This document shows, piece by piece, positions 1-64,000 of a DNA stretch of 64,000 nt. The notes beneath the pieces were generated by a model. The model worked only from the letters and a program-made list of their open reading frames with translations, did not search any database and had not been told where the DNA came from. Position 1 is the stretch's first letter; each line of letters opens with the position of its first letter. This stretch comes from Lysobacter sp. S4-A87 (lineage in GTDB: Bacteria > Pseudomonadota > Gammaproteobacteria > Xanthomonadales > Xanthomonadaceae), in the NCBI RefSeq assembly GCF_022637455.1, contig NZ_CP093341.1, positions 2,852,001 through 2,916,000 on the forward strand. The letters run 5' to 3'. The position numbers and the translations under genes were made by a program.

Positions 1-4427
<4,427 letters not shown>

Positions 4428-4431
<4 letters not shown>

Positions 4432-5720
4432 GGGGTCTGGCCTCGTGCAGGAGTGGCGGCAACGACGAGTGGTTCGCCGGTGAGTCGCTGGATTTCGATC
4501 AGCGCGCGCTGTGCCGACAGCGCGGCATCGAGTTGCTGGCGACGCGCGGCGGTGGCTTCGGATTGCAGCTGCGCAAGTTCGAGGTAGCTGATGGCGCCGG
4601 CGGCGAATGCGCGCTCGGCCGCGGCCTGGGCGCGCGCCAGCTTGGGCAGCACGTCGTCGCTCAGGCGCAGCACTTCCAGTTGCGCCACGCGGTAGCGGCC
4701 GTGTGCTTCGACCAGGGTCGAGTACAGCGCCAGCCCCAGCGCCTCGCGTTCGACTTCGTTGACGGCCAGTTCGGCTTCGGCGGCGCGTATCTGCGGCTGC
4801 GCCCGGCGGCCGCTGGCCAACGGCAGCGAGATGCCGCCGATCAGCGCGACGTCATTGTCCTCGTTGAAGCCACGCAGGCCGGCCTGCCATTGCAGGTCTG
4901 GCGCGGCCTGCGCGCGGGCCAGTTGCAGGCGCGCTTCGCCGATGCGGCGCTGGTCGGCGAAGCGGGCAAGTTCCGGCGTGCTCTGCAGGAGCTGCGCGAG
5001 TGCCGCGAAATCGGCGATCTCGGGCAAAGCCAGCAGGTCGCCGCCGGCGACTTCGAAGTCGGGCTCGCGCTCGCCCCACAGCGCGGCCAGGTGCTGGCGT
5101 GCGGCCGCCTGTTCCTGCGTGGTGCGGCGTTGGTCGAGTTCGGCGCGGGCGAGCGCGGCCTGTGCGGTCAGTACGACCGACTCCGGCGAGGCGCCGGCCT
5201 GCAGCCGCCGTTGCGCGGCGGCGACGGTGCGGCGTCGCTGCGCGATGTCGTCGTTGGCGACCTGCAATTGCGGGCCGGTGGCGACGACGGCGAGATAGCG
5301 CCGCGCCGTTTCCGCCAGCAGGTCCAGGCGGGCGGCTTCGCGCTCGACGCCGAGCGCATCGATGCGGCTTTGCGCGAGCGCGCGACGGGCATCGCGCTTG
5401 CCGCCGCGTTCCAGCACCGAGGCCAGCGTCAGCGTCAGTTCGGCGCGGTCGAGGCCGCTGTAGCCGTTGCTGCCGAGCACGTTCTCGAGTTCGGCGCCGG
5501 CGACGAGCGCCGGGCCCTGTGCGGCGATGTCGCGTTCGGCGGCGAGCACGTCGCTGCGGGCACCGGCCAGGCGCAGGTCGGGGTGGATGGAGGAAGGTGC
5601 CTGGGGCCCGACGACGCGGGCGAACGCGTCATCCAGGGTCAGGCGGTCGCCGGCCTGTGCGGGCAGGGCCGCAGCAAGCACGACGACCAACGCGGCATGG
5701 GCCGCGAGTCGCGAATACAT
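4428..5720 (-). CDS. czcC: CzcC-type outer-membrane efflux channel
   Basis: TolC-family outer-membrane factor (430 aa) that completes the CzcCBA exporter. It begins with a signal peptide (cleavage likely after LPAQA) followed by RLTLDDAFARVV, the usual start of an outer-membrane efflux domain. The rest is Ala/Leu/Arg/Gln-rich helix, in two similar halves, as expected for the alpha-barrel. Length is normal for the family. It is the first gene of the czcCBA set, overlapping czcB by four bases, and lies 54 bases downstream of a small His-rich protein gene on the same strand. Confidence 0.9.
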
Positions 5721-5774
5721 GGGGAACGCTCCGATGAAAGGGGGAACGGAAAGCCGGCACGGGGGCCGGACCGG

Positions 5775-6146
5775 TCACACCGCGATCGGAGGACGGAACG
5801 GAGCAGTCAGGCGCGTTGGCGCGAAGGCAACCGACAGCGTTGCCACCGGCGAAGTGGTCGCCGCGGCGGGAAGATCGAACTGCATGCGCGGCAGTACTGC
5901 CGCCTGCTGGCCACAGCAGTGCGTCAGGTGCCAGTGGTCATCGTCGTGGCCGGCCTTGCCGTCGTCCGGCGCGGGCGCGCCATCGTGGAGGGCGGGCGCA
6001 TGCCCGTGCGCGCCGGCAGCGGCATGCTCGGTGAGCTCGTGCACTTCCTCGGCGAACGCCAGTGCCGGCTTCAGCACGAAGCTGGCCAGCAGCATGCCGA
6101 GCAGCATCAGGCGCAGTGCAGCGGCGAGGGCGGAAGGCGAGAGCAT
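5775..6146 (-). CDS. small His-rich exported protein ahead of czcCBA (CzcI-like candidate)
   Basis: A 123-residue protein with a hydrophobic N-terminal segment (about residues 8-31) followed by a short His/Asp-rich mature part: HELTEHAAAGAHGH, then GHDDDHWHLTHCCGQQ with adjacent cysteines. It is on the same strand as czcCBA and 54 bases upstream, so it is probably the first gene of the operon. Small periplasmic proteins with such composition (CzcI, CzcE and similar) precede czc operons in other proteobacteria. I recognise the position and composition, not a clear sequence family. A TAGGCT hexamer ends seven bases before its ATG and may be the -10 box of the operon. Confidence 0.65.
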   Translation of the reverse strand: MLSPSALAAALRLMLLGMLLASFVLKPALAFAEEVHELTEHAAAGAHGHAPALHDGAPAPDDGKAGHDDDHWHLTHCCGQQAAVLPRMQFDLPAAATTSPVATLSVAFAPTRLTAPFRPPIAV

Positions 6147-6305
6147 GGCGGCAAGCCTACGCGCCGACGGCTGCGATACACAATTTCGTTAGTGGCGGGG
6201 TTGGCACGCCGGCTTTGCCCGGAAGGCCGCCTGCCTTGGCCCGCGAGGCCGGATGGCAACGGCGGCGCTTGCGCGCAGGGCATGGCAGGGCAACCCCGCA
6301 GCGGC

Positions 6306-6317
6306 GACAATGCCGAC
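6306..6317 (+). promoter_or_regulatory. predicted leaderless -10 element of the carboxylesterase gene
   Basis: GACAAT (6306-6311) is followed by six bases and then the ATG at 6318. In a sigma-70 promoter this places transcription start on the A of the ATG. No Shine-Dalgarno sequence is visible. The -35 region is weak. Confidence 0.4.
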
Positions 6318-7016
6318 ATGGATTCCACCGCCCCCCTGCTCGAAACGGTCGAGCACGAAACCGCCCCTTCGCCGACCTGGACCGTGCTGTGGTTGCACGG
6401 ACTGGGTGCCGACGGCCATGACTTCGCCCCGATCGTTCCCGAGCTGGTACGCCGCGACTGGCCGGCACTGCGCTTCGTGTTCCCGCATGCGCCGGTGCGC
6501 CCGGTCACGATCAACAACGGCATGCGCATGCGTGCCTGGTACGACATCGTCAGCTTCGACTTCGACGCACTGGCCGCCGGCAAGCGCGCTGACGAAGCCG
6601 GCGTGACCGAGTCGGTGGCCCAGGTCGAAGCCCTGATCGCCCGCGAAATCGCCCGCGGCATCGCGCCCGAGCGCATCGTCCTGATCGGCTTCTCGCAGGG
6701 CGGCGCGATCGCCCTGGCCTCGGCCCTGGGCCGCGAAACGCCCCTGGCCGGCATTGCCGGACTGTCGACCTACCTGCCGCTGGGGCAGCTGCAGGCGAAG
6801 GCAAAGCTGCGCCCGCCGGCGTTGTCGCAGCCGGTGTTCATGGCCCACGGCCAGTTCGATCCGGTGGTGCCGGCGGTGGTCGGCCAGATGGGTGCCGCGA
6901 CCATGAAGGACCTCGGCTTCACCCTGGAATGGCACGACTACCCGATGGCCCACCAGGTCTGCGCCGAGGAGATCCAGGCCCTGGGCGACTGGCTGGATAA
7001 GCGATTTGCGGGCTGA
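6318..7016 (+). CDS. alpha/beta-hydrolase carboxylesterase (phospholipase/carboxylesterase family)
   Basis: A 232-residue serine esterase of the EstB/acyl-protein-thioesterase type. Visible motifs are the oxyanion-hole region LHGLGADGHDF (26-36), the nucleophile elbow GFSQGG with Ser126, Asp181 in HGQFDPVVP and His212 in PMAHQ, which together make a complete triad. There is no signal peptide, so it is cytoplasmic. The open frame continues far upstream, antisense to czcC, but homology begins at MDSTAPLL, so ATG 6318 is taken as start. Substrate is unknown; family members hydrolyse short acyl esters. Confidence 0.9.
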   Translation: MDSTAPLLETVEHETAPSPTWTVLWLHGLGADGHDFAPIVPELVRRDWPALRFVFPHAPVRPVTINNGMRMRAWYDIVSFDFDALAAGKRADEAGVTESVAQVEALIAREIARGIAPERIVLIGFSQGGAIALASALGRETPLAGIAGLSTYLPLGQLQAKAKLRPPALSQPVFMAHGQFDPVVPAVVGQMGAATMKDLGFTLEWHDYPMAHQVCAEEIQALGDWLDKRFAG

Positions 7017-7098
7017 GTCGCATCTGCCCGATTGGTAGCGGGCGCTGGCGGGGGCTACCATCAGTCCCGAGGCAGTGCCCACCGGGTAGAGGCGCCAA

Positions 7099-7836
7099 AT
7101 GAGGATAGTGATCGCCGACGACGAGCCGCTGGCGCGCGAGCGCCTGCGGGGACTATTGGCCGAACAGCGCGGCGTTGAAGTCGTCGCCGAAGCGGCCGAT
7201 GGCCAGCATGCGCTGCATGCCTGCGCCGAACACCATCCCGACCTGGTGCTGCTGGACATCGCGATGCCGGGCATCGACGGCCTCGAGACGGCGCGCCACC
7301 TGGCTGCATTCGAGCCACGCCCGGCGGTGGTCTTCTGCACTGCCTACGACGCGCATGCACTGTCGGCATTCGAGGCCGAGGCGATCGATTACCTGGTCAA
7401 GCCGGTGCGCGCCGAACGCCTGGCCGCGGCACTGGAGCGCGTACGTACCTTTGCCGCCGGACGCGATCGCACCACGCCCGCTTCCGGCGCCGGCATCGGC
7501 CAGCGCCGCAGCCACCTGTGTGCGCGCCTGCGCGGCAGCCTGCGCCTGATCCCGATCGAGGACGTGCATTACCTGCAGGCCGAAGAGAAGTACGTGGTCG
7601 TGCACCACGCCCGCGGCGAAGACCTGATCGAAGAGTCGCTGAAGTCGCTCGAGGACGAGTTCGGCGAGCGCTTCGTCCGCATCCATCGCAACTGCCTGGT
7701 CGCACGCCACGAAATCGTCGAACTGCGGCGTGCCGCCGACGGCCACGTGCAGGCGGTGCTGCGCCACGGCAAGCAGCCGCTGGAAGTCAGCCGGCGCTGC
7801 GTGGCGGGGCTGAAGGAAACGCTCAAGCACCTGTAA
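7099..7836 (+). CDS. algR: LytTR-family response regulator AlgR
   Basis: A two-component regulator (245 aa) with an N-terminal receiver domain and a C-terminal LytTR DNA-binding domain. The receiver starts MRIVIADDEP (acidic pocket Asp7-Asp8), has the phosphorylation Asp53 in LLDIAMPG and the conserved Lys in VKPV near 102. The LytTR part (about 140-240) contains the typical segment IEDVHYLQAEEKYV. It lies directly before hemC as in Pseudomonas, where AlgR controls exopolysaccharide and type IV pilus genes. The usual partner kinase gene algZ is not adjacent; the upstream gene is an esterase. What it regulates here is unknown. Confidence 0.88.
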   Translation: MRIVIADDEPLARERLRGLLAEQRGVEVVAEAADGQHALHACAEHHPDLVLLDIAMPGIDGLETARHLAAFEPRPAVVFCTAYDAHALSAFEAEAIDYLVKPVRAERLAAALERVRTFAAGRDRTTPASGAGIGQRRSHLCARLRGSLRLIPIEDVHYLQAEEKYVVVHHARGEDLIEESLKSLEDEFGERFVRIHRNCLVARHEIVELRRAADGHVQAVLRHGKQPLEVSRRCVAGLKETLKHL

Positions 7837-7875
7837 ACGTCATCCCGGCCGGCACCGGGAGGGCGGGATGGCTGC

Positions 7876-7887
7876 GATAATGCCCGC
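7876..7887 (+). promoter_or_regulatory. predicted leaderless -10 element of hemC
   Basis: GATAAT (7876-7881), six bases, then ATG at 7888. This is the same geometry as upstream of ubiE and four other genes in the window, and predicts an mRNA starting at or next to the start codon. hemC may also be co-transcribed from algR, 51 bases upstream. Confidence 0.45.
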
Positions 7888-8802
7888 ATGACCACGCTCC
7901 GCATCGCCACCCGCAAGAGCCCGCTCGCCCTCTGGCAGAGCGAGCACGTCGCCGATCGCCTCCGCGCCACCCACCCCGCCCTGACCGTGACCCTGGTGCC
8001 GATGAGCACCCGCGGCGACGAAGTGCTCGACCGCTCGCTGGCGGCCATCGGCGGCAAGGGCCTGTTCCTCAAGGAGCTGGAGCTGGCGATGCTGCGCGGC
8101 GAAGCCGACTGCGCCGTGCACTCGCTCAAGGACGTGCCGATGGAGCTGGAGCCGGGCTTCGCCCTGCCGGCGATCCTGGCGCGCGCCGACTATGCCGACG
8201 CCTTCGTCAGCAACCACTTCGCCGACATCGCCGCGCTGCCGCAGGGCGCGCGCGTGGGCACCTCATCGTTGCGCCGCCAGGCGCAGCTGCGCGCGCTGCG
8301 TCCCGACGTGCAGCTGCTCGACCTGCGCGGCAACGTCAACACGCGCCTGGCCAAGCTCGACGGCGGCGAATACGACGCCATCGTGCTGGCCTGCGCCGGC
8401 CTGCAGCGCCTGGGCTTCGATGACCGCATCCGCGGTCGCCTCCAGGCCCCGGACTGGCTGCCGGCGCCGGCGCAGGGCGCGGTGGCGATCGAGTGCCGCG
8501 ACGACGACGTCGCCACCCGCGAGCTGTGTGCGCTGCTGGACGACAGCGTCACGCGCACCTGTGCCGAGGCCGAGCGGGCGATGAACCGCGCCCTGCATGG
8601 CAGTTGCCACGTGCCGGTGGCGGCGTACGCGCAGCTTCATGGCGAGCACCTGTATCTGGCCGGTCTCGTCGGCTCGGCCGCCGACGGTCGCGTCGTGCGC
8701 GCACAGGGCGAAGGCCGCGGCGATGCGCCCGAATGCCTGGGTCTGGAAGTCGCGCAGATGCTGCTGGAGCAGGGCGCCGGCGAGTTCATCGCGGCTGCGT
8801 AA
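7888..8802 (+). CDS. hemC: hydroxymethylbilane synthase (porphobilinogen deaminase)
   Basis: Cytoplasmic haem-pathway enzyme (304 aa) that joins four porphobilinogens into hydroxymethylbilane. Visible signatures are the N-terminal [13 protein letters not shown], the catalytic Asp82 in HSLKDVP, the Arg-rich substrate-binding part [11 protein letters not shown] (about 124-134), [11 protein letters not shown], and Cys240 in [13 protein letters not shown], which carries the dipyrromethane cofactor. Length is normal. It follows algR by 51 bases, a classical gammaproteobacterial pair. hemD does not follow directly; the next gene is convergent. Confidence 0.97.
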
Positions 8803-8824
8803 TTGCTGGTGTCGGCGAACGGCG

Positions 8825-9484
8825 TCAGAACCTGCGCCGCAGCTCCAGCTTGCTCTCGGCCGTCTCGCTGCCGCCGCCATTCTGCGTGTCGTGGCGGATC
8901 GCGAAGTCGCTTTCCAGCGACCAGTTCGACCACAGCTCCACGTCCAGGCTCAGCGACTGCTTGACGAAGGCCTCGCCGCGTCCGCTTTCGAACTGCACGC
9001 GCTGCGTCCATTGCGCGCGCTCACCGATCTTCTGGCCGAAATTGAGTTCGCCGCGCAGCACCGGGCCGGCCTGGTTGATGCCGTCGTCGTACAGCGGCGC
9101 CAGGCGGTAGCCGGCACCCAGGGTGAGGCCCAGCTGCGTCGGACCGTCGCGCATCGCCTGCACGCCGTAGCGCGTGCCGATGCGGAAATCATTGGAATAC
9201 GAGCTGCGGCTTTCGCGCGGCGTGGCCGGCGCGCTGAGTTGCGCATAGCGCTGGCTGCCGGGCAGGCGCAGCGTCTTCGCGCGTGCCGTGGTCGATGGCA
9301 CGGTCGGGGTCGGGGATGTCGCCAGCTGCCATTCCTCGTCGCCGCAGCGCGTGGAAAAGCAGTACAGCCGCATCTGCGCCGGATCACTCGCAATGGCGAT
9401 CAGCGTCGGGTCGCCATTCAACGCTGGCGAGGGCAGGGTGAGGATGGCGCCGCCCAGCAGGGCGACTCCGAGCACACCAAGCAT
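8825..9484 (-). CDS. DUF481-type outer-membrane beta-barrel protein (YdiY-like)
   Basis: A 219-residue protein whose C-terminal 120 residues show alternating beta-strand pattern (for example FVKQSLSLDVELWSNWSLES) and end in Phe, as expected for a small outer-membrane barrel. The pattern matches DUF481, whose members are called salt-induced outer-membrane proteins. The N-terminus MLGVLGVALLGGAILTLPSPAL can act as a signal sequence. The middle is Ser/Thr/Pro-rich. It is convergent with hemC, with 22 bases between them. Function is unknown. Confidence 0.7.
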   Translation of the reverse strand: MLGVLGVALLGGAILTLPSPALNGDPTLIAIASDPAQMRLYCFSTRCGDEEWQLATSPTPTVPSTTARAKTLRLPGSQRYAQLSAPATPRESRSSYSNDFRIGTRYGVQAMRDGPTQLGLTLGAGYRLAPLYDDGINQAGPVLRGELNFGQKIGERAQWTQRVQFESGRGEAFVKQSLSLDVELWSNWSLESDFAIRHDTQNGGGSETAESKLELRRRF

Positions 9485-9572
9485 GGTCGGAAGTGGCAGT
9501 GGTGGAGGGTCCGAATGATGCAGTGAAACCGGTTACAGGTCCACCCGACAGCGCGCAAAGTGCTGATTGCGT

Positions 9573-10571
9573 TCAGTAATAGAGCGTGACCAGGTGCCGC
9601 GCCTGGGCAAAAAACAGCCAGCGTTCGACGAATGCGCCGATCAGTGCCGACAGCGCCGCCAGCGGCATCGCCACCAGCCCGGAGCCGGGAAACGCCCATG
9701 TCAGGACCGCTGCGACCACCGGTATCAGACCGAACAGTGTCAACGCGATTGCCCGCAGCTTGTTCGCGTGTTTGCGCGCAACGACGAAGCCCATCTCGCG
9801 GGTCAGGTAGTTCTGCTCGCTGTGAGGACGCTCGAACACGCTGACCTCGCGCCCGGGCAACCCGACCGCATCGCCACGCGTCGCCGGCATGCCCTGGCCG
9901 TCGATATCGCGCCAGTAGCGCAGCTTGATCGCGACCAGGACAACGCTGACGACCGCGAGCACCAGCGCAAACGGTGTCGCCGTGTGCGGCACCAGGCCCG
10001 ATGCCTGCGTGGCTGCGATGGCGGCACCGACGATTGCCAGGCCGCCCTGCACGGCGAAGCCGAGGTACGCCGGGACGACCAGCGCGTGCTGCCACGCCGG
10101 AATCGGCTTGAGCGAGGCGTAGATCATCGCGGTACAACCAACCGTAAGCAGCGCCAGCACGGCAGTGGCCCCGCCCAGCACGGCAGCCGACATGGCGAAC
10201 GCATTGGCTTCGCGCTCGCTGCCGAGCCATGCAGCCAGTGTCAGCACGACCAGTGCCGCAGCCGGCACGTACGTAGCCAGCGCCAGCACGCCTTCGCGCG
10301 ACAGCCATGAAGTGCGCCACTGCGAAAACGCACGCCACGCGCGCATCGGCTTGCCCAGGTGGAACGTCGAGCTGAGCAGGCCCACGGTGACCAGGCCCAG
10401 CGCCAGCAGCAGCGCGGCGACCAGCAACGGCAGCATCGACGTCGCCGGTTCGTTGTCGCCCACCAGCAATTGCGTGCGCGGGCTGACGAGCATCGCGCCG
10501 AGCAGGGCGAGCACGCCGTAACCGGCGCCGGACAGCGTGGTGAAGAAGATGACGGACAGGGCAGGATGCAT
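9573..10571 (-). CDS. DmsC/SoeC-type membrane anchor of a molybdenum oxidoreductase
   Basis: Integral membrane subunit (332 aa, about eight helices) that anchors the catalytic and iron-sulphur subunits and exchanges electrons with quinone. The segment FHLGKPMRAWRAFSQWRTSW (about 70-89) is typical of DmsC/SoeC anchors. It begins 27 bases after the iron-sulphur gene and is the last gene of the minus-strand operon. The set of catalytic subunit, four-cluster ferredoxin and DmsC-type anchor matches SoeABC (cytoplasmic sulphite oxidation) about as well as DMSO reductase, so the direction and substrate remain open. Confidence 0.85.
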   Translation of the reverse strand: MHPALSVIFFTTLSGAGYGVLALLGAMLVSPRTQLLVGDNEPATSMLPLLVAALLLALGLVTVGLLSSTFHLGKPMRAWRAFSQWRTSWLSREGVLALATYVPAAALVVLTLAAWLGSEREANAFAMSAAVLGGATAVLALLTVGCTAMIYASLKPIPAWQHALVVPAYLGFAVQGGLAIVGAAIAATQASGLVPHTATPFALVLAVVSVVLVAIKLRYWRDIDGQGMPATRGDAVGLPGREVSVFERPHSEQNYLTREMGFVVARKHANKLRAIALTLFGLIPVVAAVLTWAFPGSGLVAMPLAALSALIGAFVERWLFFAQARHLVTLYY

Positions 10572-10598
10572 GTTCAGTTCACTTCAGGCGGCCGGCAT

Positions 10599-11384
10599 TC
10601 ATCGCGACAGCACGCGATCGACCCAGCGCAGCAGCGGCGACAACGCAGCAGAGTCGAGCGTTTCGGGCGCTTCGGCCGGAGCCTGCGTCGCAGCCGGTTG
10701 CGCGTCGCCTGCGCGCCGCGGCCGCGGCGGCAGGTACTTGTTGACCGGCTGGTAGCCCAGCTGCGGCAGCAGATCCACGCCGCCGCGTTCGGCCACCAGT
10801 CGGGACACCTTCGACTCCGGATCGCCGAGGTCGCCGAAATGGCGGGCACGGGTCGGGCAGGCCTGCACGCAGGCAGGCTGGCGTTCGGCTTCGTCCAGGT
10901 TCTCGTTGTAGATGCGGTCGATGCACAGCGTGCATTTCTTCATCACGCCTTCGACCGGGCTGTATTCGCGCGCGCCGTAGGGGCAGGCCCACGAGCACAG
11001 CTTGCAGCCGATGCATTTGTCCTCGTCCACCAGGACGATGCCGTCCTCGGCGCGCTTGAAGCTGGCGCCGGTCGGGCAGACAGTGACGCAGGCCGGCTGT
11101 TCGCAATGCAGGCACGAGCGCGGGAAATGCAGGGTCATGGCCGGCAGCGGCGTGGCGCTGCCACAGGTGCCGGCTTCAGTCGCTTCCACTTCGTAGCTGT
11201 GGACACGGTTGAACCAGACCCCGGTCGGATCCTTGCCGTAGGGCTGCTCGTCGGTCAGTGGTGCGGAGAAACCGCCGGTGTTCCATTCCTTGCAGCTCAC
11301 CGCGCAGGCGTGGCAGCCGACGCAGGTGTCGAGGTCGATCACCAGCCCCATCTTCTTCATCGATGGCGGCGGCAGGCCGGTCAT
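10599..11384 (-). CDS. four-cluster ferredoxin subunit (DmsB/SoeB type)
   Basis: Electron-transfer subunit (261 aa) between the molybdenum protein and the membrane anchor. Four cysteine groups are visible in order: CVGCHACAVSC, CLHCEQPACVTVC, CIGCKLCSWAC and CTLC with CVQAC, as in DmsB, PhsB and SoeB. There is no Tat signal, so the complex probably faces the cytoplasm, as in SoeABC. The open frame allows an ATG nine codons earlier, but ATG 11384 overlaps the stop of the upstream small gene as ATGA, so coupled translation from 11384 is preferred. Confidence 0.92.
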   Translation of the reverse strand: MTGLPPPSMKKMGLVIDLDTCVGCHACAVSCKEWNTGGFSAPLTDEQPYGKDPTGVWFNRVHSYEVEATEAGTCGSATPLPAMTLHFPRSCLHCEQPACVTVCPTGASFKRAEDGIVLVDEDKCIGCKLCSWACPYGAREYSPVEGVMKKCTLCIDRIYNENLDEAERQPACVQACPTRARHFGDLGDPESKVSRLVAERGGVDLLPQLGYQPVNKYLPPRPRRAGDAQPAATQAPAEAPETLDSAALSPLLRWVDRVLSR

Positions 11385-11599
11385 CGCGGACTGTCCTTCA
11401 GCAACAGCCACACGCCGACCGCGAACAGCGCGATCGAGAAGGTCGTGCTGGGCAGCAGGCCCATCAGCGTCGGCAACATCGAGGTGGAACCGGTCGGGGT
11501 GATGAACGGAAGTTCGAATGCGCCGAAGCCGAGCAGCACCACCAGCACGAAGCTGAGCAGGATGCAGGTCCAGCCGGCCAGGTAGCGCACTACTTTCAT
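11381..11599 (-). CDS. 72-residue membrane protein within the molybdoenzyme operon
   Basis: A short protein with two hydrophobic helices (about residues 8-30 and 52-68) joined by a Thr/Ser/Pro-rich loop, ending LLLKDSPR. Its ATG overlaps the stop of the catalytic gene as ATGA (11596-11599), and its stop overlaps the ATG of the ferredoxin gene in the same way (11381-11384). It is therefore translated between two subunits of the complex. I do not recognise a family. An assembly factor or an additional small membrane subunit is the natural inference. SoeABC and DmsABC operons as I know them lack it. Confidence 0.75.
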   Translation of the reverse strand: MKVVRYLAGWTCILLSFVLVVLLGFGAFELPFITPTGSTSMLPTLMGLLPSTTFSIALFAVGVWLLLKDSPR

Positions 11600-14595
11600 C
11601 GCGACGATTTCCTGCGGAATTGCGCGCCGTAGCGCAGCGGTTGATCGTTGGCCTGGCCGAGCTCGAGCGGCGGGAACTGCGGCTGGCTTTCGGTGCTCTC
11701 GTCGGCCACCGAAGCGTTGGCGGCCTTGGCGATCCGCACGCGCAGATCGAACCAGGCCGCCTGCCCGGTCACCGGGTCGGCGTTGGCATAGTCGCCGCGC
11801 GGCGTGATGTCGGAGATCAGATGATTGAGCAGGAAACCCTGCCGCCCTTCCGGCGCATCCTTGCCCAGCCGCCAGGCGCCGCGTCGCTTGCCGATGGCGT
11901 TCCACGTCCAGACCGTGTCGGGCTGCACGTTGGCGGCGAACTTGGCCTGCACGGTGATCGTGCCGTTGTGCGAAGTCACATCGATCCAGTCCTCGTCGCC
12001 GATGCCATGGCGCGCGCCGGTATCGGGATGCATGTAGAGCCAGTTGCGCGCGGCGATCTGGCGCAACCACGCATTCTGCGAACCCCAGGCGTGGTACATG
12101 AACATCGGGCGTTGCGTGACCGCACTCAACGGAAACGCGTGCAATCCATTGGCCCCCTCCCCCTCAAGGGGGCGAGCGCTTGCGGACCACTGGTCCGCGC
12201 TCGACCGAACGCCCGCAGGCTGCGCCGGAGGGCCGGACGGGTCGGGGAGGGGATGGGTTCCAGCCGCCGCACCCCGCGAAGTCTGCTCCCCCTCAAACGG
12301 CTCAAACCAGATCGGCAACGGATCAAAGTAGGTAGCCACCCGCTCGCGATGCTCCTGCGGCGGCTGCAAAGCCCCGTGCCCCTGCGCCGCCAGCCTGAAC
12401 TTCTGCAACGTCTCCGAATAAAGCTGCAACACGATCGGTTCGGCATGGCCGATGAAACCCATGCGCTGCGCCCAGTCCAGGTAGCCGCGATTGGCCATCT
12501 TGAAGTAGCGCGCATCCTCGGGCACTTCGCTGCGCCAGAACCCGCCGTTGTCGATGTAACGCTGCAACTGGTCCGGATTGGGCGGTCCCTTGGCTTCCAG
12601 CTCGCCATCGGCGCCGCGCCAACCGGCGAGCAGGCCGACGCCCGGCGCGCGCTCGTGGCGGGTGATGTAGTCGGCGTAGTCGCGGTACTTCGCCGAGCCG
12701 TCCTCGTTGACCAGCCCGGGCAGTCCGATCCGCGCGCCCAGCTCGATCAGCACCGACTGGAACCCGCGCACGTCGCGCCCGGGGCTCTGCTCGGCGGCAT
12801 CGAGGACGGGGTGGCGGATCGCATCGGCGGCGCCGTCGGCATCGGAGATCGGCCGATCGAGCAGGCTGATCGCGTCGAAACGCTCCAGGTAGGTCGTGTC
12901 GGGCAGCACCAGGTCGGCATAGGCGACCATTTCCGACGCATAGGCATCGGCGTAGATGATGCGCGGGATGCGGTACTCGCCCGACTCGTCCCTGTCGGTG
13001 AGCCACTGCATGGTCTGCGTGGTGTTCATCGCCGAGTTCCAGCTCATGTTGGCCATGAACATCATCAGCGTGTCGATCCGGTACGGGTCGCCGGCCCAGG
13101 CATTGCGGATGACGGTGTGCATCATGCCGTGCGCCGACAGCGGATAGGCCCACGAGAACGCATGGTCGATGCGACGCGGTTGCCCGTCAGCGTCGACGAC
13201 CAGGTCTTCGGGTGCGTGCACGAAGCCGAGCGGCGCCGCATCGAGCACGCCATTGTCCTGGCGGCGCTTGCCGGGCCGGTTCGGCGGCGGAATGGGCTTG
13301 GGGAACGGCGGCTGGTAGCGGAACGAGCCCGGCGTGTCGACCGCGCCCAGCAGCAGCTGCAGCAGGTGCAGCGCGCGGCAGGTATGGAAGCCGTTGCTGT
13401 GCGCGCTGATGCCGCGCATCGCATGCATCGCCACCGGACGTCCGCGCATGGTCGCGTGCTCGCGTCCCCAGGCATCCGTCCAGGCGATGGGCAGTTCGAT
13501 GGCGTGGTCGAACGCCGCTTCGGCCAGCTCGCGCGCGATGCGGCGGATGGTGTCGGCGGGAATGCCGCAACGCTCGCTGACCGCGTCGGGCGAATACTGC
13601 GGGTCGAGGTAGCGCTCGGCGACCAGGTGGAAGACCGGAACGGCGCGACGACCATCGGCCAGGACGAACTCGCCGACCACGGCCGGCGACACGCCGACAT
13701 CGCTGGCATTCGCCGGGCCCGCGGCCTGGCAATCCCAGCACAGCGCATCGCCGTCGTCATTGCGGGCGAACAGCCCGTCATCGGAGCCGCCGGGATTGCG
13801 CACCACCAGCCAGTGCGCATTGGTGTAGCGCACCAGGTAATCGAGGTCGATGCGATCGGCCTTGAGCAGCTCATGGGCGAGGGCGAAAGCGAACAGGCCG
13901 TCGGTGCCGGGACGGATGCCGATCCATTCGTCGGCAATCGCCCCGTAGCCCGAGCGCACTGGATTCACCGCGACTATCTTGGCGCCGCGTCCCTTCAGCT
14001 GGCCCAGGCCGAGCTTGATCGGATTGGAATCGTGGTCTTCGGCCACGCCCCACATCATCAGGTAGCGCGTGTGCTCCCAGTCGGGCTCGCCGAACTCCCA
14101 GAAGCTGCCACCTAGCGTGTACAGCCCGCCGGCGGCCATGTTCACCGAGCAGAATCCACCGTGCGCGGCGTAGTTGACCGTTCCGAACTGCTGCGCCCAC
14201 CAGCCGGTCAGGGCCTGCGACTGGTCGCGGCCGGTGAAGAACGCCAGCTCGTCGGGATTGCGCGCGCGGATCGGCGCCAGCCACGAGCTGGCGATCTCCA
14301 GCGCCTCGTCCCACTCGATCTCGCGGAACTCACCGCTGCCGCGCTCGCCCACGCGCAGCAGCGGCTTGTCCAGCCGCGCCGGCGAGTAGTGCTGCATGAT
14401 CCCGGCCGAACCCTTGGCGCACAGCACGCCGCGGTTGACCGGATGCTCCGGGTTGCCCTGGATGTAGCGGATCTGTCCGTCGCGCAGCCACACCTTGATG
14501 CCGCAACGGCACGCGCACATGTAGCACGTGGTGGTCCTGACCTCGTCGGCGGTCCGGGGTGACAGATCGATGGCTGGCTCAACGGGCGCGCGCAT
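11596..14595 (-). CDS. molybdopterin oxidoreductase catalytic subunit (SoeA-like)
   Basis: A 999-residue enzyme of the DMSO-reductase superfamily holding Mo-bis-MGD and a [4Fe-4S] cluster. The cluster ligands are Cys24, Cys27 and Cys31 (CYMCACRC) and Cys59 (LCAKG). The likely Mo ligand is Cys149 in GGFCSVNMA, at the position used by NapA and formate dehydrogenase. The C-terminal MopB domain starts near residue 825 (MYHAWGSQNAWLRQIAARNW). No Tat signal is present, so a cytoplasmic location is expected, which fits SoeA (sulphite oxidation) better than DmsA. Residues about 778-815 are encoded by a palindromic repeat and look foreign (THPLPDPSGPPAQPAG). Substrate is inferred, not shown. Confidence 0.85.
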   Translation of the reverse strand: MRAPVEPAIDLSPRTADEVRTTTCYMCACRCGIKVWLRDGQIRYIQGNPEHPVNRGVLCAKGSAGIMQHYSPARLDKPLLRVGERGSGEFREIEWDEALEIASSWLAPIRARNPDELAFFTGRDQSQALTGWWAQQFGTVNYAAHGGFCSVNMAAGGLYTLGGSFWEFGEPDWEHTRYLMMWGVAEDHDSNPIKLGLGQLKGRGAKIVAVNPVRSGYGAIADEWIGIRPGTDGLFAFALAHELLKADRIDLDYLVRYTNAHWLVVRNPGGSDDGLFARNDDGDALCWDCQAAGPANASDVGVSPAVVGEFVLADGRRAVPVFHLVAERYLDPQYSPDAVSERCGIPADTIRRIARELAEAAFDHAIELPIAWTDAWGREHATMRGRPVAMHAMRGISAHSNGFHTCRALHLLQLLLGAVDTPGSFRYQPPFPKPIPPPNRPGKRRQDNGVLDAAPLGFVHAPEDLVVDADGQPRRIDHAFSWAYPLSAHGMMHTVIRNAWAGDPYRIDTLMMFMANMSWNSAMNTTQTMQWLTDRDESGEYRIPRIIYADAYASEMVAYADLVLPDTTYLERFDAISLLDRPISDADGAADAIRHPVLDAAEQSPGRDVRGFQSVLIELGARIGLPGLVNEDGSAKYRDYADYITRHERAPGVGLLAGWRGADGELEAKGPPNPDQLQRYIDNGGFWRSEVPEDARYFKMANRGYLDWAQRMGFIGHAEPIVLQLYSETLQKFRLAAQGHGALQPPQEHRERVATYFDPLPIWFEPFEGEQTSRGAAAGTHPLPDPSGPPAQPAGVRSSADQWSASARPLEGEGANGLHAFPLSAVTQRPMFMYHAWGSQNAWLRQIAARNWLYMHPDTGARHGIGDEDWIDVTSHNGTITVQAKFAANVQPDTVWTWNAIGKRRGAWRLGKDAPEGRQGFLLNHLISDITPRGDYANADPVTGQAAWFDLRVRIAKAANASVADESTESQPQFPPLELGQANDQPLRYGAQFRRKSSR
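12151..12263 (-). repeat. palindromic repeat inserted in frame inside the molybdoenzyme gene
   Basis: On the minus strand it starts CTGGAACCCATCCCCTCCCC (12263-12244) and ends with CCCCTTGAGGGGGAGGGGGCC or similar (12171-12151). Both ends recur at 51054-51100 before lipB, with one mismatch in the second. The interior holds two more hairpins. The reading frame stays open through it, adding about 38 residues between the catalytic core and the C-terminal domain. Confidence 0.8.
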
Positions 14596-14607
14596 CCTGG
14601 CATTGTG
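14596..14607 (-). promoter_or_regulatory. predicted leaderless -10 element of the molybdoenzyme operon
   Basis: Read on the minus strand, CACAAT (14607-14602) is followed by six bases and the ATG at 14595. This is the same arrangement as hemC and ubiE. No Shine-Dalgarno sequence is visible before this ATG. Confidence 0.4.
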
Positions 14608-14852
14608 CCTGCGACGCCGCGGGCAAGCGACCGGGCATGCAGGCGGACCGACGCTAGCCGCTCAAAGTCGGCACAGGCCCTTCTCGAATCGAGTGGTTGC
14701 TGCAATGCCGCACCGTCACCGGCGAGCCGGTGGTCTCGTGGCAAGCGCCCGCGCCAGCGCCGGGCATGACCATTGGCAGCACCGCTTCCCGCCGCGAACC
14801 CCGGGGGCGGATCCATTGCGACCCTGCCGCTCCTGCGCCCGTCGCCAGACGG

Positions 14853-14882
14853 CGGTTAAGCAACAGTTATCGAAATTAACCG
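14853..14882. promoter_or_regulatory. inverted repeat, candidate operator
   Basis: CGGTTAA (14853-14859) and TTAACCG (14876-14882) form a perfect 7-bp inverted repeat 16 bases apart. Inside lies a second, smaller one, GTTA-N7-TAAC. The patch is unusually AT-rich for this genome and sits between the divergent molybdoenzyme operon and WYL regulator, so binding by that regulator is a reasonable guess. Confidence 0.4.
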
Positions 14883-15014
14883 GCGCCAGCGACCCGCCAG
14901 CGGCGCCAGCGCGCTGGCGCCGACCTTGACCGCAGACCCAGTCGTCGAGGTTCGTGCTGGCGGCGGATGCGCCGGCAGTGCGATCCTTGCGGCTGTTTCC
15001 CTGCCGTCACGCCC

Positions 15015-15983
15015 ATGGAACGCATCGAACGCATCCACTCCCTGCACCGAATCCTCAGCGCCTCGCGCTACCCGGTCACGGTGCAGCGTCTGCAGGAGGA
15101 CCTGGAGTGTTCGCGTGCCACGGTCTACCGCGACCTGGCCTACCTGCGCGACTACCTGATGGCACCGGTGGTAGGCAACGGTGAAGCCGGCTTCCGCTAC
15201 GACCACAGCGAAGGCGAGCGCTTCGAACTGCCCGGCCTGTGGCTCAGCTCGGAAGAGCTGCATTCGCTGCTGGCCGCGCAGCAATTGCTGATCCGCAGCG
15301 GCGGTGGCGTGCTGTCGAATGCGCTGGCGCCGTTGCAGCACCGCATCGAGAAGCTGCTGGACGAACACGCTGGCGGCCGTCGTGTACCGGTCGAGCGCGT
15401 GCGGGTGATCCCGCACCGCACCCGCAAGCTCGATGAAACTTCGTTCCGGATCGTCGCCACCGCCGTGCTCGACCGCAAGCAGCTGAGCTTCGAATACCGC
15501 GCGCGCTCCACCGACGAGCAGACCCGGCGCCTGGTGTCGCCGCAGCGCCTCACCCATTACCGCGAGAACTGGTACCTGGACGCCTGGGACCACAACCGCG
15601 AAGCGCTGCGCAGCTTTGCCGTCGACCGCATCAGCGCGGCCAAGCTCGGCGAGCAGCCGGCACAGGACGTGGCCGACGAGCAGCTCGACAGCCACCTGGC
15701 CTCCAGCTACGGCATCTTCTCGGGCACGCCCAAGGGCTGGGCAACGATCCTCTTCAGCCCGAAGGCCGCGCGCTGGGTGGCCGACGAGCACTGGCATTCG
15801 CAGCAGCAGGGGCGCTTCCTGCCCGACGGCCGTTACGAGCTGAAGGTGCCGTACAGCGCCGGGCGCGAGCTGCTCATGGACGTGATGCACTACGGCAGCG
15901 ATGCCGAGATCGTCGAACCGCCGGTGCTGCGCGAACAGGCGCGCGCGTTGTTGCAGCTGGCGCTGTCGAACTACGACCGCTGA
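15015..15983 (+). CDS. WYL-domain transcriptional regulator (DeoR-type HTH)
   Basis: A 322-residue regulator: winged helix-turn-helix at residues 1-60 (IHSLHRILSASRYPVTVQRL, then CSRATVYRDLAYL), a WYL domain at about 140-215 (LSFEYRARSTDEQTRRLV, then WYLDAWDHNREALRSF) and a C-terminal WCX-like extension. WYL domains sense small ligands or nucleic acids. ATG 15015 is chosen because the helix-turn-helix begins at MERIERI; the frame is open 16 codons further upstream. It is divergent from the molybdoenzyme operon and may control it, which is inference from position only. Confidence 0.88.
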   Translation: MERIERIHSLHRILSASRYPVTVQRLQEDLECSRATVYRDLAYLRDYLMAPVVGNGEAGFRYDHSEGERFELPGLWLSSEELHSLLAAQQLLIRSGGGVLSNALAPLQHRIEKLLDEHAGGRRVPVERVRVIPHRTRKLDETSFRIVATAVLDRKQLSFEYRARSTDEQTRRLVSPQRLTHYRENWYLDAWDHNREALRSFAVDRISAAKLGEQPAQDVADEQLDSHLASSYGIFSGTPKGWATILFSPKAARWVADEHWHSQQQGRFLPDGRYELKVPYSAGRELLMDVMHYGSDAEIVEPPVLREQARALLQLALSNYDR

Positions 15984-16051
15984 CCCGCACAGTCGCAACC
16001 CCTGAGACCCCGCCCCAGCACGCTCGCTCCATCCACCCAGGAGCCAGCGCC

Positions 16052-16414
16052 ATGAACCTGCCCCGCCAAGACCGGTTTCTTCCCGAAGCGAGCCACACGG
16101 ACGCAGCCGCATCCGGCCCTGACGCCGAAACGATCGGCCCCGGCCTGGACGACCTGCTGCGCCACGCCGTCGCCATCGGCGCGGTGCTGGTGCTGCTGCT
16201 CCCGGCCGCGCGTGGTTTCAGCGACACCTTCGGCTGGATGCCGCTGTGGCTGCTGGTGATGCCGCTGTGTGCCTGGTGGGCGCTGCATCGCTTCCGCCTG
16301 CCGGCCAACGAGCGCGACACGCAAGCCCAGCCGCGCCCGCGCCGTCGCATCGGCGAGCAGGCCCGCCGCCGCCGCCCGGCCAGTCCGCGCCGGAAGCACT
16401 CGCAAGCCGCCTGA
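16052..16414 (+). CDS. small membrane protein of unknown function
   Basis: A 120-residue protein with an acidic N-terminus, two hydrophobic segments (about 36-54 and 62-78) joined by a short loop (SDTFGWMPLW), and a strongly basic Arg-rich C-terminal tail (about 93-116). A good Shine-Dalgarno (GGAG, 8 bases before ATG) supports the start. I do not recognise a family. The two helices and basic tail suggest an inner-membrane protein with its C-terminus in the cytoplasm. Confidence 0.65.
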   Translation: MNLPRQDRFLPEASHTDAAASGPDAETIGPGLDDLLRHAVAIGAVLVLLLPAARGFSDTFGWMPLWLLVMPLCAWWALHRFRLPANERDTQAQPRPRRRIGEQARRRRPASPRRKHSQAA

Positions 16415-16591
16415 GGGGGCGCAAAGGGCGGGGCCTGGCGGTCCGGGCGGCACCGCCGCCGTTGGCTTTCGGCACGGTGTCGGCCGCGGGCGCTGTGCTA
16501 GCGTTTGGCGTGATTGGTCGCAGCGCCCCCGGCGCCGGCGCCACGCCAAACCCCGCCAACGAAACCCCGCCAAAGAAGCCACGGATCGCCC

Positions 16592-18748
16592 ATGCCGACG
16601 CTGACGCAGGCCTGTCGTACCTTGTTGATCACCGCAGGACTTGCCGCCTCGTCGGCCGTGGGCGCCGCCCCCAAGGAATCCCCCAACGTGTCCGAAGACC
16701 CTTATGCCTGGCTCGAGGATGTCCAGGGCGAGCGCGCGCTGACCTGGGTCAAGCAGCACAACGCCCAGTCCGAGGCCGAGCTGACGACCACGCCGCAGTT
16801 CAAGCAGCTTGAGTCCGACATCCGCGCCATCCTCGACTCCGACGCCAAGATCCCGGGCGTGGAGAAGATCGGCGACCACTACTACAACTTCTGGAAGGAC
16901 AAGCAGCACGAGCGCGGCCTGTGGCGCCGCACCACGCTGGCCGAGTACCGCAAGGACAAGCCGGCGTGGGAGACCATCATCGACCTCGACGCCCTGAACA
17001 AGGCCGAAGGCGAGAACTGGGTCTGGCACGGTGCCGATTGCCTCAAGCCCAAGCTCCAAGGCGAAGATCCTGAGCGCTGCCTGATCGCGCTTTCGCGCGG
17101 CGGCGCCGATGCCGACGTCACCCGCGAGTTCGACCTGGCGACGAATACCTGGGTCGAAGGCGGCTTCTTCCGTCCCGAGGCCAAGGGCGGCCTGCAGTGG
17201 ATCGATCGCGACACGGTGTATGCCTTCACCGACTTTGGCCCCGCTTCGAACGGCGCGTCCTCGATGACCAGCTCCGGCTACCCGCGCATCGTCAAGGAAT
17301 GGAAGCGCGGCACGCCGCTGGAGCAGGCGCGCATGGTCTACGAAGGCCAGGCGAACGACATGTACATCGCCGCCAGCCACGATCACACCCCGGGCTTCCC
17401 CCGCGATTTCGTCAGCCGCACGCTGGCCTTCTACAACGACGAGCTCTACCTGCGCGATGCCGACGACAAGCTGCACAAGGTCGACGCGCCGAACTCGGCC
17501 AACAAGTCGGTCCACCGCGAGTGGCTGCTGCTGGAACTGCGTGATCCCTACAGCGCGGGAGGCCAGACCTACCCGGCCGGCAGCCTGATCGCCACGCGCT
17601 TCGACGATTTCATGGCCGGCAAGCGCGACTTCACCGTGCTGTTCGCGCCGAGCGAGAGCACGTCGCTGGCCGGCTTCAGCTGGACCCGCCACCACCTCGT
17701 GCTCAACGTCCTCGACGACGTCAAGAATCGCCTGAGCGTGCTCACGCCCGGCGACAAGGCCTGGAAGCACAGCGAGTTCACCGGCGCGCCGGGCTTCGGC
17801 ACGCTCGCGGTCTCGGCGGTCGACGAGGACGACAGCGATGCGGTCTGGCTGACCGCCACCGATTACCTCACCCCGACCACGCTGTCGCTGGCGCAGGTGG
17901 GTGAGCGGCCCGGTGAGCGGCCTGAAGTGCTCAAGACCATGCCGGTGTTCTTCGACGGCGCCAACAACCTGATCGAGCAGCATTTCGCCACCTCCAGGGA
18001 CGGCACCCGCGTGCCGTACTTCCTGGTGCGACCAAAGAACCTCAAGCTCGACGGCAAGGCGCCGACCCTGCTGTACGGCTACGGCGGCTTCGAGATCTCG
18101 CTGACACCGGCCTATTCGGGCAGCGTCGGCAAGGGCTGGCTCGAGAAGGGCGGCGTGTACGCCGTGGCCAACATCCGTGGCGGTGGCGAGTACGGCCCGC
18201 GCTGGCACCAGGCCGCGCTAAAGGCCAACCGCCACAAGGCCTACGAGGACTTCGCCGCGGTCGCCCAGGACCTGGTCGCGCGCAGGATCACCTCGAAGGA
18301 GCACCTGGGCATCCAGGGCGGCAGCAACGGCGGCCTGCTCACCGGCAACATGCTGACCCAGTATCCGGAGCTGTTCGGCGCGGTCGTGGTACAGGTGCCG
18401 CTGCTCGACATGAAGCGCTACAGCCACCTGCTGGCCGGTGCCTCGTGGATGGCCGAATACGGCGATCCCGACACCGCTGACTGGGACTACATCCGTACCT
18501 TCTCGCCGTACCACCTGTTCGATGCCAGGCGCGAGTACCCGCCGGTGATCTTCATGACCTCCACCCGCGACGACCGCGTCCATCCGGGCCATGCCCGCAA
18601 GATGGCGGCGAAGATGCTGGAGGCGAAGAAGGACGTGCGCTACTACGAGAACATCGAAGGCGGCCACGGCGGTTCTGCCAACAATGCCCAGGCGGCGCAC
18701 ATGAGCGCGCTGGCGTTTACCTTCCTGTGGAATGAGTTGAGCCCCTGA
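16592..18748 (+). CDS. exported prolyl oligopeptidase (S9A)
   Basis: Serine peptidase (718 aa) cleaving short peptides after proline. An N-terminal signal peptide (MPTLTQACRTLLITAGLAAS, cleavage near VGAA) indicates the periplasm or outside. The beta-propeller occupies about 80-430 and the hydrolase domain the rest. The triad is Ser in GGSNGG (about 577), Asp in TRDDRVHPGHA (about 659) and His in EGGHGG (about 690). ATG 16592 is chosen because the signal peptide starts there. A second S9 peptidase follows 31 bases later in the same direction, so the two are probably an operon. Confidence 0.93.
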   Translation: MPTLTQACRTLLITAGLAASSAVGAAPKESPNVSEDPYAWLEDVQGERALTWVKQHNAQSEAELTTTPQFKQLESDIRAILDSDAKIPGVEKIGDHYYNFWKDKQHERGLWRRTTLAEYRKDKPAWETIIDLDALNKAEGENWVWHGADCLKPKLQGEDPERCLIALSRGGADADVTREFDLATNTWVEGGFFRPEAKGGLQWIDRDTVYAFTDFGPASNGASSMTSSGYPRIVKEWKRGTPLEQARMVYEGQANDMYIAASHDHTPGFPRDFVSRTLAFYNDELYLRDADDKLHKVDAPNSANKSVHREWLLLELRDPYSAGGQTYPAGSLIATRFDDFMAGKRDFTVLFAPSESTSLAGFSWTRHHLVLNVLDDVKNRLSVLTPGDKAWKHSEFTGAPGFGTLAVSAVDEDDSDAVWLTATDYLTPTTLSLAQVGERPGERPEVLKTMPVFFDGANNLIEQHFATSRDGTRVPYFLVRPKNLKLDGKAPTLLYGYGGFEISLTPAYSGSVGKGWLEKGGVYAVANIRGGGEYGPRWHQAALKANRHKAYEDFAAVAQDLVARRITSKEHLGIQGGSNGGLLTGNMLTQYPELFGAVVVQVPLLDMKRYSHLLAGASWMAEYGDPDTADWDYIRTFSPYHLFDARREYPPVIFMTSTRDDRVHPGHARKMAAKMLEAKKDVRYYENIEGGHGGSANNAQAAHMSALAFTFLWNELSP

Positions 18749-18779
18749 GGCCTTGCCCGAGCGAAAACGGACCCAATCT

Positions 18780-20912
18780 ATGAACCCGACCTCCATCCTG
18801 CTTTCGGCCGTCCTCATGACCCTCGCCACCCCCACGGTCGCCGCGACCGCCGCCATCCCGCCCGATGCCACCAAGAAGCCGCACGTGGTCAAGGCGCCGC
18901 ACGGCGCGCAGCGCAACGACGAGTACTACTGGCTGCGCGACGACAAGCGCAAGAATCCGGAGATGCTGGCGTACCTCAATGCCGAAAACGCCTACGCCGA
19001 CGCGCTGATGGCGCCGCTCAAGCCGCTGGAGAACAAGCTGTACGAGGAAATCGTCAGCCGCATCAAGCAGGACGACAGCTCGGTGCCGTACCGCGAGCGC
19101 GGCTATCACTACTACAGCCGCTTCGAGACCGGCCAGGACTACCCGATCCATGCCCGCCGCAGCGGCAACATGGAGGCGCCGGAACAGGTCCTGCTCGACG
19201 TCAACGTGATGGCCCAGGGCAAGGACTACTTCAGCGTCGGCGACTGGGAAGTCAGCCAGGACAACCAGATCCTGGCCTGGGCCGACGACGCGGTCGGCCG
19301 TCGCCAGTACACCATCCGCTTCAAGAACCTCGCCACGGGCGAGGTCTACGCCGACGAGATTCCCGGCGTGTCGCCGAACCTGGTATGGGCGGATGACAAC
19401 AAGACCCTGTTCTACGTCGAGAACGATCCGGAAACCCTGCTGACCGTGCGCGTGAAGAAGCACGTGCTCGGCACGCCCGCGTCGAAGGACGTGCTGGTGT
19501 ACGAGGAGAAGGACGACAGCTTCTACATGGGCATCGACCGCTCGCGCGACGACAAGTACATCTGCATTGGCGTGGAGAGCACCGTGTCGAGCGAGATGCG
19601 CTGCGCACCGGCCGCCAACCCGGACAAGTTCGTGGTGCTGGCCCCGCGCGAGCGCGACGTCGAGTACCAGGCCGACCACCTCGACGGCCGCTGGGTGATC
19701 CGCACCAATGCCGACGGCGCCGCCAACTTCAAGCTCGTCACCGCGCCCAGCGATGCGACCTCGCGCAAGCAGTGGACAGACTGGGTGCCTCACCGCGAGG
19801 ACGTCTTTGTCGAAGGCTTCGAGCTGTTCGACGGCTTCACCGTCGTGGCCGAGCGTTCCGATGGCCTCGAGCGCCTGCGCCTGCTCAAGAAGGACGGCAA
19901 GGAAGAGTTCGTCAAGGCCGACGAGCCGGCCTACGCGATGGGCCTGTCGGTCAACTCCGAGCACGACACGCCGTGGCTGCGCTACAGCTATACCTCGCTG
20001 ACCACGCCCGGCACCACGTACGAAGTCAACGTCGAAACCGGCGAGCGCAAGCTGCTCAAGCGCGATCCGGTGCTGGGCTACGACCCGGAGAAGTACGTGA
20101 CCGAGCGCGTCTGGGCCACCGCCCGCGACGGCGTCAAGGTGCCGGTGTCGCTGGTCTACAAGAAGGGCTTCGAGAAGAACGGCAAGGCGGCGATGCTGCA
20201 GTACGCCTATGGCAGCTACGGCAGCTCGACCGATCCGCGCTTCAACGGCCCGGTGGTGAGCCTGCTCGACCGCGGCATGGTCTATGCGATCGCGCACATC
20301 CGCGGCGGCCAGGAGATGGGCCGCAAGTGGTACGACGACGGCAAGCTGTTCCACAAGAAGAACACCTTCACCGACTTCATCGACGTCACCGACGACCTGG
20401 TCAAGCAGGGCTATGCGGCCAAGGACCGCGTCGCGGCGTACGGCGGCAGCGCCGGCGGCCTGCTGATGGGGGCGATCGGCAACATGGCGCCGGGCCATTA
20501 CCGCGTGATCCTGTCGCAGGTGCCGTTCGTCGACGTGGTCACGACCATGCTCGATCCGACCATCCCGCTGACCACCAACGAATACGACGAGTGGGGCAAC
20601 CCGGAGAAGAAGGAGTACTACGACTACATGCTGTCGTACTCGCCCTACGACAACCTGTCGAAGCAGGCCTATCCGGCGATGTTCGTCGGCACCGGCCTGT
20701 GGGATTCGCAGGTGCAGTACTGGGAGCCGGCCAAGTACATCGCGCGCCTGCGCGACCTCGATGCCGGCACGCAGCCGATCGTGTTCCGCACCAACATGGA
20801 TGCCGGCCACGGCGGCAAGTCGGGACGCTTCCGCCGCTACCGCGAGCTGTCGGAGATGTACGCGTTCATGCTCGACCAGCTCGGCCTGGCCGAGGCGGCC
20901 GCGCGCCAGTAA
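18780..20912 (+). CDS. exported oligopeptidase B-like peptidase (S9A)
   Basis: A 710-residue serine peptidase. The sequence around the propeller start (PHGAQRNDEYYWLRDDKRKN) and the catalytic region (YGGSAGGLLMG, Ser about 557) match oligopeptidase B, which cuts after Arg or Lys. Asp in GLWDSQVQYWEP (about 642) and His in DAGHGGKSG (about 677) complete the triad. Unlike Escherichia coli PtrB it starts with a signal peptide (MNPTSILLSAVLMTLATPTVAA in two parts: hydrophobic core 5-17, cleavage near 22). ATG 18780 fits this better than the upstream in-frame start at 18753. Confidence 0.92.
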   Translation: MNPTSILLSAVLMTLATPTVAATAAIPPDATKKPHVVKAPHGAQRNDEYYWLRDDKRKNPEMLAYLNAENAYADALMAPLKPLENKLYEEIVSRIKQDDSSVPYRERGYHYYSRFETGQDYPIHARRSGNMEAPEQVLLDVNVMAQGKDYFSVGDWEVSQDNQILAWADDAVGRRQYTIRFKNLATGEVYADEIPGVSPNLVWADDNKTLFYVENDPETLLTVRVKKHVLGTPASKDVLVYEEKDDSFYMGIDRSRDDKYICIGVESTVSSEMRCAPAANPDKFVVLAPRERDVEYQADHLDGRWVIRTNADGAANFKLVTAPSDATSRKQWTDWVPHREDVFVEGFELFDGFTVVAERSDGLERLRLLKKDGKEEFVKADEPAYAMGLSVNSEHDTPWLRYSYTSLTTPGTTYEVNVETGERKLLKRDPVLGYDPEKYVTERVWATARDGVKVPVSLVYKKGFEKNGKAAMLQYAYGSYGSSTDPRFNGPVVSLLDRGMVYAIAHIRGGQEMGRKWYDDGKLFHKKNTFTDFIDVTDDLVKQGYAAKDRVAAYGGSAGGLLMGAIGNMAPGHYRVILSQVPFVDVVTTMLDPTIPLTTNEYDEWGNPEKKEYYDYMLSYSPYDNLSKQAYPAMFVGTGLWDSQVQYWEPAKYIARLRDLDAGTQPIVFRTNMDAGHGGKSGRFRRYRELSEMYAFMLDQLGLAEAAARQ

Positions 20913-20928
20913 CCGAACCCGGAAGGGT

Positions 20929-21011
20929 CGTCGTTCCCGCGCAGGCGGGAACCCATGGACGTACAAGCCCGGAAGCAACGTCCATCGATCCCCGCCTGCG
21001 CGGGGATGACG
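20929..21011. repeat. paired inverted palindromic repeat (REP-type)
   Basis: Two arms of 34 bases (20929-20962 and 20978-21011) face each other around a 15-base loop. Each arm itself contains a hairpin (for example CCCCGCCTGCGCGGGG). A single arm recurs at 58942-58975. The element lies after the oligopeptidase gene and could act as its terminator or mRNA-stabilising stem. An in-frame ATG of the next gene (21006) lies inside the right arm. Confidence 0.85.
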
Positions 21012-21023
21012 AACCAGAACCAG

Positions 21024-21452
21024 ATGTCCCTGCCACCGTCGAAACCGCCCGTGCCCGGGCCCGTCAAAATCCCGCCCAGCCGCTGGCGTTGGGCCTGGTG
21101 GCTGCTGGCCTATGCCAGCCTCGGCCTGGGCGTGATCGGGATCGTGGTGCCCGGGCTGCCCACGGTGCCGTTCGTGCTGCTGTCGGCCTTCGCCGCCGCG
21201 CGCGGCTCGCAGCGCCTGCACGACTGGCTGCTGGCGCACCCGCAGTTCGGCCCGATGATCCGCGACTGGCAGGCGCACGGCGCGGTCAGCCGCCGCGCCA
21301 AGTGGCTGGCGGTGTCGATGATGGCCGCCTGCGCGGTGATCATGTTCCTGACCGCGTCACGCTGGTGGATGGCGGCCACCGGGACGGCGATCATGACGGT
21401 CGTCGCGATCTGGCTGTGGGCGCGACCGGAACCGACGCGGCCGCCGCACTGA
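21024..21452 (+). CDS. YbaN-like inner-membrane protein (DUF454)
   Basis: A 142-residue membrane protein with a hydrophobic pair near residues 23-57 (LLAYASLGLGVIGIVVPGLP), the DUF454 hallmark GLPTVPFVLLSAFAAARGS, the following HDWLLAHPQFGPMIRDW, and further helices at about 96-135. This is the usual DUF454 layout. The start could be ATG 21024 or ATG 21006; the latter lies in the palindromic repeat, so 21024 is preferred. Function is unknown in all relatives. It is followed by lptM 53 bases later. Confidence 0.82.
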   Translation: MSLPPSKPPVPGPVKIPPSRWRWAWWLLAYASLGLGVIGIVVPGLPTVPFVLLSAFAAARGSQRLHDWLLAHPQFGPMIRDWQAHGAVSRRAKWLAVSMMAACAVIMFLTASRWWMAATGTAIMTVVAIWLWARPEPTRPPH

Positions 21453-21493
21453 CCGCGCCGCAAGGCCACGTCGAATCGTTCATCGCAGCGGGC

Positions 21494-21505
21494 TACACTG
21501 CGGCC
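21494..21505 (+). promoter_or_regulatory. predicted leaderless -10 element of lptM-dapF
   Basis: TACACT (21494-21499), six bases, then ATG at 21506. It predicts a transcript starting at the start codon of lptM and running through dapF, the DUF484 gene and xerC. Confidence 0.45.
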
Positions 21506-21811
21506 ATGAACGCAACTCCCGCCCCACGACAGATCCTCATCGCGCTGTCCCTGGTCGCGCTGCCGCTGGCCCTGGCCGGCTGCGGCAACAAGGGCCCGCT
21601 GATCCTGGCGCCCAAGTCGATCCCGGTCGACCCGTCGACCCTGCCGCCGATGACACCGCCGGCCGAGCCGACGCCCACCACCGACGAGCCGGCGACCGAC
21701 GAGCCGGCCACGACCGTGCCGGCAAGCGACGCCGACGACGTCGACGGCAAGAAGAAGGGCACCGCCGAGCCGACTCCGGTCCCGAAGCAGGCCGACGAAA
21801 CCGATGGCTGA
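21506..21811 (+). CDS. lptM: small lipoprotein LptM (YifL type)
   Basis: A 101-residue outer-membrane lipoprotein. The signal peptide ends LALAGC (Cys26), followed by [10 protein letters not shown], the conserved start of LptM. In E. coli LptM stabilises the LptDE complex that inserts lipopolysaccharide. The remainder is a disordered Pro/Thr/Asp/Glu tail longer than in E. coli, with a short tandem repeat ([10 protein letters not shown]). It overlaps dapF by eight bases, the standard lptM-dapF arrangement. Too short and too overlapped to be picked by length alone; the lipobox and neighbour decide the call. Confidence 0.88.
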
Positions 21812-22673
21812 GTCCGTGCACGCGCGCAAGCCCGTACGGTTCAGCAAGATGCACGGCGCCGGCAACGACTTCGTCGTGCTGGACCTTCGTGGCGGCGTTG
21901 CCGCCCCCGCACCCGACCTGTGCCGGTCGCTGGCCGACCGCCACTTCGGTGTCGGCTGCGACCAGATCCTGACCGTCGAGGACGCCAAGAGCAGCGACGT
22001 CGTCGCCCGCTACCGCATCTGGAACGCCGACGGTTCGTCGTCGCAGCAGTGCGGCAATGGCGCCCGCTGCATCGCCGCCTGGCTGGTGCGTGACGCGCAG
22101 GCCAGCGGTCGCGCGCTCGCCGGCGACTTCCTGCTCGACAGCCCCGTCGAAACGCACGCGGTGACCCAGCTCGGCGACGGGCGCTATCGCATCGTCATGG
22201 GCACGCCGCGTTTCGCCCCGGCCAGCATCCCGCTGCACGGCTTTGCCGGTGCGCAGGACGAATATGTCATCGAGCAGAACGACTCGGTGTTCACCTTCGG
22301 CGCGGTGTCGATGGGCAACCCGCACGCGGTGATCGAGGTCGAGGACGTCGATGCCGCACCCGTGGAGACGGTCGCCCCGGTGCTGCAGTCGCACGCCGCA
22401 TTCCCGGAGTCGGTCAACGTCGGCTTCGCCCAGGTGCAGTCGCGCCAGCGCATCCGCCTGCGCGTGTACGAGCGCGGCGTAGGTGAGACGCTGGCCTGTG
22501 GCAGTGGCGCCTGCGCCGCAGCGGCGGTGCTGATGCGCCGTGGCCGCGTCGACCGCGACGTCACCGTGGCATTGCCGGGCGGCGATCTGCAGATTTCCTG
22601 GCCGGCCGACGACGCACCGCTGACGATGTCCGGGCCAACCGCATTCGTGTTCGAAGGGGAGTGGAACCAATGA
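21804..22673 (+). CDS. dapF: diaminopimelate epimerase
   Basis: Cytoplasmic enzyme (289 aa) converting LL- to meso-diaminopimelate for lysine and peptidoglycan synthesis. The two catalytic cysteines are Cys83 in [10 protein letters not shown] and Cys232 in [10 protein letters not shown]. The N-terminal [11 protein letters not shown] is the family signature. Length is normal apart from about eight extra N-terminal residues. It overlaps lptM by eight bases and the following DUF484 gene by four (ATGA), forming a coupled operon with xerC. Confidence 0.97.
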
Positions 22674-23344
22674 ACGAGACCCAGGAAAAGCTTGGCGCGC
22701 ACGAAGTCGCGGCCTGGCTGCGCCGGCACCCGCGGTTCCTGCAGCAGTTCCCCGACCTGGCCGTCACCCTGGTGGTGCCGCGCGAGGAAGGCTCGGCGGC
22801 ATCGCTGGCCAGCTACCAGCTGGAAGTGCTGCGCGACAAGAACCGCGAACTGTCGCGGCGCTTGCAGGAACTGTTCGGCAACGCCCAGGAGAACGAGCGC
22901 CTGTCGGTGCGCACGCACCAGCTCACCCTGGCGCTGATGCGCCAGGACAGCGCGGCCGACACGCTGCGGGCGATGGCGGCCAGTCTGGCCGAGGATTTCA
23001 ACGGCGACCTGGTGCGGCTGGTGATGTTCAAGCCGGTCGAGGGCCTAAGCGACGTCGACTGGATGCAGGTCGTGGCGCAGGACGATGCGTGCCTGCAGCC
23101 GTTCCGCGATTGCCTTGGCGATGGCGAACCGCTGTGCGGGCGCCTGCAGCCGGAGAAGCATGCGGTGCTGTACGGCATGCGTGCCGAAGAAGTGCAGTCG
23201 ACCGCGCTGCTGCCGCTGCCGGGCGTGGGCATGGTCGCGGTTGGCAGCCATGACGCGAACCGCTTCTTCCCCGGCATGGGCACGCTGTTCCTGCGCATGA
23301 TGGGCGAGTCGCTGGTGACGGCGCTGAAGCGGTTCGACGGCTGA
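22670..23344 (+). CDS. DUF484 family protein
   Basis: A 224-residue cytoplasmic protein: an N-terminal part typical of DUF484 ([20 protein letters not shown]), a coiled-coil stretch at about 45-75 ([20 protein letters not shown]) and a GAF-like domain behind it. Its ATG overlaps the dapF stop. The same gene lies between dapF and xerC in many gammaproteobacteria (yigA in E. coli). No biochemical role is established. Confidence 0.88.
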
Positions 23345-23348
23345 GTCG

Positions 23349-24329
23349 ATGAAGGCGAAGCGGCCTGCTGGTGTCGCTCCCTCTCGCGAAGCGAAGGGCT
23401 TGGGCGGAAATGGTGGTGTGGGCGGGGATGACGCCCGCGGTATTGAGCCCACCGAGCCGACTGTCGAGCAATACCTCGCCCACCTGCAGGTCGAGCGCCG
23501 CATGTCCGCGCACACGCTCGACGCGTATCGCCGCGATCTGCTGGCACTGGCGCAGTGGGCGCGAACGCAGGCCGCCGACATCACCGCATTGCACGCCGAG
23601 CAGGTGCGCGCCTTCGTCGCATCCGAGCACCGCCGCGGACTGTCGCCCAAGAGCCTGCAGCGTCGTCTTTCGGCCTGCCGCAGCTTCTACGCCTGGCTGG
23701 TCCGGCAAGGCCGGTTGGGCGCGAGCCCGGCCGCAGCGATCCGTTCGCCCAAGGCGCCGCGCAAGCTGCCGCAGGTGCTCGATCCGGACGAAGCCAAGGC
23801 ACTGGTGGAAGTGCCGACCGACGCACCGCTCGGGCTGCGCGACCGTGCGCTGCTGGAGCTGTTCTACTCGTCCGGATTGCGCCTGTCGGAGCTGTGCGGC
23901 CTGCGCTGGCGCGACATCGACCTCGCCGACGCGCTGGTGAACGTGCTCGGCAAGGGCAGCAAGCAGCGCAGCGTGCCGGTCGGCACGCATGCGCGCACGG
24001 CACTGCACGAATGGCGGGCGTCCACCGGTGCCGCGAACGATGCGCCGGTGTTCCCGGGGCGTGGCGGTGGCACGATCACGCCGCGCGCGGTGCAGATGCG
24101 GTTGCGCCAGCTGGCGCAGCGCCAGGGCCTGTTCAAGCGCGTGCATCCGCATCTGCTGCGGCATTCGTTTGCCAGCCACATCCTGGAATCGTCAGGCGAC
24201 CTGCGCGGTGTGCAGGAGTTGCTCGGCCACGCCGACATCGCCACGACGCAGATCTACACACACCTGGATTACCAGCACCTGGCGAAGGTCTACGACGCGG
24301 CGCATCCGCGCGCCAAGCGCAAGCCGTAG
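23349..24329 (+). CDS. xerC: tyrosine recombinase XerC
   Basis: Site-specific recombinase (326 aa) acting with XerD at dif to resolve chromosome dimers. The SAM-like N-domain starts at TVEQYLAHL (about 37). Catalytic residues are Arg in SSGLRLSEL (about 180), Lys in GKGSKQR (about 204), HxxR in HLLRHSFASH (about 265), His in LLGHAD and the nucleophile Tyr in TQIYTHLD. The first 35 residues are a Gly-rich extension absent from E. coli XerC; its DNA contains GCGGGGATGACG, which also ends the palindromic repeat arms in this window. It follows the DUF484 gene by four bases. Confidence 0.94.
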   Translation: MKAKRPAGVAPSREAKGLGGNGGVGGDDARGIEPTEPTVEQYLAHLQVERRMSAHTLDAYRRDLLALAQWARTQAADITALHAEQVRAFVASEHRRGLSPKSLQRRLSACRSFYAWLVRQGRLGASPAAAIRSPKAPRKLPQVLDPDEAKALVEVPTDAPLGLRDRALLELFYSSGLRLSELCGLRWRDIDLADALVNVLGKGSKQRSVPVGTHARTALHEWRASTGAANDAPVFPGRGGGTITPRAVQMRLRQLAQRQGLFKRVHPHLLRHSFASHILESSGDLRGVQELLGHADIATTQIYTHLDYQHLAKVYDAAHPRAKRKP

Positions 24330-24338
24330 AGCGCCCTT

Positions 24339-24416
24339 CTTTCGCTCTGCCGCAAGGGGAGGGCAGGCCGCAAAGCGGCCGGGCAGTGGGGGCGCGGCTT
24401 GAAAAGCCGCCCCGCC
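24339..24416. repeat. GC-rich hairpin cluster between xerC and hslV
   Basis: Contains GGCCGC-AAA-GCGGCC (about 24367-24381) and GCGGCTT-GAAA-AGCCGC (about 24394-24410). It probably serves as the xerC terminator. The second hairpin overlaps the -35 box of the hslV promoter. Confidence 0.5.
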
Positions 24417-24427
24417 CGACCCCATCT
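24398..24427 (+). promoter_or_regulatory. heat-shock (sigma-32) promoter of hslVU
   Basis: CTTGAAA (24398-24404), a 15-base spacer and CCCCATCT (24420-24427) match the E. coli RpoH consensus CTTGAAA-N11-16-CCCCATNT at every fixed position. Transcription would start near 24434, giving a short leader that contains the GGAG ribosome-binding site 8 bases before the hslV ATG. Confidence 0.85.
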
Positions 24428-24453
24428 CGTTCCGGTCCCCCCCGGAGCTCCCC

Positions 24454-25005
24454 ATGGACCCGAGCCAGAACCCCACCGTCTTCCACGCCACCACCATCGT
24501 TTCGGTGCGCCGTGACGGCCGCGTCGCCGTCGCCGGCGACGGCCAGGTCACCCTTGGCCACACCGTGATGAAAGCCAACGCGCGCAAGGTCCGCCGCCTC
24601 GGCCGCGACGGCCAGGTGCTGGCCGGCTTCGCCGGCGCCGCCGCCGACGCCTTCACCCTGTTCGAACTGTTCGAAGCCAAGCTCGAGAAGCACGGCCAAC
24701 TCGCCCGCGCCGCGGTCGAACTGGCCAAGGATTGGCGCACTGAGCGCCGCCTGGGCAAGCTCGAGGCACTGCTCGCGGTCGCCGATCGCGACACCTCGCT
24801 GATCATCAGCGGCACCGGCGACGTGATCGAGCCGGAGGACGGCATCATCGCCATTGGTTCGGGCGGCATGTACGCGCTGTCGGCTGCGCGCGCGCTGATC
24901 GCGCACACCCAGCTCGACGCCCGCACCATCGCCACCGAGGCCATCAACATCGCCGGCGACGTGTGCATCTACACGAACCGCAACGTCGTAGTCGAAGAGC
25001 TCTGA
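24454..25005 (+). CDS. hslV: HslV protease subunit (ATP-dependent HslUV)
   Basis: Proteasome-like peptidase (183 aa) that assembles as a double hexamer and degrades proteins unfolded by HslU. The catalytic Thr is in [12 protein letters not shown]. Here it is preceded by an 11-12 residue extension ([12 protein letters not shown]), so the N-terminus must be trimmed to expose it; E. coli HslV has only Met before Thr. This extension is usual in xanthomonads. [13 protein letters not shown] is typical of the family. It is expressed from a sigma-32 promoter and is followed by hslU after four bases. Confidence 0.97.
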
Positions 25006-25009
25006 CCCC

Positions 25010-26398
25010 ATGCCCATCAAGCCCGATACCAGCCACGCCACGATGACTCCGCGCGAGATCGTGCAGGAGCTCGATCGCCACATCGTCGGCCAGCACGCGG
25101 CCAAGCGCGCGGTCGCCATCGCGCTGCGCAACCGCTGGCGCCGCATGCAGCTCGACGACGAGCTGCGCAACGAGGTCATGCCCAAGAACATCCTGATGAT
25201 CGGCCCCACCGGCGTCGGCAAGACCGAGATCGCGCGCCGGCTGGCGACGCTCGCCAATGCCCCGTTCGTGAAGGTCGAGGCGACGCGCTTCACCGAAGTC
25301 GGCTATGTCGGCAAGGACGTCGAGCAGATCGTCCGCGACCTGGCCGACACCGCGGTCAAGCTCTACCGCGAGCAGGCCAAGCAGAAAGTGCGCACCCAGG
25401 CCGAGGAGCGTGCCGAAGAGCGCATCCTCGACGCTCTGTTGCCGCGCCGCGCCGGAGCCACCAGCACCGTGTTCGGATTCAACGCCGCCGAAGCCGCCAG
25501 GGACGAACCGTCGTCGCAGGACAACGAGACCCGCGCCAAGCTGCGCAAGCAGCTGCGCAGCGGCGCGCTCGACGACCGCGAGATCGAGATCGAAACCGCG
25601 GTCAACGTCGGCGTCGACATCATGGCCCCGCCGGGCATGGAGGAGATGGGCCAGCAGCTGCGGCAGATGTTCTCGCAGGTCGCCGGCGCCAAGACCCACA
25701 AGAAGACGATGGCGGTGCGCGCGGCACGCTCGCAGCTCACCGAGGACGAGGCCGGCAAGCTCGTCAACGAGGACGACGTGCGCGAGGCCGCGATCGAAGC
25801 CTGCGAACAGCACGGCATCGTCTTCATCGACGAGATCGACAAGGTCGCCAAGCGCGGAGAGAACGTCGGCGGTGGCGATGTCAGCCGCGAAGGCGTGCAG
25901 CGCGACCTGCTGCCGCTGGTCGAAGGTTCGACCGTGAGCACCAAGTACGGCCCGGTCAAGACCGACCACATCCTGTTCATCGCGTCCGGCGCGTTCCACC
26001 TGGCCAAACCCAGCGACCTGATCCCGGAGCTGCAGGGTCGCTTTCCGATCCGGGTCGAGCTGACCGCGCTGAGCAAGGACGATTTCGTCCGCATCCTGAC
26101 CGAGCCGAAGGCGGCACTGGTCACGCAGTACATCGAGCTGCTCAAGACCGAAGGCGTCGCGGTGCAGTTTGGTGCCGACGCCGTGGAGCGCCTGGCCGAG
26201 ATCGCGGCGCTGGTCAACGAGCGCCAGGAAAACATCGGCGCGCGGCGACTGCACACGGTGCTCGAGCGCCTGCTCGATACGCTGAGCTATGAAGCACCGG
26301 ACCGCGGCGGGCAGGCGATCACCATCGACCGCGCGTACGTGGATTCGCACCTGGGCGAGCTGGTGAAGGATCCGGACCTGAGCCGCTACATCCTGTAG
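25010..26398 (+). CDS. hslU: HslU unfoldase subunit of HslUV
   Basis: AAA+ ATPase (462 aa) that unfolds substrates and feeds them to HslV. Walker A is GPTGVGKT (about 65-72), the pore loop is GYVGKDV, Walker B is IVFIDEIDK, and the sensor/C-terminal part ends LSRYIL, the tail that docks into HslV. The I-domain with its coiled helices lies at about 110-240. Length is normal. It is co-transcribed with hslV and ends before a palindromic repeat shared with the convergent OsmC gene. Confidence 0.97.
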
Positions 26399-26408
26399 TG
26401 GCCTGAAG

Positions 26409-26465
26409 CCCCTCTCCCGCCCGAGCGCCATGCGCTCGGGCCGGGGTGCGGGTTGGGGTGAGGGC
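26409..26465. terminator. palindromic repeat acting as bidirectional terminator
   Basis: Stem CCCGAGCGC-CAT-GCGCTCGGG (26420-26440) within a repeat that begins CCCCTCTCCCGC and ends GGGGTGAGGGC. Relatives occur at 55392, 58895 and 61688. It lies between the convergent hslU and osmC genes. Confidence 0.65.
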
Positions 26466-26474
26466 AAGCGCGCC

Positions 26475-26927
26475 TCAGCGCGCCTCCACCGTCACCTCGG
26501 TCTTCACCGAATTGGCAATGAAGCAGTTGCGGTGCGCCGACTCGTGCAGCTTCGTCAGCGCTTCCGCGTCGGCCGGCCCTTTGCCCTCGGCGAACACGAT
26601 CCGCGGCCGCAACACCACCCGGGTGACCGCGAGCCGCCCGTCGCTGTTCTTCTCCAGCGTGCCGACCGCTTCGTCCTGGTAGTGGTCGACCACCCAGCCC
26701 TTCTTCGCCGCGATCGCCAGCAGCGTCAGCATGTGGCACGACGACAGTGCGGCGACCAGGGCTTCCTCCGGATCCACGCCTGCGACGTTGCCCAGGTATT
26801 CCGGCGCGGCCGAACCGGCGATGCGCTGGCCGCCGTCGAAGACCCATTCGTGGTCGCGTGAATAACCTTCGGAATCGAACCGGCCTTCATTGCGCAGCCA
26901 GTGGATCGAGGCACGATGTTCCGACAT
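26475..26927 (-). CDS. OsmC/Ohr family thiol peroxidase-like protein
   Basis: A 150-residue cytoplasmic protein of the OsmC superfamily, which reduces organic hydroperoxides with two cysteines. The two conserved Cys are in SSCHMLTLL (about 66) and HRNCFIANSVKTEV (about 134). The subgroup is the OsmC-like one with N-terminal HWLRNEGRFDSEGYSRDHEW rather than Ohr proper. ATG 26927 is chosen because GGAG lies seven bases upstream; an in-frame upstream extension has no homology. Confidence 0.87.
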   Translation of the reverse strand: MSEHRASIHWLRNEGRFDSEGYSRDHEWVFDGGQRIAGSAAPEYLGNVAGVDPEEALVAALSSCHMLTLLAIAAKKGWVVDHYQDEAVGTLEKNSDGRLAVTRVVLRPRIVFAEGKGPADAEALTKLHESAHRNCFIANSVKTEVTVEAR

Positions 26928-26973
26928 GGGCGGCTCCTGCATGGGGGGAGCCGCCACGATGCCACAGCCCAGG

Positions 26974-28041
26974 TTACTTCGCGGTCGCGCTGGCCGCTGC
27001 CCTGGCCTTGCGCTCGCGCGTGTCCTCCAGCAGCTGGTCGCGTGCGGCCACCTGCAGTTCATCGATGCTGACCGCGTCCGGCGACTTGCCCAGGCGCGTG
27101 GTCAGGTCGGCGACGACGCGCTTGTTGGCATAGGTGTGCGGCGAGCTCATGTCGTCGCTCTGGGCGGTGATCATGTAGCCCAGTCGCTTGGCGCTGACTT
27201 CGCGACCCTGCACCAGTTCAACCAGCTTGGCCCGGTATTCCAGCTCCCACGGCGCCAGGCCCGGGAACGCATTCTGGTCGGCGAAGTGCTGCGTTTCGTG
27301 GCCGAGGAACACGACCCGGAACGCCTCGCTGTCGAGGCCTTCGCTGTAGCTGGGCACGACCGCATACAACGCCTTGTCGGTCGCCCAGCCGCCGGCCGAT
27401 CCGCGCTCGCAGCGGCCGTATGCAGTCCAGCCACGGCTGACGAAATCGTCGAGCAGTTCGACGCGGACCGTGTACGGGCCATCGGGCAGCTGCACGTCAT
27501 ACATGCGCGTGTCCTGCTTGCGCCACACCATCAGTTCGCGCAGGGGCTGGGTGCGGCCGAGCTGCGCGTGGTACCCGTGCTGTTCCAGCTGCGCCTGCAG
27601 GATGGGTTCGATCTCGTCCATGTTCGTCGCCTTGGCTGCGCCGGCGCCCAGGCGCTTGTGCAGCTTCGCCAGCAGCGCCGCTTCCTGCGTGTCGCGCTGC
27701 GCCGGTGCCGCCATCGAGCGCCACCAGTAGTCCTGGTAGTCGTCGAGCACGCCGCGCACGAATTTGTCTTCGATCGCCGCGGTGGTCAGCACCGGCTTGC
27801 TGGCGTGATAACGCTCGAGCATGCAGGCGCGGTAGTCCGCGTCCTTGCCGAGGAACCCGGTCGCCGGCTCGGCTTCCAGCGCCGCCAGGGCGCGGGCGCT
27901 GTCGCCCTGCAGGATGGCATTGGTGGATTCGGCGATCGCGGCGACGGCGGACTTGCTGCTGGGCGGCGCTTCTGCGGAGGTCGCGGCAAAGGCCGCGCAG
28001 AGCAGGGCTGACGACAGGATCAGGGGAGCCTTGGACTTCAT
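26974..28041 (-). CDS. exported protein with an HExxH motif, unknown family
   Basis: A 355-residue protein with a clear signal peptide (hydrophobic core LILSSALLCAAFAATSA, cleavage near residue 24). At about residue 246 it has GHETQHFADQ, a complete HExxH zinc-protease motif. It is followed 14-23 residues later by WELEYRAKLVEL, a helix with Glu residues able to give the third zinc ligand. The N-terminal half is helical (AALLAKLHKRLGAGAAK). I do not recognise the family; a periplasmic or secreted metallopeptidase is the inference. It lies alone between OsmC and an AraC regulator on the same strand. Confidence 0.75.
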   Translation of the reverse strand: MKSKAPLILSSALLCAAFAATSAEAPPSSKSAVAAIAESTNAILQGDSARALAALEAEPATGFLGKDADYRACMLERYHASKPVLTTAAIEDKFVRGVLDDYQDYWWRSMAAPAQRDTQEAALLAKLHKRLGAGAAKATNMDEIEPILQAQLEQHGYHAQLGRTQPLRELMVWRKQDTRMYDVQLPDGPYTVRVELLDDFVSRGWTAYGRCERGSAGGWATDKALYAVVPSYSEGLDSEAFRVVFLGHETQHFADQNAFPGLAPWELEYRAKLVELVQGREVSAKRLGYMITAQSDDMSSPHTYANKRVVADLTTRLGKSPDAVSIDELQVAARDQLLEDTRERKARAAASATAK

Positions 28042-28085
28042 CTGGATTCCATTCGGGGGTGGCGGTCGGGGTGCCGCCTTCGTCC

Positions 28086-28802
28086 CTATTGCAGTCGAAG
28101 GGCGGCCGACCGGTCTTGAACGCATTTGATCTGGCGCCGCAGTTGCGTCGGCGTCGCGCCGGTGGCCAGCCGCAGCGTCCGGTTCAGGTGGCTCTGGTCG
28201 CTGAAGCCGCTGGCCGCGGCGACCTCGGCCAGGGCTGTGTCGCCGCCGAGCATCGCCAGCGCCTGGCGGCAACGCAGTTCACGCCGCAGCAGCTGCGGCG
28301 GCATGCCGTGCGAACGCACGAAGCTGCGCGAGGCATGGGCCAGGGAAACCCCGGCGCGGCGCGCCAGCACCGAAACGGGCAGGTCGCCATGGGTCAGCGC
28401 GTGCAGGAATGCCGGCTGCCAGTCGTGCAGGGCAGGGGCGTCCGCCGGCACGCAGGCCCGCAGCAGGTCATCGAGACGATGATGCGCGCGCGCGAACACT
28501 GCGCTTGCCTCGCCCAGGTCCGCCACGCGCAGCACCCGCAAAGCCAGGCCGCCGGCACCGACCGGGAAGTCGTCGCCCAGTTCGAGGTTGATCACCTTGG
28601 CGCCGTTGTGGCCGAAGCGGTTGCCGTGGGCGTGCCAGCGCGGATGCAGCACCAGCGTGCCCGGAGTGCATTCGACCGGGCCGTCGGCGCTGGCTTCCAC
28701 GTAGCTCCCGTCCAGCACCAGCGCCGCATAGGCGCCGTGGTGGCGATGCGTGCGCAGCGTGTCCCCGGCGTCGTGGCGGGTCTCGTACTCGTGGGCGGAC
28801 AT
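28086..28802 (-). CDS. AraC-family transcriptional regulator
   Basis: A 238-residue regulator: N-terminal cupin-like sensing domain (HRHHGAYAALVLDGSY, then HPRWHAHGNRFG) and a C-terminal pair of helix-turn-helices (SVLARRAGVSLAHASRSFV at about 150 and AEVAAASGFSDQSHLNRTLR at about 195). Both match AraC HTH motifs closely. ATG 28802 is taken; GTG/ATG starts three codons earlier are also possible. The effector and targets are unknown. The neighbouring genes on the same strand are the HExxH protein downstream and cytosine deaminase upstream. Confidence 0.85.
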   Translation of the reverse strand: MSAHEYETRHDAGDTLRTHRHHGAYAALVLDGSYVEASADGPVECTPGTLVLHPRWHAHGNRFGHNGAKVINLELGDDFPVGAGGLALRVLRVADLGEASAVFARAHHRLDDLLRACVPADAPALHDWQPAFLHALTHGDLPVSVLARRAGVSLAHASRSFVRSHGMPPQLLRRELRCRQALAMLGGDTALAEVAAASGFSDQSHLNRTLRLATGATPTQLRRQIKCVQDRSAALRLQ

Positions 28803-28917
28803 GGGCGGCATCCTGCGCGAAGGCGGCGGTGGGGGCATCGGGCAGAAGTCACGAGTGGCTCGTGCATCCGCGCACCGGGTTGGATGCCGCGACTGCGGCA
28901 AGCGTTGAAGCGGCCCT

Positions 28918-29373
28918 TCAGTCCTCGCCGATGTCCTCGTTCCACACGTCCGGATGCGCGGCGATGTAGTCGCCGAGCATGTCGATGCACTCGCTGTCGT
29001 TGAGGTCGATGACTTCGACGCCGTTCTCGCGCAGCCAGTCGATGCCGCCGCGGAAGTTGACCGATTCGCCGACCACCACCGTGCCGATGTTGAACTGGCG
29101 CACCAGCCCGCTGCAGTACCAGCACGGCGCCAGCGTGGTGACCATGATCGTGTCGCGGTAGCGGCGCTGACGGCCGGCCTTGCGGAAGGCATCGGTTTCG
29201 CCGTGCACCGACGGATCGCCTTCCTGGATGCGGCGGTTGTGGCCGCAGCCGAGCAGGCTGCCGTCGCGGTGGTACAGCGCCGCGCCGATCGGGATGCCGC
29301 CTTCGACCAGCCCCTGGCGGGCTTCGGCGACGGCGGTGGCGAGCAGTGCGCGGTAGTCCGGCGTGGCGATCAT
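28918..29373 (-). CDS. cytosine deaminase, yeast (Fcy1) type
   Basis: A 151-residue zinc hydrolase converting cytosine to uracil. The zinc and catalytic motifs are HGETDAF (His, Glu) and APCWYCSGL (two Cys). The C-terminal half (VVVGESVNFRGG, then LNDSECIDMLGDYIAAHPDV and WNEDIGED) follows yeast Fcy1, which ends FEDIGE, rather than bacterial CodA, which is a larger amidohydrolase. The long open frame upstream is not homologous; ATG 29373 starts the conserved part. A related activity such as guanine or creatinine-type deamination cannot be excluded. Confidence 0.83.
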   Translation of the reverse strand: MIATPDYRALLATAVAEARQGLVEGGIPIGAALYHRDGSLLGCGHNRRIQEGDPSVHGETDAFRKAGRQRRYRDTIMVTTLAPCWYCSGLVRQFNIGTVVVGESVNFRGGIDWLRENGVEVIDLNDSECIDMLGDYIAAHPDVWNEDIGED

Positions 29374-29499
29374 GCGGGCACCTGTGCTGTTCGCCGCAGT
29401 CTGCCCAGAACCGCTGGCCGCGTCGATAGCCGTGCCGGGGCGAATCCTTTCGCGCCGTGACGGCCTCTGTTGGGTGGATATCCCGTCCAGGAGCAGCGA

Positions 29500-30387
29500 A
29501 TGCGACACCCCATCGACAACATCGGCGACAGGGTCTGGGCATTCGCCGCCCGCCTGCTCGGCCTGATCATGGTCTGGTTCGGCGCCATGCGCTTGATGCC
29601 GTTCGGCATCGAGGCGATGGCCAGGCAACTGGCGGCGTTTCCTGGCGGCGTGCCGGAGGCGTGGGTGCCGGTGCTGGCCTGTGCCGCCGGTGGGATCGAA
29701 CTGCTGACCGGCCTGGTGCTGCTGGTGGCACCGGCGTGCCGCTGGCGGATGTGGGCGGGACTGGTGGCGATGGTGATCTGGGGGATCGGCCTGCTGCCGC
29801 TGTCGGGTGCCAGTGCCTGGGTGCATGCCGCGCCGTACGACGGCTTCCCGGTCATTGGCAGCGGCCAGACCCTGCTCAAGCACGTTGGCATCGCCGCCCT
29901 GGGCCTGGGCATCTTCGCGCGCCAGTTCGGCAGTGCCGGTGGACTGCGCACTGCCCGGGTCGGGCTGTGGCTGGGGCAACTCGTCGTGCTGACGTGGATC
30001 GGCCTGATGAAGTTCACCCTGATCGAGGCCGAGGGTGTCGAGGGCCTGATGCGCTCGAGCCCGCTGTTCTCGTGGCTATACCGATTCTTCGACGTGCAGG
30101 GCGCATCCAATGTCATCGGCGCGATCGAACTTGCGACTGCGGCGCTGATCCTGCTGTGGCCCTGGCAGCCGCGCATCGCGCGCTGGGGTCTGGCCATGGC
30201 GGCGGCCACGTATCTGCTGACGAACACCTTCCTGGTCACCCTGCCGGGGTGGCAGCCGGACCTGGGCTTCCCGTTCGTGGCTGGCACCGGCCAGTTCCTG
30301 CTCAAGGACCTGCTGCTGCTCGCCGGCGCACTGGTGCTGATGAGTCCACCACGGTGGCAGCCGGCGATGGCCCGTCGGACGTCCTAG
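29500..30387 (+). CDS. DUF417 (YkgB-like) membrane protein with duplicated DoxX-like fold
   Basis: An integral membrane protein (295 aa, about eight helices). Both halves show the same outline: Trp/Gly-rich first helix (LLGLIMVWFGAMRLMPFG and VVLTWIGLMKFTLIEAEGVE), then a segment near a Ser/Pro (SSPLFSWLYRFFDVQGASNV) and two further helices. The second half fits DUF417/YkgB well, including a terminal FLLKDLLLLAGALVL. The double length compared with single-domain YkgB suggests a duplication. AGGAG lies seven bases before ATG 29500. It ends in a stop that overlaps the stop of the convergent elaA gene. Confidence 0.8.
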   Translation: MRHPIDNIGDRVWAFAARLLGLIMVWFGAMRLMPFGIEAMARQLAAFPGGVPEAWVPVLACAAGGIELLTGLVLLVAPACRWRMWAGLVAMVIWGIGLLPLSGASAWVHAAPYDGFPVIGSGQTLLKHVGIAALGLGIFARQFGSAGGLRTARVGLWLGQLVVLTWIGLMKFTLIEAEGVEGLMRSSPLFSWLYRFFDVQGASNVIGAIELATAALILLWPWQPRIARWGLAMAAATYLLTNTFLVTLPGWQPDLGFPFVAGTGQFLLKDLLLLAGALVLMSPPRWQPAMARRTS

Positions 30388-30854
30388 CTGCGCGCGAGCC
30401 GCAGCATGTCGATGTGCGGCACGCCGTCGTCCAGATACGGTTCCGACGAGGGCACGAAGCCGTGCCTGCCGTAATAACCCTGCAGGTGTTCCTGCGCGCC
30501 GATCTGGATGTCGGCGCCGGGCCAGCGTGCCTCGATCTGTTCCAGTGCCGCGCGCAGCATAGGATCCCCGAGACCGCGGCCACGGTACGCCGGCGCGGTC
30601 AGCACCCGCCCGAAACTGACCTGCGGGTAGCTCAGTCCCGCCGGCAGGATGCGCAGGTATGCGGCGAGGTCACCGTTGTCGGCAATGCCGATCAGGTGAA
30701 TGGTCTGCGGATGCCGGTCCTTGCCGTCGGGGTCGAGGTAGACGCAGTTCTGTTCGACCACGAACACTTCCGAGCGCAGCTTGAGCAGCGCATAAAGCGT
30801 GTCGATGTCGAGCTCGCGGAAGTGCCGCGGCTGCCAGTGGATCGATGGGGTCAT
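30384..30854 (-). CDS. elaA: GNAT-family acetyltransferase ElaA
   Basis: A 156-residue acetyl-CoA-dependent N-acyltransferase. It follows E. coli ElaA throughout: LYALLKLRSEVFVVEQNCVY at the start, the acetyl-CoA loop VLTAPAYRGRGLGDPML in the middle, and IQIGAQEHLQGYYGRHGFVP then DGVPHIDML at the end. Substrate is unknown in all relatives. ATG 30854 is preferred over a TTG two codons earlier. Its TAG and the TAG of the convergent DUF417 gene share the sequence CTAG (30384-30387). Confidence 0.9.
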   Translation of the reverse strand: MTPSIHWQPRHFRELDIDTLYALLKLRSEVFVVEQNCVYLDPDGKDRHPQTIHLIGIADNGDLAAYLRILPAGLSYPQVSFGRVLTAPAYRGRGLGDPMLRAALEQIEARWPGADIQIGAQEHLQGYYGRHGFVPSSEPYLDDGVPHIDMLRLARS

Positions 30855-30919
30855 GCTCAATGGGGCACGCTCAATGGGGCACGCTCATGCCGCCATGATG
30901 CCAGTGGCCGCGAGCAATC

Positions 30920-32038
30920 TCAGCGGCGTTCGTCGCCTTTGGCGGACGTGTCGATCTCGACCACCACCGACATGCCGGGGCGGAGCCGCGCGGCCGCCTC
31001 CTGCCCGCCATCGATCGACACCTTGACCGGGATGCGCTGGGCGATCTTGACGAAGTTGCCGGTGGCGTTGTCGGCCGGCAGCACGCTGAACTCGGAACCG
31101 GCGGCGGGCGAGATCTCCTGCACGCGTCCGGCCAGGCGCTCGCCGCCCAGTGCATCGACACTGAAGTGCGCCGGCTGGCCGATGCGCATGTCCTGCATCT
31201 GCGTTTCCTTGTAGTTCGCCACCACCCACAACGTGCCCGGTACCAGCGCCATCAACTGCGTGCCGTTGGTGACGTAGGCGCCTTCGCGCACCGTGACCTG
31301 GCCGAGCTGGCCGTCGCGCGGCGCTTCGATGTGCGTGTGGTCGAGGTTGATCTGGGCCAGCTTGACCGCGGCCTCGGCGCCGGCCACCGCGGCCTCGAGT
31401 GCGTCGCGGTTGACGCTGACGCTGCGCACGCTCTGCTCGGCCGCTTCGACGGCCGCGCGCGACTGGTTCAGTCCGGCCACGGCCTGGGCGTTGGCGGCAT
31501 AGGCGTTGTCGAGGTCCTGCGCCGACAGCAATTGCTGGCCGGCCAGGCTGTCGGTTCGGCGCAGCGTCGCCGCGGTGCGCACGTGCAGGGCGTTGTTGCT
31601 GGCGACCGTGGCACGGGTCTGCGCGACGTTCGCCTCGGCGCTGCGCAATTGCTGGGTCCAGTTGGCGAGATTGGCGCGCGCCGCCTGCAGCTGCGCCCTG
31701 GCCTGGTCGACCTGCTGCCGGTACAGGCGGTCGTCGATCTGCACCAGCAGCTGGCCCTTGCGCACGTGCTGGAAATCGCGAACCGGCACCTGGGTGACAT
31801 AGCCGCTGACCTGCGGGCTGATCACCGTGACCTGGCCGCGGACGTAGGCGTTCTCGGTGCTCTGGACGGGCGTGCGGAATGGCGGCAGGTGCCATGCGTA
31901 CAGCACCACCAGCGCCCCGCCAATCGCGACCGCGGCGAAGATCGCGATCTGCCACAGCGGGCGTGGCGGCGGCGACGGGGGTGCTGCGGGTGCCGGTTGC
32001 GGTGGTGCCGTGGGCGGAGTGGGGGTCGGCGTGCTCAT
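30920..32038 (-). CDS. emrA: EmrA-type membrane-fusion protein
   Basis: Periplasmic adaptor (372 aa) of a drug exporter. A Pro-rich cytoplasmic N-terminus is followed by one membrane helix (about 30-49), the lipoyl-like half STENAYVRGQVTVISPQVSG, a long coiled-coil hairpin (about 100-225) and the partner half HIEAPRDGQLGQVTVREGAY, then a beta-barrel. This is the HlyD/EmrA architecture. Its ATG overlaps the stop of the transporter gene (ATGA). No outer-membrane channel gene is adjacent, so a TolC-type protein elsewhere would be needed. Confidence 0.88.
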   Translation of the reverse strand: MSTPTPTPPTAPPQPAPAAPPSPPPRPLWQIAIFAAVAIGGALVVLYAWHLPPFRTPVQSTENAYVRGQVTVISPQVSGYVTQVPVRDFQHVRKGQLLVQIDDRLYRQQVDQARAQLQAARANLANWTQQLRSAEANVAQTRATVASNNALHVRTAATLRRTDSLAGQQLLSAQDLDNAYAANAQAVAGLNQSRAAVEAAEQSVRSVSVNRDALEAAVAGAEAAVKLAQINLDHTHIEAPRDGQLGQVTVREGAYVTNGTQLMALVPGTLWVVANYKETQMQDMRIGQPAHFSVDALGGERLAGRVQEISPAAGSEFSVLPADNATGNFVKIAQRIPVKVSIDGGQEAAARLRPGMSVVVEIDTSAKGDERR

Positions 32039-33687
32039 GGCGTCGATGCCGCGGTGGCGTGGGCGGCCATCCGTCGTTCGCGCCGGGCCTGCAGGCGCGC
32101 CCGGGTGGCGACGATGGTGAGCCAGATCATGGTCATCACGGCGATGGCGGCGATGGCGAAGTACACATCGTTATAGGCAAGCACATTGGCTTCGCGTGAA
32201 GCCGTGGCCGCAAGTTGCCGCAGCCCCTGTGCGTTGCGCAGCACCGGGTCGGTGACCGCCTGCCCGTAGCCGCTGGCGCCGGCCTGGATGCGCGCCGCCA
32301 CCAGCGGGTCGAGCAGGGTCAGGGGCTCGACGAGCTGGCTGGAGTGGTACTTCTCGCGGATCACCTGGAACGTTCCCAGGAACGCCGAGCCGAACAGCGC
32401 CCCGACGTTCTGGGTGATGCTGAACATCACGAAGAAGCTGATCAGGTTGCGCGGCTGCGCGATCACGCTGCCGACGCCGGCGATCAGCGCCGGAGCGAGG
32501 AAGAACGTACTGCCGAAGCCGATCAGGAACTGGCTGACCAGCAACTGCGGCGGCCGCGTGAGGTTGTTGGAATAGGCATCCATCAGCGCGCCGACGAGGA
32601 TGCAGCTCAGCGCGATCAGCGCCGGCACGCGGGTCAGCACCGGCCTGACCGTCATCGCACTGGTGGCGATGCCGATGACGCAGCCCAGCAGCACCACCGC
32701 GAAGAGGCCGCGCATCTGTTCGTTGTTGAGGCCCATCGCCTGCAGGAATCCCACCGCCCCGACGCTTTGCTCCGACAGGGCCATGCGCAGCAGGATGATC
32801 GCGATGCCCAGGCGCAGCATCAGGCCGCTGCTGAGCCAGCGGGTGTTGATCAGCGGATTGCTGCGGAAGTGCTCCACCGCCACCCCCGCGACCACCAGCA
32901 CGATCGAACCGGCCAGGCACCAGCCGATCCAGGGCGCCTCCCGCCACCAGACGATCCGGCCCAGCGACAACACGGCGCAGAGCAGGGCCATGCCGATCGA
33001 CAGCAGGGTGATGGACAGCGCATCGAGCCGCTCGAAGGCCTTGTAACGATCGCCCGGCGGCAGCCGCAGCAACAGCACCGCGCCCAGCGACAGCAAAGCC
33101 AGGCCCAGTTCGAACAGGTACAGGCCGCGCCACTCCCCGAACTCGAGCAGGTCGGGGGAGATCACCCGCGCGATCGGCGCACCGATCTGGCTCACGCCGA
33201 TGCCGATGGCCAGCGCGCGCAGGCGGTGTTGCGCCGGCAGGGCCTGGATCATGTAGAACACGCCCAGCGAGGTCAGCGCCGCGCCTACGATGCCGTGGGC
33301 GGCGCGCACCGCGATCGCCGAGCCCAGGCCGTGCACGAACAGATGGCCGAAGGTCACCAGCGCATACAGCACCAGGCTGATTTCGGTGAACAGGCGCAGG
33401 CCGAACTGTTGGCGGAACTTGATCAGGATGAGGTTGGCCGAGACGTTGGTCATCACGTAGGCGGCCGGCAGCCAGGCGATCTCGACCGCGGACACGCCCA
33501 GCGACCCCTGCAGCTGCAGCAGGTTGGTGGTGACCATGGCATTGCCGAGGCTGCCGGTGATCGCCACCAGCGCGCCGGTCAGCCCGAACGCCCAGCGCAG
33601 CCAGGTCGGGTGGTGCGGGGTCGAGGGCGAGCCCGGAAACAGCGGCCGTTCGTGCGGCAGCCATTGGCGGGGTGCGACCTGGCTCAT
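32035..33687 (-). CDS. emrB: EmrB-type MFS drug transporter (DHA2, 14 helices)
   Basis: Inner-membrane proton-driven exporter (550 aa). The opening helices (GALVAITGSLGNAMVTTNLL, then EIAWLPAAYVMTNVSANLIL) resemble the DHA2 family, though the usual LDxTIVNVALP motif is changed to TGSLGNAMVTTNL. About 14 hydrophobic segments can be followed. ATG 33687 is chosen because GAGGAG lies upstream; the frame extends further only into the ubiE start. It forms a coupled operon with the adaptor gene and is divergent from ubiE. Substrates are unknown; hydrophobic toxins are typical. Confidence 0.87.
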   Translation of the reverse strand: MSQVAPRQWLPHERPLFPGSPSTPHHPTWLRWAFGLTGALVAITGSLGNAMVTTNLLQLQGSLGVSAVEIAWLPAAYVMTNVSANLILIKFRQQFGLRLFTEISLVLYALVTFGHLFVHGLGSAIAVRAAHGIVGAALTSLGVFYMIQALPAQHRLRALAIGIGVSQIGAPIARVISPDLLEFGEWRGLYLFELGLALLSLGAVLLLRLPPGDRYKAFERLDALSITLLSIGMALLCAVLSLGRIVWWREAPWIGWCLAGSIVLVVAGVAVEHFRSNPLINTRWLSSGLMLRLGIAIILLRMALSEQSVGAVGFLQAMGLNNEQMRGLFAVVLLGCVIGIATSAMTVRPVLTRVPALIALSCILVGALMDAYSNNLTRPPQLLVSQFLIGFGSTFFLAPALIAGVGSVIAQPRNLISFFVMFSITQNVGALFGSAFLGTFQVIREKYHSSQLVEPLTLLDPLVAARIQAGASGYGQAVTDPVLRNAQGLRQLAATASREANVLAYNDVYFAIAAIAVMTMIWLTIVATRARLQARRERRMAAHATAASTP

Positions 33688-33746
33688 TGCAGCGAGGCTC
33701 CTCGGGGCCGGGCCTGGAGTCGGGCCCGGGAATTGCACGTTGATGC

Positions 33747-33758
33747 GATAATCGCCAG
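33747..33758 (+). promoter_or_regulatory. predicted leaderless -10 element of ubiE
   Basis: GATAAT (33747-33752), six bases, then ATG at 33759. It predicts a transcript starting at the ATG. Only 71 bases separate ubiE from the divergent emrB. Confidence 0.5.
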
Positions 33759-34535
33759 ATGAACCAGTCAAGCTCCGACAAGCCCGGCGACAAGACCGGC
33801 ACCACGCACTTCGGCTTTCGCGACGTTCCCACCGGCGAGAAGCAGAAGCTGGTCGGCCAGGTCTTCTCTTCGGTCGCCGGCAAGTACGACCTGATGAACG
33901 ACCTTATGTCGCTGGGCGTGCACCGCGTGTGGAAGCGCTATTTCGTCGGCACCGCCCAGGTCAAGCGCGGCGACCGCGTCCTCGACCTGGCGGGCGGCAC
34001 GGGCGACATCGCCCTGCTGCTGCGCGACCGCGTCGGCGACGCCGGCAGCATCGTGCTGGGCGACATCAACGGCGAGATGCTGCGCGTCGGCCGCGACCGC
34101 ATGACCGACATGGGCAAGGTCGCCGGCTTCGAGTACGTGCAGATGAACGCCGAGAAGCTGCCGTTCCCGGACGCCAGCTTCGACCTGGTGACGATCGCCT
34201 TCGGCCTGCGCAACGTCACCGACAAGGACGCGGCGCTGCGCGAGATGCATCGCGTGCTGAAGGTCGGCGGGCAGGCGCGCGTGCTGGAGTTCTCGGAAGT
34301 GAAGGCCGACTGGTTCAAGCCGATCTACGACTTCCACTCGTTCAAGGTGCTGCCGCAGCTGGGCAAGCTGTTCGCGAACGATTCCGACAGTTACCAGTAC
34401 CTGGCCGAGAGCATCCGCAAGCATCCGCCGCAGGACGAGTTGAAGGCGATGATGCAGGAAGCGGGGTTCGCGCGCTGCGACTATCGCAACCTGTCGGGCG
34501 GGATCGTCGCGATCCACACCGGTTACAAGGTCTAG
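33759..34535 (+). CDS. ubiE: ubiquinone/menaquinone methyltransferase UbiE
   Basis: SAM-dependent C-methyltransferase (258 aa) in ubiquinone synthesis. The SAM-binding motif is VLDLAGGTGDIALLL (about 74-88). The family signatures YDLMNDLMSLGVHRVWK and LRNVTDKDAALREMHRVLK are both present, as is the C-terminal NLSGGIVAIHTGYK. Length is normal. No other ubi gene is adjacent. Its 3' end is followed by a perfect 31-bp inverted repeat that could terminate it. Confidence 0.96.
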   Translation: MNQSSSDKPGDKTGTTHFGFRDVPTGEKQKLVGQVFSSVAGKYDLMNDLMSLGVHRVWKRYFVGTAQVKRGDRVLDLAGGTGDIALLLRDRVGDAGSIVLGDINGEMLRVGRDRMTDMGKVAGFEYVQMNAEKLPFPDASFDLVTIAFGLRNVTDKDAALREMHRVLKVGGQARVLEFSEVKADWFKPIYDFHSFKVLPQLGKLFANDSDSYQYLAESIRKHPPQDELKAMMQEAGFARCDYRNLSGGIVAIHTGYKV

Positions 34536-34554
34536 TTTCACCGGTCAGGTCGGG

Positions 34555-34631
34555 CGTAGCCCGGGTAAGCGAAGCGCACCCGGGGTTTGCACGCACCGAT
34601 CCCCGGGTGCGCTTCGCTTACCCGGGCTACG
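34555..34631. repeat. 31-bp perfect inverted repeat (REP family), bidirectional terminator candidate
   Basis: The arm at 34555-34585 starts CGTAGCCCGGGTAAGCGAAG and is repeated perfectly in reverse at 34601-34631 around a 15-base loop. Related copies lie at 50613-50692 (imperfect pair) and 63870-63899 (single arm). It separates the convergent ubiE and gdx genes. Confidence 0.92.
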
Positions 34632-34645
34632 AAAGAAGCCGGGCC

Positions 34646-34978
34646 TCACTCCACCAGCTTCAGGCCCACCACTCCCGCCACGATCAGCACCAGGCACCCG
34701 AGCCTTGCCGCCGTGACACCGTCACCGAACGCGACGATCCCGGCCAACGCCACGCCGACCGTGCCGATGCCTACCCAGACCGCGTAGGCGGTGCCGACCG
34801 GCAGCCATTTCAGCGCCATCGCCAGCATGGCGAAGCTGACCACCGCAGCGACGATGCCGACGACGCTCGGCACCATGCGGCTGAAGCCCGCGCTCTGTTT
34901 CAGCGCGATCGCCCAGACCACTTCGAGCAGTCCGGCGCCCAGCAGCAGCGCCCAGGCGATGGTGTCGTGTCGATTCAT
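34646..34978 (-). CDS. gdx: SMR-family guanidinium exporter Gdx (SugE)
   Basis: A four-helix inner-membrane transporter (110 aa) exporting guanidinium in exchange for protons. The first helix carries GLLEVVWAIALKQSAGFSR with the central Glu19. The WLPVGTAYAVWVGIGTVG segment is the Gdx-type signature, which separates it from EmrE-type multidrug pumps. ATG 34978 is preferred over one four codons earlier. I looked for a guanidine riboswitch upstream and could not support one. Confidence 0.88.
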   Translation of the reverse strand: MNRHDTIAWALLLGAGLLEVVWAIALKQSAGFSRMVPSVVGIVAAVVSFAMLAMALKWLPVGTAYAVWVGIGTVGVALAGIVAFGDGVTAARLGCLVLIVAGVVGLKLVE

Positions 34979-35165
34979 GGCAGCGGTCACGGTTCATGGG
35001 GGAGACGGCCAGCCTAGTCAGGCCCGCGTCCCGCCACAGCCCGGTCCCACGGGAAGCACTGTTGCGCCTGCACACGCGGTCCGCGGGCCGGGGCCGCGAT
35101 GGCCGATGCCCGCGGTCCGGCGAGGCGCTAAACTCGACCGCTCACCCTGTCCGTTGTGGGCCCAC

Positions 35166-37109
35166 ATGCGTTATTCGATCCTTTCGCTCTGCCTCGTTGC
35201 CGCCCTTGCCGCCGGTTGCTCGCGCGAAGCCGCGTCGCCGGCCGACACCGCTTCGAAGGAGGCCGCCACCATGGCCGCTGCCGACCAGAAGTCCGCCGCC
35301 GTCGTCGACGAGTTCTCCTACGCGCAGCCGTCCAAGGTCCGCATCAACGACCTCGCCCTGATGCTCAACGTCGACTTCGACAAGAAGGAACTCGGCGGCA
35401 GCGCGACCTACACGCTGGACTGGACCGATCCGAAGGCGACCCAGCTGGTGCTGGATTCGCGCGACATCACCGTGGAGAAGATCGTCGGCGAGCGCGCCGA
35501 CGGCAAGTGGGACGACCTGACCTGGAAGGTCGGCGACAAGGACAAGATCCTCGGCAACAAGCTCGTCATCGACGCACCGGCGCGCAACAAGCGCATCCGC
35601 GTGACCTACCACACCTCGCCCGACGCGTCGGGCCTGCAGTGGCTGACGCCGGCGATGACCGAAGGCAAGAAGACGCCCTTCATGTTCAGCCAGTCGCAGC
35701 AGATCCACGCGCGTTCGTGGGTGCCGCTGCAGGACACGCCGCAGGTGCGCTTCACCTACACCGCGCACGTGACCTCGCCCAAGGACGCGATGGTGCTGAT
35801 GAGCGCCGATAACGATCCCAAGGCGGTGCGTGACGGCGACTACACCTTCGCCATGCCGCAGAAGATCCCGTCGTACCTGCTGGCGATCGCCGCCGGCGAC
35901 CTCGTGTTCAAGCCGATCAGCGGCCGCGCCGGCGTCTGGGCGGAACCGGCGATGGTGGGCAAGGCGGCCAAGGAGTTCGACGACACCGAGAAGATGATGC
36001 AGACGGCCGAGCGCCTGTACGGCCCGTACCGCTGGGAGCGTTACGACATCCTCGTGCTGCCGCCGTCGTTCCCGTACGGCGGCATGGAAAACCCGCGCAT
36101 GACCTTCGCCACGCCGACCGTGATCGTCGGCGACAAGTCGCTGGTGTCGCTGGTCGCGCACGAACTGGCGCACAGCTGGTCGGGCAACCTGGTGACGTTC
36201 TCCACGCCCAAGGACAGCTGGCTCAACGAAGGCTTCACCAGCTACGTCGAGAACCGCATCGTCGAGGACCTGTACGGCAAGGAAGCGGCCGACATGGAGA
36301 AGGTGATCTCGCGCAACGAGCTCGCCGCCGAGTACAAGGAAATCGATCCGAAGCTGCAGGTGCTGGCACAGCGGCCGGGCACGGTGTCCAACCCGGACGA
36401 TTCCAGCAGTTCGACCGTGTACACCAAGGGCGCCTGGTTCCTGCAGTTCCTCGAGGAGCGTTACGGTCGCGAGGCGTTCGATCCGTTCCTGAAGGGCTAC
36501 TTCGACCATTTCGCCTTCCAGAGCATCCCGACCACCACGTTCATCGAGTACGCCAAGGCCAACCTGCTCGCCAAGTACCCGGGCAAGGTCAGCGAAGCCG
36601 AGCTGGACGAGTGGATCTACCAGCCGGGCGTGCCGGCCGATGCGCCGAAGACGGTGTCGCCGCGCTTCGATGCGGTCGATGCCGCGCGCAAGGCCTGGCT
36701 CGACGCCGGCACGCTGCCGGCCAAGGACGCGACCGCGAAGTGGAGCACGCAGGAGTGGGTGCACTTCATCGACGGCATGCCGCAGACGCTCACGCCCGAA
36801 CAGCTGGCCGCGCTCGACGGCGCCTACCGCTTCACCGGCACGCCGAATGGCGAGATCGCCCAGCGCTGGTATCCGCTCGCCGTGCGCAGCGGCTACACGC
36901 AGGCCAATGACGCCATCGCCGCGTTCCTGGAGCGGATCGGCCGTCGCAAGCTGATCATGCCGACCTACAACGAGCTGGTGAAAACGCCGGCAGGCCTGAA
37001 ACTGGCGCAGGACACCTTCGCCAAGGCGCGCCCGGGCTACCACCCGATCACCACCGAGTCGGTGGAGGCCGCGATCGCCAAGGCACAGCAGGCGACGGCG
37101 AAGCAGTAA
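35166..37109 (+). CDS. M1-family aminopeptidase (leukotriene A4 hydrolase-like), lipoprotein
   Basis: Zinc aminopeptidase (647 aa). The signal peptide ends LAAGC (Cys18), so it is a predicted lipoprotein in the periplasm or outer membrane. The exopeptidase motif is YGGMENPRMTF (about 303) and the zinc site HELAHSWSGN with Glu about 19 residues later (WLNEGFTSYVE). A C-terminal helical domain of the LTA4-hydrolase type starts near residue 510. ATG 35166 is chosen at the lipoprotein signal; a long upstream frame is non-homologous. It probably trims peptides for uptake, like the S9 peptidases upstream. Confidence 0.93.
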   Translation: MRYSILSLCLVAALAAGCSREAASPADTASKEAATMAAADQKSAAVVDEFSYAQPSKVRINDLALMLNVDFDKKELGGSATYTLDWTDPKATQLVLDSRDITVEKIVGERADGKWDDLTWKVGDKDKILGNKLVIDAPARNKRIRVTYHTSPDASGLQWLTPAMTEGKKTPFMFSQSQQIHARSWVPLQDTPQVRFTYTAHVTSPKDAMVLMSADNDPKAVRDGDYTFAMPQKIPSYLLAIAAGDLVFKPISGRAGVWAEPAMVGKAAKEFDDTEKMMQTAERLYGPYRWERYDILVLPPSFPYGGMENPRMTFATPTVIVGDKSLVSLVAHELAHSWSGNLVTFSTPKDSWLNEGFTSYVENRIVEDLYGKEAADMEKVISRNELAAEYKEIDPKLQVLAQRPGTVSNPDDSSSSTVYTKGAWFLQFLEERYGREAFDPFLKGYFDHFAFQSIPTTTFIEYAKANLLAKYPGKVSEAELDEWIYQPGVPADAPKTVSPRFDAVDAARKAWLDAGTLPAKDATAKWSTQEWVHFIDGMPQTLTPEQLAALDGAYRFTGTPNGEIAQRWYPLAVRSGYTQANDAIAAFLERIGRRKLIMPTYNELVKTPAGLKLAQDTFAKARPGYHPITTESVEAAIAKAQQATAKQ

Positions 37110-37118
37110 CGCACGGCT

Positions 37119-37142
37119 CCCTCCCCTGCGCGCAGGGGAGGG
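37119..37142. terminator. 12-bp perfect stem after the aminopeptidase gene
   Basis: CCCTCCCCTGCG followed immediately by its reverse complement. It belongs to the GC-rich CTCCCC repeat group (compare 39555). There is no T-run, so its role as terminator is uncertain. Confidence 0.45.
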
Positions 37143-37191
37143 CTGGCGAGGGGTGGCGCGACACCCCTCCCACCTCACCAAGGAATCCGCC

Positions 37192-38166
37192 GTGACCCAT
37201 CGCAGTCTCAGGCTCCTGGCGATCGCCATCCCGCTGATGCTGCTGCTGGTCGCCGCGATGGTGCTCTGGCGCGATCCTTATTCGGTGATACGCGCGGACT
37301 TCGCCCGCCAGCGCATGGCCGCGGGCCTGTCGCGCGAGAGTGTCCGCGTCGACGATCACCTCTGGGTCTACGCCTACAGCGACGATGCCCCGCGAGGCGC
37401 GCCGACGGTGGTGATGCTGCACGGCTTCACCGGCAGCAAGGAAAACTGGTACCCCGTCGCGCAACGCCTGCGCGGACGCTATCGCCTGCTGGTTCCGGAC
37501 CTGCCGGGCTGGGGCGAGAGCCAGCGCATCGGCGGCCGCGACTATGGCTTTGCCGCGCAGGCCGAGCGGGTCGACCATTTCATCAAGCAGGTGGCCGCCG
37601 ATCCGCGCGGCGTGGTGCTGCTCGGTCATTCGATGGGGGGCGGCATCGCTGCGGTCACCGCCGCGCGCCATCCGCGCGAGGTCGCGCGCGTGGGCCTGAT
37701 CGACGCCGCCGGCGTGCGCTTCGCCGACAACCGCTTCGGCGAGCAGGTGCTGGCCGGCAAGAATCCATTCGCGGTAGAGGACGAGGCATCGCTGCAGCGC
37801 TACCTCGATACCGTGTTCCACGATGCCAGGGCACGACCGTGGGCGCCGTGGCCGGCCAGCCGCATCTACATCAACCAGCGCCGCGGCGACGCGCAATTCG
37901 AGCAGCAGGTGCTCGCGCGCATCGGCCGCAGCGACGAGAGCTTCCTGCCGGGCAAGGCCGCTGCCGCGATCCGCCAGCCGGCGCTGCTGCTGTGGTGCCG
38001 CCAGGATGCGGTGATCGATCCCAGTGCGCTGGAGTTGTATGCGCGGCAGATTCCACAGGCCAGTCGCGTGCTGCTCGATGGCTGCGGCCACATGTCGCTG
38101 GTGGAACAACCGGAAAAGGTCGCGCAGGCGATCGAGACGCTGATCGAACGAGGACGGACGCAATGA
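37192..38166 (+). CDS. membrane-anchored alpha/beta hydrolase
   Basis: A 324-residue hydrolase with an N-terminal membrane helix (LLAIAIPLMLLLVAAMVLW, about 7-25) and the rest probably periplasmic. Motifs are LHGFTGSKENWYPVAQRL (oxyanion region), the nucleophile GHSMGGG (about 161), Asp in CRQDAVIDP and His in CGHMSLVEQP. GTG 37192 is chosen because AAGGA lies 7 bases upstream; the open frame begins 13 codons earlier at another GTG inside a repeat. Substrate is unknown; lipases and epoxide or ester hydrolases are the nearest types. The ATG of a lipoprotein gene overlaps its stop. Confidence 0.83.
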   Translation: MTHRSLRLLAIAIPLMLLLVAAMVLWRDPYSVIRADFARQRMAAGLSRESVRVDDHLWVYAYSDDAPRGAPTVVMLHGFTGSKENWYPVAQRLRGRYRLLVPDLPGWGESQRIGGRDYGFAAQAERVDHFIKQVAADPRGVVLLGHSMGGGIAAVTAARHPREVARVGLIDAAGVRFADNRFGEQVLAGKNPFAVEDEASLQRYLDTVFHDARARPWAPWPASRIYINQRRGDAQFEQQVLARIGRSDESFLPGKAAAAIRQPALLLWCRQDAVIDPSALELYARQIPQASRVLLDGCGHMSLVEQPEKVAQAIETLIERGRTQ

Positions 38167-38900
38167 ACGAACGCGGTATGAGCAGACTGGGCGGTGCAGT
38201 GATCATCGCCGCGACCCTGGCACTGGCCGCGTGCGGGCCGGCGCAGGATCCCAAAGCGGTGGAGGCGCAGCAGGCCGCTGCACGCGAGCAGGAGGCCGAT
38301 GCCATGGCCGACGCCTTCGAGGCCGAGTACGGCAAGCAGAACTGGGAACTGGCGCGTGCGCACGGCGACGTGCTGATGGCCAAGTACCCGGCCAGTGCCG
38401 CCGCGGCACGCATCGAGGAGCGCCACAAGCAGGTCAAGGACAAGGCGGAGAAGGCGCGCGAGCAACGTCGCGTGGCGGCGCTGTGGACCTACCAGACGCA
38501 GCCGGTGAAGGGTGGCGAGCAGTTGTCGGCGTCGATCTACGCCAAGGACTACGTCGACACCGATGGCAGCGGCGCGCGGCCGGTGCAGCTGATCTTCCGC
38601 GACCATCCCGATTGGGGCCGCAGCAGCTACCTGGTGCTGGAAGCCGGCGACTTCGACTGTTACGGCGGCTGCAAGGTCAAGCTGAAGATCGGCGACGCCG
38701 CGCCCAGGCCGGTGGCCGCGAGCCGGCCGAAGACCGACCAGGCGATCGCGATGTTCATCGAGGACGAGCGCGCGCTGTGGAAGACGGTGAAGGCGGCCAG
38801 GACGATCGCGATCGAGTTCCCGGTCAAGGCCGGCGGAACGCGCACGGCGGTGTTCGAAGTCGGCGGCCTGGACCCGTCAAGGCTGCCGAAGTGGAACTGA
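38163..38900 (+). CDS. predicted lipoprotein of unknown function
   Basis: A 245-residue protein. The signal peptide ends LALAAC (Cys24), giving a lipoprotein. It has an Ala/Glu/Lys-rich helical N-terminal half with possible coiled coil (about 35-105) and a mixed C-terminal half containing two Cys (DCYGGCKVKLKIG), which may form a disulphide. ATG 38163 overlaps the hydrolase stop as ATGA; an alternative ATG lies five codons later. I do not recognise a family. The coupling suggests it works with the hydrolase. Confidence 0.7.
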   Translation: MNERGMSRLGGAVIIAATLALAACGPAQDPKAVEAQQAAAREQEADAMADAFEAEYGKQNWELARAHGDVLMAKYPASAAAARIEERHKQVKDKAEKAREQRRVAALWTYQTQPVKGGEQLSASIYAKDYVDTDGSGARPVQLIFRDHPDWGRSSYLVLEAGDFDCYGGCKVKLKIGDAAPRPVAASRPKTDQAIAMFIEDERALWKTVKAARTIAIEFPVKAGGTRTAVFEVGGLDPSRLPKWN

Positions 38901-39079
38901 GCCGTCGCCAGGGCGGGTCGCGGTTAATGGCATCACCACGCCGCCTTTGCACGCCGGGAGTAAGCTCGGCCTGAGCGGGGTCTGAGCCCTGCCATTGCGG
39001 CGCGCTGCCGGATGCGCGCGCCGGTCCACCCAGCGGCACGGCCGTGACTGGAGCGCAGCCGAGCCAGGCGGAGGCCGCC

Positions 39080-39547
39080 ATGCTCTCACCACGCCTGCAC
39101 AATCTGCTCGACCAGGGGCATGCGCCCTACACCACGCTCAACCACCCGCGCACGATCACCGCGCACGACACCGCATCGATCGCACACATCGAGCCGGTGC
39201 ATTTCGCCAAGACGGTGATGATCAAGGCCGACGGGCGACTGGCGATGGTGGTGATGCCGTCGACCTACCGCGCCGATCTGTATCGCCTGGGCCTGGCCCT
39301 GGGCGGTGCGATGGTCGAGCTCGCCGAGGAAACCGAGTTCCGCGGTGCGTTCCCCGACTGCGAGCCCGGCGCGATGCCGCCATTCGGCCATCTCTACGGC
39401 ATGCCGGTGTATGTCGACTCGCGCCTGGCGCACCAGGACGAGATCGCGTTCAACGCCGGCAACCACACCGAAGTGGTGCGGATGACCTACAAGGAGTTCG
39501 AGCGCCTGGCGGCGCCCGAGCTGCTGTGGCTGGCGCACATGATGTGA
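39080..39547 (+). CDS. YbaK/EbsC-type aminoacyl-tRNA deacylase
   Basis: A 155-residue cytoplasmic protein with the YbaK/prolyl-tRNA-editing fold, which hydrolyses mischarged aminoacyl-tRNA. Supporting segments are AKTVMIKADGRLAMVVMPS (the conserved Lys loop), GAFPDCEPGAMPPFG, and VYVDSRLAHQDEIAFNAGNH. ATG 39080 is chosen because GGAGG lies 5 bases upstream and homology starts nearby. Which amino acid it edits is unknown. Confidence 0.85.
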   Translation: MLSPRLHNLLDQGHAPYTTLNHPRTITAHDTASIAHIEPVHFAKTVMIKADGRLAMVVMPSTYRADLYRLGLALGGAMVELAEETEFRGAFPDCEPGAMPPFGHLYGMPVYVDSRLAHQDEIAFNAGNHTEVVRMTYKEFERLAAPELLWLAHMM

Positions 39548-39554
39548 GTTGCTT

Positions 39555-39576
39555 CCTCCCCTGCGTGCAGGGGAGG
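39555..39576. terminator. hairpin between convergent genes
   Basis: CCTCCCCTGC-GT-GCAGGGGAGG (39555-39576), of the same group as 37119-37142. It lies between the convergent YbaK-like and PfkB genes and may stop both transcripts. Confidence 0.5.
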
Positions 39577-39583
39577 GCAAGGA

Positions 39584-40516
39584 TCAGAGCGAGTAGCCGA
39601 ACTGCTGCTTGAACTGTTCGTTGAACTCGTCGTAGTCGAAGCGCTGGTTCTGCGTGCCCGGATGCTCGACCTTGAGCGCGCCCATCAGGTTGCCCATGCG
39701 GCCGATGGTGAGCCAGTCGTAGCCCTTCTCGATGCCGAAGATCAGGCCGGCGCGGAATGCATCGCCGCAGCCGGTCGGATCGGTGACGCGGCGCTCGTGC
39801 GCCGGCGGGATGTCGAAGGTCTTCTCCGGCGTGTGGATCTGCGAACCGTGCGGACCGCGCGTGGTGATGTACGCCTTGACGCGCTTGACGATGTCGTTCT
39901 CGCTCCAGCCGGTGCGTTCCTGCAGCAGGTTGGACTCGTAGTCGTTGACGGTGACGTAGTCGGCCTGCTCGATGAAGTGGCGCAGCTCTTCGCCGTTGAA
40001 CAGCGGCATCGCCTGGCCCGGATCGAAGATGAAGGGAATGCCCAGCTCGGCGAACTCGGTGGCGTTCTGCAGCATGCCTTCGCGGCCGTCGGGGCTGACG
40101 ATGCCGAAGCTCACGCCCTTCACGTCGCGCACGTGGTTTTCGTAGCTGCGCATCATCGCGCCCGGATGGAAGGCGGTGATCTGGTTGTTGTCGTGGTCGG
40201 TGGTGATGAAGGCCTGCGGCGTGAACAGCTCCTCGATCTCCTTCACCTGCGACAGGTTGATTCCCTGCTGCTCGAAGTGCTCGCGGTACGGACCGAAGTC
40301 CTGGCCGACGGTGGCCATCGGGATCGGGTCGCCGCCGAGCAGCTTGAGGTTGTAGGCGATGTTGCCGGCGCAGCCGCCGAACTCGCGGCGCATGCGCGGC
40401 ACCAGGAACGACACGTTCAGGATGTGGACCTTGTCCGGCAGGATGTGGTTCTTGAACTGGTCGGGAAACACCATGATGGTGTCGTAGGCCAGAGAGCCGC
40501 AGATCAGCGCAGACAT
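39584..40516 (-). CDS. PfkB-family sugar/nucleoside kinase (adenosine kinase-like)
   Basis: A 310-residue ribokinase-fold kinase. The N-terminal LICGSLAYDTIMVFPDQFKN, the FGGCAGNIAYNLKLLGG substrate-binding loop and the catalytic DPTGCGDAFRAGL (anion hole and Asp base) are clear. Its sequence follows bacterial adenosine-kinase-like PfkB proteins more than fructokinases, but the substrate is not certain. ATG 40516 is the first supported start. It is divergent from mreB, sharing a 292-base intergenic region. Confidence 0.87.
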   Translation of the reverse strand: MSALICGSLAYDTIMVFPDQFKNHILPDKVHILNVSFLVPRMRREFGGCAGNIAYNLKLLGGDPIPMATVGQDFGPYREHFEQQGINLSQVKEIEELFTPQAFITTDHDNNQITAFHPGAMMRSYENHVRDVKGVSFGIVSPDGREGMLQNATEFAELGIPFIFDPGQAMPLFNGEELRHFIEQADYVTVNDYESNLLQERTGWSENDIVKRVKAYITTRGPHGSQIHTPEKTFDIPPAHERRVTDPTGCGDAFRAGLIFGIEKGYDWLTIGRMGNLMGALKVEHPGTQNQRFDYDEFNEQFKQQFGYSL

Positions 40517-40541
40517 CGTCGATACCCCAAAAAGAAAATAG

Positions 40542-41853
<1,312 letters not shown>

Positions 41854-42034
41854 GCGCGGTGCGCATGGGGAAGTAAACGAGGCCGGATGGCAGCCATTGG
41901 CGCAGCATCCGGCCCGTCCATATCCGGTTTCGTGAATTTCAGGTTTCTTGACCGATTCTCGCCCAGGGGCATGCGGGAAACGGGTAAAACAGTGCTCCAC
42001 CCTCCCATTCCCACTCTGCCGACCCTGCCCTCCT

Positions 42035-43090
42035 GTGCCTTCCTACGCCGGTCCTCCCACCGCTGCCCGCACGGGTGATGTCGCCGGTACGTTGAAGCTG
42101 CTGGCTTACCTGGCGCTGTCGGTGATGCTGATCATGCTCGACCACCGCGGCGGCTGGCTGAGCCAGGCGCGGCGCCAGGTCACGCTGATGGTGCAGCCGC
42201 TGTGGATGGTCGCCGGCTGGCCGGGGCGCATGGTCGAACGCATCAGCGACGATGCCGGCACGCTGACCCGGCTGACCTCCGAAAACCGTCGCCTGCGCAA
42301 CGATCTGATGCTGAACCAGGCACGGATGGCGCGCCTGCAGACGCTGGCGGCCGACAATGCACGCTTGCGCGGCCTGCTCGACGCCGCCGATCGAGGCAAG
42401 CTGGACGTGGTGCTGTCGCCGGTGCTCGACATCGACTTGGATCCGACCCGCCAGCGCCTCGTTCTCGATGCCGGTACCCGCGACGGCGTCCAGGTCGGAC
42501 AGAGCGTGATCGACGCAGGCGGCCTGCTTGGGCAGATCATTGCGGTTACGCCGATGTACGCCAACGTGCTGCTGCTGACCGATCCCTCGCATGCCGTCCC
42601 GGTGGCGGTGGCGCGCAACGGCGTGCGCCTGGTGGTCTACGGCGAGGGCCGCAGCGACCTGCTGCGCGTGCCGAGCGTGCCGCTTTCGAGCGACATCAAG
42701 GTCGGCGACGTGCTGGTGACCTCGGGCCTGGGCGGGCGTTTCGCGCCGGGGTTCCCGGTCGGCACCATCGCCTCGCTGCGTCCCGACGACAGCCGCGCCT
42801 TCCTGATCGGTGAAGTCACTCCCGCCGCGCAGCTCGACCGCGGCCGCGAAGTGCTGGTGCTGCTTAGCCAGCCGAGCCCGCTGCCCGGCGCGACCGCGTT
42901 CAATGCCACGACCGCGCCGGCCAGTGCCGCCATCGCGATCGGGCAGGGCACTGCCGCCGTGCCGACGACGGCACCCGCGCAGAAGCCCGGCGCAACGGCG
43001 ATACCGCCGGCGGCGGCGGCCAAACCGATTGCACCGGCAGCGACCACGCCGCCAAAACCGCAACCCGCCCCGACGGAGCCGCGCCGATGA
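42035..43090 (+). CDS. mreC: rod-shape protein MreC
   Basis: Bitopic inner-membrane scaffold (351 aa from the chosen start) linking MreB to PBP2/RodA. One helix (LKLLAYLALSVMLIMLDHRG, about 17-36) is followed by a coiled coil (about 65-110) and the beta-rich MreC domain (LVLDAGTRDGVQVGQSVID, then GLGGRFAPGFPVGTI). The C-terminal 70 residues are a low-complexity Ala/Pro/Thr tail. The start is uncertain: GTG 42035 fits the family; a TTG at 41948 is also in frame. It overlaps mreD by four bases. Confidence 0.92.
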   Translation: MPSYAGPPTAARTGDVAGTLKLLAYLALSVMLIMLDHRGGWLSQARRQVTLMVQPLWMVAGWPGRMVERISDDAGTLTRLTSENRRLRNDLMLNQARMARLQTLAADNARLRGLLDAADRGKLDVVLSPVLDIDLDPTRQRLVLDAGTRDGVQVGQSVIDAGGLLGQIIAVTPMYANVLLLTDPSHAVPVAVARNGVRLVVYGEGRSDLLRVPSVPLSSDIKVGDVLVTSGLGGRFAPGFPVGTIASLRPDDSRAFLIGEVTPAAQLDRGREVLVLLSQPSPLPGATAFNATTAPASAAIAIGQGTAAVPTTAPAQKPGATAIPPAAAAKPIAPAATTPPKPQPAPTEPRR

Positions 43091-43572
43091 CCCGCGTCCG
43101 TCCGCAATGGGTGCTGCCGCTGAGCCTGGTCATGGCGCTGTTCCTGGGCCTGCTGCCGCTGCCGCCGACGCTGCAGCCGTTGCGCCCGTACTGGCTGGCG
43201 CTGGTGCTGGCCTATTGGGTGATCGAAGACCCCGACCATATCGGCCTGGGCGTCGCTTTCCTCGTCGGCCTGGCCGGTGACCTGGTCTACGGCAGCCTGT
43301 TCGGCGAGCAGGCGCTGCGGCTGGTGGTGATGGCGTACATCCTGCAGCGCTTCCGCGCGCGCCTGCGCTTCTTCCCGATGTCGCAACAGGCCCTGGCCAT
43401 CGGCGGCCTGCTGCTCAACGACCGCATCGTCACCGCCGCGATCCATATAGCAGTGGGCGAGCCGACGCTGCCGGCCTCGTTCTGGCTGGCGCCGCTGGCG
43501 GGCATGCTGCTGTGGCCGCTGCTGTTCGTGGGCCTGGACTCGCTGCGACTGGGCCGCTGGCGGGGGCGTTGA
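43087..43572 (+). CDS. mreD: rod-shape protein MreD
   Basis: A 161-residue inner-membrane protein (about five helices) of the elongation complex. The opening LPLSLVMALFLGLLPLPPTL, the central EDPDHIGLGVAFLVGLAGDL and VYGSLFGEQALRLVVMAYIL follow MreD. Its ATG overlaps the mreC stop (ATGA). The following mrdA starts two bases after its stop, so mreC-mreD-mrdA-rodA form one tightly coupled unit. Confidence 0.92.
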   Translation: MTRVRPQWVLPLSLVMALFLGLLPLPPTLQPLRPYWLALVLAYWVIEDPDHIGLGVAFLVGLAGDLVYGSLFGEQALRLVVMAYILQRFRARLRFFPMSQQALAIGGLLLNDRIVTAAIHIAVGEPTLPASFWLAPLAGMLLWPLLFVGLDSLRLGRWRGR

Positions 43573-43574
43573 CG

Positions 43575-45608
43575 ATGGGTCCGCGTCGTCGCGTCCTCAA
43601 GAACGCCGCAGCCGAAGCCAACCAGTTCCGTCTGCGCTCCGCGATCGCCTTCACCTGCGTGTTGCTGGCGCTGGCCGGGCTCGGGCTGTGGTACTTCCGC
43701 CTGCAGGTCTGGCAGCACGCCGATTACGCCACGCGTTCGGAAGCCAACCGCATCAAGCTGCGGCCGGTGGTGCCGGGGCGCGGGCTGATCCTGGACCGCA
43801 AGGGCCGGGTGCTGGCCGACAACGTGCCGGCGTACCGCATCGAAGTGACGCCGTTCGAGGCCGGCAAGACCGAGACCTGGCTGCCGGAGCTGGCCAAGGT
43901 CATCGCACTGACCCCCGAGGACATCGCCCGCTTCGAAGACGAGCGCCGCGCCACCCGGGGTTTCAAGCCGATCACCCTGAAGCTGCGCGTCACCGAGGAA
44001 GAGGCCGCGCGCTTCGCCGTCGACCGCTGGCGCTATCCGGGCATCGACCTGGTGTCGTACCTCAATCGTCGCTACCCCTATGGCGACCTGTTCTCGCACG
44101 TGATCGGCTACGTGGCGCGCATCGACGCCGACGACCTCAAGGCGCTCGGCGAGGGCGGCGCAGCGCTGACCCACATCGGCAAGACCGGCCTGGAGCGCTA
44201 TTACGAGGAAGCGCTGCGCGGCAAGGTCGGCTACGAGCAGATCGAGACCAACGTCGACGGCCGGCCGATGCGCCAGGTCGGCCACGTCCCGGCCACGCCC
44301 GGCGCCGACCTGCGCCTGAGCGTCGACATGGACCTGCAACAGGCCATGGTCACCGCTTTCGGCGACATGGACGGTTCGGCCGTGGCGCTGGACCCGCGCA
44401 CCGGCGAAGTGCTGGGCATGGTCAGCCTGCCCGGCTACGACCCCAACCTGTTCGTCAACGGCATCTCCAACGTCGACTACCGCTCGCTGATGGACAACCC
44501 GTCGCGGCCGATGTTCAACCGCAACGTGCTCGGCGGCGGCCCGCCGGGTTCGACGGTGAAGCCGCTGATCGCGCTGGCAGGCCTCGACAGCGGTCTGCGC
44601 CGCCCGGAAGACAAGGTGTTCTCGACCGGCACGTTCTACATCCCCGGCCAGCGCCGCGGCTGGCGCGACGCCCACGGTGGCGCCGGCTGGACCGACCTGC
44701 GCAAATCGATCGCCGCGTCGGTGAACTTCTACTACTACAAGCTCGCCTACGACATGGGCATCGAGCGCTTCGACCAGTACATGCGCAAGTATGGATTCGG
44801 CGAACCGACCGGTATCGACCTGCTCGGCGAGAAGTCCGGCGTGGTGCCGTCGCCGGACTGGAAGCGCACGCGCAGCAAGGAACCGTGGTACGCCGGCGAA
44901 ACCGTCAACGCCGGCATCGGCCAGGGTTACTGGGTCGCGACCGTGCTGCAGCTGGCGCGCGGCACCGCGGCCATCGCCAATGGCGGCAACCTGGTCCGTC
45001 CGCACCTGGTGGCGGATCGTCGCGACGGTTATCTGGCGCCGTGGACGCCCCTGCAGCAGCCGACGCCGCCGCGCATCACCGACAACGCCAGCAACCTGCG
45101 CGCGGTGCAGGAAGGGATGATGGCGACCATGGGCCCGGGTGGCACCGGCCGCGCCATGGCCGTCGGTGCGCCGTATCTGATGGCCGGCAAGACCGGCACC
45201 GCGCAGAAGATCAGCCGCAAGGGCAACATCAGCTTCGACCCGCATTCGTTGCCGTACAACCTGCGCCACCAGGCGCTGTTCGTCGGCTACGCGCCGGCCG
45301 ACAACCCGACGATCGTCGTGGCGATCTCTGTCGAGCACGGCGGTTTCGGCGGCAGCACCGCCGCGCCGATCGCGCGCAAGATCTTCGATGCCTGGCTGCT
45401 GGGCAAGATGCCCGAGCCGGTGCCGAGCGACCCGAAGTACGTGCGTCCGCCGCAGCCGGTGGCCGCGCTGCCGGCGGAAGTCGTCGGCGCGACGGCAGCA
45501 GCGCCGCCGGCAGCCGTCGCGCCTGCGGGCGCGGTGCAGGTCGCGGTGCCGCCAGCTTCCACCTCCGCAAACGCCAAGAGCACCCGGGACGCAGGTCCGA
45601 TCCGATGA
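43575..45608 (+). CDS. mrdA: penicillin-binding protein 2 (elongation transpeptidase)
   Basis: Peptidoglycan DD-transpeptidase (677 aa) of the elongation machinery. It has an N-terminal membrane helix (about 22-43), the PBP dimerisation region (RPVVPGRGLILDRKGRVLAD) and the transpeptidase domain with Ser326 in GSTVKPL, SVN (about 382) and KTG in AGKTGTAQ (about 538). The last 70 residues form an Ala/Pro/Val-rich tail beyond the usual end. It is coupled to rodA by a four-base overlap. Confidence 0.96.
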   Translation: MGPRRRVLKNAAAEANQFRLRSAIAFTCVLLALAGLGLWYFRLQVWQHADYATRSEANRIKLRPVVPGRGLILDRKGRVLADNVPAYRIEVTPFEAGKTETWLPELAKVIALTPEDIARFEDERRATRGFKPITLKLRVTEEEAARFAVDRWRYPGIDLVSYLNRRYPYGDLFSHVIGYVARIDADDLKALGEGGAALTHIGKTGLERYYEEALRGKVGYEQIETNVDGRPMRQVGHVPATPGADLRLSVDMDLQQAMVTAFGDMDGSAVALDPRTGEVLGMVSLPGYDPNLFVNGISNVDYRSLMDNPSRPMFNRNVLGGGPPGSTVKPLIALAGLDSGLRRPEDKVFSTGTFYIPGQRRGWRDAHGGAGWTDLRKSIAASVNFYYYKLAYDMGIERFDQYMRKYGFGEPTGIDLLGEKSGVVPSPDWKRTRSKEPWYAGETVNAGIGQGYWVATVLQLARGTAAIANGGNLVRPHLVADRRDGYLAPWTPLQQPTPPRITDNASNLRAVQEGMMATMGPGGTGRAMAVGAPYLMAGKTGTAQKISRKGNISFDPHSLPYNLRHQALFVGYAPADNPTIVVAISVEHGGFGGSTAAPIARKIFDAWLLGKMPEPVPSDPKYVRPPQPVAALPAEVVGATAAAPPAAVAPAGAVQVAVPPASTSANAKSTRDAGPIR

Positions 45609-46717
45609 GACAGATCCTGCGCTGGCTGTTCGACCTGATCGTGCGCTTCATGCGCACGCTCGACCTGCCGCTGCTCGGCGCCCTGCTGGCGCTGATGGTG
45701 ATCGGCCTGGCCGTGCTCTACAGCGCTGCCGACCACGCCGTGGGCCTGGTCGTGCGCCAGGGCGCCTTCTTCGTCGCCGGCCTCGGCATCATGTGGGCGC
45801 TGTCGCGCATTCCGCCCAACCAGCTGCGCAACTGGACGCCCCTGGTGTTCGGTCTGTCACTGATACCGCTGGTGCTGGTCCTGCTGATCGGCACCGGCAA
45901 GCACGGTCGCCACTGGATCAACCTGGGCGTGGTGTACGTGCAACCGGCCGAGCTGCTCAAGCTGAGCCTGCCGATGATGGTGGCCTGGTACCTCGACCGG
46001 CAGTCGCTGCCGCCGCGGTTCCGCACCGTGCTGATCGCCGGCGTGCTGATCGCGGTGCCGACCGGCCTGATCCTGCTGCAGCCGGACTTCGGCACGGCGA
46101 TGCTGGTCGCCGTCAGCGGCGCGTTCGCGCTGTACCTGGCCGGCCTGCCGTGGTGGTGGTTCGGCATGGCCTTCGGCGCCGTCGCCGCGATCGCGCCGGT
46201 GGCGTGGTTCTGGCTGCTGCGCCCGTACCAGCAGAACCGCATCCTGACCTTCCTCAATCCCGAGTCCGATCCGCTCGGCACCGGCTGGAACATCATCCAG
46301 TCGAAGATCGCCATCGGTGCCGGCGGCCTCACCGGCAAGGGTTGGGGGCAGGGCTCGCAGTCGCACCTGAACTACCTGCCCGAGCACACCACCGACTTCA
46401 TCTTCGCCGTGCTCAGCGAGGAGTTCGGCTGGATCGGCGTGGCCACGGTGCTGTCGCTGTACCTGTTCGTGATCGGCCGCTGCCTGTGGATCGCCGCGGA
46501 AGCGCGCGACGGCTATTCGCGCCTGATCGCCGGCGCCCTCGGCCTGGCGCTGTGCGTCTATGTGATCGTCAACGGCGGCATGATCTCGGGCATGTTGCCG
46601 GTGGTCGGCGTGCCGATGCCGCTGCTGAGCTATGGCGGTACGTCGGCGGTGTCGCTGCTGGCGGGCCTGGGCGTGGTGATGGCGGTGCGGGCGCATCGGC
46701 CGGTGTACGCGCGCTGA
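45605..46717 (+). CDS. rodA: SEDS glycosyltransferase RodA
   Basis: Polytopic peptidoglycan glycosyltransferase (370 aa, about ten helices) that polymerises lipid II with PBP2. Family motifs are GRHWINLGVVYVQPAELLKL, the large loop with QNRILTFLNPESDPLGTGWN and SHLNYLPEHTTDFIFAVLSE (catalytic Asp in HTTDF), and the final VPMPLLSYGGTS. ATG 45605 overlaps the mrdA stop (ATGA). The very long upstream frame across mrdA is a shadow and is not part of the gene. Confidence 0.96.
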   Translation: MRQILRWLFDLIVRFMRTLDLPLLGALLALMVIGLAVLYSAADHAVGLVVRQGAFFVAGLGIMWALSRIPPNQLRNWTPLVFGLSLIPLVLVLLIGTGKHGRHWINLGVVYVQPAELLKLSLPMMVAWYLDRQSLPPRFRTVLIAGVLIAVPTGLILLQPDFGTAMLVAVSGAFALYLAGLPWWWFGMAFGAVAAIAPVAWFWLLRPYQQNRILTFLNPESDPLGTGWNIIQSKIAIGAGGLTGKGWGQGSQSHLNYLPEHTTDFIFAVLSEEFGWIGVATVLSLYLFVIGRCLWIAAEARDGYSRLIAGALGLALCVYVIVNGGMISGMLPVVGVPMPLLSYGGTSAVSLLAGLGVVMAVRAHRPVYAR

Positions 46718-46724
46718 GCGTCTG

Positions 46725-46773
46725 CCCCTCGCCTTGACCGCCTGCGGCGGCCGGAAGGGACGGGAGAGGGGGC
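46725..46773. repeat. degenerate CCCCTC-type palindromic repeat after rodA
   Basis: Begins CCCCTCGCC and ends GGGAGAGGGGGC, with CCGCCTGCGGCGG in the middle. It may terminate the mre-mrd-rod transcript before mltB. Confidence 0.45.
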
Positions 46774-46876
46774 GCCTGAGCCCTCCTCCCATTCAGCAAC
46801 CCCAACCTGACTACCAGTTCAGCCAACCCTGAACACACGGTTTTGGCGTCCTTGACCGCGTGCTACCCTCGCGGCG

Positions 46877-48037
46877 ATGACCCGACGCCACACTCTCCGT
46901 AGCGCCGTGATCAGCGCGCTCCTGTTCGCGTTGGCCGGCTGCGCCACTCAAGCTTCGGCGCCAGCCCCCCAACAAACTCCCGCCAAACCTGCTGCCCCGG
47001 CCACCTCGGTCCCGGGCACGCCTGCGTTGCCCGAGCCGCACGTGCGCAAGGCGCTGCCGGAGGCGCGTGCCGCCTTCGTGCGCGATACCGCCGCCCAGTA
47101 CGGCATCGACCCGGCCTACATCGAGTCGGTCCTGGACCGCGCCGAGATCCGCGACAGCATCATCGCCGCGATGTCCAAGCCGGCCGAAGCCAAGCCGTGG
47201 CGCGACTACCGGCCGATCTTCATCACCCAGGCGCGCATCGACGGAGGCCGCGCCTTCCTCGCCGAGCACCGGGCCGAACTCGATCGCGCCCAGGCGCAGT
47301 ACGGCGTCCCGGCGGAAGTGATCGTTTCGATCATTGGCGTGGAAACCAATTTCGGCAAGAACACCGGCAGCTATCCGGTGGTCGATGCCCTGTACACCCT
47401 GGCCTTCGCCTATCCGCGTACCGGCGACCCGGCCAAGGCCGATCGCGAGAACCGCCGCGAGGCGTTCTTCCGCGGTGAGCTGGGCCAGCTGTTCGCGCTG
47501 GGCAAGGAAACCGGCCTGGACATCACCACGCTCACCGGCAGCTACGCTGGCGCCATGGGCTGGGGCCAGTTCATGCCGTCGAGCTACCGCGAGTACGCCG
47601 TCGACGGCAACGGTGACGGCAAGCGCGACCTGTTCAACAACCTCGACGATGTCTTCGCCTCCATCGCCAACTACTTCGCCAAGAAGGGCGGATGGGTGCG
47701 CGGCGGTCCGGTCACGGTGCGCGCCAACGCTGCCGCCGATGCCAAGGCCATCGAGCCGGAAAACCTCGACCCGGTGTATTCGATGGCGGACCTCGCCCAG
47801 CGTGGCTTCCGTCCGCTGACGACGGTCCCGTCCGGCCAGACCGCCACGGTGGTCAAGCTCGACGGTGTCGACGGCCCGGAGTACTGGTTCGGCTTCCGCA
47901 ACTACTACGCCATCACCCGCTACAACATCTCCAAGCACTACGCGATGGCGGTGTACCAGCTCAGCGAGGCCATCGCCGGCCGCGCCAACGAACCCGCCGC
48001 CGCCACCGCCGTCGTTGCCACACCGCCCTCGACATGA
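46877..48037 (+). CDS. mltB: membrane-bound lytic transglycosylase B
   Basis: Outer-membrane lipoprotein (386 aa; signal ends LALAGC, Cys22) that cleaves glycan strands. The catalytic Glu is in SIIGVETNFGKNTGSYPV (about 155). YAGAMGWGQFMPSSYREYAV and DLFNNLDDVFASIANYF follow the family closely. A TACCCT hexamer ends seven bases before its ATG. The gene precedes rlpA with a four-base overlap, so two peptidoglycan-cleaving lipoproteins are translated together. Confidence 0.96.
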   Translation: MTRRHTLRSAVISALLFALAGCATQASAPAPQQTPAKPAAPATSVPGTPALPEPHVRKALPEARAAFVRDTAAQYGIDPAYIESVLDRAEIRDSIIAAMSKPAEAKPWRDYRPIFITQARIDGGRAFLAEHRAELDRAQAQYGVPAEVIVSIIGVETNFGKNTGSYPVVDALYTLAFAYPRTGDPAKADRENRREAFFRGELGQLFALGKETGLDITTLTGSYAGAMGWGQFMPSSYREYAVDGNGDGKRDLFNNLDDVFASIANYFAKKGGWVRGGPVTVRANAAADAKAIEPENLDPVYSMADLAQRGFRPLTTVPSGQTATVVKLDGVDGPEYWFGFRNYYAITRYNISKHYAMAVYQLSEAIAGRANEPAAATAVVATPPST

Positions 48038-49239
48038 GGTCCACGGCCATGCATTGCAGCCTTGTTCGTTCAACCCTCATCGCCGCGATGGCGTTGGGGC
48101 TGGTCGCCTGCGCCAGTGCGCCGAAGAAATCCGTTTCCCAGCCCGCCGGCATCCCCGACAAGGGCGGCGTCCAGCACAGCCAGCTGCCGGACGGGAAGGG
48201 CAAGAAGAAGTCACCGTACGCGCCGGCGCAGGAAGATCCGCGCACGCGCGGCAACTACACCGCCGGCGGTCTGTACAAGCCGGGTGTGTCCGACAGCACG
48301 CCCGACCACGTGCCGGATGTCGACTCCATTCCCGAACCCGAGGTCACCAACGAGCCGCGCTCGCCGGTCGGCAATCGCGCCAGCTACTCGGTGCTCGGCA
48401 AGAAATACCGCGTGCTCGACGACCCCAGGGGTTACGTCGAGAAGGGCACGGCGTCCTATTACGGCCAGAAGTTCCACGGCCGCCGCACCTCCAACCTGGA
48501 GGTGTACGACATGTACGCCTTCACCGCCGCGCACAAAACGTTGCCGCTGCCGAGCTTCGCCCGCGTCACCAACCTCGACAACGGCAAGTCGGTGGTGGTC
48601 CGGGTCAACGATCGCGGCCCGTTCCACGACGGTCGCGTCATCGACCTGAGCTACGCCGCGGCGGTCAAGCTCGGCATCACCGCGCGCGGCACCGGACGCG
48701 TGGAAGTGCGCGCGCTGGCGCCCGGCGACGATGATCGGCCGGTGCGCGCTTCTGCGCCGGCCAAGCCTGCGAATCCCGCCAGTCCCGCACCCACGCCGAC
48801 GCCGATCGACCGCCTGATCGCGGCGATGCCGGTTGCCAGCGCCCGCGCCGGCGAGCTGCCCCCGGGCGTGCGCATCGCCACCGGCAAGCCGACATCGATG
48901 GTGGCCGCCGGCGCAGTTGCCGCGGCGACCGGTGTCGCGACCGCGCCGCTGCCGGCGGCGCCCGCATCGACCGTGACTGCGACGCCAGTACCGACCGCCA
49001 GCGCCGCCGATGGCGTGGTCCTGCAGGTGGCCAGTTTCACCGCCCGTGCCAATGCCGACCGCGCGCTGACGACGCTGCGCCAGGCCGGCATCGACACCGC
49101 CCAGATCAGCGATGCCAGCGCCAACGGCCAGACCATCTGGCGCCTGCGCGTGGGCCCGTTGCAGGCCGCGCAGGCCCCGGAACTTGCGGCCCGCATCGCA
49201 GGTCTTGGATTCGGCCAGCCGCAGCGCGTCCGCGACTAG
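48034..49239 (+). CDS. rlpA: septal-ring lytic transglycosylase RlpA with SPOR domain
   Basis: Outer-membrane lipoprotein (401 aa; lipobox LGLVAC). The double-psi barrel is at about 125-225 (GTASYYGQKFHGRRTSN, VRVNDRGPFHDGRVIDLSY with the catalytic-type Asp). A Pro/Ala-rich linker follows, then a C-terminal SPOR domain from about 325 (VVLQVASFTARANADRALTT) that binds denuded glycans at division sites. ATG 48034 overlaps the mltB stop; ATG 48049, with GAGG upstream, is an alternative that also keeps the signal peptide. Confidence 0.93.
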   Translation: MRSTAMHCSLVRSTLIAAMALGLVACASAPKKSVSQPAGIPDKGGVQHSQLPDGKGKKKSPYAPAQEDPRTRGNYTAGGLYKPGVSDSTPDHVPDVDSIPEPEVTNEPRSPVGNRASYSVLGKKYRVLDDPRGYVEKGTASYYGQKFHGRRTSNLEVYDMYAFTAAHKTLPLPSFARVTNLDNGKSVVVRVNDRGPFHDGRVIDLSYAAAVKLGITARGTGRVEVRALAPGDDDRPVRASAPAKPANPASPAPTPTPIDRLIAAMPVASARAGELPPGVRIATGKPTSMVAAGAVAAATGVATAPLPAAPASTVTATPVPTASAADGVVLQVASFTARANADRALTTLRQAGIDTAQISDASANGQTIWRLRVGPLQAAQAPELAARIAGLGFGQPQRVRD

Positions 49240-49312
49240 AATTCCATCCCTCAGAACCACACACCCCAAAGAACGGGCCGGCACGTCGCCGGCCTCCGGA
49301 GCAGTTGAGACA

Positions 49313-50533
49313 ATGAAAGTACCCGCTCTTGCCAGAGCCGCCGCCCTGGCCGCGGTCACCACGCTGGTGACCGGCCTCGCCATCGCCCAGGCGCCGACGC
49401 CGCAGCCGGCCGCCCCTGCGCTGCCGGCCGCCAGCGACTCGCTGCCGGTCCCGCCGCCGCCGCAGATCACTGCCAGCGCGTGGGTGCTGATGGATGCCGC
49501 CAGCGGCAACATCCTGGCCGGCGAGAACTACGACCAGCGGGTCGAGCCGGCCAGCATCACCAAGGTGATGACCAGCTATGTCATCGCCGCCGAGCTCGCC
49601 GCCGGCAAGGTCAAGGACACCGACCAGGTGATGATGAGCGAGAACGCCTGGCGCACCGGCGGCGCCGGCACCGACGGCAGTTACTCCGGTTTCGAGGTCA
49701 ACAAGACCGCGCCGCTGGTGCAGATGGAAAAGGGCATGGTGGTGCAGTCCGGCAACGATGCCGCGATCGCCCTGGCAGAACACGTCGCCGGTTCCACCGA
49801 CGCCTTCGCCGCACTGATGAACCAGTACGCCGCGCGCATCGGCATGAAGGGTTCGCACTTCGTCAATCCGCACGGCCTGTCGGCGGAAGGGCATTACTCG
49901 ACCGCGCACGACCTGGCCCTGCTTGGCCGCGCCCTGATCCACGACTACCCGGTTGCGTACTCGTACAACAAGATCAAGGAATTCACGGTCGGCCCGATCA
50001 CCCAGCCCAACCGCAACCTGCTGCTGTGGCGCGATCCGTCGGTCGACGGCATCAAGACCGGCCACCACTCCGGCGCCGGTTACTGCCTGATGGCCTCGGC
50101 GATGCGCGGCGACCAGCGCCTGATCTCGGTGGTGATGGGTTCGAGCAGCGAGAACCAGCGCGCCGTCGATTCGCAGGCGCTGTTGAACTGGGGCTTCCGC
50201 TTCTTCGAGACGCACAAGCTCTACGACGTCGGCAAGCAGATCGCCAAGCAGAAGGTGTGGAAGGGCGCCGCCGACGAAGTCCAGCTCGGCGTCGCCGAGC
50301 CGCTGCTGGTGACCGTGCCGCGCGGCAAGTACAACCAGCTCAAGCCGATGATGGACGTGCCCAAGACCCTGGTCGCGCCGATCGCCAAGGGCCAGAAGAT
50401 CGGCACCGTGAAGGTGATGCTGGATGGCAAGATCGTCTCGCAGCGCCCGCTGGTGGCGATCAACGCGGTCGAGCAGGGCGGCTTCTTCAAGCGCCTGTGG
50501 GACGAGTTGTGGATGTGGTGGGAGTCGGAGTGA
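49313..50533 (+). CDS. dacC: D-alanyl-D-alanine carboxypeptidase (PBP5/6 type)
   Basis: Periplasmic low-molecular-weight PBP (406 aa) that trims the terminal D-Ala of peptidoglycan. The signal peptide is cleaved near AIAQA. Active-site motifs are Ser81 in ASITKVM, SGN in VQSGNDAA (about 144) and KTG in GIKTGHHSG. The C-terminal PBP5 beta-domain is followed by an amphipathic anchor (FFKRLWDELWMWWESE). GGAG lies upstream of ATG 49313. It follows rlpA by 73 bases and ends in a clear terminator. Confidence 0.95.
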   Translation: MKVPALARAAALAAVTTLVTGLAIAQAPTPQPAAPALPAASDSLPVPPPPQITASAWVLMDAASGNILAGENYDQRVEPASITKVMTSYVIAAELAAGKVKDTDQVMMSENAWRTGGAGTDGSYSGFEVNKTAPLVQMEKGMVVQSGNDAAIALAEHVAGSTDAFAALMNQYAARIGMKGSHFVNPHGLSAEGHYSTAHDLALLGRALIHDYPVAYSYNKIKEFTVGPITQPNRNLLLWRDPSVDGIKTGHHSGAGYCLMASAMRGDQRLISVVMGSSSENQRAVDSQALLNWGFRFFETHKLYDVGKQIAKQKVWKGAADEVQLGVAEPLLVTVPRGKYNQLKPMMDVPKTLVAPIAKGQKIGTVKVMLDGKIVSQRPLVAINAVEQGGFFKRLWDELWMWWESE

Positions 50534-50573
50534 TCCGCGCCTGACAGAGATCTGCACCTGACTGCAGCAACGG

Positions 50574-50602
50574 GAAGCCGGCGAAAGCCGGCTTCTTCGT
50601 TT
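50574..50602 (+). terminator. intrinsic terminator of dacC
   Basis: Perfect 9-bp stem GAAGCCGGC-GAAA-GCCGGCTTC (50574-50595) followed by TTCGTTT. The GNRA-type loop is typical of stable terminators. Confidence 0.85.
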
Positions 50603-50612
50603 CCGGACGGAC

Positions 50613-50692
50613 GTAGCCCGGGTAAGCGCAGCGCACCCGGGGCATGGCCGCCCACGGCCCCCGGGTGCGGCCTGCGGCCTTACCCGGGCTAC
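50613..50692. repeat. paired REP element (second copy)
   Basis: The left arm GTAGCCCGGGTAAGCGCAGC (from 50613) and a diverged right arm ending TTACCCGGGCTAC (50692) face each other. It has the same family and orientation as 34555-34631, with substitutions in the inner half of the right arm. Confidence 0.88.
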
Positions 50693-50741
50693 TGGTCTTC
50701 TGTGTTGCGCGCGAAGTCTTGGGTTCGCCCACCCCCGGACC

Positions 50742-50753
50742 CATAATCGGCCC
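50742..50753 (+). promoter_or_regulatory. predicted leaderless promoter of ybeD-lipB
   Basis: TTGGGT (50719-50724), a 17-base spacer, CATAAT (50742-50747), six bases, ATG at 50754. This is the best-supported of the leaderless candidates because a partial -35 box is also in place. Confidence 0.55.
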
Positions 50754-51032
50754 ATGGAAATCAAATCCGACAACCCCGACCACGGCTTCCAGTTCCCCGG
50801 CACCTTCGAGCTCAGCGCCATGGGCGCAGCCGAGAAGGACCTGGAGACGGTGCTGCCGACGTTGTTGCTGGATGCCGGCATCGAAGTCGTCAGCGAGTCC
50901 GTGAGCTGGAAGCACTCGAGCAACGGCCGCTACGTCTCGGTGCGGATCAGTTTCCGAGCCGACAGCCGCGAGCAGTACGACCTGGCGCATGCGGTGCTGC
51001 GGGAGCATCCGGAAGTGAAGTGGACGCTGTAG
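50754..51032 (+). CDS. ybeD: YbeD family protein (DUF493)
   Basis: A 92-residue cytoplasmic ferredoxin-like-fold protein with the family features [20 protein letters not shown] and [20 protein letters not shown]. It lies between dacC and lipB exactly as in enterobacteria (dacA-ybeD-lipB). Its molecular role is unknown, although the conserved place suggests a link with lipoylation or wall synthesis. Confidence 0.92.
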
Positions 51033-51053
51033 CTGTCGTGGACGCTGCCGGCG

Positions 51054-51100
51054 CTGGAACCCATCCCCTCCCCGGCCCTCCCCTTGAAGGGGAGGGGGCC
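51054..51100 (+). repeat. palindromic repeat between ybeD and lipB
   Basis: Begins CTGGAACCCATCCCCTCCCC (51054-51073) and ends CCCCTTGAAGGGGAGGGGGCC or close to it (51080-51100), ending directly at the lipB ATG. It is a short form of the element inside the molybdoenzyme gene. Its AAGGGGAGG serves as the only visible Shine-Dalgarno for lipB. Confidence 0.8.
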
Positions 51101-51742
51101 ATGTCTTCGGCCAGGGTTCGCGATCTTGGCAGGCAGGCCTACGAGCCGGTCTGGCGGGCCATGCAGGCCTTCACCGACGAACGCACCGCCGACACGCCCG
51201 ACGAGCTGTGGCTGGTCGAGCACGACCCGGTCTTTACTCTGGGCCAGGCCGGCAAGGACGAGCACGTCCTGTTCCCCGGCGACATCCCGGTGCTGCACGT
51301 CGATCGTGGCGGCCAGGTGACCTACCACGGCCCCGGGCAGATCGTCCTGTACGCGCTGCTGGACCTGAAACGGCTCAAGGTCGGCGTCAAGGAATACGTC
51401 CACCGCATCGAGCAGTCGATGATCGACACGCTGGCTGACTGGAACATCCACGCCGAACGCCGCGAGGGCGCGCCCGGGGTGTACGTGAACGGGGCCAAGA
51501 TCGGCGCGCTCGGCATCCGCGTGCGCCGCGGCTGCACCTTCCACGGCCTGGCCTTCAACATCGCCATGGACCTGGAGCCGTTCGCGCGGATCAATCCGTG
51601 CGGCTACCAGGGGCTGCAGGTGACCTCGATGCTAGACTTGGGCGGCCCTTCGGGGCTGGATGCGGTCAAGCCGGTGCTGATCGGGCATGTCGCCCGCCAG
51701 TTCGGTCTCCAGGTCGAACAGGCTCCCCCGCCGCCGCTTTGA
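51101..51742 (+). CDS. lipB: octanoyl transferase LipB
   Basis: Cytoplasmic enzyme (213 aa) transferring octanoyl from acyl carrier protein to lipoyl domains. The substrate pocket [20 protein letters not shown], the catalytic Lys in [19 protein letters not shown] and Cys in [14 protein letters not shown] (about 167) are present. ATG 51101 is chosen because homology starts at SSARVRDLG; an in-frame extension upstream reads through the repeat. It precedes lipA by 55 bases, so octanoylation and sulphur insertion are encoded together. Confidence 0.95.
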
Positions 51743-51797
51743 ACTCCCTTTCCCGCCAGCGGAGAGGGGGCAAACACCGCAGAGAACGCTCCCCGCC

Positions 51798-52844
51798 ATG
51801 ACCGAATCCACCGCCAAGTCCATCCCGCTCGCCATGGTCAGCGGCAATGCCGCGCCCGAGGCCCTGCAGCCGGGCGCGCTCCAGGCAGGCGCGCTCCAGC
51901 CAGGTGTGAAGCAGGTGGCCGGCGACAAGATCGCGCGCTCGCCGGTGCAGTTCGCCGATGCGCCGGTGCTGCGCAAGCCGTCGTGGATCCGCGTGCGCAT
52001 CCCGTCGGGCAACTCGGTGCAGCAGCTCAAGGCCAAGCTGCGCGAGAACCGCCTGGTCACGGTGTGCGAGGAAGCCAGCTGCCCCAACATCCACGAGTGC
52101 TTCAGCCACGGCACCGCGACCTTCATGATCCTCGGCGAGGTCTGCACCCGCCGCTGCAGCTTCTGCGACGTCGCCCACGGCCGGCCCAAGCCGCCCGATG
52201 CCGGCGAGCCGCTGAGCCTGGCCACCACCGTCGCCGACATGGGCCTGAAGTACGTCGTGGTCACCAGCGTCGACCGCGATGACCTGCGCGACGGCGGTGC
52301 CCAGCACTTCGTCGACTGCATCGCCGCCATCCGCGAGCACAGCCCGAAGACCCGCATCGAGGTGCTCACGCCCGACTTCCGCGGCAAGGGCCGCATGGAG
52401 CGCGCGCTGGAGATCCTCGCCAGCAACCCGCCGGACGTGTTCAACCACAACGTCGAGACGGTGCCGGACCTGTACCGCAATGTCCGCCCGGGCGCCGACT
52501 ACCAGTGGTCGCTGACCCTGCTGCAGAAGTTCAAGGCGCAGCACCCGAACGTCGCCACCAAGAGCGGCATCATGCTCGGCCTGGGCGAAACGATGGAACA
52601 GGTGCAGGCGACCCTGCGCGACCTGCGCGCGCATGACGTCGACATGATCACCATCGGCCAGTACCTGCAGCCCAGCCCCCACCACCATCCGGTGCTGCGC
52701 TACTGGACGCCGGAAGAGTTCAAGGAGCTCGAGGTCTACGGCATGGCGCTGGGTTTCACCCACGTCGCGTCCGGTCCGCTGGTGCGCTCGTCCTACCACG
52801 CCGACCGTTCGGCGATCGAAGCCGGCGTCGTCGCCGCCAACTGA
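51798..52844 (+). CDS. lipA: lipoyl synthase LipA
   Basis: Radical-SAM enzyme (348 aa) inserting two sulphurs into octanoyl-protein. The auxiliary cluster ligands are in [12 protein letters not shown], the radical-SAM cluster in [13 protein letters not shown], and the C-terminal RSSYHA gives the Ser ligand. The N-terminal 50 residues contain a short tandem repeat ([15 protein letters not shown]) encoded by a near 15-base repeat at about 51866-51910. ATG 51798 is preferred; the upstream open frame covers lipB in another frame. Confidence 0.96.
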
Positions 52845-52914
52845 GCGCAAGGGCGCACCAAGGCGTCACGTCTCGTTGACCGCCGCACCGGCAGCGTGGG
52901 CATGCCCCACACGC

Positions 52915-52975
52915 CTAACGCCCGCGTAACGCCAGCCGTCGCCCAGCTGAACGCTTTCGGATGAACGGGCGTTAG
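52915..52975. promoter_or_regulatory. inverted repeat upstream of prc, candidate operator
   Basis: CTAACGCCCG (52915-52924) and CGGGCGTTAG (52966-52975) are a perfect 10-bp inverted repeat 41 bases apart, in the 286-base gap between lipA and prc. It could be a paired operator or a long-range stem. A second partial copy (CGTAACGCC) lies at 52924-52932. Confidence 0.4.
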
Positions 52976-53130
52976 TGCAGGCCATGGCACGGTTTTTCCC
53001 ACCTGTGGTGGGGTGACAGGCGCCGCAACTTTCGGCACTGTGGGGTTGTCGAACACCGGTACAAGCTGTCGGTTCCTGCGTCCGACCCCCCCGCACCAAA
53101 GATCAGGCCACCACGGCCGCGAGCCCCGCG

Positions 53131-55380
53131 ATGAATGCCAAGACCACGTTATTCGCTTTCCTGCTGACCACACCGCTGGCATTGCTCGCGCAGTCCTCCG
53201 ATGGCGTCGACAAGAAGACCACCCAGGTCGAACTGCCGCAGCACGAGAAGCCGAACCTGATCAAGTCGATGGAACCGTCGCCGCTGCCGCGCGCGCCCAC
53301 CGCCGACCAGACCACCGCCGCCAAGCTCGTGTACGGACTGCTCTCCGACAGCCGCTACGCCTATCGCCCGGTGGCGCTCGACGACACCTTGTCGGCCGAC
53401 ATCTACAAGCGCTACCTGGAGTCGCTCGACGGCGGCAAGCAGTTCCTGACCGCGCAGGACGTCGCCAGGTTCGACGCCTACAAGCTCAAGTTCGACGACG
53501 CCATCAAGAGTGGCGACCTCGATCCGGCCTACGCGATCTTCGCCACCTACAAGCAGCGCGTCGACCAGCGCGTGACCTACGCGCGCAACCTGCTCAAGCA
53601 GGACATGTTCGATTTCACCGGCAGCGACCGCTACGAGTACGACCGCGAGGACGCACCGTGGGCGACCGATGCCGCCGCACTGGACACGCTGTGGAAGCAG
53701 TCGGTGCGCAACGACTGGCTGCGCCTGAAGCTCGCCGGCAAGAAGCCCGAGGACATCCGCAAGACGCTCGACAAGCGCTACGCCAACATGGGCAAGTCGA
53801 TCGCCGAGCTCAAGGGCGAGGACGTCTTCCAGACCTTCCTCAACAGCTACGCCAACTCGGTCGATCCGCACACCGATTACTTCACCCCGAAGACCGCCGA
53901 CAACTTCAACGTGTCGATGTCGCTGTCGCTCGAGGGCATCGGCGCGGTGCTGCAGAAGCAGGATGACGTCGTCGCGATCCGCGAGATCGTGCCCGGCGGT
54001 CCGGCCGGCAAGTCCAACAAGCTCAAGCCCGGTGACCGCGTCGTCGGCGTCGGCCAGGGCGAGAGCGGCGCGATGGAAGACGTGATCGGCTGGCGCATCG
54101 ACGATGTCGTCGCCAAGATCCGCGGCGCCAAGGGCACCAAGGTGCGCCTGGACGTGATCCCGGCCGAGGCCGGCCTCGACAGCCAGCCGCAGCGCATCGT
54201 GCTGGTGCGCGACAAGGTGCGCCTGGAAGACCAGGCCGCCAAGTCCAAGGTCATCACCATTCCGGCGATCAACGGCGCGCCGCAGCAGCGCATCGGCGTG
54301 ATCGAGCTGCCCGGCTTCTACCAGGACTTCGAAGGCCGCCGCAAGAACAGCGCCGACTACGCCTCGGCCACGCGCGACGTCGCCAAGCTGCTGACCAAGC
54401 TGCGCGAGGAGAAGGTCGATGGTGTCGTGCTCGACCTGCGCAACAACGGTGGCGGTTCGCTCAACGAAGCGATCGAACTGACCGGTCTGTTCATCGATCG
54501 CGGTCCGGTCGTGCAGGTGCGCGAATCCGGTGGCCGCGTCAGCGTCGAAGGCGACAACGACAGCGGCATTGCCTGGGAAGGTCCGCTGGCGGTGCTGATC
54601 AACCGCGGCTCGGCCTCGGCATCCGAGATCTTCGCCGGCGCCATCCAGGACTACGGTCGTGGCCTGGTCATCGGCGAAACCAGCTTCGGCAAGGGCACGG
54701 TGCAGAACCTGGTCGACCTCGACCGCTGGCCGGCCAACGAAGAAGCGCGCTTCGGCCAGGTCAAGCTGACCATCGCCCAGTTCTTCCGCGTCAGCGGTGG
54801 TTCGACGCAGAACAAGGGCGTGGTGCCCGACCTGTCGTACCCGGTTTCCGTCGACGCCAGCGAGTACGGCGAAAGCACCTACGACAACGCGCTGCCGTGG
54901 ACCCGCATCTCGGCGGTGCCGCACACCGCGTACGGCAACTTCGCACCGCTCCTGCCCAAGCTCGAGACGCTGCACACCGCCCGCATCGCCAAGGACAAGG
55001 AATTCCAGTGGTGGTCGGACGACGTTGCCCAGTTCCGCGAGGAGCGCGCCAAGAAGTGGGTGAGCCTCAACGAGGCCGAGCGCCGCAGCGAGCGTGACCG
55101 CGACGACAGCAAGCGCAAGCAGCGCCAGGAAGAGCGCAAGGCGCTGGGCCTGGACCTGGATCCTCTCGCCGACGACTACAACGACGACGGCCTGGCGGCG
55201 AACGAGCGCGACATCGCCAAGGATGCCGAACGCGAGAAGCTGGCCGAGAACCGTCCGGACCCGCTGCTGCGCGAATCGGCGGCGATCCTGGCCGATGCGG
55301 TTCACCTGCTCAACAACGACCGCCAGCTCTCCACGCTGGTGCTGCCGACGGCGACCACGGTGGGTCACTGGGCGGACTGA
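53131..55380 (+). CDS. prc: tail-specific periplasmic protease Prc (Tsp), S41A
   Basis: Processing protease (749 aa) that degrades proteins by their C-terminal tails and, in other gammaproteobacteria, wall hydrolases such as MepS. The signal peptide is cleaved near LLAQS. The N-terminal helical domain is followed by PDZ (about 265-350, VPGGPAGKSNKLKPGDRVVG) and the protease core with Ser in GSASASEIF (about 495) and Lys in TSFGKGTVQ (about 520). The C-terminal domain is highly charged (KRKQRQEERKALGLDLD). Length matches gammaproteobacterial Prc rather than the shorter CtpA. Confidence 0.95.
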   Translation: MNAKTTLFAFLLTTPLALLAQSSDGVDKKTTQVELPQHEKPNLIKSMEPSPLPRAPTADQTTAAKLVYGLLSDSRYAYRPVALDDTLSADIYKRYLESLDGGKQFLTAQDVARFDAYKLKFDDAIKSGDLDPAYAIFATYKQRVDQRVTYARNLLKQDMFDFTGSDRYEYDREDAPWATDAAALDTLWKQSVRNDWLRLKLAGKKPEDIRKTLDKRYANMGKSIAELKGEDVFQTFLNSYANSVDPHTDYFTPKTADNFNVSMSLSLEGIGAVLQKQDDVVAIREIVPGGPAGKSNKLKPGDRVVGVGQGESGAMEDVIGWRIDDVVAKIRGAKGTKVRLDVIPAEAGLDSQPQRIVLVRDKVRLEDQAAKSKVITIPAINGAPQQRIGVIELPGFYQDFEGRRKNSADYASATRDVAKLLTKLREEKVDGVVLDLRNNGGGSLNEAIELTGLFIDRGPVVQVRESGGRVSVEGDNDSGIAWEGPLAVLINRGSASASEIFAGAIQDYGRGLVIGETSFGKGTVQNLVDLDRWPANEEARFGQVKLTIAQFFRVSGGSTQNKGVVPDLSYPVSVDASEYGESTYDNALPWTRISAVPHTAYGNFAPLLPKLETLHTARIAKDKEFQWWSDDVAQFREERAKKWVSLNEAERRSERDRDDSKRKQRQEERKALGLDLDPLADDYNDDGLAANERDIAKDAEREKLAENRPDPLLRESAAILADAVHLLNNDRQLSTLVLPTATTVGHWAD

Positions 55381-55391
55381 TTCCCGAACTT

Positions 55392-55430
55392 CCCCCTCTC
55401 CCGCTTGCGGGAGAGGGTCGGGGTGAGGGC
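55392..55430. terminator. CCCTCTCCCGC palindromic repeat after prc
   Basis: Perfect 11-bp stem CCCTCTCCCGC-TT-GCGGGAGAGGG (55394-55417), followed by TCGGGGTGAGGGC, the usual end of this repeat group. It is a probable terminator for prc. Confidence 0.6.
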
Positions 55431-55469
55431 AGGGCGCCCCTCGCGCCTGCCGCAACAAGAATCGGATAG

Positions 55470-55489
55470 CGGGCGCCTCAGGGCGCCCG
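55470..55489 (+). terminator. second hairpin before the methyltransferase gene
   Basis: CGGGCGCC-TCA-GGGCGCCCG, 15 bases before ATG 55504. It could be a second prc terminator or affect initiation of the following gene. TACGCT (55491-55496) directly after it may be a -10 box. Confidence 0.4.
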
Positions 55490-55503
55490 TTACGCTTTGC
55501 CCC

Positions 55504-56334
55504 ATGAACACTGTCCGCCAGCTCCGCGACAAGCTCGACCACGCCCGGCAACTGCTCGAGGCCGGCGAGCCGACGCTGACCGAAATCGCTGCCACGGTTG
55601 GCCTGAGTGCCTCGCACCTGCAGCGCCAGTTCGTCGCCCGCTTCGGCCTGAGCCCGGCCGAGTACCTCGCCCAGCGCAAGCTCGGCACCCTCAAGGTTGC
55701 GTTGCGCGAAGGCAGTGATGTCAGTGCGGCGCTATACGACGCCGGCTACGGATCGCCCTCGCGCGTGTACGAGGGTGGGGCGGCGAAGCTGGGCATGACG
55801 CCGGCACGCTATCGCGCCGGTGGTGCCGGCGAGCAGATCCGCTGGAGCATCGCCCCGACCGCGCTGGGCCAGGCGCTGGTGGCGACCACCGAACGCGGCG
55901 TGTGCATGATCGAACTGGGCGAGGACGCGCAGCTGCTCGAGGCGCGCCTGCAGGAAGAGTTTCCGCAGGCGCAGCTCCAGCGTGTGGATGTTGGCCGCGA
56001 CGAGTTCCTCGCGCCGCGCCTGCGCGCCGTCGCCGACGCACTGGCCGACAAGCAGGCGCAGGTGCCGGTGGACCTGATCGGTACCGCGTTCCAGAAGAAG
56101 GTGTGGGACGCGCTGATGAAGATCCCGCGCGGCGAAACGCGCAGCTACGCCGAAGTCGCGCGCGCGATCGGACAGCCGCGGGCGACGCGCGCCGTGGCCA
56201 GTGCCTGCGCCGGCAACCACCTGGCGATCGTGGTGCCGTGCCATCGCGTGATCCGTGGCGATGGATCGCTGGGCGGCTATCGCTGGGGGCTGCCGATGAA
56301 GCAGAAGGTGCTGGCGCGCGAACGCGCCGCCTGA
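55504..56334 (+). CDS. AraC-type HTH fused to methylguanine-DNA methyltransferase
   Basis: A 276-residue fusion protein. Residues 1-100 are a helix-turn-helix of AraC type (LTEIAATVGLSASHLQRQFV). The C-terminal 170 residues are an O6-alkylguanine methyltransferase with VPCHRVIRGDG, where Cys246 accepts the methyl group, and the Arg-finger region RATRAVASACAGN. Ada has the same order, but its N-terminal Cys4 zinc domain that senses methyl phosphotriesters is absent here. It should repair O6-methylguanine; whether it also regulates is open. The HTH may only bind DNA. Confidence 0.9.
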   Translation: MNTVRQLRDKLDHARQLLEAGEPTLTEIAATVGLSASHLQRQFVARFGLSPAEYLAQRKLGTLKVALREGSDVSAALYDAGYGSPSRVYEGGAAKLGMTPARYRAGGAGEQIRWSIAPTALGQALVATTERGVCMIELGEDAQLLEARLQEEFPQAQLQRVDVGRDEFLAPRLRAVADALADKQAQVPVDLIGTAFQKKVWDALMKIPRGETRSYAEVARAIGQPRATRAVASACAGNHLAIVVPCHRVIRGDGSLGGYRWGLPMKQKVLARERAA

Positions 56335-56339
56335 CACCG

Positions 56340-56813
56340 CTACTTCCTGCGCTTGGCCGGTGCCCGCGTCGGCACATGCAGCCCCGCCTTCACCACGTCG
56401 AACACCATCCGCGTCTCGTAGCGCTTGATGTTGCCCTCGTCCATGAACAACCGGTCCGCCACTTCGCGGCAGTGCGCCACGCCGGTGGTCGACAGGATCA
56501 CCAGGTAGTCCCACTCGCCGGCCAGCGTGTAGCACTGCTGCACTTCCGGTGCCGTGCGCATGCGCGCGTGGAACGCGGCGTGCAGCTTGGCCGACTCGCG
56601 CTCCATCGCCACCAGTACCGTCGCCAGCGTGGTGCCGAGCTGCGTGGGGTCGAGCACGGCGATCTGCCGCAGCAGGCCGCTCTTGCGGTAGCGGGTGAGC
56701 CTGCGCTGCACGGCGCTGGCCGACAGCCCGACCGCTTCGCCGAGCGCGGTCAGCGTCACCGAGGCATCGCGTTGCAGCAGCTCCAGCAGGCGATGGTCGA
56801 ACTCGTCCAGCAT
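56340..56813 (-). CDS. Lrp/AsnC-family transcriptional regulator
   Basis: A 157-residue regulator: N-terminal helix-turn-helix (LLQRDASVTLTALGEAVGLS, then AVQRRLTRYRKSGLL) and a C-terminal RAM ligand-binding domain (TLATVLVAMERESAKLHAAF, then GEWDYLVILS). It is convergent with the methyltransferase and divergent from yedA. A perfect palindrome lies 12 bases upstream of its ATG. Autoregulation and control of the two EamA exporters beyond are likely but not shown. ATG 56813 is preferred over GTG 56816. Confidence 0.92.
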   Translation of the reverse strand: MLDEFDHRLLELLQRDASVTLTALGEAVGLSASAVQRRLTRYRKSGLLRQIAVLDPTQLGTTLATVLVAMERESAKLHAAFHARMRTAPEVQQCYTLAGEWDYLVILSTTGVAHCREVADRLFMDEGNIKRYETRMVFDVVKAGLHVPTRAPAKRRK

Positions 56814-56824
56814 CACGGGCGCCT

Positions 56825-56839
56825 CGCAAAATTTTTGCG
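56825..56839. promoter_or_regulatory. perfect 15-bp palindrome, probable Lrp-type operator
   Basis: CGCAAAA-T-TTTTGCG (56825-56839), in the divergent region between the lrp-type gene and yedA. Lrp/AsnC proteins bind such AT-centred 15-bp palindromes. An AT-rich TATAAC (about 56853) lies nearby and may be a -10 box. Confidence 0.65.
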
Positions 56840-57018
56840 TTTCTGCGCACGATATAACAATCGCGTCGCGGCCGCTGCCGTTACGATTCAGTCATCCGAA
56901 CGTCTCCAGCACCGGCGGTGCGGCGTCCCGGCCGTCGCTGACGGCACGAGGTGCGCTGCACGGCGCGGTGCTGGTCGCGTCGGAGGGCAGCACCCACCCA
57001 CCCCCACGTGGAATCCGC

Positions 57019-57978
57019 ATGAGCACCGCTGCACCCACCGCCGCCCGCGCCGCTCCCGGCGCGCTTGCCGTCGCCATTGCCCTGGCCTCGGTCTACATCC
57101 TCTGGGGCTCGACTTACCTGGCGATCCGCTTCGCCCTGGAAAGCTATCCGCCGTTCCTGCTCGGCGCAGGGCGCATGTTCCTGGCCGGCGCGATCATGTA
57201 CGCAGTGCTGCGCTGGCGCGGCGTGCCCAGGCCGACCGGCAAGCAGTGGCGCACGCTGTGGGTGCTGTCGATCTGGATGGTGCTGCTGTCCAACGGCCTG
57301 GTGAACCTGGCCGAGACCGAAGTCGGCTCCGGCCTTGCGGCCATCGCCGTGGCCTCGATGCCGCTGTTCGCCGGCGTGTTCGCGATGCTGCGCGGCCGTC
57401 ACCCGTCGAAGATCGAATGGGTCGGCCTGATCATCGGCTTCCTCGGCGTGCTCTGGCTCAATGCCGGCGGCGAGCTGTCGTCGTCGATGCTCGGCCTGGT
57501 GTGCCTGGTGATCGCACCGATCGCGTGGGCCTGGGGCTCGATCTGGAGCCGTGACCAGGACCTGCCGCAACCGTTCATGTCCGCCGCCGGGCAGATGCTC
57601 ACCGGCAGCGTGTGGATGCTGATCGCCGCCGGGCTGCACGGCGAGCGCATGACCGCGATGCCCAGCGCCAGCGCCACCACCGCGCTGCTGTACCTGGTCG
57701 TGGCCGGCTCGATCTTCGGCTTCACCGCCTACATCTGGCTGCTGCATCATGTGCGTCCGGCGCTGGCGACCAGCTATGCCTACGTCAATCCGCCGATCGC
57801 GGTGCTGTTCGGCGCGCTGATCGGCGGCGAGCACTTCACCGCGCACGACCTGGGCGCGATGGCGGTGATCCTGGTCGGCGTGGTCATCATCACCCTGGCC
57901 AAGGCGCGCGCGGGCAAGTCGACGCCGGCAGCCGCAGCTGCACAGCCTGCGTCTGCGCCTTCAGAGCCGGCAGCATGA
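57019..57978 (+). CDS. yedA: EamA-family exporter YedA
   Basis: Inner-membrane drug/metabolite transporter (319 aa, ten helices in two EamA repeats). VYILWGSTYLAIRFALESYP, GAGRMFLAGAIMY and the second repeat TSYAYVNPPIAVLFGALIGGE match YedA closely. The tail is Ala/Pro-rich. It overlaps rarD by four bases, and both probably export amino acids or toxic metabolites. The divergent Lrp-type regulator is the likely controller, as Lrp proteins often govern amino-acid exporters. Confidence 0.9.
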   Translation: MSTAAPTAARAAPGALAVAIALASVYILWGSTYLAIRFALESYPPFLLGAGRMFLAGAIMYAVLRWRGVPRPTGKQWRTLWVLSIWMVLLSNGLVNLAETEVGSGLAAIAVASMPLFAGVFAMLRGRHPSKIEWVGLIIGFLGVLWLNAGGELSSSMLGLVCLVIAPIAWAWGSIWSRDQDLPQPFMSAAGQMLTGSVWMLIAAGLHGERMTAMPSASATTALLYLVVAGSIFGFTAYIWLLHHVRPALATSYAYVNPPIAVLFGALIGGEHFTAHDLGAMAVILVGVVIITLAKARAGKSTPAAAAAQPASAPSEPAA

Positions 57979-58880
57979 GCGACCACGCCACCGTGCGCGG
58001 CGGCCTCTGGGTCGCGGCTGCGTCATTCGTGCTGTGGGGGCTGATGCCGTTGTACTGGCATCTGCTGAAGGTGGTGCCGTCGCTGCAGATCGTGATGCAT
58101 CGCATCGTCTGGAGCGCGCTGCTGGTGGCTGCGTGGCTGGTCTGGAAGCAGGGCCGCGGCTGGCTGCGCGCGACCCTGGCGCGACCGCGCGCGGCGTGGA
58201 TGCTGGCGCTCAGTGGCACGCTGATCGCGTTCAACTGGGGCCTGTACGTGTGGGCGGTGAACGCTGGCCACGTGGTCGAGAGCAGCCTGGGCTATTTCAT
58301 CAATCCGCTGGTGAGCGTGCTGTTCGGCGTGGTGTTCCTGCACGAGCGGCTCAACCGCGTGCAGTGGCTGTCGGTGGCGCTGGCGGCGACCGGCGTGGCG
58401 TGGCTGACCTGGCAGTACGGCCAGCCGCCGTGGATCGCCATTGGCCTGGCGCTGTCGTTCGCGCTGTACGGGCTGATCCGCAAGCTGGTGGCGGTCGATG
58501 CGGTCAGTGGGCTGGGGGTGGAGAGTGTGTATCTGTTCCTGCCGGCGCTGCTGGTGTTGCTGTGGTGCGAGACGCAGGGCAGTGGCCACTTCGCCAGTGG
58601 CTGGAGCCTGGGCGTCGATGCGCTGCTGGTGTTCTGCGGGGTGCTGACGGCGCTGCCGCTGATCGGCTTCGCTTTCGCGGTGCGTCGTGTGCCGTTGTCG
58701 GTGGTCGGGCTGATGCAGTACATCGCTCCGACCATCCAGTTCCTGCTCGGCGTGCTGGTCTTCGGTGAGGCATTCGACCGTGATCGCGCCACCGGCTTCA
58801 TCTTCATCTGGGTGGCGCTGGCGATCTTCGCGATCGACGGGCTGATGCGCGCGCGCAGGATGTCGGTGCAGCCTGCCTGA
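57975..58880 (+). CDS. rarD: EamA-family protein RarD
   Basis: A ten-helix inner-membrane transporter (301 aa). FVLWGLMPLYWHLLKVVPSL and HRIVWSALLVA at the start and ALPLIGFAFAVRRVPLSVVG with GLMQYIAPTIQFLLGVLVF near the end are RarD signatures. In E. coli it was named for chloramphenicol resistance, but its true substrate is unknown. ATG 57975 overlaps the yedA stop as ATGA. Confidence 0.92.
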   Translation: MSDHATVRGGLWVAAASFVLWGLMPLYWHLLKVVPSLQIVMHRIVWSALLVAAWLVWKQGRGWLRATLARPRAAWMLALSGTLIAFNWGLYVWAVNAGHVVESSLGYFINPLVSVLFGVVFLHERLNRVQWLSVALAATGVAWLTWQYGQPPWIAIGLALSFALYGLIRKLVAVDAVSGLGVESVYLFLPALLVLLWCETQGSGHFASGWSLGVDALLVFCGVLTALPLIGFAFAVRRVPLSVVGLMQYIAPTIQFLLGVLVFGEAFDRDRATGFIFIWVALAIFAIDGLMRARRMSVQPA

Positions 58881-58894
58881 GGCCTGCTATTGAG

Positions 58895-58975
58895 CCCCTC
58901 TCCTGATTGCGGGAGTGGGGTTTGGGTGCGTTCCGCGAGCAACGTCCATGGATCCCCGCCTTCGCGGGGATGACG
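58895..58975. repeat. two repeat fragments after rarD
   Basis: A degenerate CCCCTCTC-GGGAGTGGGG hairpin (58895-58920) is followed by a single REP arm (58942-58975, starting ACGTCCATGGATCCCCGCC) that matches the right arm of 20929-21011 except for a few bases. Confidence 0.75.
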
Positions 58976-59040
58976 GTGAGGGGACGACGCCACTCCGCAG
59001 ACGCAAGCCTTGCCCCCCCCAAAAGCCGTCATCCAGCCAG

Positions 59041-59064
59041 AAAAAAGGGACGCCGAAGCGTCCC
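59041..59064 (-). terminator. intrinsic terminator of the ABC exporter operon
   Basis: On the minus strand: GGGACGC-TTCG-GCGTCCC (59064-59047) followed by six T. A UUCG tetraloop with a T-run makes a textbook terminator, 25 bases after the last permease gene. Confidence 0.9.
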
Positions 59065-59088
59065 CTTTCCTTGGAGCCGTTCTGATGA

Positions 59089-60405
59089 TTACGCCGCGCG
59101 CAACGCCTCGGTCACCGGCAGGCGCGCCGCGCGCAGGGCCGGGAACAGGCCGCCGACCAGGCCGATGCCGAGCGCCCACTTCAGGCCGTTCCACAACAGC
59201 TCCGGCGAGACCTTGAACTGGAACATCACCTGGCTGAAGTTGTTGCCCAGCGTCGACACGCTGTAACCGTTGAAGATCAGCCACGCGATCGCACCGCCGA
59301 CCAGGCCGCCCAGCAGCGCCAGCAGCATCGTCTCCAGCATCACCGCCACCACCACCGGCAGGCCGCGGAAACCAATGGCGCGCATCGTCGCAATCTCGCG
59401 CGCACGCCCGGCCACCGCCGCGTACATGGTGTTCAACGCGCCGAACACCGCGCCCACCGCCATGATGCCGCCGATGATCGTGCCGAGGATCTTGAGGAAC
59501 TTGCTCAGGCCCTCGGACTGCTTGGCGTAATAGTGGCGCGTCGTGTCGACGTCGAGCTTCAGGCGCGGATCGGCGGCCATCGCGGCCTTGAGCTTCTTGA
59601 AGCCGTCCTTGCCGTCGAGCTTGGCCGTCACCGACTGGTACGCGTTGCGGCGATAGGTCGAGCCGAGCGTGTCGGCGTCGGCCCACAGTTCCGAATCGTG
59701 CGAATCGCCCGAAGCGAACACGCCGACCACGGTCCATACCTGGTTGGCGAGTTCGAGCTGCTTGCCGACTTCCAGGTTGACGTACTGCTTCTTCGCGCCC
59801 TGGCCGACCACCAGCTCACGCATGCCGGGGTTGAACTTGCGACCTTCGACGATCTTCACCTGCGGCCGCAGGGTCCACGCCGCCTCGCCGACGCCGCGCA
59901 GCTGCGCATTGGCATCGGTGTGGTCGGCCTTGGTCACCATGTTGACCACCTGCGACAGCTCCGGCGAAAGCGCCGGGCGGCCGTCGGCCCCCTTGGCGAT
60001 GCCGGCCAGCGAACTGATCAGCGGCACCTGGTCGCGCGTGATCACCGAGTTGGTCTCGGCCTGCGAACCGCCGCGCAGGATGATCGCGGTTTCGTCGTTG
60101 CCGGTCTGCTTGAGCGTGGCCTCGAAGCCGGCGCCCATCGCCAGCATCGCCACCAGTACGCCGACCACGCCGGCGATGCCGACCACGATCACCGCCGACG
60201 GACCCCAGCGCTGCGGAAGGCTGGCAATGCCGATCTTCGCCGCCTCCAGCGCCAGTCGACCGGTCCGGGTCAGCAGCAGCCACAGCACCAGCGCCACCAG
60301 CACCGCCAGAACGCCATACCAGGGCAGCATCGTCCAGGCCACCAGGCCTGCGACCAGTGCCAGCACCACGCCGAGATTGCCCAGCCATTTCTTCATGCGG
60401 CTCAT
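59089..60405 (-). CDS. FtsX/MacB-type ABC permease, second
   Basis: Inner-membrane permease (438 aa). It has an extra pair of helices at the N-terminus (about 9-45), then the MacB-type core: helix (about 70-95), a large periplasmic domain (about 100-300) and three C-terminal helices, including MAVGAVFGALNTMYAAVAGR and AREIATMRAIGFRG, the conserved FtsX motif. It is the last gene of the operon, 12 bases after the first permease. The two permeases differ clearly in sequence and length, so they probably form a heterodimer. Confidence 0.9.
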   Translation of the reverse strand: MSRMKKWLGNLGVVLALVAGLVAWTMLPWYGVLAVLVALVLWLLLTRTGRLALEAAKIGIASLPQRWGPSAVIVVGIAGVVGVLVAMLAMGAGFEATLKQTGNDETAIILRGGSQAETNSVITRDQVPLISSLAGIAKGADGRPALSPELSQVVNMVTKADHTDANAQLRGVGEAAWTLRPQVKIVEGRKFNPGMRELVVGQGAKKQYVNLEVGKQLELANQVWTVVGVFASGDSHDSELWADADTLGSTYRRNAYQSVTAKLDGKDGFKKLKAAMAADPRLKLDVDTTRHYYAKQSEGLSKFLKILGTIIGGIMAVGAVFGALNTMYAAVAGRAREIATMRAIGFRGLPVVVAVMLETMLLALLGGLVGGAIAWLIFNGYSVSTLGNNFSQVMFQFKVSPELLWNGLKWALGIGLVGGLFPALRAARLPVTEALRAA

Positions 60406-60417
60406 GTGTGATTCCCC

Positions 60418-61575
60418 TTATCGGCCCGCGAGGGCGTCGACAATGTTCAGGCGCATCGCGCGCAGGGCCGGCAGCAGGCCGACGCCCACGCCGATGGCGA
60501 GCATCAGGCCGATACCGAGCAGCCAGGTCGCGCGGGGCATGTGCGGGAGCTGGATCAGCCCCATGCTCGCCGCGCTCACCGCCGGCATCACGATCGCCGC
60601 GATGCCCAGGCCGATCAGCCCGCCGATCACCACCAGCAGCGTCGCCTCGGCCAGCACCAGCCACAGCACGCTGCGGTTGGAGAAACCGATCGTCTTGAGC
60701 ACCGCCAGCTCCGGAATGCGCTCACGCACGGCCTGCGCCATCGTGTTGCCGGTCAGCAGGACAAGGGTGAAGAACACCGCGCCCATGATCGAGGTGACGA
60801 TCAGGCCGATGTCGCCGATCTGCTTGAAGAAGGCCTGGTTGAAGGCCTGCTCGGTCTGCGTCTTGGTCTCGTGGTCGGAGTTGTCAGACAGCGCATCGAT
60901 CGCGCGCGCGACCTGGGTCGACTGGTTGGCATTGACCAGGTCCACCACGTACCAGTGCACCTGGCCCTTGCTGAAGTCGTTGGCCTCGTCGAAGTACTTC
61001 CAGTTGAACATCAACTGCTTTTCTTCGCCCTTGCGACTGTTGTCGGCGAGCTTGAAGATGCCGACCAGCTTGAACGTCCAGTTGTTGCTGCCCTTGGTCG
61101 GGAAGATCGTTGCCTGCAGCGGAATCGTGTCGCCGATCTTCCAGCCGTGCAGCTTGGCCAGCGCCTCGCCGACGATGGCGCCGTTCTGCGTTGCGTAGAA
61201 CGCCTTCAACTGGTCGGGCGGGATGATGTACTCCGGGTACAGCTCGATATAGCCCGGGCCGACGGAGAAGTTGGGGAAGAAGTTTTTCGGATCCTGGTAG
61301 ATGCCACCGAACCAGGTCGCGTACGAGGCCTTTGCCACGCCGGGAACCTGTTCGATCTGCGTCTGCAGGCGGTACGGCAGCGACTGGGTGATCGACAGCT
61401 TGGACGTGGTGATCAGGCGATCGTAGCCGGCGACGTTGGCGCTGGAGTTGAACGCCACGCGCACCGAGTCGAGCATCCCGAACAGCAGGAATGCGGTGAT
61501 CACCGACAACAGCGTCAGGAACGTGCGGGTCTTGCTGCGGAACAGCGCGGCCCAGATCAGGTGCAGGTATTTCAT
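60418..61575 (-). CDS. FtsX/MacB-type ABC permease, first
   Basis: Inner-membrane permease (385 aa) with one N-terminal helix (TFLTLLSVITAFLLFGMLDS), a periplasmic MacB-type domain (about 45-255) and three C-terminal helices with the motif RERIPELAVLKTIGFSNRSV. AGGAAG lies upstream of ATG 61575. It follows the ATPase gene after 148 bases that hold two palindromic repeats. The family exports lipoproteins, peptides or macrolides, or acts mechanically; the substrate here is unknown. Confidence 0.9.
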   Translation of the reverse strand: MKYLHLIWAALFRSKTRTFLTLLSVITAFLLFGMLDSVRVAFNSSANVAGYDRLITTSKLSITQSLPYRLQTQIEQVPGVAKASYATWFGGIYQDPKNFFPNFSVGPGYIELYPEYIIPPDQLKAFYATQNGAIVGEALAKLHGWKIGDTIPLQATIFPTKGSNNWTFKLVGIFKLADNSRKGEEKQLMFNWKYFDEANDFSKGQVHWYVVDLVNANQSTQVARAIDALSDNSDHETKTQTEQAFNQAFFKQIGDIGLIVTSIMGAVFFTLVLLTGNTMAQAVRERIPELAVLKTIGFSNRSVLWLVLAEATLLVVIGGLIGLGIAAIVMPAVSAASMGLIQLPHMPRATWLLGIGLMLAIGVGVGLLPALRAMRLNIVDALAGR

Positions 61576-61607
61576 CTCTGCTTCCTCGAAACTCTGATGA
61601 TCCCTTC

Positions 61608-61713
61608 ACCCGCGCGCGGGAGAAGGTGCCCGAAGGGCGGATGAGGGAGGGCGGCCGAAACGTGTCCGCGCGCTGCCCCCACCCCAACCCCTCTCCCGCA
61701 GGCGGGAGAGGGG
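61608..61713. repeat. two palindromic repeats inside the ABC operon
   Basis: CACCCGCGCGCGGGAG (about 61608-61623) and CCCCTCTCCCG-CAGG-CGGGAGAGGGG (61688-61713, perfect 11-bp stem). They lie between the ATPase and first permease genes and may lower expression of the distal genes. Confidence 0.6.
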
Positions 61714-61723
61714 CTACGGAATG

Positions 61724-62419
<696 letters not shown>

Positions 62420-62497
62420 TGCGACGTCCTCGAAACGGTAGGAGGAGGAACTGCGTTGATATTTCTGCGTTGATTGCTGAGGTGGATTGCCTGGTGC

Positions 62498-63757
62498 CTA
62501 TTCGCTTGCCGCGTCGCCGTCGGACTCGGCGCCGGCGGCGGCAACCTTGACGCGGTCGCCATCGGCCAGATCGGCCGGAGGATCGAGCACGACCGTCTCA
62601 CCGCCTGAGAGGCCCTGGGTCACTTCGCGGTCCTCGCCCAGGCTGCGGCCGATGGTGACCTCGCGCTGCACGGCCTTTTCGTCGGCGACCACGAAGGCCA
62701 GCTGCTTGCCGTCGCGCGATGCGATCGCCGCGGCCGGCACCAGCACGCCCGGCTTCTGCTTGGGCGCGTCGGTCTTGCCGGGTTCCAGGAAGCTCACGCG
62801 CACGCCCATGTCGGGGACGATGCGCGGATCCTTGGCCTTGAGCGCGACGCGTACCTTGACCGTGGCCTTGCCGCGGTCGGCGGCAGGAATGATCGCGATC
62901 ACTTCGGCCGGGATCTTCCAGTCCTGGTAGGCGTTGAGCGTCGCCTCGACCGGCATCTTCGGCTGCACGCGGCCGATGAAGGCCTCGCCGACCTCGACCT
63001 CGATCTCCAGCGAATCCATGTCGACGATGGTGCCGATGCCGGTGCGGGTGAAGCCGCCGGTAGCCAGCGGCGAGACTATTTCGCCCGGCTGCGCCGCCTT
63101 GGCCGTGACCACGCCGGCGAACGGCGCGCGCACGATGGTGTTGTCCACGCCCAGGTCGGCGATGTGCAGTCGGTCGCCGGCGACCTTGGCGTTGCGTTCG
63201 GAGGTGGTCAGCTCGGCACGCAGCGAATCGCGCGCGGCGATGGCCTCGTCGTACTGCGCCTTCGACACCAGCTGCTGGTTGACCAGCGTCGACAGGCGGC
63301 GGGCATTCGACTCGGCCTCGGACAAGCGTGCGCGCACGCTCTCGACCTGGCTGCGCGAGGCGCCGACCTGGGCATTGGCGAGCGTGCGTTCGGCATCGGC
63401 GTCGATCGGATCGAGCGTGGCCATGACCTGGCCTTCCTCGACCTTCTGGCCTTCCTCGATCATCACTTCGCGCACCTTGCCGGTGATCTTCGCCGACACC
63501 GTGGCCATGCGCCGGGCGACCACATAACCGGTGGCATCGAGCACCGAGGCGTTGCCGCCGTTGCCGATGGCAGTCACGGTCGCGGTCTGGACCTCGACCG
63601 CGCGATCGCGGCCGAACACGGCCCAGGCCGTCAGTACCAATACGAGTACTACCGCAATGACGGCGATCACGATCCACAGGCCGCGGCGTGAAGCCGGCGG
63701 CGGTGGCGCGCTACGGTCTATGCGCAATTCCTTGAGCAGGTCGGACGAGGCAGTCAT
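62498..63757 (-). CDS. HlyD/MacA-type periplasmic adaptor
   Basis: Membrane-fusion protein (419 aa): one helix near the N-terminus (GLWIVIAVIAVVLVLVLTAW, about 26-46), the lipoyl half-motif with GKVREVMIEEGQKVEEGQV, a coiled-coil hairpin (about 110-185), the partner half TIVRAPFAGVVTAKAAQPGE, and a beta-barrel (KMPVEATLNAYQDWKIPAEV). It is the first gene of the exporter operon. No outer-membrane channel gene is next to it. ATG 63757 is chosen over a GTG two codons earlier. Confidence 0.9.
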   Translation of the reverse strand: MTASSDLLKELRIDRSAPPPPASRRGLWIVIAVIAVVLVLVLTAWAVFGRDRAVEVQTATVTAIGNGGNASVLDATGYVVARRMATVSAKITGKVREVMIEEGQKVEEGQVMATLDPIDADAERTLANAQVGASRSQVESVRARLSEAESNARRLSTLVNQQLVSKAQYDEAIAARDSLRAELTTSERNAKVAGDRLHIADLGVDNTIVRAPFAGVVTAKAAQPGEIVSPLATGGFTRTGIGTIVDMDSLEIEVEVGEAFIGRVQPKMPVEATLNAYQDWKIPAEVIAIIPAADRGKATVKVRVALKAKDPRIVPDMGVRVSFLEPGKTDAPKQKPGVLVPAAAIASRDGKQLAFVVADEKAVQREVTIGRSLGEDREVTQGLSGGETVVLDPPADLADGDRVKVAAAGAESDGDAASE

Positions 63758-63869
63758 ATGCACACCAGACGCAAGACGGCGCCTAGTGTGACGTCACAGA
63801 ACCGATTGCGCCAACCTGCCGGAAGTCAGTTTGTGCACAGCCCAGGAGTTATCGCTACCACCACCACCG

Positions 63870-63899
63870 GTAGCCCGGGTAAGCGAAGCGCACCCGGGG
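63870..63899. repeat. single REP arm (third copy)
   Basis: GTAGCCCGGGTAAGCGAAGC and the following ten bases match the left arm of 34555-34585. The arm folds on itself through CCCGGGT and ACCCGGG. No partner arm is present. Confidence 0.85.
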
Positions 63900-63908
63900 A
63901 ACGCCCGA

Positions 63909-64000
63909 CTACGTCGAGGACAGCTTCCTGAGCAGCCCATACGCGCCGCGCAGGCCCTGTGCTTCACCGCCGGCCGGACGGCCCGGGCGGTCGCTGTCAT
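63909..64000 (-). CDS. possible C-terminal end of a gene entering from the right
   Basis: The minus-strand frame ending in TAG at 63911-63909 reads GEAQGLRGAYGLLRKLSST as its last residues and is open to the window edge. It ends just before the single REP arm, where a gene end would be expected. Only about 30 residues are visible and no family can be named. The alternative 68-codon frame in this region crosses the REP arm and is not credible. Confidence 0.3.
   Translation of the reverse strand, partial: DSDRPGRPAGGEAQGLRGAYGLLRKLSST

Follow-up and report, generated by a model that had tools for sequence, protein, structure and literature searches.

The window, a stretch of DNA of 64,000 nt, covers bases 2,852,001–2,916,000 of a genome that consists of a single contig (3,888,505 bases). 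Six genes in the window carry a putative −10 hexamer followed by exactly six bases and then ATG. GACAAT (6306–6311, +) precedes ATG 6318 of a gene encoding a 232-aa Abhydrolase_2 protein (carboxylesterase/phospholipase; 6318–7016, +), and GATAAT (7876–7881, +) precedes ATG 7888 of hemC, encoding hydroxymethylbilane synthase (7888–8802, +). On the minus strand, CACAAT (14602–14607) stands before ATG 14595 of a gene for a 999-aa molybdopterin oxidoreductase (11596–14595). TACACT (21494–21499, +) was located upstream of ATG 21506 of lptM, encoding a small lipoprotein (21506–21811, +). The ubiE methyltransferase gene (33759–34535, +) has a candidate extended −10, TGC plus GATAAT (33744–33752, +), before ATG 33759, and ybeD (DUF493; 50754–51032, +) has CATAAT (50742–50747, +) before ATG 50754 as well as a putative −35 hexamer, TTGGGT (50719–50724, +), 17 bases upstream of the −10. 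A sequence-only reading had listed these six pairs, and each was found in the sequence with exactly six bases to the ATG; for the minus-strand pair, the reading used the reverse complement together with 14595 as the end of the ORF.

The start codon of hemC is well fixed, with its family model starting at residue 4, and the ybeD model matches residues 1–92 of 92. Start codons other than in such family-model-anchored genes are predictions. The starts at 6318, 14595 and 21506 were not chosen by the gene caller and are backed by relatives. The caller's ORF at 4404–7016 was rejected in its 5′ part, with the real start at about 6318 by homology; an outer-membrane efflux protein gene lies on the opposite strand at 4428–5720. 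The gene behind lptM encodes MHGAGNDF near its protein start, from which we take it to be DapF. The nearest named hemC relative was Lysobacter prati, with 95% protein identity, which places the organism in Lysobacteraceae (Xanthomonadaceae). The description of the six as first genes is loosely true, with a reading frame on the same strand ending 51 bp before hemC and another 53 bp before lptM. In the genome sample described below, 9% of the 35 genes that have a hexamer at six or seven bases lie 30 bp or less behind a same-strand gene, compared with 27% of 830 others.

A spacing of seven bases had been proposed for further genes, and the window sequence bears it out at an mltB-like transglycosylase gene (SLT_2), with TACCCT (46864–46869, +) before ATG 46877, and at an O6-methylguanine-DNA methyltransferase gene, with TACGCT (55491–55496, +) before ATG 55504. 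Among the 44 called ATG starts of the window, strict TANNNT showed no excess (0 at a spacing of six and 1 at seven), since only the lptM hexamer begins with T, and for lptM the caller had settled on a different start. Under a wider rule, requiring A at position 2, T at position 6 and at least four of six matches to TATAAT, three of the 44 genes had a hexamer at spacing six and none elsewhere over 0–16.

The count of TANNNT-Nk-ATG that had been suggested as a check was run over 1.2 Mb sampled evenly across the genome, independently of annotation. It gave 67 occurrences for k = 6 and 47 for k = 7, compared with 7–40 at the other values of k from 0 to 30, while TANNNT before GTG or TTG showed no peak over the same range and sample. 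Genes were then called in a 1.264 Mb sample with a simple coding model that is blind to upstream signal. TANNNT preceded the called ATG in 28 of 865 genes at k = 6 and 10 of 865 at k = 7, and in 0–2 at any other spacing as far as k = 24; its frequency rose once more at k = 26 and above, the distances at which genes with normal leaders would be expected to start. GTG- and TTG-start genes carried TANNNT at k = 6–7 in 2 of 172 cases, compared with 38 of the 865 ATG-start genes. Joining both hexamer rules yielded 50 candidates in the genome sample, with about 5.5 expected by chance, so that genes with this layout make up about 5% of ATG-start genes after chance is subtracted; extrapolated, this amounts to roughly 140 predicted leaderless genes. 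With the loose hexamer NANNNT, the spacing spectrum of the 1.2 Mb sample was uninformative, because three-base periodicity swamps the signal. A common −35 sought among the 50 candidates gave no general signal.

In the whole genome there were 190 occurrences of TANNNT-N6-ATG and 79 of the N9 control, and the corresponding read-backwards controls gave 167 and 162, respectively. N6 was only a little above its own read-backwards control, and the argument therefore rests on the comparison between spacings. Comparing the N6 and N9 spacings only, this genome ranked first of 115 genomes of the same class, with a ratio of 2.41 against a median of 1.07; the second (2.14) was the sole other member of its family among the 115. 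The excess of N6 over N9 passed p < 0.01/115 in 7 of the 115 genomes. Apart from the window's family, class genomes with a significant excess were G063, G086, G120, G127 and G140. The six genes had been presented as a group; the prediction of leaderless mRNAs was supported, but the six are local instances of a class that extends over the whole genome and do not form a special group.

The six genes pair poorly with the anti-Shine-Dalgarno core (−3.2 to +0.3 kcal/mol), compared with −5.8 for hslV, and AGGAG and GGAGG were seen by eye at osmC and a YbaK-like gene, respectively. The contrast drawn earlier between the six and these three neighbours thus stands, although it is not universal: the gene after hslV (25010) reached only −2.1. 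In the genome sample, median pairing was −1.3 in the 50 candidates and −4.3 in 815 other genes (p = 1.4e-10), and values at or below −4.5 were found in 5 of 50 candidates against 49% of the others. Shine-Dalgarno-like pairing does occur in certain hemC relatives that have the leaderless layout (L295 and L296 at −8.6, L294 at −5.0); in L295 and L296 it comes from a GGAGG upstream of the hexamer. Leaderless genes strongly prefer an AUG start codon. A GTG start was present in 3 of 79 hemC relatives.

Conservation was read in best-scoring sets of relatives, in which the remotest members are under-sampled. The hemC set comprised the best 80 named loci of 497 confirmed; a hexamer lay 5–7 bases before the start in 79 of the 80 (at six in 73) and was GATAAT in 70, while little else upstream was conserved except the two bases preceding it. 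For each of the other five genes the best-scoring 30 loci were taken, including the window's own, from 47 to 60 matched genomes. In ubiE, the hexamer stood at 5–7 in 30/30 family loci, with TGC directly before it in the consensus. A manual count, in which the offset was added to the match start, places the ubiE ATG anywhere within a range of about 20 codons with respect to the homologous region, yet always 5–7 bases from the hexamer. In ybeD, the hexamer was found at 5–7 in 26/30 family loci, and at 8 and 9 in two (L182 and L180, respectively); TTGGGT at 17 bases from the −10 and a block, CTTGGGTTTG, were conserved in 27 aligned loci. With this −35 and the extended −10 of ubiE, both regions look like whole promoters. 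For lptM, TACACT or TATACT (once TACCAT) occurred at 6–7 in 26/30 family loci under a slightly looser rule (first T accepted instead of four of six matches, spacing 5–8); of the misses, three lacked the lipoprotein frame and one the hexamer.

Conservation of the hexamer was weaker for the abhydrolase and molybdoenzyme genes. It stood at 5–7 in 19/30 abhydrolase loci (11 failed the rule) and in 17/26 usable molybdoenzyme loci (9 failed); L255, L257, L259 and L260 were left out of the 30 molybdoenzyme loci, since their match began inside the protein, and two GTG cases that look spurious, L219 (abhydrolase) and L256 (molybdoenzyme), are still in these counts. Five shifted distance bands, applied to all genes except lptM, each held 0–4 loci per gene. 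In molybdoenzyme relatives the match to 11596–14595 (−) often splits around residues 775–820, which suggests a hypervariable stretch there. Several abhydrolase orthologues (L226, L228, L213, L211 and L220) carry GCATAAT or GCATACT and then a leader before the start, some of them with a purine-rich, Shine-Dalgarno-like stretch before it. Judged from these sequences, they are the apparent leadered counterpart of the predicted leaderless gene in the window. A similar −10 with and without a leader among orthologues is what a promoter role of the hexamer would lead one to expect.

Across the wider order, 70 hemC loci were read from 79 genomes with a match, and 69 had a usable start; L306, in which no start was found, is absent from the hemC tree. 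Three states were distinguished. In the first, hemC has its own −10 at 5–7, as in 10 of the 11 loci from the window's family, 3/3 of family f115, 2/2 of f119 and one ATG case in f125. The sole exception in the window's family, L324, had strong Shine-Dalgarno pairing (−11.2). In the second, a −10-like hexamer is followed by a longer leader, with GACAAT 28–46 bases before the ATG in f125 loci L301–L304 and L309. In the third, neither arrangement is present, and hemC often follows an upstream reading frame at a short distance (e.g., f116). In the sister family f125, a promoter with a longer leader may thus replace the leaderless layout. This case is suggestive only, because GACAAT at 28–31 also occurs in the A/T-rich f121 loci L342, L343 and L345, possibly as a chance match there. 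Placed on the hemC protein tree of 69 loci, the leaderless label requires four changes, compared with 14.6 when labels are shuffled, and at least three of the four are forced by well-supported branches. L312, L315 and L357 were positive by rule and hand-labelled "other" in this tree (non-ATG or A-rich). The tree gives three or four changes of state at hemC across the order.

The hexamers would be −10 elements of sigma-70 promoters, with transcription starting on the A of the start codon, as expected from the known distance between −10 and +1. The resulting mRNAs would be leaderless and, going by what is known of such messages, ribosomes would read them from the 5′-terminal AUG without a Shine-Dalgarno sequence. 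We consider it very probable that the six hexamers are −10 elements so placed. The position of the hexamers, their genome-wide excess at this spacing, the restriction to ATG, the poor Shine-Dalgarno pairing and the hexamer-to-ATG distance kept in relatives are all observed, and they agree with the leaderless mRNAs that had been predicted.

The promoters could be real while translation begins at a downstream codon, in which case the messages would carry normal leaders and an ATG would just happen to coincide with +1. Domain matches of the molybdoenzyme and the abhydrolase do begin at about residue 19, behind a variable N-terminus, and a coding-score caller places the molybdoenzyme start 34 codons further in. 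However, the models of hemC and ybeD begin at residues 4 and 1, respectively; the ATG stays with the hexamer in relatives although N-terminal length changes, and the spacing peak is absent for GTG and TTG. A downstream start is therefore unlikely. It is slightly less likely still that the hexamers are A/T-rich unstructured patches that aid ribosomes (S1-type) on messages begun further upstream. Both the hexamer and its distance are exact, a −35 is conserved 17 bases before the −10 of ybeD, the −10 of ubiE is of the extended type, and in the sister family hemC has its GACAAT well upstream of the ATG, all of which argue against such patches. That the six are chance matches picked by eye, as the missing first T in five of them and the 5–6 chance candidates expected among the 50 of the sample might suggest, is highly improbable and is contradicted by the genome-wide spacing peak and the conservation in relatives.

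Leaderless mRNAs have reportedly been mapped experimentally in a study of the leaderless transcriptome of Mycobacterium tuberculosis; that species shares them with the present genome, where they are predicted only. A dRNA-seq study of Xanthomonas is also said to treat leaderless mRNAs. Among the matches listed in the open-access literature, no mapping of leaderless mRNAs in this family was found. In the parts covered of Zheng et al. 2011 (PMC3160421), leaderless genes were predicted in Xanthomonadales, with TANNNT about 12 bp before the start; such genes were present in 15 of the 239 genomes of Gammaproteobacteria, chiefly in those of Xanthomonadales and Legionellales, and made up on average 4.5% (3.0–5.7) of the genes of those genomes. 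The TA-led genes of that work resemble the present set in the position of TANNNT, about 12 bp upstream, and in their share, 4.5% there and about 5% of ATG-start genes here. The genes studied here likewise showed a −10 hexamer about 12–13 bases before the start, weak Shine-Dalgarno pairing, ATG preference and conservation in orthologues. This agreement with Zheng et al. supports the leaderless reading and makes the six additions to a known gene class. The parts of PMC3160421 covered hold no gene-level list for Lysobacteraceae, and hemC is absent from its main text. Added here are the depth of conservation per gene, the changes of state at hemC, and orthologues with a similar −10 and a longer leader. 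According to the parts covered of PMC12340547, leaderless genes of Deinococcus-Thermus are also alike in having a −10 a few bases before the ORF that acts as promoter; that is a different phylum, and they account for about 30% of ORFs there compared with about 5% here.

The hexamer-ATG rule can be used directly to annotate start codons and to predict promoters in Lysobacteraceae, and hemC, with its state changes on one gene tree, offers a comparative case for leader gain and loss in bacteria. More speculatively, leaderlessness itself, beyond the promoter, might be under long-term selection at core housekeeping genes (hemC, ubiE, lptM and ybeD), with the mode of translation a two-state heritable trait. 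We regard this as a rather doubtful idea, prompted by the nearly universal leaderless layout in sampled family members, the leaders of about 20–40 bases at hemC in the sister family, and the rarity of intermediate spacings. If true, selected leaderlessness could link the synthesis of haem, quinones and the envelope to the state of the ribosomes.

Outside the window, genes predicted to be leaderless were mutM (L040:13365–14177, −), tdk (L040:9207–9830), nhaA (L048:13120–14361), a moeB-like gene (L006:17491–18615), rnhA (L019:6236–6736, −) and pcm (L042:16288–17028). As in hemC and ybeD, the starts of mutM and tdk are fixed by family models beginning at residue 1–4. A small number of candidates belong to DNA repair: Ada/AlkA (L055:13191–14768, −), mutM (L040) and the O6-methylguanine-DNA methyltransferase gene of the window (55504–56334). 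A GNAT acetyltransferase gene carries a short tandem repeat (GAGCGTGCCCCATT units) immediately upstream of its called start at 30854 (−).
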